Position numbers and translations under genes: made by a program
Shown here: piece after piece, positions 1 through 64,000 of the stretch
Numbering within the stretch: position 1 is the first letter of the stretch
Layout of the letters: every line of letters starts with the position of its first letter
The notes under the pieces: generated by a model
Told to the model about the DNA's origin: nothing
What the model saw: only the letters and a program-made list of their open reading frames with translations
Databases searched by the model: none
Source: Closterium sp. NIES-65
Taxonomy: Eukaryota > Streptophyta > Zygnematophyceae > Desmidiales > Closteriaceae
NCBI GenBank assembly: GCA_948144175.1
Contig: CANXME010002453.1
Span: forward strand, 2,288,001-2,352,000
Direction: 5' to 3'
Length of the DNA stretch: 64,000 bases

Positions 1-355
1 GAGAATAGGCATTTCACCGTGTCACAACCCCCCCCCCCCCCCCTCCCCCCCCCCAAGATGGGAAGGGTTAACGGATATATAAAACTCAACAACTTGGTGA
101 GCGCGTAGCACAACGCTAAGATTTTCTGGTAGGAGTGCAGAGGGCCTGGGTTCAATGCTTGAGAGGGCACCCACAGTTGGAAAAATAGGTACACTGGGTG
201 GCCAGAGTAGATTTTTCAGAAGTTAAGTTTTCTCTGACAAATCAGAGTAACGCTCATAATGAACCCTGAATTTCAGAGTTCTCTAGAAAACAGCTCTAGA
301 AATCCGAGTAGTGAAAATCCAAAAAAAAAACCCTGCTTAGCGCCCTTTCTCCCCG
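1..355. other. Left edge, no gene seen
   Basis: The stretch holds poly-C runs near 31-54 and AT-rich sequence. No coding region and no LTR is recognisable, so the 5' end of Copia element A cannot be placed. Around 94-175 there is a weak tRNA-like signal: an A-box-like stretch and GGGTTCAATGC as a possible B box, which might be the head of a SINE. I could not confirm a 3' tail or flanking duplication. Confidence 0.3.
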
Positions 356-379
356 TTACCTAGCGCCCTCCCCCCCCCC

Positions 380-830
380 CCCCCCCCCCCCAGTCGCGTC
401 GCCCTGTCCCGTCGCGTCGCGCCCTTTCCCCCCGTCGCGTCGCGCCCTTTCCCCCCGTCGCGTCGCGCCCGTTCCCCCCGTCGCGTCGTGCCCGCCCGTT
501 CCCCCCCGTCGCGTCGTGCCCGCCCGTTCCCCCCCGTCCTGTCGCCCTGTCCCGTCGCGTCGCCCTGCCCCGTCGCGTCGCCCTGCCCCGTCCCGTCGCC
601 CTGTCCCGTCCCATCGCCCTGCCCCGTCGCGTCGCCCTGCCCCGTCGCGTCGCTCCCGCCCTTTCTCCCGTCCCGTCGCCCTGCCCTACGCCCTAGCCCG
701 TCGCCCTACTCTAAGCCCTGGCCCGTCGCCCTACCCTAAGCCCTGCCCCGTCGCCCTACCCTACGCCCTGGCCGGTTGCCCTACCCTACGCCCTGGCCCG
801 TCGCCCTAGCTCGCTCTTCCGCTGCGACTG
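380..830 (+). repeat. GC-rich tandem-repeat leader of element A
   Basis: Degenerate tandem units built on CGTCGCGTCGCCCTGCCC-like 14-28 bp motifs fill the space before the gag start. No start codon or domain supports coding. Elements B, C and F carry analogous GC-rich repeats between primer binding site and gag, so this looks like a structural leader rather than chance low complexity. Confidence 0.7.
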
Positions 831-883
831 AGTCCTCTTCCTCCCGGTTGTTACTCGCCTGTTCGTTTGCGTTAGTTCTCACT

Positions 884-3800
884 ATGGCGACTCCGCGAGT
901 TCTTCGTTTCGACGCTGACGGTAGACCCCTTGACTTTTCCGTCTGGCTTCTTCGCGCTCGCCGTCTGTTAGAGAGTCAGGTCCAGGGGGGCGAGACCCTC
1001 TGGTCGCACGCTACTGGTGACCTCCCCGAGCCCCCCGAGCCTACAGCTTTAGGCCCTGCCCCTGACGACACTACTACGGCTCGATTTGCCCGTCAGCGCG
1101 CTGACCGGACGGCTTGGACGTCGCGTGACGCTGCGGCCTGCATCGCACTCAGCAGCCTCCTCCCTGAGTCCGAGGAGCTCCACTTTACTCAGGTTCGCAC
1201 CGCTGCTGCGTACCTCACTGCGATTAAGGCCCGCTACTCTACTCCCGCTACTGTCTCTCTTGGCCGTCTTTTCCTCCCGTTCCTGTTTCCTGATCTCGTC
1301 TCGTTTGAGCGCTCTGCTGACTTGATCGCTCACCTCCGCTCGCTCGACGCTAGTTACCGCGCTGCTTGCACTGAGGCACAGCTTGCACTGCTTCCTCCCC
1401 CCATGGCGATTACTGTCTATTTCATCGCCACTAGCCTCCCTGACCGCCTTGCCTCCGTTCGTGACGCGCTTCTGCTGAAGCACCCTAGTGAGCTGACTAT
1501 CGAGGTCCTTGAGTCTGCACTCAAGGACGTCGAGAGCAACCTTCGTTCGGTAGCTGCCGCCTCTGGTACTGTGTCCCCCCCACTCTTCCACGGGTGCACA
1601 GTCCCGCAGTTACCCACCTTCACTGCCTCTCTTGCCACTGCCGCTACTGACGCGACTGCGGCTGCTGTTACGACTGCGTCGCGGTCCTGTGGCAGGGGGG
1701 GCAAGAAAGGTGGTTCTGGTGGAGGTGGAGGCGGAGGTAGCGGAGGTAGTGGGGGTGCTGTTGCGACTGGCGGTGGTGGGAGTGCAGCGTCTGGAGAGAC
1801 CCCTCGTGCAGCGGCTGGTGACTCCACTGCACCTGCTGGTGGCGGCGACTCCCGAGCTCGTCAGTCGCCTCCTGTACTGCCGGCCCCGCTAGGTGGAGCA
1901 GCGGCGTGGTACCAGGCTCAGCGGCAGCAGCACCTTCAGCGGCAGCAGCGTCAGCAGCTGGCTCCGGGGTCGGGGCTGCGTCAGCCCCAGCGCGGTACTG
2001 CTTACCCTCCCTGCCCCTACCAGGTTCTGACAGGTCCTCGTCGGGGCCACCCTTGTGGCCGCTTTCACCCCCCTGGTCAGTGCTTTGCTCAGCTCACTGA
2101 CACGGTCCGGTTGGCCTACGGGGTTGGCGGTCCTGCTCCTGACTGGCTTCCTCTGGTTCAGCGCTACGGCTCCGCTCTGTGGGGCATGTCTGCTGAGCAG
2201 TTAGTTGATCTGATTAGTGCTCCTCATGCTATGTATGCTGTTGTTGACTCTAGTGTTTCTGACTCTGTTTACTCTGGTGTTGTTAGCTTAGGTGCTAGTC
2301 TTTCTCAGTTGCCTGTTGCTAGTGTAGGTTCTTGTGTAGACTCTAGACCAGCGACTACCTCAGAGGACGCTTCGCTGTCGTTCACGCTGGACTCTGGAGC
2401 CTCCCACTGCTTCTTCCGGGACAGCACGACACTTACACCACTTCCTGCGCCTGTTTCTACGGGACCAGTCACTGCACGTCACACTACCACTTTACCGTGT
2501 CCTGCTGCTCCCTCCGGGTCTCTCACCGGGTTTCACGTCCCCTCGTTCTCCCGGAACTTGGTGGGCGTGCGACCCCTTGTGAGTCAGCACGTGGGTGTGT
2601 GGTTTGAGCCTTCTGGAGAGACTGCGGTGTGTGTTGACGGAGACTCTTACCAGCCTCTTGCTACCTTTACTGCTGAGCCGGGCTCGGGTCTCTACACTCT
2701 TCACACTGGCCCGCGTGCGCCGCAGCAGCAGCCGCAGCAGCAGCAGCAGCCGCAGCCGCAGCAACAGCAGCAGCAGCAGCAGCAGCAGCACCAGCAGCAG
2801 CACCAGCGGCCGCACCAGCAGCCCCCCCTACTGCCACTGCCCCCGGTCCCCCCCCCCGTTCGGGTCCCCGCGTCTCACCAGGTTGCTTCGTCCCCCCAGG
2901 TGTCTGTGTCGTGTCAGGTTCCTACGTCTGTTCCAGTCGCTGCGTCGTGCTCCTGCCGGTCGCTTGCCCACCCCACCGTTCTGTGGCACCACCGGATGGG
3001 GCACCCGTCCCTTCCTCGTCTGCGCGCTATGTCCAGTCAGCGTCTTGTCCTAGGCCTCCCACGTGTCTTGCCGTCGCTGCCGCCTTCGCTTGCGCCGCCG
3101 TGTGGTCCCTGCGTCGAGGGTCGGCTGCGCGCCACCCCTCACTCCTCCTCCCTACGTCCGGCCACCGAGCCTTTTGAGACGCTTCACTTGGACGTCTGGG
3201 GCCCCGCCCCTCGTCTAGGCCCTGAGCGTGAGCGTTACTTTCTGGTGGTCGTTGACGACTTCTCCCGCTACACCACAGTGTTCCCTCTGGCGAAGAAGTC
3301 TAAGGTGACTTCTACGCTGATCAGGTGGTTGCTCACCACCGAGGACACTCGTGGTCGTCGTGTCAGCTGTCTCCACTCCGACCGTGGGGGTGAGTTTCGC
3401 TCCGGCATTCTCGCTGGATTCTGTCGCGAGCAGGGCATTCGTCAGTCCTGGACGCTTCCAGAGTCCCCACAGCAGAATGGGGTTGCTGAGCGCCGCATAG
3501 GCCTGGTCATGGAGATCGCCCGCACCTCCCTGACTCACGCCTGTGCCCCCCATTTTCTGTGGCCCTACGCGGTCAGGTACGCCGCGCACCAGCTGAACCT
3601 CTGGCCACGTGTCTCTCGACCAGAGGTGTCACCGACCAGTCTTTGGACAGGGTCCCCTGGTGTTGCGTCGCGGTTTCGCGTCTGGGGGTGCTTGGCTCTT
3701 GTCCGCGACACCTCCGCGGACAAGCTCTCGCCTCGTGCCGTCCCCTGTGTCTTCCTTGGTTTTCCTGAGGACTCCTCTGACTTCACCTTTTACCACCCTC

Positions 3801-6800
3801 CCTCTCACCGGTTCTTTGACTCCCGTGACGTCCGTTTCGAGGAGTCCACACCGTACTACGTCAGGTACCCCAGTCGAGGTCTCCCGGTTCCTCCTCCCCC
3901 CCTCTTCCTGACTGCAGCCCCCCCTCCTGCTCCCCCGGTACAGCCTCCCCCCCCTGGTCCAGCCCCGTCAGGTGTGTCACAGGCTACCCCTCCTCCTTCG
4001 GTAGCCCCTCCGGTACAGCCTCCCTCCCCACAGTCCTCCTCGCAGCGTGCAGCTGGTGCTAGCTCTCGAGAGGTTGGTGCTGCGCCTGTTCCTGTACCGG
4101 TTTCTGGTTCTGGGGGTGCTGGAGTTGGAGCTGGAGTTGGTGCTGGAGTTGGCACTGGAGTTTCTGGTTCTGGGGGTGCTGGAGTTGGAGCTGGAGTTTC
4201 TGGTTCTGGAGTTGGAGCTGTCCCGGTGGGTGCAGAGGACTCTTGTCGTCCGGGAGCTGGTGCTGGTCGCGCGGCCACTGGGGGTGCTGCGTCTGGGGGT
4301 GAGGGTGCGCCTCCTTCGGGTTCAGGTGAGCCTGGGTCTGGAGCTGGTGTTAGTGCTGCCTTTGGGGCTGGTGCGCCTGGTTCTTCGGGGGTGGACTCTG
4401 GAGCTACCGCTGCTTCGGACACTACTCCGCCCCCCCACCCCTACCCGACTAGGCACCAGGCTCGTGTTCGCCGTGCCCGTGACGAGCAGCTGGCGTTGGA
4501 GAGAGAGGAGAGGGAGTTACAGCGGCTGGAGGAGCAGCAGCAACAGCTGGAGCCGCAGGAGCAGCAGCAGCAGCAGCAGCAGCTGGACCCGCAGGAGCAG
4601 CAGTCCCAGCAGCAGCCGCTTCTGCAGCAGCAGCAGTCGCAGCAGCAGCAGCAGCAGCCACTTCCTCCTCCTGTCTCGGGTCTTCGGACCCTTGGTCTCC
4701 CCTCCCCTTCTCCTCCCTCCTCCGCCTCTCCTCCTGTCTACGGTCCCACGTTTCCTCCTCCTGACTCCTCCCCCGCTGTTTTCCCCAGTTCTCCGCCTTT
4801 GTCCTCTCCTCCTCCGTCTCGTTCTTGGGCTACTCGTCGCTCCCCTCGTGCTCGTCCCTCGTCTCCTGTTCCCTTCACTGACCTTCGTACTGCCTTACTT
4901 TGTTCCAGTCCACCTCGTCCGTCTCAGTCTGTGCTTCCGTCTCCTCCTGAGTCGGCCCTCACCGTGTCGCTCCCTGCTCCTGTCACTGACTACTACCGCA
5001 CGTACCGTCCTGTTCTCTCTCGTGTTCTCGCCTCTCTTGTTACTCACCCTCGTGCCTCTGTGTCCTCTGTGTCTGCTCTTACTGCCGCGGTTACTGACTT
5101 TGCCGCTACCCGCCGCCTTGACTACACCACCACGCTTGTGGCTGCTCCTCCTACCAGTCCTCTGGCCGTCGGGGGTGTGTCTGCCCTTGGCTGTGACGCC
5201 CTAGAGGACAGGCAGTTTGAGCTAGAGTTCCTGGCGGCCACTTCCCCTCATCTCTGTGCCATGCTCCTCGCCCCTGAGGGTGACCCCGACGCCCTTGACA
5301 TTCCGACTCCTCGCACTTACGCTGAGGCAGTGTCAGGGCCTTGGGCCTCTCAGTGGAGAGCTGCCATGGACGCAGAGATGGCCTCCTACAGATCCACAGG
5401 CACCTACGTCGATGAGGTTCCCCCCCCTGGGGCGAACGTAGTCGACGGCATGTGGATCTACAGGGTGAAGCGGCCACCAGGATCTCCCCCGGTCTTCAAG
5501 GCGCGCTACGTGGCTAGAGGTTTCAGTCAGCGCGAGGGAGTTGACTTCTTTCAGACCTTCGCACCTACCCCGAAGATGACCACTCTTCGGGTGTTACTAC
5601 ACGTAGCAGCACAGAGAGACTACGAGTTACACTCTCTCGACTTCTCCACTGCTTTCCTTCAGGGCAGCCTACACGAGGAGGTCTGGTTGCGTCGTCCCTC
5701 GGCCTTCACTGGCACTTTCCCTCCTGGGACTCAGTGGAGGCTGAGGCGACCTGTTTACGGTCTTCGCCAGGCCCCTCGTGAGTGGCACGGCACTCTGCGT
5801 TCTACCCTCTCTGACCTTGGGTTCCAGCCGTCTTCTGCCGACCCGTCGCTGTTCGTTCGTCGTGGCTCCACACCGTTCTTTGTTCTGGTCTACGTCGACG
5901 ACCTCGTTTTCGCCACTCCGGACAGGGTTGCTTTGGCAGACGTGAAGTCCGAACTGCAGAAGAGACACACGTGCACTGATCTTGGTGAGCTGCGCCACTA
6001 CCTTGGCCTGCAGATCACCAGGGACAGAGCCGCTCGCACCATTACACTCTCACAGTCACACATGGTGCAGCAGGTCCTTCAGCGGTTCGGGCTTCAGCAC
6101 TCTTCCGTACAGCGCACACCTCTCGCTGTTGACCACAGACTCACTGGTCCCTTTCCTGACGAGCCGTTTGAGCCTAGTGGTCCCTACGCAGAGCTTGTGG
6201 GTTGCCTCATGTACCTGATGACTTGTACTCGCCCGGACCTCGCCTTCCCTCTCAGCATCCTTGCGCGCTTTGTTGCGCCAGGGAGACACCGTCCTGTTCA
6301 CTGGACGGCAGCTGTGAGGGTGGCGAAGTACCTAGCGACTACATCAGGCGTGGGGCTAGTTCTTGGAGGGCAGCAGTCTGTCGTACTCACTGGTCACTGT
6401 GACTCCTCTTACGCTGACGACGCTGAGACTCACAGGTCTACTCAGGGGTACTGTTTTAGTCTGGGTTCTGGAGCTGTTTCCTGGCGTTCCACGCGCTCCT
6501 CTTCTGTCTCGACCTCTACAGCTGAGGCTGAGATTTACGCTGGTGCCATGGCGGCACAGGAGTTGCGGTGGTTGACCTTCTTGCTCGCCGACCTTGGTGA
6601 GCGGCCGAGCTCTGCACCGACCTTGTTTACTGACAACAAGGCGTCGATCCTCCTCTGTCGTGAGCCGCGACTGGAGAGCAGAGTGAAGCACATTCACGTC
6701 ATGTACTTTCTTCTGCGAGAGTTGCAGAGACGTGGACAGGCTCGCTTCGAGTTTGTGGAGTCCGAGGCCAACACTGCAGACATCTTCACCAAGGCGCTTC

Positions 6801-6868
6801 CGCCTTGTGACCACCAGAGGTGTTGTGTGCAGTTAGGCCTTGTTGACACAGGTTCTAGTCATGTGTAG
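884..6868 (+). CDS. Copia Gag-Pol polyprotein (element A)
   Basis: This is a retrotransposon polyprotein of 1994 residues from the first in-frame ATG (MATPRVLRFDADG); the frame is open further upstream but without an ATG. Order: Copia-type Gag; Gly-rich basic stretch (about 265-300) followed by a CGRFHPPGQC zinc-knuckle-like motif; aspartic protease with DSGA (D503); GAG-pre-integrase His/Cys motif; integrase with D770, D833, E869 (D-x62-D-x35-E); Pro/Gln/Gly-rich linkers with polyglutamine; reverse transcriptase with YVDD at 1670-1673; RNase H with catalytic-type D1840 and TADIFTKALP at the end. No frameshift or stop interrupts it, in contrast to every other copy here. It would direct cytoplasmic particle assembly, reverse transcription and nuclear integration. 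Confidence 0.92.
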   Translation: MATPRVLRFDADGRPLDFSVWLLRARRLLESQVQGGETLWSHATGDLPEPPEPTALGPAPDDTTTARFARQRADRTAWTSRDAAACIALSSLLPESEELHFTQVRTAAAYLTAIKARYSTPATVSLGRLFLPFLFPDLVSFERSADLIAHLRSLDASYRAACTEAQLALLPPPMAITVYFIATSLPDRLASVRDALLLKHPSELTIEVLESALKDVESNLRSVAAASGTVSPPLFHGCTVPQLPTFTASLATAATDATAAAVTTASRSCGRGGKKGGSGGGGGGGSGGSGGAVATGGGGSAASGETPRAAAGDSTAPAGGGDSRARQSPPVLPAPLGGAAAWYQAQRQQHLQRQQRQQLAPGSGLRQPQRGTAYPPCPYQVLTGPRRGHPCGRFHPPGQCFAQLTDTVRLAYGVGGPAPDWLPLVQRYGSALWGMSAEQLVDLISAPHAMYAVVDSSVSDSVYSGVVSLGASLSQLPVASVGSCVDSRPATTSEDASLSFTLDSGASHCFFRDSTTLTPLPAPVSTGPVTARHTTTLPCPAAPSGSLTGFHVPSFSRNLVGVRPLVSQHVGVWFEPSGETAVCVDGDSYQPLATFTAEPGSGLYTLHTGPRAPQQQPQQQQQPQPQQQQQQQQQQHQQQHQRPHQQPPLLPLPPVPPPVRVPASHQVASSPQVSVSCQVPTSVPVAASCSCRSLAHPTVLWHHRMGHPSLPRLRAMSSQRLVLGLPRVLPSLPPSLAPPCGPCVEGRLRATPHSSSLRPATEPFETLHLDVWGPAPRLGPERERYFLVVVDDFSRYTTVFPLAKKSKVTSTLIRWLLTTEDTRGRRVSCLHSDRGGEFRSGILAGFCREQGIRQSWTLPESPQQNGVAERRIGLVMEIARTSLTHACAPHFLWPYAVRYAAHQLNLWPRVSRPEVSPTSLWTGSPGVASRFRVWGCLALVRDTSADKLSPRAVPCVFLGFPEDSSDFTFYHPPSHRFFDSRDVRFEESTPYYVRYPSRGLPVPPPPLFLTAAPPPAPPVQPPPPGPAPSGVSQATPPPSVAPPVQPPSPQSSSQRAAGASSREVGAAPVPVPVSGSGGAGVGAGVGAGVGTGVSGSGGAGVGAGVSGSGVGAVPVGAEDSCRPGAGAGRAATGGAASGGEGAPPSGSGEPGSGAGVSAAFGAGAPGSSGVDSGATAASDTTPPPHPYPTRHQARVRRARDEQLALEREERELQRLEEQQQQLEPQEQQQQQQQLDPQEQQSQQQPLLQQQQSQQQQQQPLPPPVSGLRTLGLPSPSPPSSASPPVYGPTFPPPDSSPAVFPSSPPLSSPPPSRSWATRRSPRARPSSPVPFTDLRTALLCSSPPRPSQSVLPSPPESALTVSLPAPVTDYYRTYRPVLSRVLASLVTHPRASVSSVSALTAAVTDFAATRRLDYTTTLVAAPPTSPLAVGGVSALGCDALEDRQFELEFLAATSPHLCAMLLAPEGDPDALDIPTPRTYAEAVSGPWASQWRAAMDAEMASYRSTGTYVDEVPPPGANVVDGMWIYRVKRPPGSPPVFKARYVARGFSQREGVDFFQTFAPTPKMTTLRVLLHVAAQRDYELHSLDFSTAFLQGSLHEEVWLRRPSAFTGTFPPGTQWRLRRPVYGLRQAPREWHGTLRSTLSDLGFQPSSADPSLFVRRGSTPFFVLVYVDDLVFATPDRVALADVKSELQKRHTCTDLGELRHYLGLQITRDRAARTITLSQSHMVQQVLQRFGLQHSSVQRTPLAVDHRLTGPFPDEPFEPSGPYAELVGCLMYLMTCTRPDLAFPLSILARFVAPGRHRPVHWTAAVRVAKYLATTSGVGLVLGGQQSVVLTGHCDSSYADDAETHRSTQGYCFSLGSGAVSWRSTRSSSVSTSTAEAEIYAGAMAAQELRWLTFLLADLGERPSSAPTLFTDNKASILLCREPRLESRVKHIHVMYFLLRELQRRGQARFEFVESEANTADIFTKALPPCDHQRCCVQLGLVDTGSSHV

Positions 6869-7071
6869 ACTTGAGTTTATTGCCTGCTTCGTCTGTACAC
6901 TTGCTATATATACTTGTGATCTCTTGGACTGGCCTTGTGGCCACTGTTGCTTGTGCTCAGAGTGTGTGGTGACGTTGTGATCCACCCTGAGCTTTGTTTT
7001 CTTTTGGACTGGTCTTGTGACCGTACTCTTTTTGATTTTGCTAGATACCCCTCACTTAGGCTATGGGGGTG

Positions 7072-7181
7072 TGTCAAATGTTGTAGCCTGTAGTGAGGTT
7101 TGTCTTAGGGGGTACAGAAGTTAGGGTTTGTTATATGTACCCCAACCAACATCAATGGAACATCCATTCCTCATTCTGACA
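7072..7181 (+). repeat. 3' LTR of element A
   Basis: The LTR starts TGTCAAATG directly after a G-rich polypurine tract and ends ATTCTGACA (TG...CA), about 110 bp. Blocks such as GGGGTAC and TCCATTCC...CA are shared with the 132-bp LTRs of elements B and F, placing it in the same superfamily of short LTRs. Confidence 0.7.
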
Positions 7182-7454
7182 GTACCGTAGTAACTTCATA
7201 CGGTATTGATCCCAACGTTTGGGAGTTTCCACCAACATTAGAGAAAGGACACATGCCAAAGCAGGCCAGCATGTGCAACACACAGTACGGTAAGTTGAAT
7301 TTCCGGCATGGTGGCACCGAAAGTCTGGCGTTATTCATGGTACGCAGCATCTCCGGCTTCTCTCAATTCCACCATACACCCAGCATCGTATGGGCTGTCT
7401 ATGGGTTGTCAAGTTGTCAACATCCAAGCGAAAAATTACACAACACATCCCGAG

Positions 7455-9012
7455 CTAGCTATTTCTCATACCGGTTATCACTTGTAGCGATCTCGAGTTC
7501 ACTTTCGCAAACACAAGCAAATGTAACGAACAGGAGCAGCAAGGTACAACAATCTCCACACCCCTACCTGAAACTCCGCCAATTCCCATCACCCCCACTC
7601 CTCCCTCCTCCCCTCTCCTTTCCCCAAGCCCCTCTTCCCCCCATCTTACTCCCCCTTCCCCTCCCCCTCCATTTTGCTGTCTCTCTGTTCCCACATCCCC
7701 TACAGCACCCCCCTCACCTCCATCTGTCTCCATCCCAGGTCTCCCACTACAGGCCATCGATCCTTTACTCCCAAAAGCCACTCCCTCGAGACCAAGAGCC
7801 TCAACCACCTCCTGTGATTCCAAGGCAAATACATCCCCACACCGACACTCGACCACAAACACACCTCTCCTGTAAGTCTGCTTGCCTCCTCCCTCCTCTC
7901 CTGATCGCCCCTTCCAACTGTCACGCTTCCTTGCATCATACCCCTCCTCCTCCTCCATCTCCTCTTCTGCTCCTCCTTTTCCTTCTTCTTCTTGCTCTTC
8001 CTCCTCCCATGTCATGTCGTCAATGCTTATCCCATCAGCACACGACGTTGCACCACCACAGCTAGCTCCTCCTGCTGCTTCTCGGGCGACTGATGCTACC
8101 CCTCCTCCTGCTCTCCCTCCTCCTTCGGCCCCGTCTACTGCTGTGGGTTCTGCTGCCAACTCACCATTCTCCCTCTGCCCTCCCTCCACCCCACCTTGCC
8201 TCACCCCATCGTGCCTATCCCCTTCTTGTAAGTGACAATCATTTGCAGAGTTGGGACTGTAGCCACCATTGGTGGAGTTGTAGCAGGCAGCACTGTAGCT
8301 GCGGCTGTAGCAGCCCTGCTGCACCAGAGCCAGTGCCGCCGCCCGTTTGTCTGACTCTGCACCAGAGTCGTTACAAGGAAATATTGGTACACAAAGAGAT
8401 TAATTTAAGCATCGAGAAGAGTCCCTTTGAGACCAGATTAAAGAGGTCAGGCTCATAGGAGAGGCAGGGCAGGTTTTAGCACACGATTATGAGCCAAAGA
8501 CGCGTCTCGCAGCGCTCCCGAACCCTAGCCGTGGGAAATTTCGAATTCAATCACGAGTCCGTCGTTTGTTTTATGACCTTAAGTGGACACCTGAACCCTA
8601 AACTTGAGAACACCTGGCGGTTAAGGAACACACCAAGGAGCATGCGATCGTAATCGGCGCGAGCGGACGAATCGCGCAGAGTACTCCACGCCGCGTGCAC
8701 GCGCTGAAACCGTTGCTCCTGACCGTTAGAAATGCTGTCGCCGTTAGTGTCTTCTCCGTTTTCCTGCACCCGTCGTTCCAGTTCTTCGTGAATTCGTTCG
8801 CCTTCCCGCTGCCGTTGCACCTGCTGTTTCTGATTCTGCTGCTGTTGCTGCTGCTGCTTGTCTGGGTGCAACAGCAGCGCAGCTTCTTGGAAACTACGAC
8901 GGATCTCCTCTACACTAGCGCTCCGGGCTACACATAGCGCATCGTAGTGAGTCTCACCCAATCCATATGACTTCGCTGCTCGTCCTCTACTTGAGAACGA
9001 TGAGGACGCCAT
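7455..9012 (-). CDS. DPH4: DPH4-like J-domain protein with CSL zinc finger
   Basis: Model: exon 9012-8634, intron 8633-8225 (GT-AG, phase 1), exon 8224-7455; 382 aa. Residues about 20-126 form a J domain with HPD at 49-51, which stimulates an Hsp70. The loop after HPD carries a polyglutamine insert. The C-terminal part has CRCGDVF (C253, C255) and VPCCSCSL (C355/C356, C358), the CxC...CxxC signature of the DPH-type (CSL) zinc finger. J domain plus CSL finger is the architecture of DPH4/DNAJC24/Jjj3, which supports the radical step of diphthamide synthesis on elongation factor 2 as an electron carrier. An acidic linker with ISIDDMTW precedes the finger, as in relatives. A 201-nt frame-neutral stretch (7768-7568) has GT-AG ends; removing it gives 315 aa and a tighter finger. 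The gene is divergent from the flavoprotein gene. Confidence 0.8.
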
Positions 9013-9453
9013 TCGCGCGCGATAGGTTTGAAAAAATGTATATCTGGGGGAATGCTAGGGCCCTTGCCGAAAGTACATATGATTGCAATGCGAGGGTTCA
9101 AGTTAGCGCGGGAACCTGAAAACTTCGAATCAAACCCGAAACCCTGGGCTTGGTTTGGGTGTGATCAGAGGTTTCAGGTTCGCGCGCAAACTTTTGTGGG
9201 GGGAAGGAACGATTGAGTTCGGTTGAGAGAGCTGGAGTCGGGTTTCCAAATTCTGCCTTGAGGTTGTCCCCTCGCCTTTACAACACGGCCTGACGGACAA
9301 TTGGGAATTTAGCTTGAAGGAATTTTACACACAGAAAGTGCTGAAGCTGCACGGTCCAGACTGACAGGGTCCTGACGAGGTTTGCCGCTGCGTTGACGGC
9401 GTTGACGGCGTTGACGGCTTTGACGGCGCTGACATGTATTGAATGATCTCGCG
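9013..9453. other. Divergent intergenic region
   Basis: This 441-bp gap separates the divergent DPH4-like and flavoprotein genes, so it must contain both promoters or a shared one. I see no clear TATA box. A short GACGGCGTT-type tandem repeat lies at about 9390-9430. Confidence 0.5.
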
Positions 9454-12400
9454 ATGGACATAGGATTTCGGCTTAGCCGCCTGCCGGCTGTTTCAGCCAG
9501 CCGGCTGACCGTTGTTTTGACCGCTGGCCGGTTTGGCGCGCTTCGTTTCAGAACATTGCCTGTCGCGCCGTCTTTCGCGGCGGATCGGCTAGTTTGCACA
9601 TCAACGCCGTTTGGGGAATCTATGAAATCTCTTGCGATTCTAAATCGCAGAAGTGGAATAATGGCGAATATGGCGACCTTGGAGGCGAATTCCCGCAGCG
9701 CTTGGCGCCAGGCGAAGTATCGTGTAGTCTGTAACACGCGAAATGGGGTTACCATTCGGGTAACCACCGGCTCTGCGACAAGCAGCAGGAGCAGCAGTAC
9801 CAGCAGCAGGAAGGGGAATGCTGACAAGGCAGAGAAGAGGGAGACGGGGGAGGCGGCGGAAGGAGAGCAGGAGCTTGGCGGGGAAAATCGGCCGCTTAGG
9901 CTGGTGGTGATTGGGGGAGGGGCGGCGGGCGTGTTTGGCGCGATTCGAGCCAAGGAGATGGCGCCTGGTTTGGAGGTCAGAGTGGTGGAGAAGAGTCAGC
10001 CTCTGGGGAAGGTGAGAGGGAAGGGCGGAGAGGAGAGGGGAAGAGGGGAAGGGTAGAGGGGAGCGGGAGGGAGGGGGGGAATGGGGGAGGGGGAGTGGAA
10101 AGGGGGAGGGGCCTGGGGCGGAGCTGGGAGGTTGGATGGGAGTGGTTGGTGGGATTCGAGCCGAGGAGATGGTGCCTGGCTTGGAGGTCCGGGTAGTGGA
10201 GAAGAGTCAACCGCTGGGGAATGTTAAAGTGAAGGGGGAGGGGAAGGAGGAGAGGGGAAGATGAGGAGAAATTAAGCACCACACAGCACAGTACTGCACC
10301 GCACCACGATCTGTACTGCGCCCTGCCAACACAGCACAGCCCAGCACCGCACTGCACCGCACTCCGTACCGCACCATGACTCATGCCGTATCATACCCCA
10401 ACCCACCTGCCTCCTCTCATGCATCAGGTGCGCATATCAGGAGGCGGGCGCTGCAATGTCACCACAGGGCTTGCAGCCGACCCCATAGTAGGTGCAATGT
10501 GCTCCCCATGTGATCAGACATTCCAGCGAGCTGCAGTTTCCAAGGAGAAGGTTTAGCAAAGGAGAAAAACCTTCTCCTTAGAAACTGCAGCTCGCTGGAA
10601 TGTCTGATCACAGGGCTTGCAGCCGATCCCATAGTAGGTGCAATGTGCTCTCCATGTGATCCGTAACGTGTACCATCCTATGGCTCTCCATGTAACGTGT
10701 AACATGTGATGTGCAGCATGTAGTGTTTCATTCTGTCTCCACACCTCGCCCCTTCTCGCGAGTCACGTCACACGCACCTTATAAATTACACGCCAATCAT
10801 CGGCAACAGTAGCTGCTCAAGATGTTTCTAAGTTGACTCATAAAAACCAGACATCCTGTCAACACCCAACCGCTCCCCCCCTCTCAGCACCTATATTAGC
10901 ATCACGAGACCTACCCAGCAGGCCTTTTGGAGCGACCCTAAACCCGAAACCCTAAAGCTCTCTTCGTCTCTATTATCAACCCCAACCCTCTCTCTCTCTC
11001 TCCTCCTCCCTCCCAGCACCTCTCCTCCCACTACCCACGGGGCCATCGCGAGCTCAAAGGTTCCTTCTTCCGCACGCGCGGCCCGGCTGACACCGTCTAA
11101 GTGCTCACGGCCTGACCGACCGACACCCCACTACAGTGCGTCACTCCCTCACTTCTGCTCTCCCCTGCTCAACTTCTCCGCCCCCATCCCCACCGCCCAG
11201 CACCTCTCCTCCCACTACCCAAGGGGTCATCGGGAGCTCAAAGGCTCCTTCTTCCGCACGCACGGTCCAGCAGACACGGTTGAGTGGTTCACCCAACGGG
11301 GGGTGCCCCTCAAGGTATGCTCTCATATGTCTGTGCCTCCACGCCTTGTCCTGATACTGCATGGCGCATGGCCTGTTCTTGTGAACGCACGGCCCGGCAG
11401 ACACAGTCGAGTGGTTCACCCAACGAGGGGTGCCCCTCAAGGTATGCGTGCATATGCCTGTGCTGCACTTTGTCTGTGCTTCTAGGGATGCTGCTGCTCC
11501 CAGGGTCACTGCCTGCTCCCTGTCTGCTCTATTTACAGTCCCTCCCATCCCCATGACAGACTGGCCCAGACGGGCGCATGTTTCCCGTGTCAGGCTCCTC
11601 CCAGTCAGTTATTGACTGCTGGATTTTTTTGAGAATTCTCAAAAAGACTGCTGGTTCTGGTCTCGCTCAGTCACTCGCCCACCCACCCACCCCATGCCAC
11701 TGCCCTCCTTCCCTCAACCCCCCATGGGCCATGGTAGACTGGCCCAGACGGGCGCATGTTCCCCCCGGTGTCAGACTCCTCCCAGTCAGTTATTGTTTGC
11801 CTGCAGTTACCTATCCCTCACACCTTCTTTTCCGCACACTCCCTTCAATTTCTCCACCCCCCTCGCCCCCCCACACCCCATGGCAGACGGACCCAGACGG
11901 GCGCATGTTCCCCGTGTCAGGCTCCTCCAGTCAGTTATTGACTGCCTGCTCTGCGCCTACCTGCGCCGTGTTATTGACTCCACCCACTCCCGTCACTCCC
12001 GCTTCTCCCCATTCTCAATCAACCCCACCCTGCTCTTTCCCTGCCAGACAGAACCAGACGGGCGCATGTTTCCCGTCTCAGACTCCTCCCAATCAGTTAT
12101 CGACTGCCTGCTCTCACAAGCCCAGCAGCTCTCAGGTACACTCTCAGGTGCTCTCAGGTGCATTCTCAGGTGCTCTCAGGGACATTCTCAGGTGAATTGT
12201 CATGTGGATGTCCACGCTGCAGGGGTACTAGCCTCTCACCCTTTGGTCTCCAACTACCTCTTTTCTATCCTTTCATTCTGCCCTCTCCCATTTCTCCTCG
12301 CACCCACCCTCTCATCCCCCTCCCCAAGTGACCATCTCGCCTGGCTGGCCTGTAGCATCCATCGCTCGCACTCCTGCAGGCCAGTTCCTACTGATCCACA

Positions 12401-15400
12401 CTCTCACACTCCATCCACTTCAATCCCCTTTCTCCTTTCCATTCTTTCTCAACCCCTCCTCCCCCACCTTCCAGTGACCATCTCCCCGGGCTGGCCTGTA
12501 GCATCCATCACTCGCACCCCTGCAGGCCAGTCCCTCATCTCCTCCTCCAAGCAGACTCCCACACTCATCAACATCTCCCTCTCTCCTCCCCCTCCCCTCT
12601 CCTCCCTTACCCCCAGTGACCATCTCCCCGGGCTGGCCTGTAGCATCCATCACTCGCACCCCTGCAGGCCAGTCCCTCATCTCCTCCTCCAAGCAGACTC
12701 CCACACTCATCAACATCTCCCTCTCTCCTCCCCCTCCCCTCTCCTCCCTTCCCCCCAGTGACCATCTCCCCGGGCTGGCCTGTATCATCCATCGCTCGCA
12801 CTTCTGCAAACCAGTTCCTGCTGACCCACGCTCTCACCCTCCATCCCTTGATCCACTCTTTCCGATCCTCCGATTCTCCTCCCACCTTCTCTTCCCTCCC
12901 CCAGTGACCATCTCCCCGGGCTGGCCCGTGGCATCCATCGCTCGCACCCCTGCAGGCCAGTTCCTCATCACCTCCTCCAAAAAGGCTCCACCGATTATCA
13001 ATAGCTCTTCCCCTCCCTCCTCCTCCTCCTCCTCCCCTCTCTCCCTCATGGCTGATTTCGTTCTTATCGGCACCGGTGGGTCAATCAAGGTATTGGACCT
13101 TTTTGTTGGGGTGATCTCCGAATGTCATCGGTGTTGTTAATTGATTTCAGCAATTTTCTCGCCCTTTGCAGAGAAAAGTAGATTCGACCCAGATCATCAG
13201 ACTTAGCTCGTTCTGGTCTCCACAAATCTATGCTTATGTTGTTTATTGATTTCAGCAAGTTTTTCTGCCTTCCTTACGATCCTGCCAACATCCTTTCCTG
13301 TGCTCCCCTCATCGATCCTCATTAACCCTCATCACCCCTCATAACTCCTCAACCTCGCCCCATACTCTCCCCTCCTCCTCACCCTTCCTCAACCCTCCTC
13401 ACCCCTCTTCACCCCTCTTCACTCCTCCTCACCTCTTCCCACCCCTCTCAACCCCAGGGGCATTCCATGGCAGCATCTCTCGGTCACTCCATCATCCCTC
13501 CCTGCCCTTCCATCCTTCCTCCCCCAAAAGCATCTCACAGTTTCACCCCATTTCACCCCTTCCCACCCGTCCCCGTCCCCCATCACCCCTTCGCATCTCT
13601 CCCCACCCCTCTCTACTACTGCAGGGTCATGACATGGCATCATCCCTTGGTCACTCCATCATCCCTCCCTGCCCGTCTCTCTTCACTTTCAACATCCCTG
13701 ATTCTGCTCTCACTGCTCTTGCGGGGGTGAGTGAGTGAGTGAGGGAGTGAGTGAGTGGGTGAGTGAGTGAGCGAGTGAGTGAGTGAGTGAGCGATTGAGT
13801 GAGTGAGTGAGTGAGTGAGCGAGTGAGTGAGTGAGTGAGCGAGTGAGTGAGTGAGTGAGTGAGTGAGTGAGGTCCCCTTCCTCCACCATTTCCCTTAACT
13901 CCTTGCATATGTTTTTCTTTGTCTTTCCATGCCCTCAATCCAGGTGTCTCTTGAAGACGTGTCTCTGAAGCTGCTTGTTCCATCCTCCCCTTCCTCCTCC
14001 TCCGCCCTTTCCCCCCTCACCTCTACCACTGCTGCCACCACCACCACCACCACCGCCGCCACCGAGACTGCTGATGCTGCCGCTGCCACTGCTTCTGCTC
14101 CTGCCGCCGTTGCCACCACTGCTAAAAACAAGCCCAAGCAGCAAAAGGACAAGGAATCATCCTTCACGCAGCGAGGGCCCCTGCTGTTCACGCATTGGGG
14201 AGTGAGCGGCCCAGCCGTGCTGAAACTCTCAGCCTGGGCTGCCAGAAATCTGCACGCTTCTGCCTACACTGGTGGGTGGGTGGGTTGGTGGCTCCGGTGG
14301 GGTTACACTGGTGGGTGGTGGGTGGGTTGGTGGCACTGGTGGGGTTACGCTGGTGGGTGGTGGGTGGTGGGTGGGGGCTCCTTTGACCTCTCGCCGTTGC
14401 TCTTCACGCACTGGGGAGTGAGTGGCCCGGCTGTGCTGAAACTCTCTGCCTGGGCTGCCAGGAACCTGCATGCTTCTGCCTACACTGGTGGGTGGGCGGA
14501 TGCACCTTTTAGTGGGCGCATAAGTTTCTTTCCCTTCACCCCAAGTGCGCCTCTGTCCCCTCACCCCGCTCCCCTCATCCCTCCTCTTCACGCACTGGGG
14601 ACTGAGCGGCCCGGCTGTGCTGAAACTCTCAGCCCTGGCTGCCAGGAACCTGCACGCCTCTGCTTACAACGGTGGGTGGGTGGGTGGCACTGGTGGTGGG
14701 GTGGGGGGGTTACATTGGTGGATGATGGATGGAGAGTCCTCTCTCCCGTCCCCCTCCTCTTCACGCACTGGGGACTCAGCGGCCCAGCTGTGCTGAAACT
14801 CTCTGCCTGGGCTGCCAGGAACCTGCACGCCTCTGCCTACACTGGTGGGTGGGTGCGCTTTTGGTGGCAGTGGTGGGTGCGTGGGCCTCTTTCCCCTTCA
14901 CCCCCGGTGCGTCTCTCTCCTCCCACCTCTCTTCACGCACTGGGGAGTGAGCGGTCCAGCTCTGCCTAAACTCTCAGCCTGGGCTGCTAGGAACCTGCAC
15001 GCCTCTGCCTACACTGGTGGGTTGGGGTTGCTGGGCTGGGATGGCTGGGTTGGGATGGCTGGGATGGCTGGCTCAAGAAAGGCTCAGGGGTTTCCTGTAT
15101 TGGCTACTACTTTATGTAAGCTTTTTGTTCTCTATCTCACCCATGTGTTCCTGCTGTTCTCTCCCTCCCTCCCTTACCCTCTGTCTCCCTCCTTTCCTCC
15201 CTCTCTCCCTCTTGCAACCATAGTGGCCAAATTTACCCCTCATCTCTCTGCTGCTGCTCTCCTCTCTGCACTCACAGCTTCACCTCCTCACCTTTGTTCC
15301 CTCCCCCTTTCCTCCCTCCCTCCCTCCCTCCCTCCCTCCCTCCCTCCCTCCCTCCCTCCCTCCCTCCCTCCCTCCCTCCCTCCCTCTTTCCCTCCTACCA

Positions 15401-18400
15401 GCAGCACTAGTGGCTGACTTTACCCCTCATCTCTCCGCTGCTGCTCTCCTCTCTGCACTCACAGCTTCATCTCCTCACCTTTGTTCCCTCCCCCTTTCCT
15501 CCCTCCCTCCCTCCCTCCCTCCCTCCCTCTTTCCCTCCTACCAGCAACACTAGTGGCTGACTTTACCCCTCATCTCTCCGCTGCTGCTCTCCTCACTGCA
15601 CTCACAGCTTCATCTCCTCACCTTTGTTCCCTCCCCCTTTCCTCCCTCCCTCCCTCCCTCCCTCCCTCCCTCCCTCCCTCCCTCCCTCCCTCCCTCTTTA
15701 CCTCCTACCAGCAACACTAGTGGCTGACTTTACCCCTCATCTCTCCGCTGCTGCTCTCCTCTCTGCACTCACTGCTGCCAAATCATCACTTCAGGTGATT
15801 TCCACAAGAATAGGAGACTTCACTCTTCCACCCTCCGTTCCCTTCAACAAACCAATTTTCTTCCCTGCTGGATGTTCTTACCCACACTCACTCGCTCCCT
15901 CCAACACTCGCACAAGCCGTTTAACCGCCACTCATTAACTCACGCACTCACTTCCTCACTCACTTACTCGCTCCCTCACTCTCTCACTCACTCACTCACA
16001 TTCGCCTCTAACGCTCGCAGAAAAAACAAATCGGCACCACTGCCCCAGTGGAGCTGAACCTTCCCAGAAGGTTCTGGTGCTACCTGCTCGAACGTGCTGT
16101 GAGTAACAATTTTGCAATCGGCAAGCCCTTTTCCTTGCTTCCTTGTAGGCTCCAGAACGTTTTTCAGAGTTTACTCTGGGCAGACACATGTGTCTAAAAG
16201 CGTTATCAGTGACCGCTGCCTTCGCCCTCCCGAATTGACTTTTGAGTCGACTCAAAACTCACCTTGTAGGCTCCACAATTTTTTTAGAGTTCCCTCTGGG
16301 CACACGTGTCAAAAGCGTTATCAATGACCGCCACCTTCGCCGTCCCAACCCCAGTCGTCTTTTAGAGGCGTCAGGAGTACTATGTCCCCTTCACCTGCCA
16401 AAAATCTTCTGAGACGTCTCAAAACTCTTCTGAGACGTCTGAAAAACCTTCAGAGGCGCCAGGAGTATTATGTCCCCTTCATCTGCCAAAACTCTCCCCC
16501 TCGCCCTTCCCTCCTCTCACCCCCCCCTCCCCTCTCCTCCACTTCACCTCCACAGGTCATCCATCCAGAGACCCTCTGGGCCCACGTGTCAAAGGCCCAT
16601 TTGCTCACCCTTGCTGATGTCATCCACAAAGCTGAGCTGGCAGTGGCGGGGAAGGTGAGGAGAGGAGAACCATGAGTGAATTTTTTTAGGCCCCTCACAA
16701 TTAGACCTTATTGATGCCCCTGATTGATTGCGTTTGCTCCCCTAAATATTATTTTTTAGTTTTGTTCGATTCATTCCAATTCAGTTTTGTACTGAATCAG
16801 TTCGGTTCTGTTCCGTCCAGTTAACATGGTTGTTTTGCTACTGTTTGTGAGCCTAAAAAAATGTTGCTGTTTGATTGAGGAGCTAATCATAATTTCCATC
16901 ATATGTGTTTTGACAAATTTCTGCCTCTTTTCCTGTCCTTTTCTCTCCTCTCCTCTCCTCTCCTCCACTCTCCCCTCCTCTCCTCTCCCCTCCTCTCCTC
17001 TCCCCTCCTCTCCTCTCCTCTCCTCTCCTCTCCTCTCCTCTCCTCTCCTCTCCTCTCCTCTCCTCTCCTCTCCTCTCCTCCCCTCTCCTCTCCTCTCCTC
17101 CCTTTTCCTGCAGGGTCGATTTAAGGATGAATTTGTGACTGCAGGTGGTGTCCCTCTAAAGGAGGTATTTTTTTCTTCTCCCATTCCCTCCCAGTTCCTG
17201 TCTCCCATTCCCGTCTCCCATTCCCCTCTCCCATTCCCCTCTCCCATTCCCCTCTCCCATTCCTATCTCCCACTCCCCTCTCCTCCTCCTTCCTTCCTTC
17301 TTCCATGCGTCAATCTCGTTCGTCCGCTCTTCTCCCTCAATCCCATACCGATTCCTTCCCAAAACCCTCTTCTCGCCTTTCCCCTTTGCTTTGAGATCTC
17401 TTCCTTCCCTCATTGCGCCCCCTATTACCTTTACCTTTCTGACCCTTGTCGCACCTCAAGACCAATCTCACCACAATTAAGATTTTCCCAACACCTATTC
17501 TGCTTTTACTCTAATATTTGCCTCTTTCCCCACTCTCCCCACCTCTTTCTCCGATCTCCCCCGTTGCCTTTGCCATCCCATGTCACACATCAAGGTCAAT
17601 CTTACAACAATGGAGCGTCATTTCGTTCCCAACCTCTTCTTTGCTTTACTCTCTTTAACCCCCTTTCCCCTTTCCACCACCTGTCTCCCTCATCTCTTCC
17701 CGATTGCCTCCCCCATCCCATGTCACACATCAAGGTGAATATTGCAACAATGGAGAGCCGGCTCCTTAGCAACCTCTTTTTTGCAGGAGAGGTGAGTTCC
17801 TCAATCGAGTTTTGATACATCCCGAAACTTTGCAATTTCTTCTTTGCAGCCGAGGTGAGTCCCTCAAGCTGACCACGATGGAGAGTCTCTTTTCAACACG
17901 TGAGCAACAGAACTGACTTTTGAGTCGACTCAAAAGTCAGCTCGGTATAATGTCACACGGTATCTTTTCTACACGCTTTGCAGCCGAGGTGAGTCCCTCA
18001 AGCTGACCACGATGGAGAGTCTCTTTTCAACACGTGAGCAACAGAACTGACTTTTGAGTCGACTCAAAAGTCAGCTCGGTATAATGTCACACGGTATCTT
18101 TTCTACACGCTTTGCAGCCGAGGTGAGTCCCTCAAGCTGACCACGATGGAGAGTCTCTTTTCAACACGTGAGCAACAGAACCCTCAAAAGTCACCTCACC
18201 CTCCTCAGGGAAACCTCTCTCTCTTCAATTCATGGAGAAATGTTTCGCTCCTGTTGATTCCTCGTTGTGGCACAGATACTGAACGTGGACGGAATCACAG
18301 GAGGCTTTAACTTCCAGGTAATGTGCTTGGCATTTGTGTACTCGCCTTAGCATGACATATCTGCATGCATGTGCACACGCCCATTGCACCATACGCGCGA

Positions 18401-18845
18401 CTTTTGAGTCGACTCAAAAGTCACATGGCGTATCTGCATGCATGTGCATACGCCCATTACACCATGCGCGCGCATATATGCACTCACGTTCATGCATAGA
18501 TGTGCATTCCGCGCCATGCGTGCTTGCATGCATATGCATGTGTACGGATGTGAATGCATTCAAACACATGTGAGCATCTGATTGTCGCATGGTGATGCAC
18601 TTGAGTGTAGAAGCTTTCAAATGTACCAGCTTTGTCCGAATGGCCTTGCTGTTCTTGCAAGAATACAAATGTCCGCACCGATGAAATTCCGTGCTCTGTC
18701 TAATTTTCCAAATACGTTAGGCCCCTTTTTTCCCATTTGCCTTAAAATGTTTCAATCCCCCTTCCAGAATGCGTGGACTGGAGGCTACATTGCAGGAACT
18801 GCCATAGCAGCGGCAGCCAACAAATTGCACTCACCTGACATCTAG
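9454..18845 (+). CDS. HI0933-family FAD-dependent oxidoreductase, 14 exons
   Basis: Model: 9454-10011, 10428-10487, 11201-11314, 12048-12135, 12905-13089, 13625-13726, 13944-14271, 15721-15794, 16021-16098, 16556-16654, 17114-17164, 17735-17791, 18276-18317, 18768-18845. All junctions are GT-AG, phases agree, 637 aa. Residues 150-186 hold a Rossmann FAD site (VIGGGAAG at 152-159, acidic VVEK strand end); 187-206 the hallmark [12 protein letters not shown]; then [78 protein letters not shown] at the C-terminus. These are the landmarks of the HI0933/YhiN-like flavoproteins present in bacteria and plants; their substrate is not established. The N-terminal 145 residues are Ser/Arg-rich and may be an organelle transit peptide (inference). 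Exon 7 encodes a Ser/Thr/Ala-rich insert. Introns contain many partial exon copies, listed separately. Exon 4 and 5 edges are least certain. Confidence 0.82.
10152..10222 (+). repeat. Partial copy of flavoprotein exon 1 end
   Basis: In intron 1 the sequence for [20 protein letters not shown] repeats the last codons of exon 1 with several substitutions. The copy ends AATGTT instead of the exon donor AAGGTGAG, so it lacks a good 5' splice site. It is best read as a decayed tandem copy. Confidence 0.8.
10465..10661 (+). repeat. 51-bp direct repeats flanking a long hairpin
   Basis: Direct repeats at 10465-10515 and 10611-10661 differ at about two positions and contain the end of exon 2 plus its donor. 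Between them is an inverted repeat: arms 10511-10554 and 10567-10610 (44 bp, one mismatch) around a 12-nt loop. Arms begin and end TGATCA. The result is a second copy of the exon 2 donor downstream of the hairpin. Confidence 0.9.
11017..11441 (+). repeat. Three tandem copies of flavoprotein exon 3
   Basis: Copy 1 (from 11017) has an acceptor and reads [15 protein letters not shown] but meets a TAA stop at 11097. Copy 2 (11201-11314) is intact with acceptor CCCAG and donor GTATGC and is used in the model. Copy 3 (about 11386-11441) keeps only the 3' half, ending GVPLK with the same donor GTATGC. The flanking intron sequence is duplicated too. Confidence 0.85.
11560..12135 (+). repeat. Four tandem copies of flavoprotein exon 4
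   Basis: Copies begin at 11560, 11738, 11887 and 12048, each after an AG. All encode PDGRMFP. Copy 1 is interrupted after SVIDCW by a palindrome insertion; copy 2 has an extra proline codon; copy 3 has lost one base and is out of frame; copy 4 is intact ([19 protein letters not shown]) and is the one used. After copy 4, six CTCTCAG-type units, most followed by GT, run to about 12192, so the true donor is ambiguous. Confidence 0.85.
12329..13089 (+). repeat. Five tandem copies of flavoprotein exon 5
   Basis: Copies start at 12329, 12475, 12617, 12759 and 12905 (spacings 146, 142, 142, 146 bp), each after an AG and reading TISPGWPV. Copies 2 and 3 are almost identical over the whole 142-bp unit. 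Only copy 5 extends into [13 protein letters not shown] and has a donor (GTATTG at 13090), so it is the functional exon in the model. Confidence 0.88.
13458..13726 (+). repeat. Two tandem copies of flavoprotein exon 6
   Basis: The copy at 13458 reads [15 protein letters not shown] after CAG, then runs into pyrimidine-rich sequence with no donor. The copy at 13625-13726 reads [15 protein letters not shown] on to [15 protein letters not shown] and has a GTGAGT donor; it is the one used. Confidence 0.85.
13727..13871 (+). repeat. (GTGA)n microsatellite at the intron 6 donor
   Basis: Immediately after exon 6 about 35 GTGA/GAGT units follow, with occasional GGGA, GGGT, GCGA and GATT variants. The repeat therefore presents many consecutive GTGAGT 5' splice-site consensus sequences. 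Confidence 0.95.
14187..15022 (+). repeat. Five copies of the exon 7 3' end
   Basis: The block encoding [17 protein letters not shown] through SAYTG starts at about 14187, 14402, 14587, 14760 and 14932. The first belongs to exon 7. Each copy ends ACTGGTGGGT or AACGGTGGGT, keeping a donor, but the later four have no AG close upstream, so they are unlikely to be spliced as exons. All remain in frame; copy 5 has PALPKL in place of PAVLKL. Confidence 0.85.
15224..15794 (+). repeat. Four copies of flavoprotein exon 8 with (CCCT)n spacers
   Basis: Copies begin at 15224, 15411, 15554 and 15721, each right after TAG. They encode [14 protein letters not shown] (AKFTPHLS in the first). Only the last has a donor (CAG-GTGATT at 15795). 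Spacers are (CCCT)n runs at about 15300-15390, 15490-15535 and 15637-15700, doubling as long polypyrimidine tracts before each acceptor. Confidence 0.85.
16141..16348 (+). repeat. ~90-bp direct repeats around an 18-bp palindrome
   Basis: Left copy 16141-16234, right copy 16262-16348, both starting CCTTGTAGGCTCC and containing CTCTGGGCA and AAAAGCGTTATCA. The 18-bp perfect palindrome TTTTGAGTCGACTCAAAA is at 16240-16257 between them. CTCTGGGC(A)CACGTGTCAAA also matches the start of exon 10, so both copies look like decayed exon 10 duplicates. Confidence 0.88.
16363..16491 (+). repeat. ~40-bp direct repeats around a doubled palindrome
   Basis: Left copy 16363-16403 and right copy 16451-16491 share AGGAGTA, TATGTCCCCTTCA and CTGCCAAAA. 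Between them TTCTGAGACGTCTCAAAA is followed by a second, less perfect TTCTGAGACGTCTGAAAA. The core is ACGT rather than TCGA. Confidence 0.82.
16941..17103 (+). repeat. (TCCTC)n pentanucleotide microsatellite
   Basis: About 30 units of CTCTC/TCCTC lie in intron 10 of the flavoprotein gene directly upstream of the exon 11 acceptor (CTGCAG ending at 17113), forming a very long polypyrimidine tract. Confidence 0.95.
17595..17791 (+). repeat. Two copies of flavoprotein exon 12
   Basis: 17595 onward reads [17 protein letters not shown] after CACATCAAG, then continues without a donor. 17735-17791 reads [19 protein letters not shown] with a GTGAGT donor and is used in the model. Both have the same upstream CATCCCATGTCACACATCAA stretch. 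Confidence 0.85.
17847..18190 (+). repeat. 134-bp tandem repeat, ~2.5 copies, each with a palindrome
   Basis: Units start at 17847, 17981 and 18115. Each holds CAGCCGAGGTGAGT and ACGATGGAGAGTCTC, resembling the start of exon 12 (TMES). Copies 1 and 2 contain a 28-bp perfect palindrome (17913-17940 and 18047-18074) with the TTTTGAGTCGACTCAAAA core. In copy 3 the left half is deleted and CTCAAAAGTCA remains. Confidence 0.93.
18351..18472 (+). repeat. ~49-bp direct repeats around a 24-bp palindrome
   Basis: In intron 13 of the flavoprotein gene, copies 18351-18398 and 18423-18472 share TATCTGCATGCATGTGCA, ACGCCCATT and CACCAT. Between them (18399-18422) is a 24-bp perfect palindrome with the TTTTGAGTCGACTCAAAA core. 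Confidence 0.9.
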
Positions 18846-20077
18846 ATATCCAGACCAGATGCCGCAGTGGCTCAAAAGGTCATACTGTACATTATTATGA
18901 ATTGAATGATCCTGTACCATTATCCTGATGGCTGAGTTTAGTTCATCATTCAATACTGATCTTATAACGGTTTGATGTTTTTAAGGGGGTCATTCGCCAG
19001 AGAATAACGCAAGCAGGCCGTGGCAATAGAACACATAACATTTGCAAGGTAAACATTTGTAAACATTCTGCCGTTACAAGCACCAAGAATTGATGTTCTT
19101 TGCTTACCTGTTTCATACAATCTTCTGTCTCCATGCTAACATGGAGTCCTTTCCAGTCAATAGCAGTCATTGAGTAAGAATTTTCAGAAGTCTCCAGCCA
19201 TCCGCGAATTCATTCCAGCGTTGCATCAAAATTATCGCAAAAGCAAGTGTAGTCCGAAACAACTTGGCCCTGTTCGACTGGCGCATCAGGGTTTAGGCTC
19301 GGGTACCAGAACAGGTTCGTTGGTGGTGCTTGGGTACCAGGGTTGGTTCGGGTGTGGTGCTCGAACGAGAGGAAGTGGTTTGGGGTTTGTCAAATTGGTT
19401 CTATTGGTCTGTCAAGTTTGTCAAACACGGTAGGTGTTCGACTTTTACAGATCGGGCAATTGTGTGGGTCAAGTTAGTCAAACCCGGGGGGTGTTCAACT
19501 TGGCGGGCACCTAATTCTGCCCCACACCAGCTGGTGCTGCCCCGCATCAGCTGGTGCGCGCATGGTGCTAGCTCTCCACGGATGCACCATGCGCGCATCA
19601 GTGGTGCGTCGGTTTGCCAGGAGAGGAGGGTTCTGGGAACGCACATTCAGTTCCCGAACCTGGGGCCAAAAAGGGTGTTCGGCTGCCATCATGCCCCAGT
19701 TCGCTTCGGTGCTCATGCGCCTATCCCAGACCCGAGTCAGCAGATCCCAGACCCGAGTCAACAATTGTCCGCTTCTCTCAGAAGCTTCTAGGGAGCACAC
19801 TTTGCTGTAGCTGGTACCCGAGCCTGTGCCTGATGCGCCAGCCGAACAACGTTTGGCTCGGCGAAATCCATCCATGTCAGCTTTGGAAGGTCGCAATTTT
19901 CGCCCACGAATCAGCTTTAACTTTCCACGCCCACTCCGCCATCTCAAATTCGCCCCTCTCTGCTCTGCACTACGCGCACCATCTGTTCTGTTCTTTTCTT
20001 CCCAAGTCTCCCACACCTTCACTTCCCACACCTGTTCTTCCCTACTACCGTGGCTTCCACCCCGCCTTTTCGCCGCC
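18846..20077. other. Intergenic region with a MITE-like element
   Basis: No gene is recognisable between the flavoprotein gene and the membrane-protein gene. The segment 19271-19848 has inverted ends and is listed separately. Confidence 0.5.
19271..19848. mobile_element. Candidate MITE with ~38-bp inverted ends
   Basis: 19271-19309 (TGTTCGACTGGCGCATCAGG... to ...GGGTACCAG) is matched by the inverted complement at 19811-19848 (CTGGTACCCGAGCCTG... to ...GCCGAACA) with a few mismatches. The interior has further GCATCAG/CTGGTGC motifs and no coding capacity. I could not find a convincing target-site duplication. Confidence 0.45.
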
Positions 20078-20281
20078 ATGGCTTCCCATTCCACCTCAAA
20101 TGAGCCTTGCTTGTTTGTAACACGAGCCACACGGCGCCTCTCACTCGAACCACAATCTTTGCTTCTAGCGTGTTTCGTAGCGTCTCCAGAATTGCGTTGG
20201 CTTCCGTTGTTACCAGCCTCGTTCGTGCAGCCATTATCAGCAATATTGCTAGTACTAGTACGAGACTATCTGTCCAAATGA
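20078..20281 (+). CDS. Upstream ORF overlapping the membrane-protein start
   Basis: ATG at 20078 in a good plant context (GCCGCCATGGCT) opens a 67-codon frame (MASHSTSNEPCLF to DYLSK). Its stop overlaps the ATG of the main ORF as ATGA at 20278-20281. No domain is visible. It could be a translational control uORF or an unrecognised upstream exon. Confidence 0.35.
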   Translation: MASHSTSNEPCLFVTRATRRLSLEPQSLLLACFVASPELRWLPLLPASFVQPLSAILLVLVRDYLSK

Positions 20282-21417
20282 GTGAGACAACCCCACTAAC
20301 GAGTGGACCCTCCGAGTTCGCCGAAAGCTCCGACTCCGGTTCCCCCCTCCTCCAACACGCGCAGCCCGCGGAATGCGCGAAATTTTACGAGCAGGCAGAG
20401 AATAGTCTGACGGCGCACGACGGAGGCGTCAAGGTCACCGTTTCCGAGCACCTCGCGTCCCACACGGCCGATTTCCCTCTGCTAACGTTAACGTCCAAAC
20501 TGCAGATAGAGCAGGTCGAAGCTCGCAGAGCCGCGACGCACATCCCTCATCAAAGCCTCGACGATCCAACGGGGGCTGCCTGCTGGAACGATTTCGAGAA
20601 ATCGTCAGCCATAGTCAATCTCCGCGAACGCCCCATCCGAGACGCGGGATGGCGATTCGTCCTCTACTTGCTGCTCGCCGTATACCTCGTCGTGGGCCTC
20701 TTCGCCTTCGTTAACACGCTCTTCAGCCCCTCAATCCCCCTCCTAGAAATCCTATTTTCTCTCTTCCTGTATCCGCTCGTGTTTCTCCTCCTCTTCGCCT
20801 TCAGCATCCCCCTCCCCGTGTTGCTCGTCTCACGTCTCCGAAAAGTCTCTGCTCGCGCCCTGAGGACGGCCATACTCCTGGTCGCCGTGATTTGCGCTCT
20901 GCGAAGCGCGAGCTCCGCCCTGCGGTTCCTCGCGTTTCCCCCGCCGCGGAACGCGGAAAGCCGCGCGGAAGAGGAAACGCGGGGAACAGGCGGCGAGACG
21001 AACCAAGGCGGCGACGGGATGGTCACTATGGCGGGAGGAAATTCCGAGGGGTTAGGAATGGGAGAGCGCGGTTCTGAGGAAGCCGGAGGGCAGAATGATA
21101 ATCACATTGGAAGGTGGCATCATACTATGATTTTTGAGAATGTTAAAAAGAACCCCTTTTCTAAGGAAGACGGAGGCCGGGTTAATCGTCATGCTGGAAG
21201 GTGGCATCATTCCATGATTCTCAATAACAAGGGCCATGATGGAAGGGGCATCAAGGAGGGAGGCATGGTAGTGGAAGGGGTGACCATGGATCCAGCAATG
21301 GAGGAGTCAATCCTGAGAATTCTCAACGGTAGCTCTAACAGTAACACAGATGGGGTATCAGTGGAAAGGGGTGTCATGGCAGCAGAGGCTGTTAAAGACG
21401 CAGCAGCATCGGATGCT

Positions 21418-21464
<47 letters not shown>

Positions 21465-22171
21465 AAGATTTGACAGCAGCAACAATGGCAAATTTAGCGG
21501 TGATAGCAGCAGCGCTGTGGCCGCGAGGGACTCCAAGAGGGGCCTCCTCGAGCTCGCACTGCCTGTGGTCACAACGGTCGCACACGCCAAGGTAACTGTT
21601 ACCGCGCGCCACGCTGCCGGCCGCTGGGTACGCCGCGCCATCCACGCCGCCCACTGGTTGAACGGCGCTGCCCACGCCGCCCACTGGATGAATGGCGCCG
21701 CCCACTCCGTTGCCCACCGTCAACTGCTGCAAGGGCAGCTCGACGATTCAGACCCAGAGGAGCTGCAATTTCGGAAGGCGGCGCTGCTGCTGATAGATGT
21801 TTTGAAGCTCGCATACCGTCCTCTCAACTTTTTCATCGAGTTTGTCGTCCTGGGGCTTCTCAGTGTCGCTGCGTTGCTCCTTGTGAAGAGCTGCAGTCAT
21901 CACCTCCCTCTCGCCGCCTCCGTTGTCGCGCACGCCGCTCATGCAACCATCACCCAGTCCCCGGTCATCCTCTTTATGCCACTCCCTGTTATGCTTGCAG
22001 CTTCGTTCCTGGCCCTCCCCTTGCTTTATTGCTTTCGCCTTGATGCAAAGGTCGGACTTTCGGCCTTCCTGGTGCTCACCTTCCTCTTTTTTCTCCAAGT
22101 GCTCTCAGCTCTCCTCACTTACTCCACAGCAGCTGTTTTTGCACGACTGTACGTCACGAGCAGCCGCAGCC

Positions 22172-22214
<43 letters not shown>

Positions 22215-23059
22215 CAGCAGTGGGGACGGGCAGGCGGTTGAAGGGGAACAGGGAGTGACGCTGAGAGGCCAACTAGAGCTTTTCAAGTCAGCTCTCCACC
22301 TCGCTTGCACCTCATCCCTAGGCACCTGCTGCGCCATTGCCCTCACCAGCACCAGCATGGCCGCGTGCATGTTTATTCTCTCCGCCCTCTCCCTAACTCA
22401 CTTTGGTCAAGGCGTATCGGGCGGCCTGCTTGTGGCGCTGCTTCTCTGCACTGAGATTTTCATTCAGAACTTTTTACAGTGCATGGTCCTCCCCACCGCC
22501 GCCATGAGCGGCCGTGACTTCATCCGCTCGCTGTGTGTCTCTCTCGGCGTCTTCTGGCGCTTTTTGGCACCGATTGTGACAGTCAACGCTGCTGCTCTGG
22601 CCCTGCTTGTCATGCTCATGGTTCCTGTGCCCATTATAAATGCAATTACTCTGTTACATGCGGTAAGTACCGGTACTTTGCATTGTTGCATGCTCTGTCC
22701 GCCGGAGCATTTTGCCCACGTGTCTCTCTCGATTTTCACGAATTCGAGACGTGTTCTCGTACAATTTTCCCGTCGCCCCTACTTGTGTGCAGGCCCCCTT
22801 TGCTTGTTACGCATTCTCCTTTCATCCTGACTACCCATCAGGTATCTTGGTTCTCGTCGTCGCACTCCTTATCTCTTTTGCGATTTCTTTTCTCTCCTAT
22901 GTAGTACTCTCCTTCGTCCTCACTACAGGGGTCCCCACTACAGTGCTGTGCTTTGCGTGGGACGAAAAGCTTGAGCCAGAAGAGAGATTCGACACTACTG
23001 ACCTGGTTGGCGGTGGTTCACTCTCCTCGGCTGATCTCAAGGGAAATAAGTTAGTGTAG
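20278..23059 (+). CDS. Multi-pass membrane protein, possibly choline-transporter-like
   Basis: Model: exon 20278-22662, intron with GTAAGT donor and TGTGCAG acceptor, exon 22793-23059; phase 0, 883 aa. The first ATG is MSETTPLTSG. Hydrophobic segments follow RPIRDAGWRF (about residues 125-150) and cluster again from about residue 490 to the end. Between lies a hydrophilic Gly/Ser/His-rich loop with a duplicated GRWHH motif and a polyserine run (21417-21460); a second polyserine run is at about 22170-22220. The end, TGVPTTVLCFAWDEKLEP then FDTTDLV, and the pre-membrane RPIRDAGW resemble SLC44/CTL (Pns1-type) proteins, which move choline or related solutes across membranes. This is motif-level similarity only; it could be another polytopic family. 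Confidence 0.6.
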
Positions 23060-23171
23060 AAGTGCAAAACATCGTGATTTGCTCGTTTGTTGTGTTCATG
23101 TCAAAGACTGAACAGCGTCTCAAATACAATGCCAAGAGAAATACCTGAGTATACACAAAGAAGGAAGTCCC

Positions 23172-23306
23172 AGCTACGAGCTTCCACAAGGAGGTCTCAG
23201 CTACCAGCTGGCACAAGGAGGTCCGAGTTGCCAGCTTGCACGAGGAGCGCTGAGTTAACGGCTTGCATGAGGAGCGCTGAGTTAGCAGGTTGCACAAGGC
23301 AAGGAC
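23172..23306 (+). repeat. Five 27-bp tandem repeats
   Basis: Five consecutive 27-bp units (AGCTACGAGCTTCCACAAGG and so on) lie about 110 bp after the membrane-protein stop, so probably in its 3' UTR. The period is a multiple of three and stays open, reading repeats of the type ELPACTRSA, but no surrounding gene supports translation. Confidence 0.85.
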
Positions 23307-24887
23307 TTCTCAGTTTCCTAACATTTCCCCAACACCTTGCATTTGCGCCCTCTCCCTAATGCATACGAGATACATAAGGTACATTAAACCCAGGGTCCCA
23401 CGTAGATCATTTGTTTTGCAGTTGATGACTTCACCCTGGTTAGGATTGGTTGGCGAGGTGGAAAGAATGACGAGCGGTGTGACGAGGGGAGCGAAGGAAA
23501 CACAAATCGCAGTTTGTGTACGAACCATCTAGGCACGGAATTTGGTTCGGTGCCAAAGCTAAAACACCCGCAAAATGTTTGAGCATCCTGTCAGTCTCAT
23601 GTACCATCAAAATGTTTTGCAATTGCATCACAGGCAAAAACGGGAGGTGTCGCACAGTCAAATGCTAAACCAACCCCTAGACTTTGCCACCTCAAACATG
23701 GTGACTCAGCTTCATTTGTTTTACAGTTGATCACGCTTTCTCTTACATCAGACCCTGGTTTTAATTCAAACACCCTCACCCCCCTCTTCCCTTCCCTCAT
23801 CTCCACCTCCCTTTCACACTCCAACCCACACTGCCGTACTTATTCAATAATCCAACGAACCCGCAGTAATCTCCACCAAACATACGACGGTTCAAGCTTT
23901 TTAGGAGTTCCAATCTAAACATTTTGCCGAATTAGGGCTCGTAGTGCACCCACGGAAAATCAGGCTTGGGGTTGCAGATGATTTAGTTTAGCAAGCACAG
24001 CAAGTTATGAATTTGTAGGCCATTATCATATTGCAAGCACTATGAACTGACTCTCGTTGCTTGCCCCGTTATAGACGAAATTTGCGTCTCGTTTGCAAAT
24101 ATGCGATCTTCCACTCCGCCTTCCCTCACGGCGATGTCAGGTTGCACAATTTCCGCACGCTCAATGCGGTCAACTTTGTTTCGTCACGGTGCAAAACGGT
24201 ATATATTAGAAAACGCTTTTCACCGTGCGGAACCGTCCTGAGCCACGATACAAGAACTGTAAATGTGCGAGAATCAGACGTCGCCCTGCAAGCCATCCGC
24301 CGATTTACAGCAAGCCAATGTTGGGAGAATCGAATCGCGCGCGGTTAGACAATGCACCACCATCATCACATCAACACCAACCCGATTTCCCTACCCACCC
24401 TCTTCCCTCCCCTGGGCAGGTCCCAAAAGTCCCCAGAAAGCAACCAAAAAACCCACCATGAGACATCTGCTCTTGCTCAGGTTTTTGATGGTCAGGTAGG
24501 GATTGTTTATTTTGGGCACTTCTGCCTACCAGCACAGGTCAAACCTTGGTTCCATTCCATCTGCTCCGCGCGGGTCAGCCACACGTTATTATCACTATGC
24601 ACTCTTGGCTCCAACTGCAACAGCCCAACACGCGCCACTATGTACCCCCTCGAGCCGCAACACGCGAGAATGGACCAAGGGACCTGCTTTTCTTTCTTCA
24701 GGCTTCTGGCTGCAGCAACGAGGGACGAGCGAAGGCCAAGCGGCTGGATTCTGTTCAGGTGCCTTCCGAATAGCAGGCAGAACGTGCCGCGAGCAACAAA
24801 TGTCCGTTAGTACATAAATTTCGACGCAATAACCGCTTGCGAGCAGTCTCACGAGTTTCGTCGTAGTAGTACCCAGCGACTGGCACG
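23307..24887. other. Intergenic, nothing recognised
   Basis: AT-balanced sequence before the first GH30 gene. Two similar segments, at about 23408-23445 and 23708-23755, share TCATTTGTTTT(G/A)CAGTTGAT. No ORF here has recognisable domains. Confidence 0.5.
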
Positions 24888-26622
24888 ATGACGAGAAGCC
24901 TGTCCCTCCGCGTGCCTCTCCTCCAGGTCCTCCTAGCGCTAGCCGCCGTCCTCGAGATTGCCTCGCCTGCAAGAGCAGTGGCAGTATCTGGCAACAGGCG
25001 CCCATCACCCCCCGACTTATGGCCTCCGTATGAAATCCTAGGAACTTGCTCGCACACAGGTAAGACATACTGCATGATATCACGCATGTTGATTTTTTTT
25101 TCTTTCTTTCTTTCTTTCTTCATCCCTTCTATAGCTCTATTGGTTAATTGGGTGATTGAGTAACGTTCGGACCTTGCTGTGGGCCCTTCCGTGATGCCCC
25201 GTCGCAGGTGCGATCAACACTACCATTTCGCCAGATTTCGTCGGGACGACGTGGCGAGGATGGGGCACTTCGCTCGCGTGGTTCGCGAACTACGTCGGTG
25301 GCTTGCCGCAACAGGAGTTGACCACGATTCTAGACCTCCTCTTCGATCCCGTTTCTGGCTTGGGTCTAAACATCGTACGTTACAATATCGGAGGTGGACA
25401 CAATAAAAAACTCAGCCCTCAGTTTCAAGACTACAGTCAGGATTCGTATTGGCGTGGAGTGCCGGGTTTCAAGCCGACGAAGGACGGGCCGTACGATTGG
25501 AGCGCGGACGAGCGGCAGCGGAACGTGCTGATGGGAGCGAAGGAGAGAGGCGCGAATGTCTTCGAGGCGTTTTCAAACAGCCCGCCCTGGTGGATGACTG
25601 TGACGGGTGACGTGGCAGGCTCGCGCAGGAAAAGGACGACAAATTTGCGAGCCGAGTATGAGAGCGCTTTCGCGGACTACCTGACGACCGTCGTGGCGGA
25701 GTTCGCGAAAAGATGGGGGGTAACTTTTGATTCGCTGGAGCCGTTTAACGAGGCGTTGGAAGGGTTCTGGGTGGCGGGTATGGACCACGAAGGCTGCTCG
25801 TTTAACCCACCCGAAATGGGGCGTGTCATCAAGTACACTTCTGACTCGCTAAAAAAGAAAGGGTTAAAAACGAAGCTGGCTGGCGTGGATAGCTGGTACG
25901 GAGGTACGTCGCAACTGCCTCAGCTGGACAACCACCAGCTACTAACGAGGATAAACGTTCACTCGTACGTGAATAAGTACGACGGTGGGAACGCAGCTGC
26001 GTCTTACGAAGAGAAGTTCGGCAGTATTCGTGACGCGGCGAAAATTATGGGCAAGGAGGTCTGGGTCAGCGAAGCAGGGCCAATAAGCAAAGGAGGAAGC
26101 TTCTGGGATCTTTCGCTTTACATGGCGCGAAATGTTATCGAGAGCGTCAATATCATGGAGGCCTCAGCGTATGTCATCTGGCAGGCATACGATTTCGGCG
26201 CGCACTGGTCATTCATTCGCTTTCCGTCGTACTATCGTCCGCCGTACAAGGGCCGAATGATACAGCCCAAGGCGAACAGGCGGTTTTGGCTCTTCAAGCA
26301 TTTCACGCTGCTTGCCAAGCCTGGCTCCAAGCCAGTCAGGGTAGGTTCGCGGTGCCAGCACGGGATGAGTGCGTTCTACAACCCTCAAGACGCGCAACTT
26401 ACAGTGTTTATGGTAAACCAGGAGGCCGGGGACCGACGAGTGACGCTTAATCTGGAGGGGTTTAGGACTAACGTGGGAGGAAGCACCAACGTGGTTGTTA
26501 GGAGGACGTCCGAGTTTGCGAATTTCAGCAAAAAGGTTTTCACGCAGTTCAAGGGGAAAGCTAGGCTCACGTTGTGGAGGCAGACCTTCGTCTCTGTCAC
26601 ATTCACCAATGTGGCATACTAG
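24888..26622 (+). CDS. GH30 endo-beta-1,6-galactanase-like protein, copy 1
   Basis: Model: exon 24888-25059, intron (GTAAGA...CAG, phase 1), exon 25208-26622; 528 aa. A cleavable signal peptide (LLQVLLALAAVLEIASPARA) predicts secretion to the cell wall. The barrel carries WRGWGTSLAWFANYVGG, NIVRYNIGGGHN, FEAFSNSPPWWMT, SLEPFNEALEGFW with acid/base E239, NVHSY and EVWVSEAGP with nucleophile E346; a C-terminal beta domain follows (HGMSAFYN, FMVNQEAG). These are GH30 clan-A features and most like endo-beta-1,6-galactanases, which cut beta-1,6-galactan side chains of arabinogalactan proteins. The substrate is inferred from family resemblance. The intron contains (TTTC)n. Confidence 0.85.
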
Positions 26623-27888
26623 AATTTGCCTGGTAGCTCATCATTCGGTTGAATTTCTGATTTGGTCATGGGCTCTCCTTAGATTGGATGTGCTATCTAT
26701 TTGTACCACTCATCTGACAACTCTTCTGAGCACATCCACGGATTCCATGAATAGGTGGCCTTCTGTAGGACATACTGATGCCGATCAGGTGGTTACTAGC
26801 TGATCACCTCAAACTAAGAACTTATCGATTATGCTGCATGCACCAACCAAAATCCGCTATTACCCTACGTAGACAGTGATAGCAGAAGAAGATACTGACA
26901 GATTTCAAAATGTGAAGTATCTTACAATTTCAGAAATTGGTGTAGACTTCACTGCTCAAAATGCTTCTGCCGTGTATTTGGTATCTGTTGCTTTCTCCCT
27001 CCCGCGCCACTGAAGTTGCTGATTCGCTGCTCAAGAAAAACAGCCCTTGGTCTGTTCCTAATACGAGATGCTGCCGTTAATGTCACGCGCTCGTTGCGCA
27101 TACCGTTACCGAATCGCTCATTGCCTGTGCGGTTCGACTCGAAATGATGCAAATGTGCCCCTTCGAAGTTCACCCTTGTTTCCAAATTCCACCACACGGC
27201 AAAATCCTCCCCCATTCTGCGTCACTCCACTTGATCCCCTCGACCATAATAAGGATGTCCCTTGGATTGGATTGGAGTTGGGACCCTTGGTCGGTGAATC
27301 GGCTACTTGTATTGAGAGATGAGACCAGACACTTTATGGATGTCCATTGTCCATGCACATGATTATCCGACCATTGGCCCCCATCCCGTGCGTGAACAGT
27401 CGTTTGCAATTTGCTGTGCGATTGCGGTCCCTTGCAGCAACATGACTTTTGAGGTGGCTCAAATAACACGAGTTCTTATAGCAGGCCGACAACACTGATA
27501 GAGTCACGACTTTCTGGCTGGCACGGGTCGCGCGACTACTGTAACAATCTACTAGTGCAGCCTGTAAGGACCAGCCGATACTAGACGGTGGTGCCGTCCC
27601 GGATCAGCGATCACGCACGCAGTCTAGTCGAGAATCCGAATTTCAAGTCAAGTTCTCTTGACCGCCCGTAGGTGTACTAGTTCTCCTGAGTTTTTTAGTC
27701 AGCAGCAATGAAACACATTCGCGATTCCATCATACGGGGAGCTACTTCGTCGCTTGAGGCGATCTTAAGCGTTTCGAGGACAGTGATTGCTAGAAGCAGG
27801 CGAAGCAGGCTCAGTCTAGGTTTAACAGCTTTCATGATCATCTAGTCGAACTCCCAGAAGGATCCCCACTCATCCGTCTAGAGCTAGT
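26623..27888. other. Intergenic, part of a segmental duplication
   Basis: No gene. From about 27000 the sequence resembles 31374 onward (GCTGATTCGCTGC, TGTTCCTAATACGAGA, later TTATAGCAGGC and ACAACACT). The upstream region of GH30 copy 2 was therefore duplicated together with the gene to give copy 3. A decayed palindrome (TTTTGAGGTGGCTCAAAT) is at about 27446. Confidence 0.6.
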
Positions 27889-29786
27889 ATGACGATGGCG
27901 CGAATCCCACTCATACGCTTCTCTCTCAGTGTGTTGCTGATCGTAACCCTCGTCGAGATCGTCGTGCATCCGGAAACAGTGTCAGCAAAAAAAGGTGGCA
28001 GTTCTCGGCGCCAGCCGCCGCCACCCGATTTGAACCCGTCGTCTGAAATTTTCCCGACCTGCAAATTTTCAGGTGAGGCTTCAAAACTATTTGAGTAGTG
28101 CCTTCCAGTGCAATGGTGGCTGAAGAAATGTTTGAGTGAACTCAGGAGTGTCTCCATGTCCGATAATGCCACCCTGATTATGTTCGTCGGAAATTTGGGT
28201 CTGTTCGCGCTGCTGATCAAGCAGATCATGCTTATGCTGAGTACGATGTGGATCAGGCAGTTCAAGACGCCTATTGCTATCGTGGTTATCATACTGATCA
28301 TATTACTCTGGGCCTTGGTAAAGCGATCCTTTGTTTCGTGTCACAGGCTGAGCCGCTGCTGTTTCTTTCGTGGGCAGGTGGTATCAATTTCACGGTTTCG
28401 CCGAAATTCGTCGGTACTACGTGGCGAGGATGGGGAACTTCGCTCGCCTGGTTCGCGAATTACGTTGGCGGTCTGCCGCAGAAGACGCAGAGCGAAATGC
28501 TCGACCTCCTGTTCTCGAAAAATAAACTCGGTCTGAACATCGTTCGTTACAACATCGGAGGCGGACACAACAAGAATCGCAGCCGCCAGTTTTATCAATC
28601 GCAGCCTACGGATTGGAGGGGCATTCCGGGTTACAAGCCGACGGAGAAGGGGCCGTACGATTGGAGCGCGGACGAGCGGCAGCGGAGAGTGCTACAGGGA
28701 GCGAAGGAGCGAGGCGCGAATATCTTCGAGGCGTTTTCGAACAGCCCGCCGTGGTGGATGACCAAGTCGGGTGACGTGGCAGGCCCCCGGTTGATTGGCC
28801 AATCAAATTTGAAGCAAGAATACGAGGGCGCTTTCGCGAACTACCTGACGACCGTCGTGGAGCAGTTCGCGAAAAAGTGGGGCATTACTTTCGATACGCT
28901 GGAGCCGTTTAACGAAGCGATGGAGGGGTTCTGGCAGGCGGGAAATGCGAATGAGGGCTGCTCGTTCAACCCATCCGAAATGGGCCGTGTCATCAAGTAC
29001 ACTTCGGACTCGTTAAAGAAGAAGGGTCTTAAAACGAAGCTGGTTGGGGCGGACAGCTGGCCACGCTCAACTGCGGCGCTACCGCAGGTGCCCAACCATC
29101 AGCTACTATCGCGGATAAATGTTCATTCCTACATGAACAAGTACGAGAGCAGCGACATTGCGAAGATTTACAAAACGAGTTTCGGGAGTGTTCGCGACGC
29201 GGCGAAACAGCTGGGGAAGGACGTTTGGGTCAGCGAAGCAGGACCCCTCTGCCAATCAGGAAGCTTCTGGGACGTTTCGCTGTACATGGCGAGAAACATT
29301 ATTGAGAGCGTCAATATCATGGAGGCTTCAGCGTACGTGTACTGGCAAGCGTACGACACGGGAAATGGATGGTCGATGATCGACTTTCCATCGAACTATC
29401 GACCTGGATATTCGGGATCAATGAAACCACCCAAACCCAACAAGCGTTTTTGGCTGTTTAAGCATTTTAGGACGCTTGTCAAGCCTGGAACCAAGCCGAT
29501 TAAGGTAGGTTCGGACTGCGAGCATGGAATATCTGCGTTCTACAGCCCAGACGAGAAGCGGGTCACGGTTTTTATCGTGAACCAGCAAGCGACAGAACGG
29601 AAAGTGAAGATTAGTCTCCAAGGATTCAAGACAAACTCGAGAGATAACACACAAGTGATTGTCAGGAGGACGTCTTGGTCGGTGAATCTCAGCAAATCAG
29701 TTTACAAGCGGTTCAGCGGGGAAGGAATTGTCACTGTGTGGGGACAAACGCTTGTCTCTGTCACTTTCACTAACGTCCATGTCTAG
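27889..29786 (+). CDS. GH30 endo-beta-1,6-galactanase-like protein, copy 2
   Basis: Model: exon 27889-28072 (GTGAGG donor, phase 1), exon 28378-29786; 530 aa. The N-terminus IRFSLSVLLIVTLVEIVV is a signal peptide. Acid/base E241 (TLEPFNEAMEGFW) and nucleophile E348 (DVWVSEAGP) are spaced 107 residues apart, as in copies 1 and 3. Exon 2 has the same length as in copy 3 (1409 nt) and most residues are shared, so these two are a recent pair. The intron has repeated GATCA-rich stretches with a similar arrangement in copy 3. All catalytic and structural motifs are intact. Confidence 0.86.
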
Positions 29787-30291
29787 CAGCTTTTGATGTG
29801 CAGTGATTGCTGATTAGACTGGTGGGTTAGATTAGAAGGATGAACTGCAAAGCTGAATGCTGACGAACCAAAATGTTTGGCCCACCTCTAATGTTAAAGC
29901 AGGAGTATATATTTGTGAGTGGGGGTTCGGGTTTGTAAGTGAGCCTCACAGTTTTGGGGCAACTTTTCAAGTTCCTAAGGATTTTGAACCCCTCCTTTCA
30001 AATGTATACCGGAGCTTTAAATTGGCCTGTTTCAACAGCTGATTGAAGATCAATGGCAGAAATGGATATGACAAGTCATGCCGATGAAATACATACAAAA
30101 CTGGGCATGTGCTGGAGCTTTTCAGAAAGGAGATTATGGTTTTTGAGAGATGAGTTGTAATGCTGGGAGGGAGGTAAACTGGCCCTGCTCCGCCTCCCTG
30201 CTGAGTTTAGAGCGTGATTGGGTTCTCTGCCCTCTCATGGAACTTCCCTCTGGGGTATGCAGTGAGGAATCCAGAGTGCAGAATATTTACA

Positions 30292-30946
30292 GAATATTTT
30301 TGTATACAATTTTTATAAGCAATACATGGATAGATTGCAGCAGAAGAAAATGGTTAAATTTTAGGACGCACTGCGGTGCAGTGCGGTGCACTGGAAGGCG
30401 CCAACCACAGGGCAGGGCTGGCAGCAGCCAAGCAGATGCCCATGACCAGGCCTCTTGATATAAGGGTGATTCACCCTTATGACACTTACTATAAGGGTGG
30501 GTTTTCTTATGCACCCTTTTTTACCAGAGTGGCTTTTCCATTGACCCTTACAAGAAAAAGTGTTTAGATTTACGACACTGATATTTCAGAGTGCTGTTGA
30601 TCAACTCCATGTAGTTTACACTGACGGTTCTGATCTAGTTCTTACCGAGTCTGTCAGAATTCCACGCGAAAAGAGTATTGGCGAGCGCCTGCGGCGGGTT
30701 TTGAACCCGCGTGCTCACTACAAATTATCACTTCTACACAACTGAACACCAGAACACGAGTTAACTATCTTGTAACAAGGTGATTGACGACTTGTTTAAA
30801 GTTCCACCCTGATTTATAAGTGTGTTCTGAATTTGTACCCTGATTGAAAGAGTGAAACTAGGATGTTGGCCTTATGGGAAAGACCAACTCAAATCCTATC
30901 CAGAGGCCTGCCCATGACGGCAGAAGTGTTCAACGTGCGCGAGGTA

Positions 30947-31025
<79 letters not shown>

Positions 31026-31190
31026 GTGTGTGTGTCCTTATGGTGCCTTTCCGGTTGTTTAGTACCATTAAAACCAGATTCTGGGATACAGTCAGATGAA
31101 ATCTACGTAACATGAATATTTTTGTATACAAATTTTATAAGCACTACATGGAGAGATTGCAGCAGAAGAAAATGGTTAAATTTTAGGACG
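30292..31190. repeat. 77-bp direct repeats 822 bp apart
   Basis: 30292-30368 and 31114-31190 are near-identical (GAATATTTTTGTATACAA to AAATTTTAGGACG). The 745 bp between them includes a T-arm-like GCGGGTTTTGAACCCGC (about 30693) and the (GT)n. Repeat ends are not TG...CA, so they are not typical LTRs. This may be a tandem duplication followed by divergence or an insertion with a long duplication. Confidence 0.7.
30951..31035 (+). repeat. (GT)n microsatellite
   Basis: About 40 uninterrupted GT dinucleotides with one GC variant near the end. Confidence 0.97.
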
Positions 31191-32638
31191 TCAGCATCAT
31201 ATATGTATATGCTATATATTGTTTTTTGAGGATGGAATAGGTACAGTATCGCATGCATCACATCCAGCAGTCGTAACTGGCATTCTCTATATTATAGAGA
31301 AGAAGCTGTAGACGTCGCGGTCCTCACACTGGATAGTTCCCTGTTCAAAATTTCCACACACACCACCCAAGTCGCTGATTCGCTGCGCTAACAAAAACCA
31401 GCCCTGGGTTTGTTCCTAATACGAGAAAGTTCCGCCAATGTCACCCGCCCGTTACAGCGCACACTTGTCAAATCGCACATTGAACACGCGGCTCGACCCG
31501 AAATGTCGCACATGCGTCCCTTCAAAATTCCCCCCTTGTCCCTTCCCACCTGTGCCGAACCGAACAGTTGCCCCTTCCCCCAACCGACATTCTCTGTTCT
31601 GTTCTTTTCCTTCTCCACTCCAGCCCAGTCCACTTGACTCGACCCACTCCAACACACCATGCTTTTGTGTGGCCCTACCACACTTCTGTGTAGCTATACC
31701 AACCAACCTCAAGTCCATAAGACCTAGTTTCCCTCTCCCCCTCCCCCACTGTCCCCTTCGTTATCAGATTAGACATTCGCTCTCGCCGATTCCGCAATGT
31801 GCGTTGGACCCTTGGTCGGTAATCCGGCCGCATGAAACCAGACCAGACCAGACCCCCCATGCATGTCCACGCACATGATTAACCGACCACTGGGTCCCAT
31901 CGCGTTTCGCCGTGCGTGCGACTCTTCGTAGCCAAGCCCTTGCTTCGCTTGCCCTCCAACGACCCCGTCGCATCGCATCGCATGCACCTTGTTCGCCTTG
32001 ACTTCCTTCGCATGCTCTTGGTCGCAAATTACTCTGTCGCATGCCCTTGCTTTTCCGGCGTATGCCCACGATATCGTCGCATCATAGCTGCACTTCAGTC
32101 GCATTACGACTTCCCCGGTCGCCTCGCTCGCTCGCTCGTCGCTCACCGAGTCACTCCGTCGCATACCTCCTGCTGCCCTTGATCGCAGTGAGCGACATCG
32201 CCGCATCGCATACATAGCTACTGCCCTTGCTCGCGATTGTTTCGGCTTGAGGCGAGTGCTTATAGCAGGCCTACAACACTAATAGAATCACAGCAGGCAT
32301 ACGAATCGCTGACTTCTACGATCGTGCAGCTTCTAATGACCAGCTGATGGTAGACGGTCTAGTCGTTCCGGAGAGCGACCCGGCACGCAGTCTTTGTCGA
32401 ATCGAAAGGCCAGGAAAGGTTCTCTTGACCCTCTTACTACTGGTATAAGGGTACGACTAATCAGCAGCAATGGAGCATAATCGCGAGTCCATACTAGGAG
32501 TTCCCTCGCTTCCTGAGGCGGTTCTAACGGTTTCCAGGACGGTCATTTATAGAAGCAGGCGAAGCAGGCTCAGGCAAACTTTGAGGGTTACTAGCTTCGA
32601 TTTTTCCAAGAGACCCTTGATACAACGCACATACGACG

Positions 32639-34543
32639 ATGACAAGGAACCCGTTCATTCGCTTCTCTCTTAGTGTGTTCCTGATCGTTTCCCTCCTCGG
32701 GATTGCCGCGCATCCAGCAACAGTGACTGCCAAAAAAGGCGGCGGCCGCCCGCGCAAGCCGCCGCCTCCTAATCTGAGCCCGTCGTACGAAATATTCCCG
32801 ACTTGCAAGTTTTCAGGTGCGAGAGTGGTTTCTAATAAATTGAAGTGTCTTCCCGTGCGATAGTGAGCTTTAGATCTCATGCTTTAGATGCTAATCGCAA
32901 TACCCGGCAGGGTTTTGATCCCTGGGTCACAGATCAGAAGTTCTGATCAGGAGGATGATGCCCATGATCATTCAGGGAAGGAGCATTGTATGGAGCATGC
33001 TGGTTATGCTGATCGTTATAGTTCTGATCAGGCGTTTCATGCTTATTATGCCGATCATACTGCCCTGAGATATGAGGTGACCCCTTTCTTCAACTCATGC
33101 CAAACCCGAAAACCCCCTTTCTACCCTTGGGCAGGTGGTATCAACTTCACGGTTTCGCCGAAATTCGTCGGAACCACGTGGCGAGGGTGGGGCACTTCGC
33201 TCGCCTGGTTCGCGAATTATGTCGGGGGTCTGCCGCAGAAGACGCAGAGCGTAATGCTCGACCTCCTATTCGGAAAGGACAACCTGGCTTTGAACATCGT
33301 TCGTTACAACATAGGAGGCGGACACAACAAGAAACGCAGCCCACAGTTCTATCTAATGGAGCATACGGATTATCGGGGCATGCCGGGTTACAAGCCGACG
33401 GAGAAGGGGCCGTACGATTGGAGCGCGGACGAACGTCAGCGGAGAGTGCTACAAGGAGCGAAGGAGAGAGGGGCGAATGTCTTCGAGGCGTTTTCGAACA
33501 GCCCGCCGTGGTGGATGACCAAGTCGGGTGACGTGGCAGGCCCGCCGTTGATCGGCCAATCGAACCTGAAACAGGAGTACGAGAGCGCTTTCGCGAACTA
33601 CCTGACGACCGTCGTGGAGCAGTTCGCGAAAAAGTGGGGCGTTACTTTCGATACGTTGGAGCCGTTTAACGAAGCGATGGAGGGGTTCTGGCAGAAGGGG
33701 ATGGCGCACGAGGGCTGCTCGTTTGATGCTCCGGCAATGGGGCGTGTCATCAAGTACACTTCAGACTCGTTAAAGAAGAAGGGGCTTAAAACGAAGCTGG
33801 TTGGCGTAGACAGTTGGTCACGCGGAACTGCGAGGTTATCGCAGGTAGCTAATGTGCAGCTACTATCGCGGATAAATGTCCATTCTTACATGAACACGTT
33901 CGAGAACAGCGACGTTCCGAAGATTTACGAAGACAATTTCGGGGGTGTTCGCGACTTGGCGAAGCAGCTCGGGAAGGACGTCTGGGTTAGCGAAGCAGGA
34001 CCCAGTGGCAAAGGAGGAAGCTTCTGGGACGTTTCGCTGTACATGGCGAGAAACGTTATTGAGAGCGTCAATATCATGGAGGCTTCAGCGTACGTGTACT
34101 GGCAAGCGTACGACACGGGAAATGGATGGTCGATGATCGACTTTCCATCAAAATATCGACCTGGGTATTCCGGTTCAATGAAAGCACCCAAGCCGAATAA
34201 GCGATTTTGGCTCTTCAGGCATTTCACCATGCTTGCCAAGCCTGGATCCAAGCCAATCAAGGTAGGTTCGGACTGCGAGCACGGGATGACTGCGTTCTAC
34301 AGCCCGGACGAAAACAGGGTTACGGTTTTCATTGTGAATCAGCAGGCGACGGAACGGAAAGTGAAGATTAATCTTCAAGGATTCAAGACAAACCTGGCGG
34401 GAAACACTCGAGTGGTTGTCAGAAGGACTTCCCGGTCGGCGAATTTGAGCAAAATGGTTTACAAGCGGTTTAGGGGAAAAGCGACGGTCACCGTACGGGG
34501 ACAAACACTTGTTTCTGTCACCTTCACTAACTTGTCTATCTAG
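32639..34543 (+). CDS. GH30 endo-beta-1,6-galactanase-like protein, copy 3
   Basis: Model: exon 32639-32816 (GTGCGA donor, phase 1), exon 33135-34543; 528 aa. Signal peptide RFSLSVFLIVSLLGIAAHP. Acid/base E239 and nucleophile E346 (VWVSEAGPSGKGG). It differs from copy 2 mainly in the loops around KYESSD/TFENSD and in surface residues. The intron is rich in TGATCA-type motifs and stays open in frame, so intron retention would still give a long ORF; I regard the spliced form as the real one because it restores the GGINFTVSP junction shared with copies 1 and 2. Confidence 0.86.
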
Positions 34544-34776
34544 GGTTTACTGTTTAGTGGCGAATGCTGATTAGAATATTTGGTTAGTATGACGCTGCAT
34601 TGCCAATATGGTAGTTAGGTCCTTTGTATTGTTTTCGTGATTTGGCTCGTTTCAACAGCTGGCTGAACATCAATGACACATGAATTAAAATTTGAAGACT
34701 TGCAGAGGAAATGCTTTTAGGTGCTACAGAAGGGGAACAAATCGCAGCAGCATGAGCACTACAGTATATACCGTTG

Positions 34777-35427
34777 CTAAAGGTCCACGTCCCCAAAGTT
34801 ACCTCTAGATACCGCACGAGCTCGCTCGTGGTTCTTGGCACGAACCACAGCCACCAATATCACAACTACCAACATAAATACTCCAAAAACAACTCCAAGC
34901 ACTGTAGCTACTATCGCGCCACTGCTGAGCGAGCCACTACTTTCCGACCCTGTGTACGACGGCGCAGGGGCAGATCCCAAGTCCCCCGTTTTCTCCGCAG
35001 ACGCCTTGTCCGAGGTGGCGGGCAAGGAAGCGGGAGCGGGTGACCAATACTCGCTATTGTCAACTCCGTTGCTAGCTGTGTTGCTGCTGTCGGCGGCGAG
35101 ACCATCTATATCTGCATACGGTGCTGAGCTTGGGGCCGAGGTATCAGGAGCAGGCGAAGGGATTGGAGGGGATACGGACCCTTCCGCAAGATCCGCTAAA
35201 CTACTAGTCGAGTCGATCTTTTGGCAGAGAGTGAAGGAGGGGGCGAATGTGAAGAGACATGAAAGAATCAACAGGCTGGAAAATCGCTGGCAAATTGAGT
35301 GTCTAAGAGTCTCGTGAAGGGCTCGTATCCGAATCCTACTACGGGAGCCATAGTTGGGCGGCGGACGATGGTAAGAGCTATGATTAACGACAGAATCCAG
35401 GCGCCCGCCTTTTTTACTGACAGCCAT
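34777..35427 (-). CDS. Single-pass membrane protein with AGP-like motifs
   Basis: 216 aa from the first ATG (MAVSKKGGRLDS), no intron needed. An N-terminal hydrophobic segment (SSLLILSCLFTFAPSFTLC) acts as signal or signal anchor. A Ser/Ala/Pro-rich stretch follows with SPAPDTSAPSSAP, SPAPASLPA and SAPAPS, the dipeptides that are hydroxylated and O-galactosylated in arabinogalactan proteins. A strong transmembrane helix (AIVATVLGVVFGVFMLVVV) and a short basic tail (RAKNHERARAVSR) end it, giving type I topology. I do not recognise the family. It sits convergent with GH30 copy 3, whose likely substrates are AGP glycans; the link is an inference. Confidence 0.6.
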   Translation of the reverse strand: MAVSKKGGRLDSVVNHSSYHRPPPNYGSRSRIRIRALHETLRHSICQRFSSLLILSCLFTFAPSFTLCQKIDSTSSLADLAEGSVSPPIPSPAPDTSAPSSAPYADIDGLAADSSNTASNGVDNSEYWSPAPASLPATSDKASAEKTGDLGSAPAPSYTGSESSGSLSSGAIVATVLGVVFGVFMLVVVILVAVVRAKNHERARAVSRGNFGDVDL

Positions 35428-36993
35428 AGTCGACAGTGACTCGGGGTCTCCACGTAATATAGTTGCTCGTGCGTAGATTAGCAATGGCTAGGTGTTTTAG
35501 TACCATATCTGGTCGAGAACGTGGGAGCATCCATTGTATGCAGAAAATGCGGAAGTACCGTATGTGGTGCAGGCTTCATGTGAACATTGGTTGGGGTGTG
35601 GTGGGGTCTTGGTAGTACTCGCTGTTGTGTCTTGGCGATGGTGAGTATATACGCATGTGAGACCAACCCAGTTATTTCCACTATTACAACGATAATATTA
35701 TGAACAATCATATACCCCGTCACGTCAGGACATTAAACCTCCTATTTAAATCCGAAGTACGATTTAATATTTCCTGAATTGGTTTTCTGACGCTTTATGT
35801 TGTGGCCTGCTTCTGGTCAAGTTGGTACAGCCACAGTATGGAAAAGAAGGCTAAATAAATCAATAACATTCAGCCTGGTTGCACTCGTTTATGCCAACGA
35901 AAATGCTCACTGTTTCGTTCGGAATATCCCCGCTAAGGAGTGAGCGAAATCGCCTGTCAGAGGAGTTCCATGAGGTCGCACCGCTTCAATGTGGCATTCG
36001 ACCCCCAATCGCACTCAGCCTCAAACGTCCAGGTGACGGCTGTGGACCCGTTTGCGACCTATTGAGCTGTACGATGTAGCTTGCCAACTCGGTCAATTTA
36101 AAATGCGATCCAATTTTCGCAGTGCGTGTTTGCGAATGCGATCTTTTCGGGCAGAACCACGCGGCTGCCCGTGTTTAGGGTTGGGGCTCCCCTTACCGCA
36201 TGCCATCCAGATGGGGTTTATACTTTTCTGACCGCGGGCAGATAACGACCCCTCAGCTTCTTCCTCTGGGGATCGCATTCGCAAACCGCGCTGGCCTAAT
36301 TGGATTGCAGCTGAAGTTGTCCCTTAGCGACTCGTCCAAATCGTTCTGCCATATGAAGACCGTCAATTTCCTGGAAAATACTGTCGCAGATAATCGTTGG
36401 AGTGGTCCGCCTGGGAGGTGGTCAACAGACAGCTGGGTAGGAAGACAGGTGGCGAACCGCGCCTCCAGACCAAAGTGGCGCAATGTCCCGAGAGATTGCG
36501 CGCGCCATGTGCTTGGGGAGAGATCCCCGACCAAAGCCACAAAAATTGGAAAATGTCGCGCTTCGAGCCCAAAGTAGGAATGTGAGTCGAGTGTGAGCCC
36601 AATTTTGGAATGCAGTCGGTACTTTCTGTGTCACCCATGTTACTTCCGCCCCTCGATCGAATCCGGAAGGTATTATCGCGCCTCACGCGCGAATTTGAAG
36701 CGCGCAGTCCCCGATGCAAATCATTCTCTCAAATCTACCATAGGGCGCGTCGAACACTGGCTGATCGCCGTCTATATTTGCCAAGAGCTTACAACAGAAT
36801 TCGTTGTTGAATTCTGGCTAGTCTTGAAGTAAACTTTCAGACAAACGGCAAGACCGGTTTTGAATACGCTAGCACTTCCTTGTAGCCTCAAGCCTTCAAA
36901 CCTGTGCACGAATTCCCTCCCTCCACAGTGCTTCAGGAAAACAGAATAACTGTTGTCAGGGTTCTACCCTAGATTTTCTACTGCATCTCCAGC
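35428..36993. other. Intergenic, nothing recognised
   Basis: About 1.57 kb lies between the small membrane-protein gene and GH30 copy 4. No ORF has a recognisable domain and no repeat stands out. Confidence 0.5.
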
Positions 36994-38990
36994 ATGGCAA
37001 GTAGCACCGGGGCGGCTCTTTATAGGCGGAGACCCCCTCCACTGCCATTGCTGTTCATAGTGTCCGCGTTATTGAGTTCCTCCTTCAGCGCCGCCCACGC
37101 GCGCGCGTTGCATCGCGACAGCATCCGCCCGGCATCAACAGCGGGCGCAGCGGGGCGATACTCGCTCGACGAAATCACCATTCACGCGCGTATGCGGCGC
37201 GAACGGCGCAACCGGAGCGTCCGCCTGTTTTCCGTCGACGAATCCAAGTCGCTCTCCCCGCCGCCGTCGCTACAACCGGTCAACGAGCTGTTCGACATCT
37301 GTAGCTTCCCCGGGCCAATCAGCTTGAATATCACTCCCTCCTTCATCGGGACGAGGTGGAAGGGATGGGGCACGTCTCTGGCTTGGTGAGTCCATTCATT
37401 TACTCAGCATCCACTTCCTCTCTCATTCTTTCGCCGCCTTCGGGCACCCTCCCCCCACCCTCTCCTCCCCTCCTCTTCTTCTCTTCTTCCTTCTTCCTAA
37501 CCCCCCAGTCCTTCACTTGTCAAACTACTCCCCCAATGCTCGCCCACCCTCGCCAAGTACCCTCCATGCTTCGACTTCATCTAAAAAATGCCACATTGTT
37601 CACATTCCCGCTTGAACATTATCTCTCCCCTTGATCCACCAGGCAAGGCAACTACATCGGAGGCTTCCCCAAGGATCGCATGGATACGCTGCTGGACCTC
37701 ATCTTCCACCCCCGGAAAGGGCTCGGACTGAACATCGTCCGCTACAACATAGGCGGAGGGCACAACGAAACACTAAGTCCGCAGTTTTCTAAAGATGTGA
37801 CGACTGGCTGGAAGGCCATACCCGGGTATTGGCCGGCGGAGGCTGGGCCGTACGATTGGAGCGCGGATCAACGGCAAAGGAATGTTCTGTTTGGCGCCAG
37901 GGAGCGCGGCGCGAATATTTTCGAGGCATTTTCAAACAGCCCGCCGTGGTGGATGACTGTGTCGGGTGACGTGGCAGGCGCGTCGGAGAAGAACCAGCCA
38001 AACCTGCAGCCGCGCTACGAAGGGAAGTTTGTGGATTACCTCACTACAGTGGTGGAGAAGTTCGCAAAAGACCCGGCTTGGAATTTGACTTTCGATACGC
38101 TGGAGCCGTTTAACGAGCCGCTGGAAAACTTCTGGAACGCGGGGAACGGGCAGGAGGGGTGTAATTTCGACGTCCCCGCTATAACCCGTGTGCTGTGGGG
38201 TACTCTAGACGCTTTGAAAAAGAAAGGACTCCAGACGAAGGTCGCCGCGTTTGATAGCTGGACGGAGGACACGGTTTCGGCGATCAACTCTATAGCGAGG
38301 ATAAATGAAGTGAAGCGGATCAACGTCCATGGGTACATGGACCCGGCCCCGAGTAACCAGGATCCGGTCAGCTACACCACCCAGATGTACAGTAAAATGC
38401 GCGATATAGCCAAGGGGATGGGGAAGGAGGTTTGGATAAGCGAATCCGGGCCAATGGGGCGATTCGGACAACCATTCGACCTGTCACTGTACATGGCGCG
38501 AAACGTGATCGAGACCGTCAACATCCTGCAAGCATCTGCGTACGTATACTGGCTGACGTACGATTCTGACCCTCGCTGGACAATGATCCACTTCCCGTGG
38601 TACCCTGCGGGGTATTCAGGTACAGTGAAAAACCCGAAGCGGTCTAAGCGATGGTATATATTCAAGATGCTGACGAGTCTCGCGAAGCCTGGAAGCCAGC
38701 CGCTTACAATCCCCGCGGAATGCTCTCACGGCATCGCGGGGTTCTTTAACGAGGCGGACTCTGTAGTGAGTCTGTTTATAGTGAATCAAAAGGCGGAGCC
38801 GAAACAGTTATCAGTGAATCTGCAGGGGTTCCGGATAAACTCGAGGGGGATCACCAAGGTGTTTGTTCGGCGAACATCCTGGGTGCATAACATGGTGCAG
38901 AGACAGGATGGCAGCGGCGGTACAGCAAGCATCACTATTGAGGGGCAAAGCTTTGTCTCCGTACATTTTACCAACGTTAGGAGAATATGA
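36994..38990 (+). CDS. GH30 endo-beta-1,6-galactanase-like protein, copy 4 (diverged)
   Basis: Model: exon 36994-37385, intron (GTGAGT...CACCAG, phase 2), exon 37643-38990; 579 aa. The N-terminus is longer than in copies 1-3: a hydrophobic segment (LPLLFIVSALLSSSFSAA) then about 70 basic residues before the barrel (FIGTRWKGWGTSLAW). Acid/base E289 (TLEPFNEPLENFW) and nucleophile E398 (EVWISESGP) are present, 109 apart. The intron interrupts the Trp codon of GTSLAW, a different position and phase from copies 1-3 but the same as in copy 5, so copies 4 and 5 form a second lineage. Secretion or membrane anchoring to the wall side is likely. Confidence 0.84.
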
Positions 38991-38998
38991 TTTGGCTT

Positions 38999-39107
38999 GG
39001 TAGGTAGGTGTGGTGTAGGCGAAAGGGTTTGGTTGTCCCTTCCTCAGAGACGTGGTAGGAAGGCGTGGTGTAGGCTCAAGGGGTTGATTGCCCCGTTTCA
39101 GAGACAT
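38999..39107. repeat. ~54-bp tandem duplication
   Basis: Two diverged copies of GGTAGG(T/A)AGG(T/C)GTGGTGTAGG...CAGAGAC follow the stop of GH30 copy 4, ending at about 39053 and 39107. Confidence 0.75.
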
Positions 39108-40510
39108 ACCATACTAGACTAATTAACATACGGTATGCTGGTGCTCAGTAAGCACTATAGCCCGCACTACTACTACTCCAAAACATATGTGAAGGTTACA
39201 GATAAGAAAGACTGACCACATCAGTTACTACTCTCGGTCTAGAAGCTATATTTGCAGAACTGACTACAATATCCTCTGCCCACGTGGTCTTGCGAAGAAC
39301 AGCCTCTGTTTGTCCCCCCACATTCAGCTTGAACCCAGTCAGCCTCACATCAAACATAGCATCCTCTGCCCTCTGAATCACTATAAATACACTCACTGTC
39401 CGTTTCTCCGTACTGTAGAAAGCAGCTACAGTGTGCTGGCACTTCCGCGGCACCACCAACGGCAGGCTCCCAGGCCTCACCGGATCCGTGAACTGCTTTA
39501 GCATCCAAAACCGTTTTTGCAACACAGGAGATTCAAACGGTCCCATGTAACCAGGAGGGTGGTCCCAGTTTATCCTGATCACTGACCACTTGTCACTGCT
39601 GTCGTATATTTGCCAATAATTTTAGGCAGAAGCTTCCAGGATGTTGACTGATTCAACGATGTTTCGCATCATGTAGAGCGAAAGGTCGAAGGTACTACCA
39701 TCCCTGAGTAACGGACCTGACTCAGACACCCATACTTCCTTCTGGAGAGATTTGGCAAGCCGCTTCATCTGGGTGTAACGCGCAGTTGTCAACAACTTAG
39801 CCTGTCCAGTTGTCACGTTCATGTACATGTGTAACAGCAGAGGGTAACCGTGCACGTTGATCCTGTGCAGGAAGGTATTCCCAAGGACCAGTGGTAACCC
39901 TATGCTGGTTAAAACCGCGTTGCTGTCAACCCCAACCAGCTTTGTCTTGAGCTTCCTTCTCCGCAGAGCCAGCCAAGTCTTGAGAAGAACTCTGCTCATC
40001 TCAGGTGGGTTAAAGTTGCATCCTTCCTGCTCCATCCCGGCCACCCATTGTCCCTCCAGCCCTTCATTAAACGGCTCCAGCGTATCGAATTCAATGTTCC
40101 CCAGCGCCGGGATTTTCGCAAACCCCTCCACGACTTTTACGAGGTATTTGGCAAACTTCCCCTCGAACCTCCGCAGCAGGTTTGTCCTCCACGCCTTCTT
40201 TGCCCCTGAGACGTCTTTACTCGCGGTCATCCACCAGGGCGGGCTGTTGGAAAACGCCTCGAACACGTTCACCGCGCGGTCCTTGGCTCCCAGCAGCACC
40301 GCCTGCTGCCTCGAATCCGCCGTCCAGTTGAACCCCGCTGCCTGCGCCGGCCAGTACCCCGGCATGGCTCGCCAGCGCATGGAATAATCAGTGTATAGCT
40401 GAGGGCTGTATTGAGGGACGGAGCCGCCGCCTATATTGAATCGCACTATATTGAGGTTGAGGCCCGAGGGGAGGAACATGAGGTCCAGCAGAGGGTCCAT
40501 CGCCGCCTGG

Positions 40511-40783
40511 GGGAACCCGCCGATGTAGTTGCCCAGCCTGGGGGTGGGCGGAGGGATTTTGGGGAGGGGAAGGAAAAAGGATGAATGGGGGAACCCGCCG
40601 ATGTAGTTTCCCAGCCTGGGGTGGAGGTGAGGAGAGGGGGAACGGGGTGGACGCAGGCTGAAGGATGGAGTGCGGGGGAACCCGCCGATGTAGTTGCCCA
40701 GCCTGGGGGGAAAGGGGGAACGAAGGGGAGGGGACGGAGACATGGTGAATGGGGGAATCCGCTGATGTAGTTGCCCAGCCGGG
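40511..40783 (-). repeat. Four tandem copies of a GH30 exon start with its acceptor
   Basis: On the minus strand CCCAGGCTGGGCAACTACAT-type sequence encoding GNYIGGFP occurs at 40511-40540, 40589-40620, 40677-40707 and 40752-40783, each with a pyrimidine-rich tract and AG. The copy nearest the rest of the exon (40511-40540) is the functional one; the other three are stacked upstream in the intron and keep the frame open. Confidence 0.88.
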
Positions 40784-40916
40784 TGGTGGAAGTAGGGGAA
40801 GGGCAAGGTAGGAAGAGTGAGGTGGGGGAAAGGGAGATGTGGGAAGAAGGGAGAGGTGGGGGGTTATAGGGAGAGGGAAAAGTTGAGTGGGGAGGAGAAA
40901 GCGTGTGACTGGGAGT

Positions 40917-41042
40917 CTCATCCTCTGGAACAATATATAGAAAACCACACATTGTCAGTACAATCACCTCTTTTGAGGCGCCTCAAAACTCATCCTCTGG
41001 AACAATATATAGAAAACCACACATTGTCAGTACAATCACCTC
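40917..41042. repeat. Perfect 54-bp direct repeats around an 18-bp palindrome
   Basis: 40917-40970 and 40989-41042 are identical over 54 bp (CTCATCCTCTGGAACAATAT to CAATCACCTC). TTTTGAGGCGCCTCAAAA occupies exactly the 18 bp between them. The repeat lies in an intron of the GH30 pseudogene, starting two bases inside the donor. Confidence 0.95.
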
Positions 41043-41523
41043 ACCATCCCAACGATGTGCCCCATCCCTTCCACTTCGTTCCGATCTGCCGTGGAGTGAT
41101 CGTCACACTGAACGGTCCCTTACCACCCGAGCACACTTCAAACCGCTCCCACGCCGGCTCTAGGGTTGGGGCTGGTGGTCTTATTCCAGTTCCTGCATCC
41201 CTTGATGACGTATTTACATATGCGTTATCATCCCCAGCTATGGGATACCGCGTCACATTCCCAGGTTCGGGTCCAGGTGCAGAGGTAGGGGGAGGTGACT
41301 GTACGGGAGGTGAGCATACAGAAGGTGTGACTGCATCGGGAATGTTAGAATAGTTTGAGAGGGATTACCGTCGGAAAGGCGCTACCGTTTGGCCGTCAGC
41401 GACTGTAATTCCTATTAACAGCAAAACCAGGAGGGGTTTGAAAGCTGTGTCGAGAGCTGTAATTCGTATAGGCGGGGATGTTACCGTTCCTGAATGAAAG
41501 TGACGTAAGAAATTAGTGGGCAT

Positions 41524-42122
41524 TGTCAGCGTTAACTGATTATAAGATATAAAACACAAGAATGGAAAATAACTTATGATAGATTGAAGCAATGCATCGC
41601 GGAGAGAATCACGGCTGAACGACGTGAAGATTTAGTCCGACTAAATCTGACGAGTCGTCAGTGGCTGGTTCGACATCAGATCACCGTCGCGAATTTCTGG
41701 GCTTGAAGTTTAGCTTGTGACAGGCTGAGTCAGGGAAAATGCCATTGGAGCGGTTATAAGATATGTTTCCACGGAGGTACACAGACGGACTGAGTTGGTC
41801 CGAAGCACGACGGTCTAAGGTGCCTACTATCTACGTCGCGAGGCGTAATGTAGACTCGTCAGGTTGAGCCCAGGTGGGCTTCGGGTTGATGTCACCGCAT
41901 TGCTGCGATGTAACTCACCCAATTAAAAACCTGAACTGGGGTGAACTGCACCTTTGTACTCGGTTTTTGACGACATAAGGAGCAGAATGCGGATAACTGA
42001 CTAGGAACTGCCGCGTCAGATGAACGATTTGAGGTGCAGTGTACTTTTGAGACATCTTAGTAAACGACTGATCGGGAAAGATTAACCTGACGATGCCTCA
42101 CTTTGGTCCTAACTTAGGGGAG
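41524..42122. other. Intergenic, nothing recognised
   Basis: This is the presumed promoter side of GH30 copy 5, running up to the Gypsy 5' LTR. No ORF or repeat is identified. Confidence 0.5.
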
Positions 42123-42834
42123 TGTTATCAGGGCTAGGGCAGAACCCGAAGCGGCTTTGGGAATGCCAAGAAGATATGTTGTGGGGAAGCGAAGTGAGAA
42201 CGCCAAGAAAGAAGATATGATGGGGAGAAGCGAAGCGAGTGGTGGAGGCGAGGCGGGGAGAGCCCAATGTTCCCCAGCAGACTGCACATTTGGGGTCTTA
42301 CATCAAATGTGAACCTCAATTGAAAGTTCGATGAAGCAAGTGACAAAAATCTGACGGCTGAGTGCTTGCCGAGTTTGCTGGAAGGATTGTGACCATACCC
42401 CTAAAAAATCTATCGCGCTTGACGAAAGGTGTTCCACCGATTTTGGCTTGCCACTCCATTTCGCGAAGCGGTTTCACCTCAGACACACAGGGTTCAACTG
42501 CGTAGGTCAGTGGTAACGCGGTGACTGACCACCCACTAACCCACCAGGGGTAGTGTAAGGAATTTTTCGGATTCCTTACTGGGTCACACTGTACGCGTAC
42601 AACCCCGACTTTTCGGAAAACCAGGTTCGGTCCGCCGACCTCGCCTTCCGAACCACTACCGCGTCGCTTTCGGGTTTCCCAACCCCGAACCTGCACCCAA
42701 CCATCTCGCGACCCCGCAAACTCGGCCCAGCTAGCTTTGCTATATTAGTCCTATGCCTCGTTGTGTTCTCAGTAGTTGTAATCACTTCCGCGATATTGCA
42801 TTCTGCGCACTCTCCTTTCATACAACTCATAACA
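42123..42834 (+). repeat. 5' LTR of the Gypsy element
   Basis: 712 bp starting TGTTATCA and ending TCATAACA. The right end is fixed by the PBS two bases downstream. The left end is inferred from the inverted TGTTAT/ATAACA ends. Confidence 0.7.
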
Positions 42835-42836
42835 CC

Positions 42837-42848
42837 TGGTATCGGAGC
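42837..42848 (+). promoter_or_regulatory. Gypsy primer binding site
   Basis: TGGTATCGGAGC differs at one base from TGGTATCAGAGC, the complement of the 3' end of initiator tRNA-Met used by plant LTR elements. Confidence 0.8.
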
Positions 42849-43040
42849 TACTTTCCGAGGTTACCCTCGCGTTTCCGAGGTAGTTTGTAAAAGGGGAGCG
42901 ATAGACTTGGTGGGCTGTTAAGCGGTCGGCCCGTGGAATAGATCCGATTAATCCACTTCGACTACGATAGCATTAACGCTTTTACCGAAGTCAGAAAAAT
43001 CGCTAGCCACCCCCTGCCCGTTAGACGAAGCCTGCGACAC

Positions 43041-44163
43041 ATGGACCAGGCGGAGTTCAACGAGCTCATGCAACAGTTCCAGATGATGCAGGCCAACATG
43101 CAGACGATGTCTGCAGAAATGGCGCGTCTTCGGGAGGAAAACGCCGAACTACACTAGGCGCGTGATGAAGCGCACCAGGAGTCGCCTGTTGTGGACGACG
43201 CAAGTAACAGCACTGCACTAGATGAGCGGGTCTGGAGCGAGCTGGAAGGCGAGATGGATGCGGACGAGGCGAGGCAGGTGCAGCAGCAACACTCGCCGCA
43301 ACAGTCGCGTGCAGCACCGACACATGCAGTAGCGACGACGACGGCGACGCCGGCAGCAGTACCAACGGCCCCGATGGCAACAACGGCTTTTGTTAAAATC
43401 AAGCCGACGAACCCGCCCCCGTTTAACCCAAGTGACAAGTTAGTCACCGTTTCTGCATGCTTGTTCGGCGTGGAGGTCTTTTTTAATGCTGCCATGATTT
43501 ATGACGATGCCACCCGCACTTAATTTCGCAGTTTCACTGTTGCGAGGACCTGCGCTGGAATGGTGGAGGCGAACGCTGCAGCACGAAGGGACTTTGGCAG
43601 GAATAGCACGTGCGAACGACGGGACTTCAACACCTGTCACGCATTAGGCAGCATCGATTTTTGGGACGGCCACGATACGCACATGGAGGGAGTGGGGCGC
43701 CGCCTTGCGAACCAGGTTCGAGCACATATCCGCCTCGGACTCTGCTCGCATGAAGCTGCGTGCCTGGAAGCAGCTGACTTCGGTCCAAGAGTCCACCAGT
43801 ACGTTCTGCAACTTGGCGGATCAAGTGGACGATATGAGCGACGCGGAGCGGTTGGATCGCTACGTAGCGGGTTTAAAATACGAGATACAGTACGAGGTCC
43901 GAAGAACCCGGCCACGAAGCTTCAACGACGCCGTCCAAGAAGCCGAGTCAACGGATGCACTGATGCAGTGGGCGAGATCGAGCTCCCGGGAGGGCCCTCG
44001 ATTTCGTGGATCGACTCAGCAGCCCACAATCAACGGCGTCGATGCACCAAGCCGAGCCCTTGGGCCGTGCTTTTTATGCAACCAGTTGGGCCACCTGAAA
44101 AAAGAGTGCCCGAGGCTTAAGCAGGGGAAGAAGAACGACGAAGAAGGGTCGGGAAAAGATACG
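43041..44163 (+). pseudogene. Gypsy gag pseudogene
   Basis: Starts MDQAEFNELMQQF with a coiled-coil-like Gln/Met-rich helix, then TAG at 43155, a proline/alanine-rich linker, TAA at 43521 and a frameshift. From about 43705 the capsid region is clear (RAWKQLTSVQES, DAERLDRYVAGL, EIQYEV), ending in a CCHC knuckle (CFLCNQLGHLKKECP) that binds nucleic acid. Element C inserted shortly after it. At least two stops and one frameshift make it non-functional. Confidence 0.8.
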
Positions 44164-45208
44164 AGTCATATTGAAAGTATAATGAGGATGAACGAGTAGT
44201 TTAAACTAGGGCCTAGGCTTAGTAGCCTAGGCCCAACTAGTATGTCGAGTGGTTCTTGCCTAGGGTGAGGTTCGAGTGAGTTGGAAGAGAAGTTGGGAAG
44301 AATGTGTGTTTCACTATAGATTTCGAAGTACATATAGCAAAGGAAACAAATGAAGAGGTGCACCACCTACAAATTTAATAGCTACACTACAGCTAGAACT
44401 ACATGCAGTTATAATAAACATAGTTCTGACATCCCCCCGTAATTGCATGCAAGAATAGCTAAGTGCAGAGCACAACCTGCAGAGGTACACCAACGAACAA
44501 TAAAACAAGCAACAGCAGGTACTGCAAGCGGGCTAACTTTGAATGGTTACCCCCTCCATCTCCTCACCCTCCTCCTTCCCCTCCCCCACACTGCTGCAGG
44601 AGCAGCAGAGAGGGGGGGAAGAGAGGAGAGGTGGAGGGACGGCTGCTGGTTGCCTCACACCCGCCACCCCGGTGCCACTCCCCCTGCTCCCCCACACCCT
44701 CACACCCTCCCCCCCAGCGGCAGCTGCAGCAGTGGGAACGAAAGGAGGAGGAGGGGAAGGGAAGTGAACGACCCAACACCCCAACACCCGCCACCCCCAT
44801 ACCCTCCCCCCACGGCTGCAGGGAGACAAAGGAGGAGGGGGTGGGCGGGAAGAAAGTCGCAGAGCGGCTACAATGTGTCGGACCGGGTAGCTCAGGGGCG
44901 GCTGAATGGAGAGCGGGTGCGGAAAGGCCCGTCGCGTGCCACGGGGCGCACGACGGGTAAGAGTAAGTGTAGGGCCCGATCGTGTGCCTCGGGGCGCACG
45001 ACGAGCAGGGCACCGTCGCGTGCCATGGGGCGCACGATCGGGCAGGTTTAGGGCACCGTCGCGTGCCACGGGGCGCGCGATGGGCAGATAAGGAGTCACA
45101 CGCCAACCAGGGGCGGGACAAGGGAAAATCGCCACGCGCCCTAGGCGCGCGACCGGAAAAGCGTAGCAGCGGAAGCATGAGGCGGGCCCACAGGCCAAGT
45201 CGTAACAC

Positions 45209-45220
45209 GCTCTGATACCA
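45209..45220 (-). promoter_or_regulatory. Primer binding site of element C
   Basis: The minus strand reads TGGTATCAGAGC directly next to the LTR, a perfect match to the initiator tRNA-Met 3' end. Confidence 0.92.
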
Positions 45221-45359
45221 TGTGAAAGGGAAGAACGAGGATGAACGAGTAGTTTAAACTAGGGCCTAGGCTTAGTAGCCTAGGCCCAACTAGTATGTCG
45301 AGTGGTTCTTGCCTAGGGTGAGGTTCGAGTGAGTTGGAAGAGAAGTTGGGAAGAATGTG

Positions 45360-45625
45360 TGTCAGAATAATATATAAATCTATATATTGTTTTGTAACTG
45401 CCTGTAGTGTAGACTACTGTAGTTATACAATCTTCTGTTTGGTGGTGCACCTTTCTTCTTGCATATATGTACTGCTCGCTCTATAGTGAAACCCTTCTCT
45501 TCTCTTTTCAACTTTCTCGACTCTCCTAACTCAACTCACTCGAACTTAATCACAAAGGCTCCTAACTAGCTATGGCTACTTAGCCTAGCTCAAGCCTTGC
45601 TACCATTCTCGTTCAGCCTTTCACA
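45360..45625 (+). mobile_element. Solo LTR D nested in the LTR of C
   Basis: 266 bp starting TGTCAGAATAAT and ending CCTTTCACA, related to the C LTR (shared TGTCAGAA, GGTGGTGCACCT, CTATAGTGAAAC and CTTTCACA) but in the opposite orientation. GTTGGGAAGAATGTG precedes it (45345-45359) and is repeated after it (45626-45640). Removing D and one copy restores a C LTR of the expected length. Confidence 0.85.
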
Positions 45626-45770
45626 GTTGGGAAGAATGTGTGTTTCACTATAGATTTCGAAGTACATATAGCTAAGGAAACAAATGAAGAGGTGCACCAC
45701 CTACAAATTTAATAACTACACTACAGCTAGAACTACATGCAATTATAATCAACATAGTTCTGACAAGTCA

Positions 45771-46805
45771 GTAGCAGAAGGGCCACCTACTGACGAGACC
45801 CTGTCGCCCGACAATCACCATCCAAAACGGGTCGTGGTACCGATCAAAGCTATCGACCAGAACCGGACGAATAACGTGGGTGAACACGTGGACTACCCTG
45901 TGCTGGTGGTAGGGAGGGTTAACGGTTATAATATAAAATTATTCGTTGACGGTGGGGCGAGCCACAGTCTCGTCAACCTGACAACGGCTAAAAAAATTGG
46001 GTTGAAGCTGACGAGGTGTCTGCCGGAGATTGATGCAAGGCTGGTGGACGAGACACCACCGGCCATCCGAGATGAAGCGCGACAAATTCGGATACAGTGT
46101 GGCGAAAAATTCGGGTTTCGCATGAAGATGTTGGCGACGACGTTGGATGGCTGCGATGTGCTATTGGGAAGAGATTGAATCCGACGATCGACTGGACAAC
46201 TAGGGCGTGCGTCGTGCGAGGATATGGAGGAAAGACGACGCTTCCGAAATGGACGGAGCCGGAGCCGGTGACGACACGTGTCAACGCGGTCAAAATGGCG
46301 CGAGCAATGAACAGTGGAGCTCAAGCCTTCTTGGTACACCAGTACGAGGTGACAGCTTCCGAGAAAATCGCGGACATCGACACCCTCTGCGCAGCAGTGC
46401 CCAAGGAATTGGCGAACATTATTCGGAGGTATCCCAAAATTTTCATGGATGACCTTCCGAACGGCTTGCCCCCCCAATGACCTGAGGATCATCGGATCCA
46501 GCTGGAACCCGGAGCGCAACCAACTGTTCGGACACAGTGGCGGCTTAGCAAACAAGAGCTCGCCGAGTTGCGGGCCCAGCTGGATTCCCTACTCGCTAAG
46601 GGATTTATCCGGGCAAGCACGTCGCCGTTTGCAGCGCCGATACTGTTTACACCGAAGAAGGACGGGGGCCTACGCATGTGCATTGATTATCGGGCGCTGA
46701 ATCGAGTCACAATCAAATCGCGTTACCCGATCCCGCGAACCGACGATCTGCTAGATCAACTTCGCGGAGCCCGGTTCTCGAAAATCGACCTAGGAGGGGG
46801 CTACT
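45771..46805 (+). pseudogene. Gypsy protease and partial reverse transcriptase
   Basis: The frame resumes after element C with a retropepsin (LFVDGGASHSLVN, then GCDVLLGRD). A frameshift near 46170 leads to LNPTIDWTTRACVV, and a TGA at 46478 interrupts before the reverse transcriptase ([49 protein letters not shown]). The sequence stops there at the E LTR, before the YxDD motif. It is not functional. Confidence 0.82.
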
Positions 46806-46927
46806 TGAGAAAACTGAAACAAGAATGAGTGCACTAAGGAATGAAAGTGGTACAAATATGCAACCCTAGGAATGTGTACCCCATATAAGCTACCCCATTA
46901 CAGCCTACACAACATTATAATTTGACA
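46806..46927 (-). repeat. 3' LTR of Copia element E
   Basis: On the minus strand it starts TGTCAAATTATAATGTTG and ends TTTTCTCA, 122 bp. The polypurine tract and 3' UTR remnant (46928-47008) follow on its inner side. It was inserted in the Gypsy reverse transcriptase; the other end of E is not in the window. Confidence 0.78.
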
Positions 46928-47352
46928 CACCTCCATAGGCAAAGTGGGGGAGAACAAAGGGTCACAGGACCAGTCAAGCAAAGCAAAAACCAAGCTTGGG
47001 GTGGATCATGTTACAATGAGAACGAGAATGGATCAACTATGAATGAAGTGAGTACATATAGGAAACCCTAATTGGGTTGTACCCCCTATGGAATACCCCA
47101 CTATAGCCTACACAACAGTATAAGCCACAATGTTCTGACACACACCCATAGGCAAAGTGGGGGAGAACAAGGGGTCACAAGACCAGTCAAGCAAAGCAAA
47201 GCAAAGCTCAGGGTGGATCACAAAGTCACCACACAGTCCGAGCACAAGGTCAAGGCCACAAGGCCAGTTCACATGCGGGAGGAGACACATATATATATAT
47301 AAGACTAAACAAGCAAGAGCAGGTATATATGTATGCAAGAGTACAAGCAAGG

Positions 47353-50300
47353 TCAAGAGGTGAGCAAGTGAGGCAAGACTGGGACAAGTCCCAGCTGAGT
47401 GCAGAAGCGCTGATGATCACAAGGCGGAAGTGCCTTGGTGAAAACATCAGCAGTGTTGGCCTCAGAGGCCACGCACGCAAGTCGCAACTGACCACGCTGC
47501 TGCAGCTCACGAGCAAGGAAGTAACGGAGAGCAATGTGCTTCGTTCTGTGCTCCAAGCGCTGCTCTCGACACAAGGCTAGCATGGCCTTGTTGTCTACGT
47601 ACAGCACTGGAGGAGAACCAGGCGGCTCTCCAAGGTCAGTCAGCAGGTAGGTGAGCCAGCGAAGCTCCTGTGCAGCCATGGCCCCGGCGTAGATCTCAGC
47701 CTCACAACTGGAGCCGAGAACAGAAGACGAGCGAGTAGCCCGCCACGACACAGAGCCGGAACCAAGACTGAAGGTGTAACCCTGCGACGACCGCTGCGTA
47801 GCCTGGTCGTCAGCCCAAGAAGCGTCCGCGTGCCCGGTGAGGACCACTGGACTCCGCCCTCCAAGCACTAGCCCCATGCCCGACGTACTGCACAAGTAGC
47901 GCAACACCCTCTTTGCTGCAGCCATGTGCTCTGGTCGATGTCTCCCAGGAGCAACATAGCGTGCAAGAATGCTAAGAGGGTATGCAAGGTCTGGTCGTGT
48001 GCAGGTCATCAGGTACATGAGGCAGCCAACAAGCTCTGGGTACGGGCCACTCCACTCTACGGACTCATCCGAAGGCAGAGCTGAGAGCGAGTGGCGAGTA
48101 GACAGAGGAGTGGCCTGAGGCGAGGAGTACGTGAAGCCGAAGCGCTGAAGGACCTGCTACACCATGTGTGACTGAGTCAAGGTAATGGTGCGGCGTGCTC
48201 TATCCCGAGTGATCTGCAAGCCAAGGTAGCTGCGCAGTTCACCGAGGTCTGTGCACATGTGTCTCTTCTGCAGCTCGAACTTCACGTAGGCGAGTTCAAC
48301 AGTGTCAGCTGTGGCAAAGACCAAGTCGTCGACGTACACGAGGATGTAGAACGGCGGCAGAGAGGTGTCGGTGCGAAGAAACAACGACGGGTCAGCAGTA
48401 GAGGGAGCAAACCCAAGAGCCGCAAGCGTAGTCCTCAGTGTGTCGTGCCACTCACGCGATGCCTGGCGGAGACCGTAGACTGGCCGTCGGAGGCTCCACT
48501 GGGTGCCAGGAGGGAAAGTCCCAGTGAAGCCAGGTGGACGGCGCAGCCAGATCTTGTCGTGCAGGCTGCCCTGCAAGAAAGCAGTGCTAAACTCAAGAGA
48601 GTGAAGCTCGTAGTCGCGCTGAGCGGCTATGTGTAGCAGCACCCGAAGAGTGGTCATCTTTGGGGTGGGAGAGAAGGTCTGAAAGTAGTCAACTCCCTGC
48701 CGCTGACTGAAGCCACGAGCCACGTACCGCGCCTTGACAGGTGGAGAGCCAGGCGGCCGCTTCACCCTGAAGATCCACATGCCACTGACGATGTTCGCCC
48801 CAGGAGGGGGAACCGCTTCAACGTAGGTGCCTGTGGACTTCCAGGAAGCCATCTCTGCATCCATAGCTGCCTGCCACTGAGAGGAGTAGGGACCCTCTAC
48901 GGCCTCCGCGTAAGAACGCGGAGTCGGGATGTCTAGTGCATCCGGGTCTCCCTCAGGGGCAAGCAGTACAAACGCGAGATGAGGTGAAGCAGCAGCCACA
49001 CACTGGAACTCCTCCTTCCTGTCCTCAAGGACGTCCGTGCCAAGAGCACACTCACCCCCGACGGACGGAGGACAGACAGACGCAGACTCAGCAACAAGAC
49101 TAGCAGCGTAGTCTAGACGACAGCGAGCAGCAAGGTCGACGAGCTCAGCAACAAGAGCAGACGCAGCAGTGGACTCAAAAGAGGGGTCAGTGACAACAAT
49201 AGCAAGAAGACGCGTGACAGTAGGACTGGCAGCACGAAGAGAGTCCGACTCCAGGTCGGCAAGCGCAAGAAGAGAGGACTCAGGAGGAGAAGGCAAAGGG
49301 GCACGCAGAGGAGCAGTGGATGGACGCAGAGACATCCGGTGCGTGCCAAGGACAGTAGGAGGACGCTGACGCGAACCGCGACCACTAGCACGAGCAGGCG
49401 ACGCGGGACGAGACGCAGGCTCACGACGCTCAGCAAGACCTCCAGTAGGACCAGTGTAAGGAGAGTGAGCAGGCAGTGGGGAGGCGGGCTCTAACAGTGA
49501 CTGTGACTTGACAAGCGGTGGACAACCTACAGGAGGAGAGAGACCAAGAAGCTGCTCCAGAAGTGGAACGAAGTACGGCCGAGGTCGCGCGGCGACTCCA
49601 GACACAGCAAGGACAGCACCAGCACCCTCAGCGGCAGCACCAGCGCCAACAGCACCTCCAGCGGTAGGACCTCGAGCAGCGCAAGCAGCAGGACCACCGC
49701 CAGGACAGACAGTAGCAGTCTCAGCACCAACACCCTCAGTAGCTCCAGCTCCAGTAGGACCCGCGGGCCCAGCAGCTCCGGGACCGGCTGCACCAGCACC
49801 CTCAGCGGCCGAAGAAGCCCCAGCTCCAACAGTACGCCTCCAGCGGCTAGCAAACCACTCGCGCAGCTCCTATGGAGAGAGTGGCTCCCTCCGAGACGGA
49901 GCACCCGGAGAACCTCCAGGCCCAGCACCGCCAGACGCCACAAGGGGAGGTCCAGCGGCGGCAGGCTCCGCACCTCCAGGCTTAGCAGCTCCAGACGCAG
50001 CACCTCGAGGCTCAGCAGCTCCTGACGTAGCACCCCTAGACTCAGCACCCCCAGGCTCAGCACCCCAGGTGGCAGTACCCCCAAGCCCAGCACCCCCAGG
50101 CTCAGCACCCTCAGTCGCAGCACCCCCAGACTCAGCACCCCCAGGCTCAGCACCCGTAGCAGTACCAGAGTCACCAGCAACCTCGACCGGCTCGACTGCG
50201 TCAACCTGGGACACACCTGAAGGGGCAGGACCCTCAGGGGGAAGGGCGTCTACCGGGGGGGGACCTGGCACAAGGAAGTGCGGCGGCGGGGGGAGGGAAG

Positions 50301-53173
50301 GAGTGCGGTAGGGGAAGAGACGGTAGAAGGGGACTGACTCGTCGAACGTGACGTCCTGGGAGGACAGAACACGACGAGAGGAGGGGTGGTAGAACTGCCA
50401 CCCTGGAGCGTCAGGGGGGAAGCCAAGGAAGACACAGGGAGCAGCACGAGGGAACAGCTTGTCTGCAGACAAGTCGCGGACAAACGCCCGAGATCCCCAG
50501 ACACAAAACGCATACGCATCGCCGACCTTCCCAGTCCACAGCAGAGCTGGGGAGGTACGGACCTCCCCCGGCCGGGAAACCCCGGGGTGAAGGTTGATCT
50601 GATGAGCCGCGTACCGAACCGCAAACAGGCACAGAAAATGGGGGGCAGCCGCATGCATCATGGACGTACGAGCGACGTACATGACCATGCCAATGCGGCG
50701 CTCAGCAATCCCATTTTGCTGCGGAGAGTCCGGAAGCGTAAAGGTCTGGCGGATGCCTCGCGCACGACAGTAGGCTCGCAGAAGGCCAGAGGAGAACTCT
50801 CCGCCTCGGTCTGAGTGCAGACGCAGAACAGGAAAGTCCGAGCCGAAGCTCTTCCTGAGCTGGAGACGAGCTGCGCGGATCCAGTCGATCAACACCTCAG
50901 TGACATCACCCTTGCTGCGCAAGGGGAAGACTGTGGTGTAACGCGAGTAGTCGTCAACCACCAGCAGGAAGTAGCGCTCGTGACCCTGTCCACGGACGCG
51001 GGCCGGGCCCCACACGTCCATGTGAAGCGTCTGCAGAGGAGCCTCTGTCGGAGGAAACTGGGAGGAGTGGGGGGCAGCCCGGAGCCGCCCCTCGACACAA
51101 GGGACACAGGAAGGTCCAGGCCCCGAAGGAAGGGGAGGAAGAGACCGGGGGAGACCAGAGACAAGGAGGGGTGGCCAAGACGGTGGTGCCACAGGAGAGT
51201 CTCGTGAGACAGGAGGCGACACGAGCAGGGGGCAGACTAAGGACCAGACCTGGATGCAGCAGCAAACATCTGACCAGACGCAGGGACAAGAGGAGACTCA
51301 GTGGTCAGGGTGTAGAGACTCGACCCCGGCCGACGTGAAAACGTGGCAAGGTGTCGGCCTGTGCGGGCGTCCGAGCAGTGGGTCACCCGCTGACTCGCAG
51401 GAGTAAACAGGTGAACCCCCGCATCCTGCAGGTCAGCACCACTCACCAACTTCGTCGAGAACGAGGGGAGGTACAGACCAGACAGGGTGCCCGAGGGGGC
51501 AGCCGGACACGGGAGGACAGTGGAGAAGTGAGAGAGGACAGGACCCCCAGAGGGGTCAGCCAGGGAGACTGCAACCGGCCGACCAAGCGGCGTGAGTGTG
51601 GTGCGGTCTTGAAAGAAGGAGCGAGAAGCCCCTGAGTCAAGCGTGAAGGTGAGGGAGGCCGAAGCCGACGCAGTACCTGAATGCGCAGCCTCACCCGTAC
51701 CCGAGAGCGCAGACGCACTGGCACCTGGAGTTGCAGCCTCACAAGCACCTAGCACAGCAGTACCAATGCCCGGGTCGGGCGGGAAACACCGGTAACAATC
51801 ACCCTCATCACTAATAGTCACAGCATACATGGCAGCAAGGATAGCATCAAAGTCAAGATCAAAGATCGCTACGCCAGCCCTAGACAGCTCTCCCCAGCGG
51901 GGAATCTCACTAGCCTCGGGGAACTGCTGACGCCAAGCGTCCGTCAGGCGGCCAAAGCAGCGCTGGGTGGAGTGGGCACCCCCACACTGCTCACCCGCGC
52001 GGTCGCCGGAACAAAGAACGTAGGTGCACGGGCCAAAACCCCCACCACGCTGACGCTGCGTGTACCACTCACGGAGCTGCGGAGGCGGGGGGATGTCCCG
52101 AGAATGCTGCTGCTGCTGCTGCTGCTGCTACTGGCGCTGACCACCACCAGAGCCGCTCCACTGCGGGGCACTACCCCGACCGGCTCCACCTCCTCCGCCA
52201 ACGCCGCCTCCACCTTCGCCACCACCGCCGCCTCCGCTCCCAGCGCCGCCGCCACCTCCGCCTCCGCCTCCGCTGCCGCCACCACCACCACCACCCCCAC
52301 CACGACTCCCACCGCCACCCCCACTCCCTCCGCCGCCTCCACCGCCACCTCCACCGCCCCCGCCAGCTCCACCCGAGCCCTTGCCCCCCTTGCCCTTGCC
52401 AGGGCGGCGTCTCCCGCTAGGGGCAGACGCCGCATCGACCGACTCAAGACCAAGCAGGTCGGCAGCAGCAGAAGAGGCAACAGAGGGCAGCAGGGGGGAA
52501 GGAGAACACCCCTCAAAGATGGGGGTGCGCGGGTCTCCACGAGAGGCTCCTACAGCGACTATGCTCTTCTCCGCCGCAAGGAGGGCCTTCTCGAGGAGGT
52601 CAACAGTGAGAGTGGTGGGACAGACTGAGAGGAAGTGGTCCCTGACTACGCGAAGGGAGTCAGGGAGGCGAGTGACTATGTAATAGAGAGCAATGTACAT
52701 GGGGGGGGGGGTTCTTGGCGCAGAACTCAGCAGGAAGGGCTGCGCGGTAGCGAGTGTCACTAGTGCGGAGGTGCGTAATGAGGTCAGCGTTAGTGGGAAA
52801 GGCGGTAAGATCAGGAAAGAGGTACGGTAGCATGAGGCGGCTCAGTGCAGCAGTGGCAGGGGAAGAGTAGCGCGCAACTACAGCGTCGTACAAGGTCTGA
52901 GCACTCTTGTACTGACTAAAGTGCGCGCGCTTCAGTGGTAGGGAGGTGGCGACGCACAGCAAGACGTGCAGCAGCATCGCGTGTGGCCCACTGAGAGCGA
53001 ACAGTGGGGTCAGCATCAGCAGGAGGAGCAGGAGAGGCGCTAGAGGTGAGGTCAAAGAGAGAAAGACCGTCCGCCCTATCGCACTGTAAAAACAGCTGGA
53101 GGTCGTCGACCCAGACCTCAAAGTCAATGGCTCGACCCTCAGCGTCAAAAGCGAGGACACTAGGGGTAGCCAT
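47353..53173 (-). pseudogene. gag-pol of element B
   Basis: Gag starts at 53173 (MATPSVLAFDAEGRAIDF) and changes frame at least twice before a Gly-rich stretch and an LCSGDRAGEQCGGAH...C knuckle-like motif. Protease (FTLDSGASRSFF) lies near 51640, followed by a frameshift near 51237. Integrase has LHMDVWG, HSDRGGEF and SPQQNGIAERR. From 51222 to 47353 the pol frame is continuous except for two TAG codons (49870-49872 and 48157-48159), each where relatives have CAG. The RT keeps YVDD and the RNase H end TADVFTKALP. Not translatable as a whole. Confidence 0.88.
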
Positions 53174-53559
53174 GACGACAGACTAGCAGTGCAAGTAGTG
53201 GGGGCAGGGCACGCAGTAGCAGTGGGGCGTGCTCACCAGACAGGGCATGTCGGGCAGCTCGGCATTAGGGCGGCTCGGCAGTAGGGCGGCTCGGTTGGGG
53301 GGCGGCTCGGCTGCGGGGCGGCTCGGCGGCTCGGCGGCTCGACAGCAGGGCGGCAGGGCGGCTCGGCGGCTTGGCGGCTGGGCGGCTCGGCGGCTCGGCT
53401 GCTGGGCGGCTCGGCTCCCCGGTACTCGGCGGCGCGGCGGTCGGCTGCTCAGGTGCACGCTGCAGGGTGGTGCAGTGGGCGGCGGCTTGGGTGGCGCAGC
53501 AGGAGAGGAGGGCGGCAGGGCCGCTAAGGGAGGTGGCGGGGCCGCTCAAGCAGGGCGGC

Positions 53560-54085
53560 GGGGCTGCTAAGGAAGGGCGGCGGAGCCGCTGAGCAAGGCA
53601 GCGGGGCCGCGAAGTGCAGGGCGGCGGGGCCGCTGAAGCAGGGCGGCGGGGCCGCTAAGGAAGGGCGGCGGGGCCGCAAAGTGCAGGGCCGCGGGGCCGC
53701 TAAAGCAGGGCGACGGGGCCGCGTTAGCAGGGTGGCGGGGCCGCGAAGTGCAGGGCGGCGGGGCCGCTGAAGCAGGGCGGCGGGGCCAATGACGCAGGGC
53801 GGCGGGGCCGCGTTAGCAGGGCGGCGGGGCCGCAAAGGAAGGGCGGCGGGGCCGCTAAAGAAGGGCGGCGGGGCCGATGACGCAGGGCGGCGGGGCCGCG
53901 TTAGCAGGGCGGCGGGGCCGCAAAGGAAGGGCGGCGGGGCCGCTTAGCAGAGGGCGGCGGGGCCGCGAAGTGAAGGGCGGCGGGGCCGCGAAGGAAGGGC
54001 GGCGGGGCCGCGAAGTGTAGGGCGGCGGGGCCGCTGTAGCAGGGCGGCGGGGCCGCTTAGCAGAGGGCGACGGGGCCACGTGAGC
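53560..54085 (-). repeat. GC-rich tandem leader repeats of element B
   Basis: About 30 units of an approximately 17-bp motif (AGGGCGGCGGGGCCGC) with variable ends AAGGA, AAGTG, TTAGC and TGACG lie between PBS and gag; a looser GGCGGCTCGGC array (53255-53415) continues it towards gag, and more units follow the solo LTR up to about 54330. Confidence 0.88.
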
Positions 54086-54087
54086 AG

Positions 54088-54216
54088 TGTCAGAATATTA
54101 TCTCATGTTCTAGCCTGTAGTGGGGTGCTCTATAGCGAGTACAACCCTTCTAGGGTTTGCTATTTGTATCCTCATTCTTGCTAGTTCAACTCTCTTTCTT
54201 TCTTCTAATTCTGTCA
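54088..54216 (+). mobile_element. Solo LTR H inside the leader of B
   Basis: 129 bp, TGTCAGAATATT to AATTCTGTCA, flanked by AGCAG at 54083-54087 and 54217-54221. It interrupts the GC-rich array, is AT-rich, and has the GGGTAC/AGTACAACCCTT...AGGGTTTG blocks of the other short Copia LTRs. Only one LTR remains, as expected from LTR-LTR recombination. Confidence 0.85.
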
Positions 54217-54493
54217 AGCAGAGCGGCGGGGCCGCGAAGGAAGGGCGGCGGGGCCGCGATAGAAGGGCGGCGGGGCCGTGAAGGAGGGGCAGGGGGGCCG
54301 CTAAGGAAGGGCGGCGGGGCCGCGAAGCGTAGGGCGGCAGAGCGGCGCGACAGGCCGCTGGGGCGGCTCCACGCGATCGTAAGGGCGGCTCGACGGGCCG
54401 CTAGGGGCGACACGACGGGTCGCTAAAAATAAGGAGAGCGCGACTCAAGGCGCGCTTCGGTGGGCCCTGGGAACAGTCCCTAGGAGGGGACCT

Positions 54494-54505
54494 GCTCTGA
54501 TTCCA
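54494..54505 (-). promoter_or_regulatory. Primer binding site of element B
   Basis: The minus strand reads TGGAATCAGAGC immediately inside the 5' LTR, one mismatch from the initiator tRNA-Met complement. Confidence 0.88.
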
Positions 54506-54642
54506 TGTTACAATGAGAACGGGAATGGATCAACTATGAATGAAGTGAGTACATATAGGAAACCCTAATTGGGTTGTACCCCCTATGGGATACCCCACTA
54601 TAGCCTACACAACAGTATAAGCTATAATGTTCTAACAGATCA

Positions 54643-57600
54643 CAAAGTCACCACACATTCCGAGCACAAGTTCAAGGCCAGAAGGCCAGTTCAAGGCCAG
54701 GAGCACATATATATATATATATATAAAAGGCTAAACAAGCAAGAGCAGGAGTATATATATGTGATAGTACAAGCAAGGTCAAGAAGTGAGCAAGTGAGGC
54801 AAGACAGGCACAAGACCAAGCTAAATACAGAAGCGCTGATGACCACAAGGCGTAAGTGCCTTAGTGAAGATATCAGCAGTGTTGGCCTCAGAGGTCACGT
54901 ACGCAAGTCGCAACTGACCACGTTACTGCAGCTCACGAGCAAGAAAGTAGCGGAGAGCAATGTGCTTCGTTCTGTGCTCCAGGGCACTGCTCCTAACACA
55001 AGGCCAGCATGGCCTTGTTGTCTACGTACAGCACTAGAGGAGAACGAGGCGGCTCTCCGAGGTCAGTCAGCAGGTAGGTGAGCCAGCGAAGCTCCTAAGC
55101 AGCCATGGCTCCTACGTAGATCTCAGCCTCACAACTGGAGTCGAGAACAGAAGACGAGCGAGTAGCCTGCCACGAAACAGAGCCGGAACCAAGGCTGAAG
55201 GTGTAACCCTATGACGACCGCTCTGTAGCCTGGTCGTCAGCCCAAGAAGCGTCTGTGTGCCCAGTGAGGACCACTGGACTCTGCCCTCCAAGCACTAGCC
55301 CCATGCCCGACGTACTGCACAAGTAGCGCAACACCCTCTTCGCTGCAGCCATGTGCTCCGGTTGGTGTCTCCCAGGAGCAACATAGCGTGCAAGAATGCT
55401 AAGAGGGTATGCAAGGTCAGGTCGTGTGCAGGTCATCAAGTACATGAGGCTGCCAACAAGCTCTGGGTACGGGCCACTCGACTCTACGGACTCATCCGAA
55501 GGCACAGCTGAAGTCAAGAGAGTGAAGCTCGTAGTCGCGCTGAGCGGCTATGTGTAGCAGCACCCGAAGAGTGGTCATCTTCGGGGTGGGAGAGAAGGTC
55601 TGAAAGTAGTCAACTCCCTGCCGCTGACTGAAGCCACGAGCCACGTACCGCGCCTTGAAGACAGGTGGAGAGCCAGGCGGCCGCTTCACCCTGAAGATCC
55701 ACATGCCACTGACGATGTTCGCCCCATGTGGGGGAACCACGTCAACGTAGGTGCCTTTGGACTTCCAGGAAGCCATCTCTGCATCCATAGCTGCGTGCCA
55801 CTGAGAGGAGTAGGGACCCTCTACGGCCTCCGCGTAAGAGCGCGGAGTCGGGATGTCAAGTGCATCCGGGTCTCCCTCAGGGGTAAGCAGTACGGACACG
55901 AGATGAGGTGAAGCAGCAGCCAGACACTGGAACTCCTCCTTCCTGTCCTCAAGGACGTCCGTGCCAAGAGCACACTCACCCCCGACAGACGGAGGACAGA
56001 CAGACGCAGACTCAGCAACAAGACTAGCAGCGTAGTCTAGACGACAGTGAGCAGCAAAGTCGGCGAGCTCAGCAGCCAGAGCAGACGCAGCAGTGGACTC
56101 AAAGGAGGGGTCAGTGACGACAGTAGCAAGGAGACGCGTGACAGTAGGACTGGCAGCACGAAGAGTATCCGACTCCGGGTCGGCAACTAGGGAGAAGGAG
56201 CAGGTAGTGGGGAGGTCGGCGGTAACTGTGAATGTGACTGGACAAGCGGTGGACACTCTAAGGGAGGAGGGAGACCAAGAACATGCTGAAGGAGCGGAAC
56301 GAAGTACGGCCGAGGCGGCGCGGCAACTCCTGACACAACAGGGATAGCACCTGCACCCTCAGCGGCAGCACCAGCGCCAGCAGCACCTCCAGCTGCAGTA
56401 CCTCCAGCAGCACCAGCAGCACCCGCAGCAGGACCGCCGCCAGGACTGACAGCAGTAGCCTCAGCGCCAACACCTTCAGCAGCTCCAGCTCCAGTCCTAC
56501 TCGCAGGCCTAGCAGCTCCAACACTCCCTGGACGAGCACCTCCGGGACCGGCGGCATTAGGACCCTTAGCGGCCGAAGAAGCTCCAGCTCCAGCAGTACG
56601 CCTCCACCGCTGGACAAACCACTCGCGTAGCTCCTGTGAAGAGAGTGGCTCCCGCCAAGACAAAGCACCCGGAGAACCTCCAGGCCTAGCACCGCGAGAC
56701 GCCACACGAGCAGGTCCAGTGCCCACAGGCTCCGCACCCCCAGGCTCAGCAGCTCTAGACGTGGCACCCCCAGGCTCAGCATCTCCAGACGTAGCACCCC
56801 CAAACTCAGCACCCCCAGGAGTAGCACCCCCAGGCGTAGTACCCCCAGGCTCAGCACCCCCAGTCTCAGCGCCCCTAGGCTCAGCACCCCCAGGAGTACC
56901 ACCCGTTGACCCAGCACCCCTAGGCGTAGCACCCCCAGCAGCACCAGAGTCACCAGTAACCTCGACATGCTCGACTGCGTCTACTTGGGACACACCTGAA
57001 GGGGCAGGACCCTGAGGGGGGAGGGGGTCTACTGGAGGGGGACCTGGAACAAGGAAGAGCGGTGGCGGGGGGAGGGACGGAGTGCGGTAGGGGAAGAGGC
57101 GGTAGTAGGGAATCGGCTCCTCAAACGTGACGTCCTGGGAGGACAGAACATGACGAGAGGCGGGGTGGTAGAACTGCCACCCTGTCGCGTCAGGGGGGAA
57201 GCCAAGGAAGACGCAAGGAGCAGCACGAGGGGACAACTTGTACGCAGACAAGTCGCGGACAAACGCCCGAGATCCCCAGACACGGAATGCAGGGGCATCG
57301 CCTACCTTCCCCGTCCACAGCAAAGCTGGGGAGGTCTCCGGCATGGAGACCCTGGGGTGAAGGTTGATCTGATGCACCGCGTACCGAACCGCAAACAGCC
57401 ACAGAAAATGGGGGGCAGCCGCATGCATCATGGATGTACAGGCGACGTCCATGACCATACCAATGCGGCGCTCAGCAATCCCATTTTGCTGTGGAGAGTC
57501 CGGAAGCGTAAAGGTCTGGCGGATGCCTCGCGCACGACAGTAGGCTCGCAGAAGGCCAGAGGAGAACTCTCCGCCTCGGTCAGAGTGCAGACGCAGAATA

Positions 57601-57778
57601 GGAAAGTCCGAGCCGAAGCTCCTCCTGAGCTGGAGATAAGCTGCGCGGATCCAGTCGATCAACACCTCAGTGACATCACCCTTGCTGCGCAAGGGGAAGA
57701 CTGTGGTGTAAAGCGAGTAGTCGTCAACCATCAGCAGGAAGTAGCGCTCGTGACCCTGTCCACGGACGCAGGCCGGGC
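54643..57778 (-). pseudogene. Element E pol: integrase, RT fragment, RNase H
   Basis: 57778-56187 encodes integrase (HSDRGGEF, SPQQNGIAERR) and a Gly/Ala/Pro linker. RT starts near 55900 (AAMDAEMASW, FKARYVARGFSQRQG) and breaks off at LHSLDFS; the sequence then jumps to SDESVESSGPYPELVG, so about 190 codons including YVDD are deleted. The RNase H has TAG at 55209-55211 and 55095-55097 where relatives read CAG. Catalytically dead. Confidence 0.85.
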
Positions 57779-60700
57779 TGTCAAACATTTTATATGTTGT
57801 GTTAGTTTAGGCTACAGTTGGTTAGCCTATAAGGGGTACACAATTCTAGGGTTAGGTACTTGTACTGTAATCACTGCTAGTCCATTCATTCCTGTTCATT
57901 TATTCCAATATGGCATAGAGCATGTCCTACCTACCTACCTGTGCCCTAGGGCGCCTAGGCGTGTCACGCCCCTAGAGGCCCCCTCTTGACGGCCCCGCGC
58001 TAGCCCCGTTCAGGCCCCGTCGGCCCCACGCCCGCTCTCCCTAGCTGCCCCGTTCAGACCCCGTCGGCCCCCTCTCAGGCCCCGTCGACCCGTGCTAGCC
58101 CCATTTCAGCACCCCGTTGGCCCCGTTTCAGGCCCCGTCGGCCCCCCGCCCGCCCCACGCTCGCTCACAGTGGCAGACTCGTGATGCCCACGCTCGCTTC
58201 GCTATTCGCAACTCCATGCACATAGACGAACGCGAACACTTTGGTCAGCACAAGACTGCCCAGGCACTGTACACAGCTGTAGTTGCTCGCTACTCCTCAC
58301 CTGCCTCTGCCGCACTAGGCCGTCTCTCCCTCCCCTACCTGTTTCCCGACCTGGCCTCCTTTCACACTGTTGCTGACCTCTTCACGCACCTCCGTACTAG
58401 TGAGGCCCGCTTCCGTGCCGCCATGCCTGCTGAGTTCCTTGCCACGCACCCCCCTCCACTTTGGCTCACTCTCTACCACCTAGTCACCCGCCTCCCTGAC
58501 ACACTACGTGCTGTCAGGGACCACTTCCTAGCTCGTTGCCCCACTGAGCTCACCATTGCCCTCCTCGAGAAGGAGCTACTTGCAGCTGAGACTAGCATAG
58601 TCGCTGTAGGTGCCTCTCGTGGCGCCCCCGTACCCCGTTCTTTGAGGGGTGTTCTCCTTCCCCCCTTCTTCCCTCTGTCGCCTCTTCTGCTGCTGTCGAC
58701 CTTCTTGGTGCTGAGAAGGTCGGCACTGCGTCTGCCTCGAGCGGACGCCGCAGCGGCAAGGGCAAAGGGGGCAAGGGTGGTGGCGGTGATGACGGGGGAG
58801 GAGGCGGTGGGGGCGGTGGAGGCAGTGGGGGTGGTGGCTCGGCTGGAGGGGCGAGTGGTAGCGGTGGGGGTGGTGGCGGCAGCGGCGGGGGAGGTGGCAG
58901 GAGTGGAGGCGGCGGTTGGGGTGGCGGTGGACGAGGTGGAGGCAGGGGTTGGGGTGGTCGAGGAGGTGGCAGCGGTGGTGGTGGCCGTGGAGGCGCTGGC
59001 GGTGGCCAGGGCCAGCAGCACACTCCTTCGCCCCAGGAGGTCCGTGAGTGGTACTCTCAGCACGGGGGTGGGGGTGGTCTTAGCTGCACGTACATCCTTT
59101 GCACTGGTGACCGCACTGGTCAGCAGTGTGGACGACCGCATGCCACACAGCGCAGCTTCTCTCGTCTCGACGACGCTTAGCGTATTCAGTTCCCTCAGGC
59201 CACTGAGCTGCCCCGCTGGCTTGATCTCCTGAAGAAGGGGATTGATATCTATGCTCTGGACTTTGATGCTATTCTATCTGCCATGTATGTGATGTCTACT
59301 AGTGGAGAGGGTGCTGAGTACTTGTGTGTCCATGCTTGTTGCCCCTGAGGGAGACCCGGATGCACCAGACATCCCGACCCCACGCTCTTACGCAGAGGCG
59401 ATGGCCGGTCCCTACTCCTCTTATTGGCAGTCAGCCATGGACACAGAGATGGCTTCCTGGAAGTCCACAGGCACCTACGTCGACGAGGTTCCCCCACCTG
59501 GGGCGAACATCGTCAGTGGCATGTGGACTTTCAGGGTGAAGCGGCCGCCGGGCTCTCCGCCTATCTTCAAGGCGCGTTACGTTGCACGAGGCTTCAGTCA
59601 GCGAGAGGGAGTTGACTTCTTCTAGACCTTCTCCCCGACCCCAAAGATGACCACTCTTCGGGTTCTGCTGCACGTCGCCGCTCAGCGTGACTACGAGCTT
59701 GACTTCAGCACTGCTTTCCTGCAGGGCAGCCTGCACGAGGAGATCTGGCTGCGCCGTCCACCTGGCTTCACTGGGTCGTTCCCTCCTGGTACCCAGTGGA
59801 GCCTCCGGCGGCCAGTCTACAGTCTCCGCCAGGCGCCTCATGAGTGGCACGACACACTGAGGACTACGCTTGCGGCTCTTGGGTTCGCGCCCTCTACCGC
59901 TGACCCGTCGCTGTTTCTACGCACCGACACCTCACTGCCGCCGTTCTACGTCCTTGTGTACGTCGATGACTTGGTCTTTGCTACTGCTGACACTGTGGCA
60001 CTCGCCCACGTGAAGTCGGAGCTGCAAAAGAGACACACGTGCACAGACTTGGGTGAACTGACAAGCTATCTTGGCTTGCCGATCACCCGGGTTAGAGCAC
60101 GCCGCACCATCACCTTGACTCAGTCACACATGGTGCAGCAGGTCCTTCAACGCTTCCACTTCACGTACTCCTCGCCTCAGCCCACTCCTCTGCCTACCGG
60201 TCACTCGCTCTCAGCTCTGCCTTCGGATGAGTCCGTAGAGCCGAGTGGCCCGTATCCAGAGCTTGTGGGTTGCCTCATGTACCAGATGACCTGCACTCGA
60301 CCAGACCTTGCATACCCTCTCAGCATTCTTGCACGCTATGTCGCTCCCGGCCGTCACGGGAAGGAGCACATGGATGCAGCTAAGAGGGTGTTGCGCTACT
60401 TGTGCAGTACGTCGGGCATGGGGCTAGTGCTTGGAGGGCGAGTCCCAGTTGTTCTCACTGGGCACTCAGACGCTTCTTGGGCAGACGAACAGGCTACTCA
60501 GCGGTCGTCTCAGGGTTACTCCTCAGTCTTGGCTCTGGTTCTGTTTCTTGGCGTTCTACTCGCTCTTCTTCTGTTCTCAGCTCCAGTTGTGAGGCTGAGA
60601 TCTACGCCACAGCCATGGCGGCCCAGGAGCTACGCTGGCTCACCTACTTGCTGACCGTCCTTGGAGAGCTGCCTCGTTCTCCTCCAGTGCTGTACGTCGA

Positions 60701-61305
60701 CAACAAGGTAGCCATTGCCTTGTGTGAGGAGCACAGACTGGAGCACAGAACGAAGCACATTGCTCTGCGTTACTTCCTTGCTCGAGAGCTGCAGCAGCGT
60801 GGTCAGCTTTGCCTGCGTTACGTGGCCTCTGAGGCCAACACTGCTGATGTGTTCACCAAGGCGCTTCAGCCTTGTGACCATCAGCGCTTTTGCACTCTTC
60901 TAGGCCTTGTGCCTACTGGACCTCACTTGCTTACTTCTTGAGTCTGTTTGTACTGTGATCTCTATATATATACCTACATGTTTACTCTTGCTAGGTTGTG
61001 ATCATTGTACCTTTTGCTCTATTATAAACCTGCATGTGAACTGGTCTTGTGACCACTTGCTTGTGCTCGGAATTTGTGTGGTGTGCTTGAGATCCACCCT
61101 GAGCTTGTTTTGCCTTGCTTTGCCTTGACTGGTCTTGTGACCCCTAGTTCTCCCCACTTTGCCTATGGGGGTGTGTCAAACATTACATATGTTGTGTTAG
61201 TTTAGGCTACAGTGGGTTAGCCTATAGGGGGTACACAATTCTATGGTTACGTACTTGTACTGTTTTCACTGCTAGTCCATTCATTCCTGTTCAGTTATTC
61301 CAACA
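57779..61305 (+). mobile_element. Copia element F, internally deleted
   Basis: LTRs 57779-57910 and 61174-61305 (132 bp each) differ at about ten positions. TSD CGGGC at 57774-57778 and 61306-61310. The PBS-like TGGCATAGAGCA at 57911-57922 is degraded. Gag is joined to RT without protease or integrase. It is inserted in the integrase of E in opposite orientation. Confidence 0.92.
58117..60941 (+). pseudogene. gag and RT-RNase H of element F
   Basis: Gag (SQWQTRDAHARFAIRN, LPDTLRAVRDHFL) lacks its first part, shifts frame after VGASRGAP into a Gly-rich region, and keeps the GDRTGQQCGRPHATQ motif without its last Cys. At about 59330 it passes straight to the RT. A TAG at 59623-59625 replaces Gln in DFFQTF. 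RT has YVDD near 59970; a one-base deletion near 60523 shifts the RNase H, which continues to TADVFTKALQPCD in another frame. It cannot encode a full polyprotein. Confidence 0.85.
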
Positions 61306-61310
61306 CGGGC

Positions 61311-62697
61311 CCCAGACGTCCATGTGAAGCGTCAGCAGCGGGGCCTCTGTCAGGGGAAACTGAGAGGAGTGAGGGGCAGCCCGCAGCCGACCTCGACACA
61401 GGGGATACAGGAAGGGCCAGGCCCCGGAGGAAGGGGAGGGAGGGACCGGGGAAGACCAGAGACAAGGACACGGGAGGCCATGCCTCGGAGACGAGGCAAG
61501 GAGGGGTGACCAAGACGGTGGTGCCATAAGAGAGTCTCGTGAGACAGGAGGCGGCACGAGCAGGGGGAAGACTGAGGACCAGACCTGGACGCTGCAACCA
61601 ACACTTGACCCGACGTAGCTACCTGACCAGACGCAGGGACAGGAGGAGACGCAGTGGTCAGGGTGTACAGGCTCGACCCCGGCCGACGCGTGAACGTGGC
61701 CAGGTGCCGGCCTGTGCGAGCGTCCGAGCAGTGGGTCACCCGCTGACTCGCAGGAGAACGAGGGGAGGTAAAGACTAGACAAGGTGCCAGAGGGGGCAGC
61801 CGGACACGGGAGGACAGTGGAGAAGTGAGAAAGGACAGGACTCCCAGAGGGGTCTGCTAGGGAGACTACAACCGGCCGACCACGCGGCGCGAGTGTGGTG
61901 CGGTCTCGAAAGAAGGAGCGAGAAGCCCCTGAGTCAAGTGTGAAGGTGAGGGAGGCCGAAGCCGACGCGGTACCTGAAAGCGCAGACTCACCAACACCTG
62001 AGGACGCAGACGCACTGGCACCTAGAGCAGCAGCCTCACAGGCACCTAGAGCAGCAGCCTCACCAGTACCTAGAGCAGCAGTCTCAATGCCCGAGTCGGG
62101 CGGGAAACACGGGTAACAGTCACCCTCATCACTAATAGTCACAGCATACATGGCAGCAAAGATAGCATCAAAGTCAAGATCAAAGATAGCTACACCCGCC
62201 CTAGACAGCTCACCCCAGCGGGGGATCTCAGTGGCCTCCGGGAACTGGTAACGCCAAGTGTCTGTCAGGCGGCCAAAGCAGCGCTGGATAGGGTGTACAC
62301 CCCCACACTACACACCCGCGCAGTCACTGGTGCGTAGCACGTAGGTCCACGGACCAAAACCCCCACCACGTTGACATGCAGCGTACCACTCACGGAGCTG
62401 CTGAGGGGGGGGGGGGGGATGTCCCAAGAACGCTGCTGCTGCTGGCGCTGACCACCACCGGAGCCGCTCCGCTGCGTAGCACCACCCCGACCAGCTCCAC
62501 CTCTTCCACCACCGCCTCCTCCACCTCCGCCACCACTGCCGCCTCCGCTCCTACCGCTACCGCCTCCGCCGCCTCCGCCTCCACTGTCGCCACCGACACC
62601 TCCACCCCCGCCACCACTCCCACCGCCACCCCCACTCCCTCCGCCGCCTCCACCGCTACCTCCACCACCCCCGCTAGCTCCTCCCGCGCCCCTGCCC
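61311..62697 (-). pseudogene. Element E gag end, protease and integrase N-terminus
   Basis: This is the continuation of E upstream of the F insertion. It shows the Gly-rich gag region (62390-62680), a degraded zinc-knuckle region, protease (FTLDSGASRSFFRD near 61920), GAG-pre-integrase (ETLLWHHRLGHPSLPRLRG) and LHMDVWGP at 61320, which joins exactly to the integrase at 57778 once F and one CGGGC are removed. Frameshifts are present. Confidence 0.83.
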
Positions 62698-62833
62698 TGA
62701 GGAAAGTAGAACGAGAATAAATTGACTACCTAGAAATGTGATACAAATCGAAGTGATACAAATATGTAAACCTAGAAATGTGTACCCCATATGGACTACC
62801 CCACTATAGCCTAGACAATATTATAATTTGACA
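62698..62833 (-). repeat. 3' LTR of Copia element G
   Basis: On the minus strand it begins TGTCAAATTATAATATTG and ends TTTCCTCA, 136 bp, and is closest to the E LTR. A short internal duplication (GTGATACAAAT) makes it longer. The adjacent TGCCC (62693-62697) may be a target duplication; the other side is outside the window. Confidence 0.75.
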
Positions 62834-63031
62834 CACCCCCATAGGCAAAGTGGGGGAGAACAAGGGGTCACAAGACCCGTCAAGCAAAGCAAAGCAAAGC
62901 TCAGGGTGGATCACAACGTCACCACACAGTCCGAGCACAAGATCAAGGCCACAAGGCCAGCTCACTTGCAGGAGTACAGATATATATATGCAAGGCTAAA
63001 CAAGCAAGAGCAGGTAAGATTACAAGCAAGG

Positions 63032-63965
63032 TCAAGAGGTGAGCAAGTGAGGCGAGATAGGTACAAGTCCCAGCTGAGTGCAGAAGCGCTGATGATCATA
63101 AGGCGGAAGTGCCTTGGTGAAAACATCAGCAGTGTTGGCCTCAGAGGTCACGTACGCAAGTCGCAGCTGACCACGCTGCTGCAGCTCATGAGCAAGAAAG
63201 TAGCGGAGAGCAATGTGCTTCGTTCTGTGCTCCAGGCGCTGCTCCCGACACAAGGCCAGCATGGCCTTGTTGTCTACGTACAGCACTAGGAGGAGAACGA
63301 GGCGGCTCTCCGAGGTCAGTCTGCAGGTAGGTGAGCCAGCAAAGCTCCTGTGCAGCCATGGCCCCGGCGTAGATCTCAGCCTCACAAGTGGAGCCGAGAA
63401 CAGAAGACGAGCGAGTAGCCCGCCACGACACAGAGCCGGAACCAAGACTGAAGGTGTAACCCTGTGACGACCGCTGTGTAGCCTAGTCGTCAGCACAAGA
63501 AGCGTCGGCGTGCCCAGTGAGGACCACTGGACTCCGCCCTCCAAGCACTAGCCCCATGCCCGACGTACTGCACAAGTAGCGCAACACCCTCTTCGCTGCA
63601 GCCATGTGCTCTGGTCTGTGTCTCCTAAGAGCAACATAGCGTGCAAGAATGCTAAGAGGGTATGCCAGGTCAGGTCGTGTGCAGGTCATCAGGTACATGA
63701 GGCAGCCAACAAGCTCTGGGTACGAGCCACTCGACTCTACGGACTCATCCGAAGGCAGAGCTGAGAGCGAGTGGCGAGTAGACAGAGGAGTGGCCTGAGG
63801 CGAGGAGTACGTGAAGCCGAAGCGCTGAAGGACCTGCTGCACCCTGTGTGACTGAGTCAAGGTAATGGTGCGGCGTACTCTATCCCGGGTGATCTGCAAG
63901 CCAAGGTAGGTGCGCAGTTCACCGAGGTCTGTGCACGTGTGTCTCTTTTGCAGCTCGGACTTCAC
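63032..63965 (-). pseudogene. Element G RT end and RNase H
   Basis: Reads LQKRHTCTDLGELRTYLG, CLMYLMTCTRPDLAYPLS, GHADASCADD and TADVFTKALPPYD. TAG at 63483-63485 stands where relatives have the Gln codon of DDQATQ, and a frameshift follows in the RNase H (near 63300). The rest of pol lies beyond the window. Confidence 0.82.
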
Positions 63966-64000
63966 GTGGGCGAGTCTGAGTGTCAGCCTGTGGCAAAGAC

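Follow-up and report, generated by a model that had tools for sequence, protein, structure and literature searches.

Short palindromes enclosed by direct repeats of variable length in Closterium nuclear DNA, tentatively read as scars of staggered-break repair

MITEs and foldback elements are inverted-repeat inserts flanked by target duplications; the duplication should have a fixed length and the interior should be conserved. In twin-primed retrotransposition both target ends may extend and meet in inverted orientation, with a target duplication that varies in length. Rice work by Vaughn and Bennetzen is said to have dealt with small tandem duplications at staggered breaks. Repair of breaks that bear long 3′ overhangs is established to yield small tandem duplications in mouse and human cells, and at staggered breaks they come about through fill-in by polymerase alpha-primase/CST followed by end joining; breaks with 43-bp 3′ overhangs were used as experimental substrate (PMC8355091). 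The bacterial IS1549 and IS1634 have long target duplications that vary from 8 to 514 bp, for which, according to that source, no mechanistic model had been proposed by 2008 (PMC2266710).

The DNA analyzed here, called the window below, is a 64-kb stretch of nuclear DNA from a Closterium alga. It contains six exact copies of TTTTGAG-NNNN-CTCAAAA at five loci, and a sixth locus carries an imperfect pair. The first-pass annotation had placed a palindrome between direct-repeat copies at seven sites, six of them with TTTTGAG/CTCAAAA arms; motif scanning and alignment found all seven to be real and the six armed sites to be these five exact loci plus the imperfect pair, while 10465-10661, which had been grouped with the palindrome sites, has a 93-bp hairpin with unrelated arms. 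Exact TTTTGAGNNNNCTCAAAA copies lie at 11627 (core AATT), 16240, 17918, 18052 and 18402 (TCGA) and 40971 (GCGC), with near copies at 16407 and 16428 (ACGT). The variable palindromic cores described earlier are borne out, as all four are self-complementary and one of them is present at each of the six repeat-flanked TTTTGAG loci; non-self-complementary cores account for three of 11 mismatch-tolerant matches (16683, 21132 and 27447).

With up to two mismatches the motif is matched 11 times against 0.25 expected (at least 11 in 0 of 100 shuffles), and between 7 and 47 kb there are six perfect palindromes of at least 18 bp, every one a TTTTGAG site, where 60 Markov sequences contain 0.1 on average. 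These two comparisons rule out a chance origin of the palindromes. An assembly or adapter artefact is unlikely, because the divergence of the repeat copies varies between sites and the cores differ. As much as 29 kb separates the loci at which the arms reappear, and the exact copy nearest to 40971 is more than 22 kb away. The three TCGA loci, by comparison, lie within 2.2 kb and have near-identical palindromes with 21-25 identical bp in common. It is the 7-bp form of the arm that is repeated across loci; an 11-bp form, TGACTTTTGAG, is confined to the TCGA group and 27443 (16236, 17914, 18048 and 27443, and with one mismatch 18398 and 21128). The features are as follows.

10463..10515, plus strand: 53-bp direct repeat at the hairpin site, left copy (51/53 identical to 10609-10661 by alignment)
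10516..10608, no strand: 93-bp insert, a long imperfect hairpin with arms of about 39 bp, unrelated to TTTTGAG
10609..10661, plus strand: 53-bp direct repeat, right copy (by alignment)
11614..11622, plus strand: 9-bp repeat GACTGCTGG, left copy (9/9 with right copy)
11623..11645, no strand: insert, a 20-bp perfect palindrome with core AATT, plus ATT at its left
11646..11654, plus strand: 9-bp repeat, right copy
16141..16231, plus strand: diverged repeat, left copy, 91 bp (gapped alignment, score 48.5)
16232..16261, no strand: insert, GAAT plus a 26-bp palindrome, core TCGA, in which one pair is mismatched
16262..16346, plus strand: diverged repeat, right copy, 85 bp
16364..16403, plus strand: 40-bp repeat, left copy (37/40 identical)
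16404..16451, no strand: insert with two tandem imperfect palindromes, core ACGT
16452..16491, plus strand: 40-bp repeat, right copy
17843..17913, plus strand: 71-bp repeat U, copy 1 (71/71 across copies)
17914..17939, no strand: 26-bp palindrome, core TCGA, within a perfect 28-bp palindrome
17940..17976, plus strand: filler V, 37 bp, with a 13-base segment toward its right end that resembles part of U (12/13)
17977..18047, plus strand: 71-bp repeat U, copy 2
18048..18073, no strand: palindrome, second copy (134-bp tandem period)
18111..18181, plus strand: 71-bp repeat U, copy 3
18183..18193, plus strand: lone right half-palindrome CTCAAAAGTCA, directly after U copy 3
18351..18399, plus strand: 49-bp repeat, left copy (90% identity; 43/48 for 18351-18398 against 18424-18471)
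18400..18423, no strand: 24-bp insert, core TCGA
18424..18472, plus strand: 49-bp repeat, right copy
40917..40970, plus strand: 54-bp repeat, left copy (54/54)
40971..40988, no strand: insert of exactly 18 bp, a perfect palindrome, core GCGC
40989..41042, plus strand: 54-bp repeat, right copy

At each of the six TTTTGAG loci the insert thus sits precisely or almost precisely between the copies of a direct repeat, 9 bp long at the shortest and about 91 bp at the longest, and the hairpin sits between copies of 53 bp. The cleanest case is 40917-41042, where 18 bp separate identical 54-bp copies; the most diverged is the pair 16141-16231 and 16262-16346, for which 76 of 91 columns are identical in the gapped alignment, with nine mismatches and six gap columns. 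The array is built from a 71-bp duplicate, the 26-bp palindrome and the 37-bp filler, which add up to its 134-bp period; the repeat measures 71-72 bp without V and 110 bp with it, and the palindromes at 17918 and 18052 are a single event that was tandemly copied. A flank of 9 to about 134 bp had been proposed; the lower figure stands, but 134 bp is the tandem period and the longest duplicate is about 91 bp. The lengths at the TTTTGAG sites (9, 40, 48-49, 54, 71 and about 91 bp) bear out the view that a fixed-length target duplication is inadequate.

Compared with the systems above, the variable-length direct repeat abutting a short filler, a trait of staggered-break repair, is present here, and the sites share with the duplications described in PMC8355091 flank duplicates of tens of bp and possible extra changes at the junction. 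They differ in that the Closterium filler is a recurrent, sequence-specific palindrome. IS1549/IS1634 are alike in their long target duplications of variable length, but they belong to a bacterial family whose members measure 1.5-2 kb and have a transposase (PMC2266710), whereas the Closterium insert is about 18-26 bp, non-coding and in an algal nucleus. The 93-bp hairpin at 10516 resembles a MITE or foldback element, for which the fixed target-duplication length and the conserved interior are both absent here, and for twin-primed retrotransposition neither a retroelement body nor a recognized 3′ end was noticed at the sites in the course of the general analysis.

How often such flanks arise by themselves bears on one rival, that these are ordinary local tandem duplications with filler, a frequent thing in this gene, of which a few fillers are palindromic, the TCGA group has spread locally and the rest is coincidence. 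In a gapped flank test (repeat ends no more than 8 bp from either edge, score of at least 32), 16240, 16407, 18052, 18402, 40971 and the 10516 hairpin pass, and 11627, 27447 and the first array copy at 17918 all score 0; with the slack cut to 5 bp, 16240 drops out. Random positions pass at 1.2% in 7-47 kb and at 5% in the repeat-rich 10-20 kb, and the latter frequency lends weight to ordinary duplication and weighs against the model that we prefer below. In the ungapped test, four of the six exact palindromes score at least 9 (16240 scores 0 and 17918 scores 7), a score also reached by 4.5% of random positions in the window. In the host gene, many exons are likewise multi-copy in tandem without palindromes, and non-palindromic fillers exist at 38998-39094 and 42168-42239. 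Among repeat pairs with filler listed in 7-47 kb (a list that omits 11627 and the 17918 array), a filler palindrome of at least 12 bp occurs only at 16141-16346, 16364, 18351 and 40917, and all other fillers have perfect palindromes of at most 6 bp. This split of the listed fillers, the excess of palindromes of at least 18 bp over the 0.1 expected and the distance of 40971 from any exact copy speak against ordinary duplication, which we consider unlikely. A survey of 71 inverted repeats, each of 10 pairs or more, found a flanking repeat scoring at least 9 at five of them (10506, 11624, 18041, 18397 and 12630) and not at 16236 or 17907; 40971, with nine pairs, falls under its limit. The 12630 inverted repeat sits in a tandem exon array.

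Palindromes are fragile DNA, and the palindrome might therefore have come first, a pre-existing hairpin stalling replication and slippage copying the neighboring sequence across it, with the hairpin skipped on the second pass; the half-palindrome after U copy 3 agrees with this. Within the window, where palindromes lacking repeats had been suggested as a check, all six self-complementary loci have repeats, and only 27447, an imperfect palindrome whose core is GTGG and whose arms have one mismatch, lacked a flanking repeat by alignment. The notion of palindromes as general duplication magnets was set aside, since in unrelated DNA (viral and prokaryotic contigs) flanking repeats accompany 0 of 114 motif hits, among the matches listed and leaving out hits near the ends of their stretches, and 0 of 11 perfect palindromes. 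The unrelated stretches listed for this control numbered at least 120. The 11 palindromes have only the cores TCGA (4), AATT (6) and CTAG (1), and about eight are independent, given that one context is common to L119, L126 and L128 and a second to L121 and L124; L097 and L119 belong to both control sets, and the best flank score of a control palindrome is 7 (L127). Paralogous exon copies of the 11627 site (11872 and 12033) have a single GACTGC and no insert, which also runs against a palindrome-first order, as does the fact that it leaves the common arms unexplained. We regard this order of events as improbable, a little more so than ordinary duplication.

Probably one event made both the palindrome and the duplication. 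Repeats at six of six loci, against 0/114 among the matches listed and 0/11, favor this, and the insert-free exon paralogs of 11627 were counted for it; since the paralog match stops at GACTGC, they establish only the age of one GACTGC. We tentatively prefer, at somewhat less than even confidence, the reading in which every site is the scar of a single event, with a palindrome inserted and the target duplicated through repair of a staggered break. Nicks on opposite strands some tens of bp apart would give long single-strand ends; both 3′ ends would acquire an identical short tail that closes with TTTTGAG and a few more bases, copied from a putative shared template; identical tails could pair only at a self-complementary stretch, giving the palindromic tetramer; and overhang fill-in would convert the staggered target into two direct repeats.

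Cores that differ yet remain symmetric, against self-complementary cores in two of 114 unrelated hits among the matches listed, favor the paired-tail model, as do the filler split and the inverted-repeat survey above, the variation of insert edges between loci, and the absence of any further TTTTGAG or CTCAAAA, as a possible local template, from the 1 kb around 40971 and the 4 kb around 11627. Also in its favor, the palindrome roughly decays as its repeats diverge: at 40971 and 17918 an intact palindrome lies between identical repeats, and in diverged repeats a single pair is mismatched at 16240, with mismatches more numerous at 16407 and 16428, although 18402 departs from the trend, with a perfect 24-bp palindrome despite 5/48 repeat differences. 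Other observations speak against the paired-tail model. The shared template was not found. Part of V is like U, and the half-palindrome at 18183 is open to two readings, a local template or a damaged copy. The tetramer always follows TTTTGAG immediately, though differing templates might pair variably, and the TCGA loci, given their 21-25 identical bp over a span of 2.2 kb, have the look of a block copied whole. A hairpin-copying rule, connecting the core with bases upstream, was dropped after a by-eye check in which it fitted two core types only.

A close rival to the staggered-break model is a terminal-inverted-repeat transposon reduced to its ends and mobilized by a transposase whose target duplications are long and variable, as for IS1549 and IS1634 with their repeats of 8 to 514 bp (PMC2266710). 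A fixed motif that returns at distant loci is what such an element would leave, and TGACTTTTGAG resembles a transposon end, with 31 occurrences of it and its complement at up to two mismatches against 10.2 in shuffles. On the other side, a search of the window for TGACTTTTGAG ends paired over distances of up to 3 kb, with at most three mismatches in total, gave no further repeat-flanked pair and hence no longer element of this kind, nor, over the same distances, a transposase-bearing copy with the same ends. The cores vary by locus and their halves always match, a symmetry that a single master element would not predict. Insert edges are inconstant (exactly 18 bp at 40971, extra ATT at 11623, extra GAAT at 16232, the 37-bp V at 17940), and both filler V and the additional bases next to several of the palindromes are easier to reconcile with end joining than with a precise transposase. 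We know of no eukaryotic transposon with such long variable target duplications, and we rate this explanation as possible but doubtful. Of the tiny insertion or repair scar offered in the first-pass annotation, insertion and duplication in one event is favored, and the data leave the choice between element and repair undecided.

Searches of the window found no tRNA genes and no Rfam family at gathering score. Among the predicted proteins P0001-P0056, L-S-x-L-K matched four (P0025, P0041, P0047 and P0050), with no repeat visible by eye in the 25 residues on either side, and F-E-x-x-Q matched none. In the viral contigs the 18-mer palindrome with core TCGA had no match, and Copia and GH30 queries gave pattern matches in 17 and four stretches, respectively, with no confirmed relative. 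The word stem "palindrom" does not occur in the main text of PMC10407611, PMC11389839 offered nothing relevant, and no report of palindrome-plus-duplication scars was found in the openly licensed PMC literature searched.

The recurrence of palindrome plus duplication is based on one 64-kb window. Extended to Closterium nuclei as a whole, it raises the possibility, which we put forward as a speculation, that they carry dispersed tiny palindromic inserts, rebuilt each time as a perfect palindrome by joining of two identical TTTTGAG ends at a self-complementary tetramer, with some 10-90 bp of target duplicated, in effect a mobile scar that has no fixed body or target duplication. If true genome-wide, this would be a eukaryotic example of long variable target duplication, for which, according to PMC2266710, the bacterial cases lacked a mechanistic model by 2008. 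It would also be a repeatable, sequence-marked route to local duplications in a relative of land plants, and, with the palindrome tagging the duplication junctions, their rate, age and mechanism would become directly measurable.

The stretch is taken to be nuclear DNA of a Closterium alga. The best five matches of the GH30 glycosidase encoded at 28248–29786 are all from Closterium (sp. NIES-68 and sp. NIES-54), at 66–76% identity and 90–93% query coverage. An intron-rich gene at about 9.6–18.3 kb (9622–18317) encodes an HI0933-like flavoprotein; its match is P0121, a protein from Closterium sp. Naga37s-1. By our reading of its exon matches, about 8 of 15 exons are tandemly repeated in two to five copies, with, for instance, five exon copies each for residues 230–277 and 406–435 of P0121. 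GH30 endo-galactanase-like genes are clustered at 25303–40806:

25303, 28248 and 37680: GH30 endo-galactanase-like genes (Pfam)
32888, plus strand: GH30 endo-galactanase-like gene (translation likeness only)
39622–40806, minus strand: GH30 endo-galactanase-like gene (translation likeness only)

Other reading frames look, by eye, like Copia polyproteins: a single open frame at 776–6868 (2030 aa) and fragments at about 48–51 kb and 55–62 kb.

The first-pass annotation described palindromes lying between direct-repeat copies at seven places, and its positions do hold palindromes, six of them exact and two near. With repeat boundaries placed by alignment, the sites are as follows:

10463–10661: 93-bp hairpin, arms of other sequence, flanked by 53-bp copies
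11614–11654: 23-bp insert flanked by copies of GACTGCTGG (palindrome 11627)
16141–16346: 30-bp insert flanked by a 91-bp and an 85-bp copy that have diverged, 76/91 columns identical (palindrome 16240)
16364–16491: two imperfect palindromes in tandem (16407, 16428), flanked by 40-bp copies (37/40)
17843–18181: array U-P-V-U-P-V-U of a 71-bp repeat U, 26-bp palindrome P and 37-bp filler V (palindromes 17918, 18052)
18351–18472: 24-bp insert flanked by 49-bp copies of 90% identity (palindrome 18402)
40917–41042: the cleanest case, a 54-bp copy, exactly 18 bp of perfect palindrome and a 54-bp copy, the copies without any difference (palindrome 40971)

The duplicated flank of about 134 bp proposed earlier is instead the sum of U (71), P (26) and V (37) in the array. 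Leaving aside the hairpin, the arms (TTTTGAG/CTCAAAA) are constant and the core tetramer is variable, yet self-complementary at all six loci. Extra bases (ATT, GAAT) adjoin some palindromes, and a 13-base stretch of V agrees with part of U at 12 positions. Exon matches place the sites at 10.4–18.5 kb in introns of the flavoprotein gene or at an intron edge, and 40971 lies about 165 bp outside the 5′ end of a minus-strand GH30-like frame. The lone right palindrome half that follows the third U copy (18183–18193) may be a copy that has been damaged, or else the origin of the arms. The near-palindrome at 27443–27467, TGACTTTTGAGGTGGCTCAAAT, shares its left arm with the TCGA palindromes but has a core that is not self-complementary, and alignment of its flanks gave no flanking repeat.

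The motif with at most two mismatches has 11 matches in the window against 0.25 expected, and the six perfect palindromes of at least 18 bp in 7–47 kb (a local Markov model predicts 0.1) all belong to this set. Since local repeats abound in the window, a chance test must take account of position. We therefore asked that both copies stop no more than 8 bp from the edges of the palindrome, with a score of at least 32; random positions pass at 1.2% in 7–47 kb and 5% in 10–20 kb. Of the six loci, 16240, 16407, 18052, 18402 and 40971 pass, and 11627 with its 9-bp repeat fails. By our own arithmetic, at least five of six at 5% each has P of about 2 in a million, with loci and slack chosen post hoc. 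Several results speak against the association: the site at 16240 fails at 5 bp of edge slack and scores 0 in an ungapped flank test; 17918, the first array copy, scores 0 and 7 in the tight-flank and ungapped tests because V stands between it and the next U; and the 27447 near-palindrome lacks a repeat. All three TCGA loci fall inside a 2.2-kb span and have 21–25 bp in common, so the independent loci may number four rather than six.

Direct-repeat pairs in 7–47 kb (filler 5–110 bp, each copy 20 bp or longer, identity 80% or more) were also surveyed. Fillers at 16141/16160/16196 (one locus), 16364, 18351 and 40917 contain a perfect palindrome of 12–22 bp, and in every other filler listed the longest is at most 6 bp; the 10516 hairpin is sorted with the latter because it has a loop. 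The survey leaves out the 17918 array and, given the copy length required, 11627. Among 71 inverted repeats found by scanning, five have a flanking repeat score of at least 9, four being sites described here and one (12630) lying in a tandem exon array. Tandem duplications of ordinary kind, with non-palindromic fillers, occur at 38998–39094 (42 bp, 13-bp filler) and 42168–42239 (31 bp, 10-bp filler), and an identical 34-bp hairpin (ACTAGGGCCTAGGC...) at 44205–44238 and 45258–45291, about 1 kb apart. In viral contigs, the 114 TTTTGAGNNNNCTCAAAA matches listed include two self-complementary cores and no tight flanking repeats. Nor do such repeats flank any of 11 perfect palindromes with this form (about 8 independent) taken from viral and prokaryotic contigs.

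The sites themselves are firmly described, while any mechanism is offered tentatively, as something short of probable, because every count made here rests on 64 kb of sequence. The nearest competing explanation is a minimal transposon making long target duplications like those that PMC2266710 describes for IS1634; among pairs of ends up to 3 kb apart, the window gave no longer element of this kind with flanking repeats. Copying of a master element would preserve the core, and joining two identical ends would permit any core able to pair with itself, so we favour a staggered break with the same short tail on both 3′ ends, joined at the tetramer and filled in. Nicks would produce the break, the identical tails would come from a template and pair at the self-complementary tetramer, and fill-in of the paired ends would also generate the direct repeats. 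Breaks that carry long 3′ overhangs are known to give rise to small tandem duplications, with polymerase alpha-primase doing the fill-in (PMC8355091). The ATT and GAAT extras and filler V look like end joining.

When exon copy 11545 is aligned with its paralogous copies (11872, 12033, 11723), two of the three have one GACTGC and no insert, which hints at an empty site at 11627, weakly because similarity stops at GACTGC. Palindromes are perfect at 40971 and 17918, where repeats are identical; those at 16240, 16407 and 16428, whose repeats have diverged, contain mismatches, although 18402 is perfect despite 5/48 differences between its repeats. This pattern fits, and does not prove, a single event that made both palindrome and repeats.
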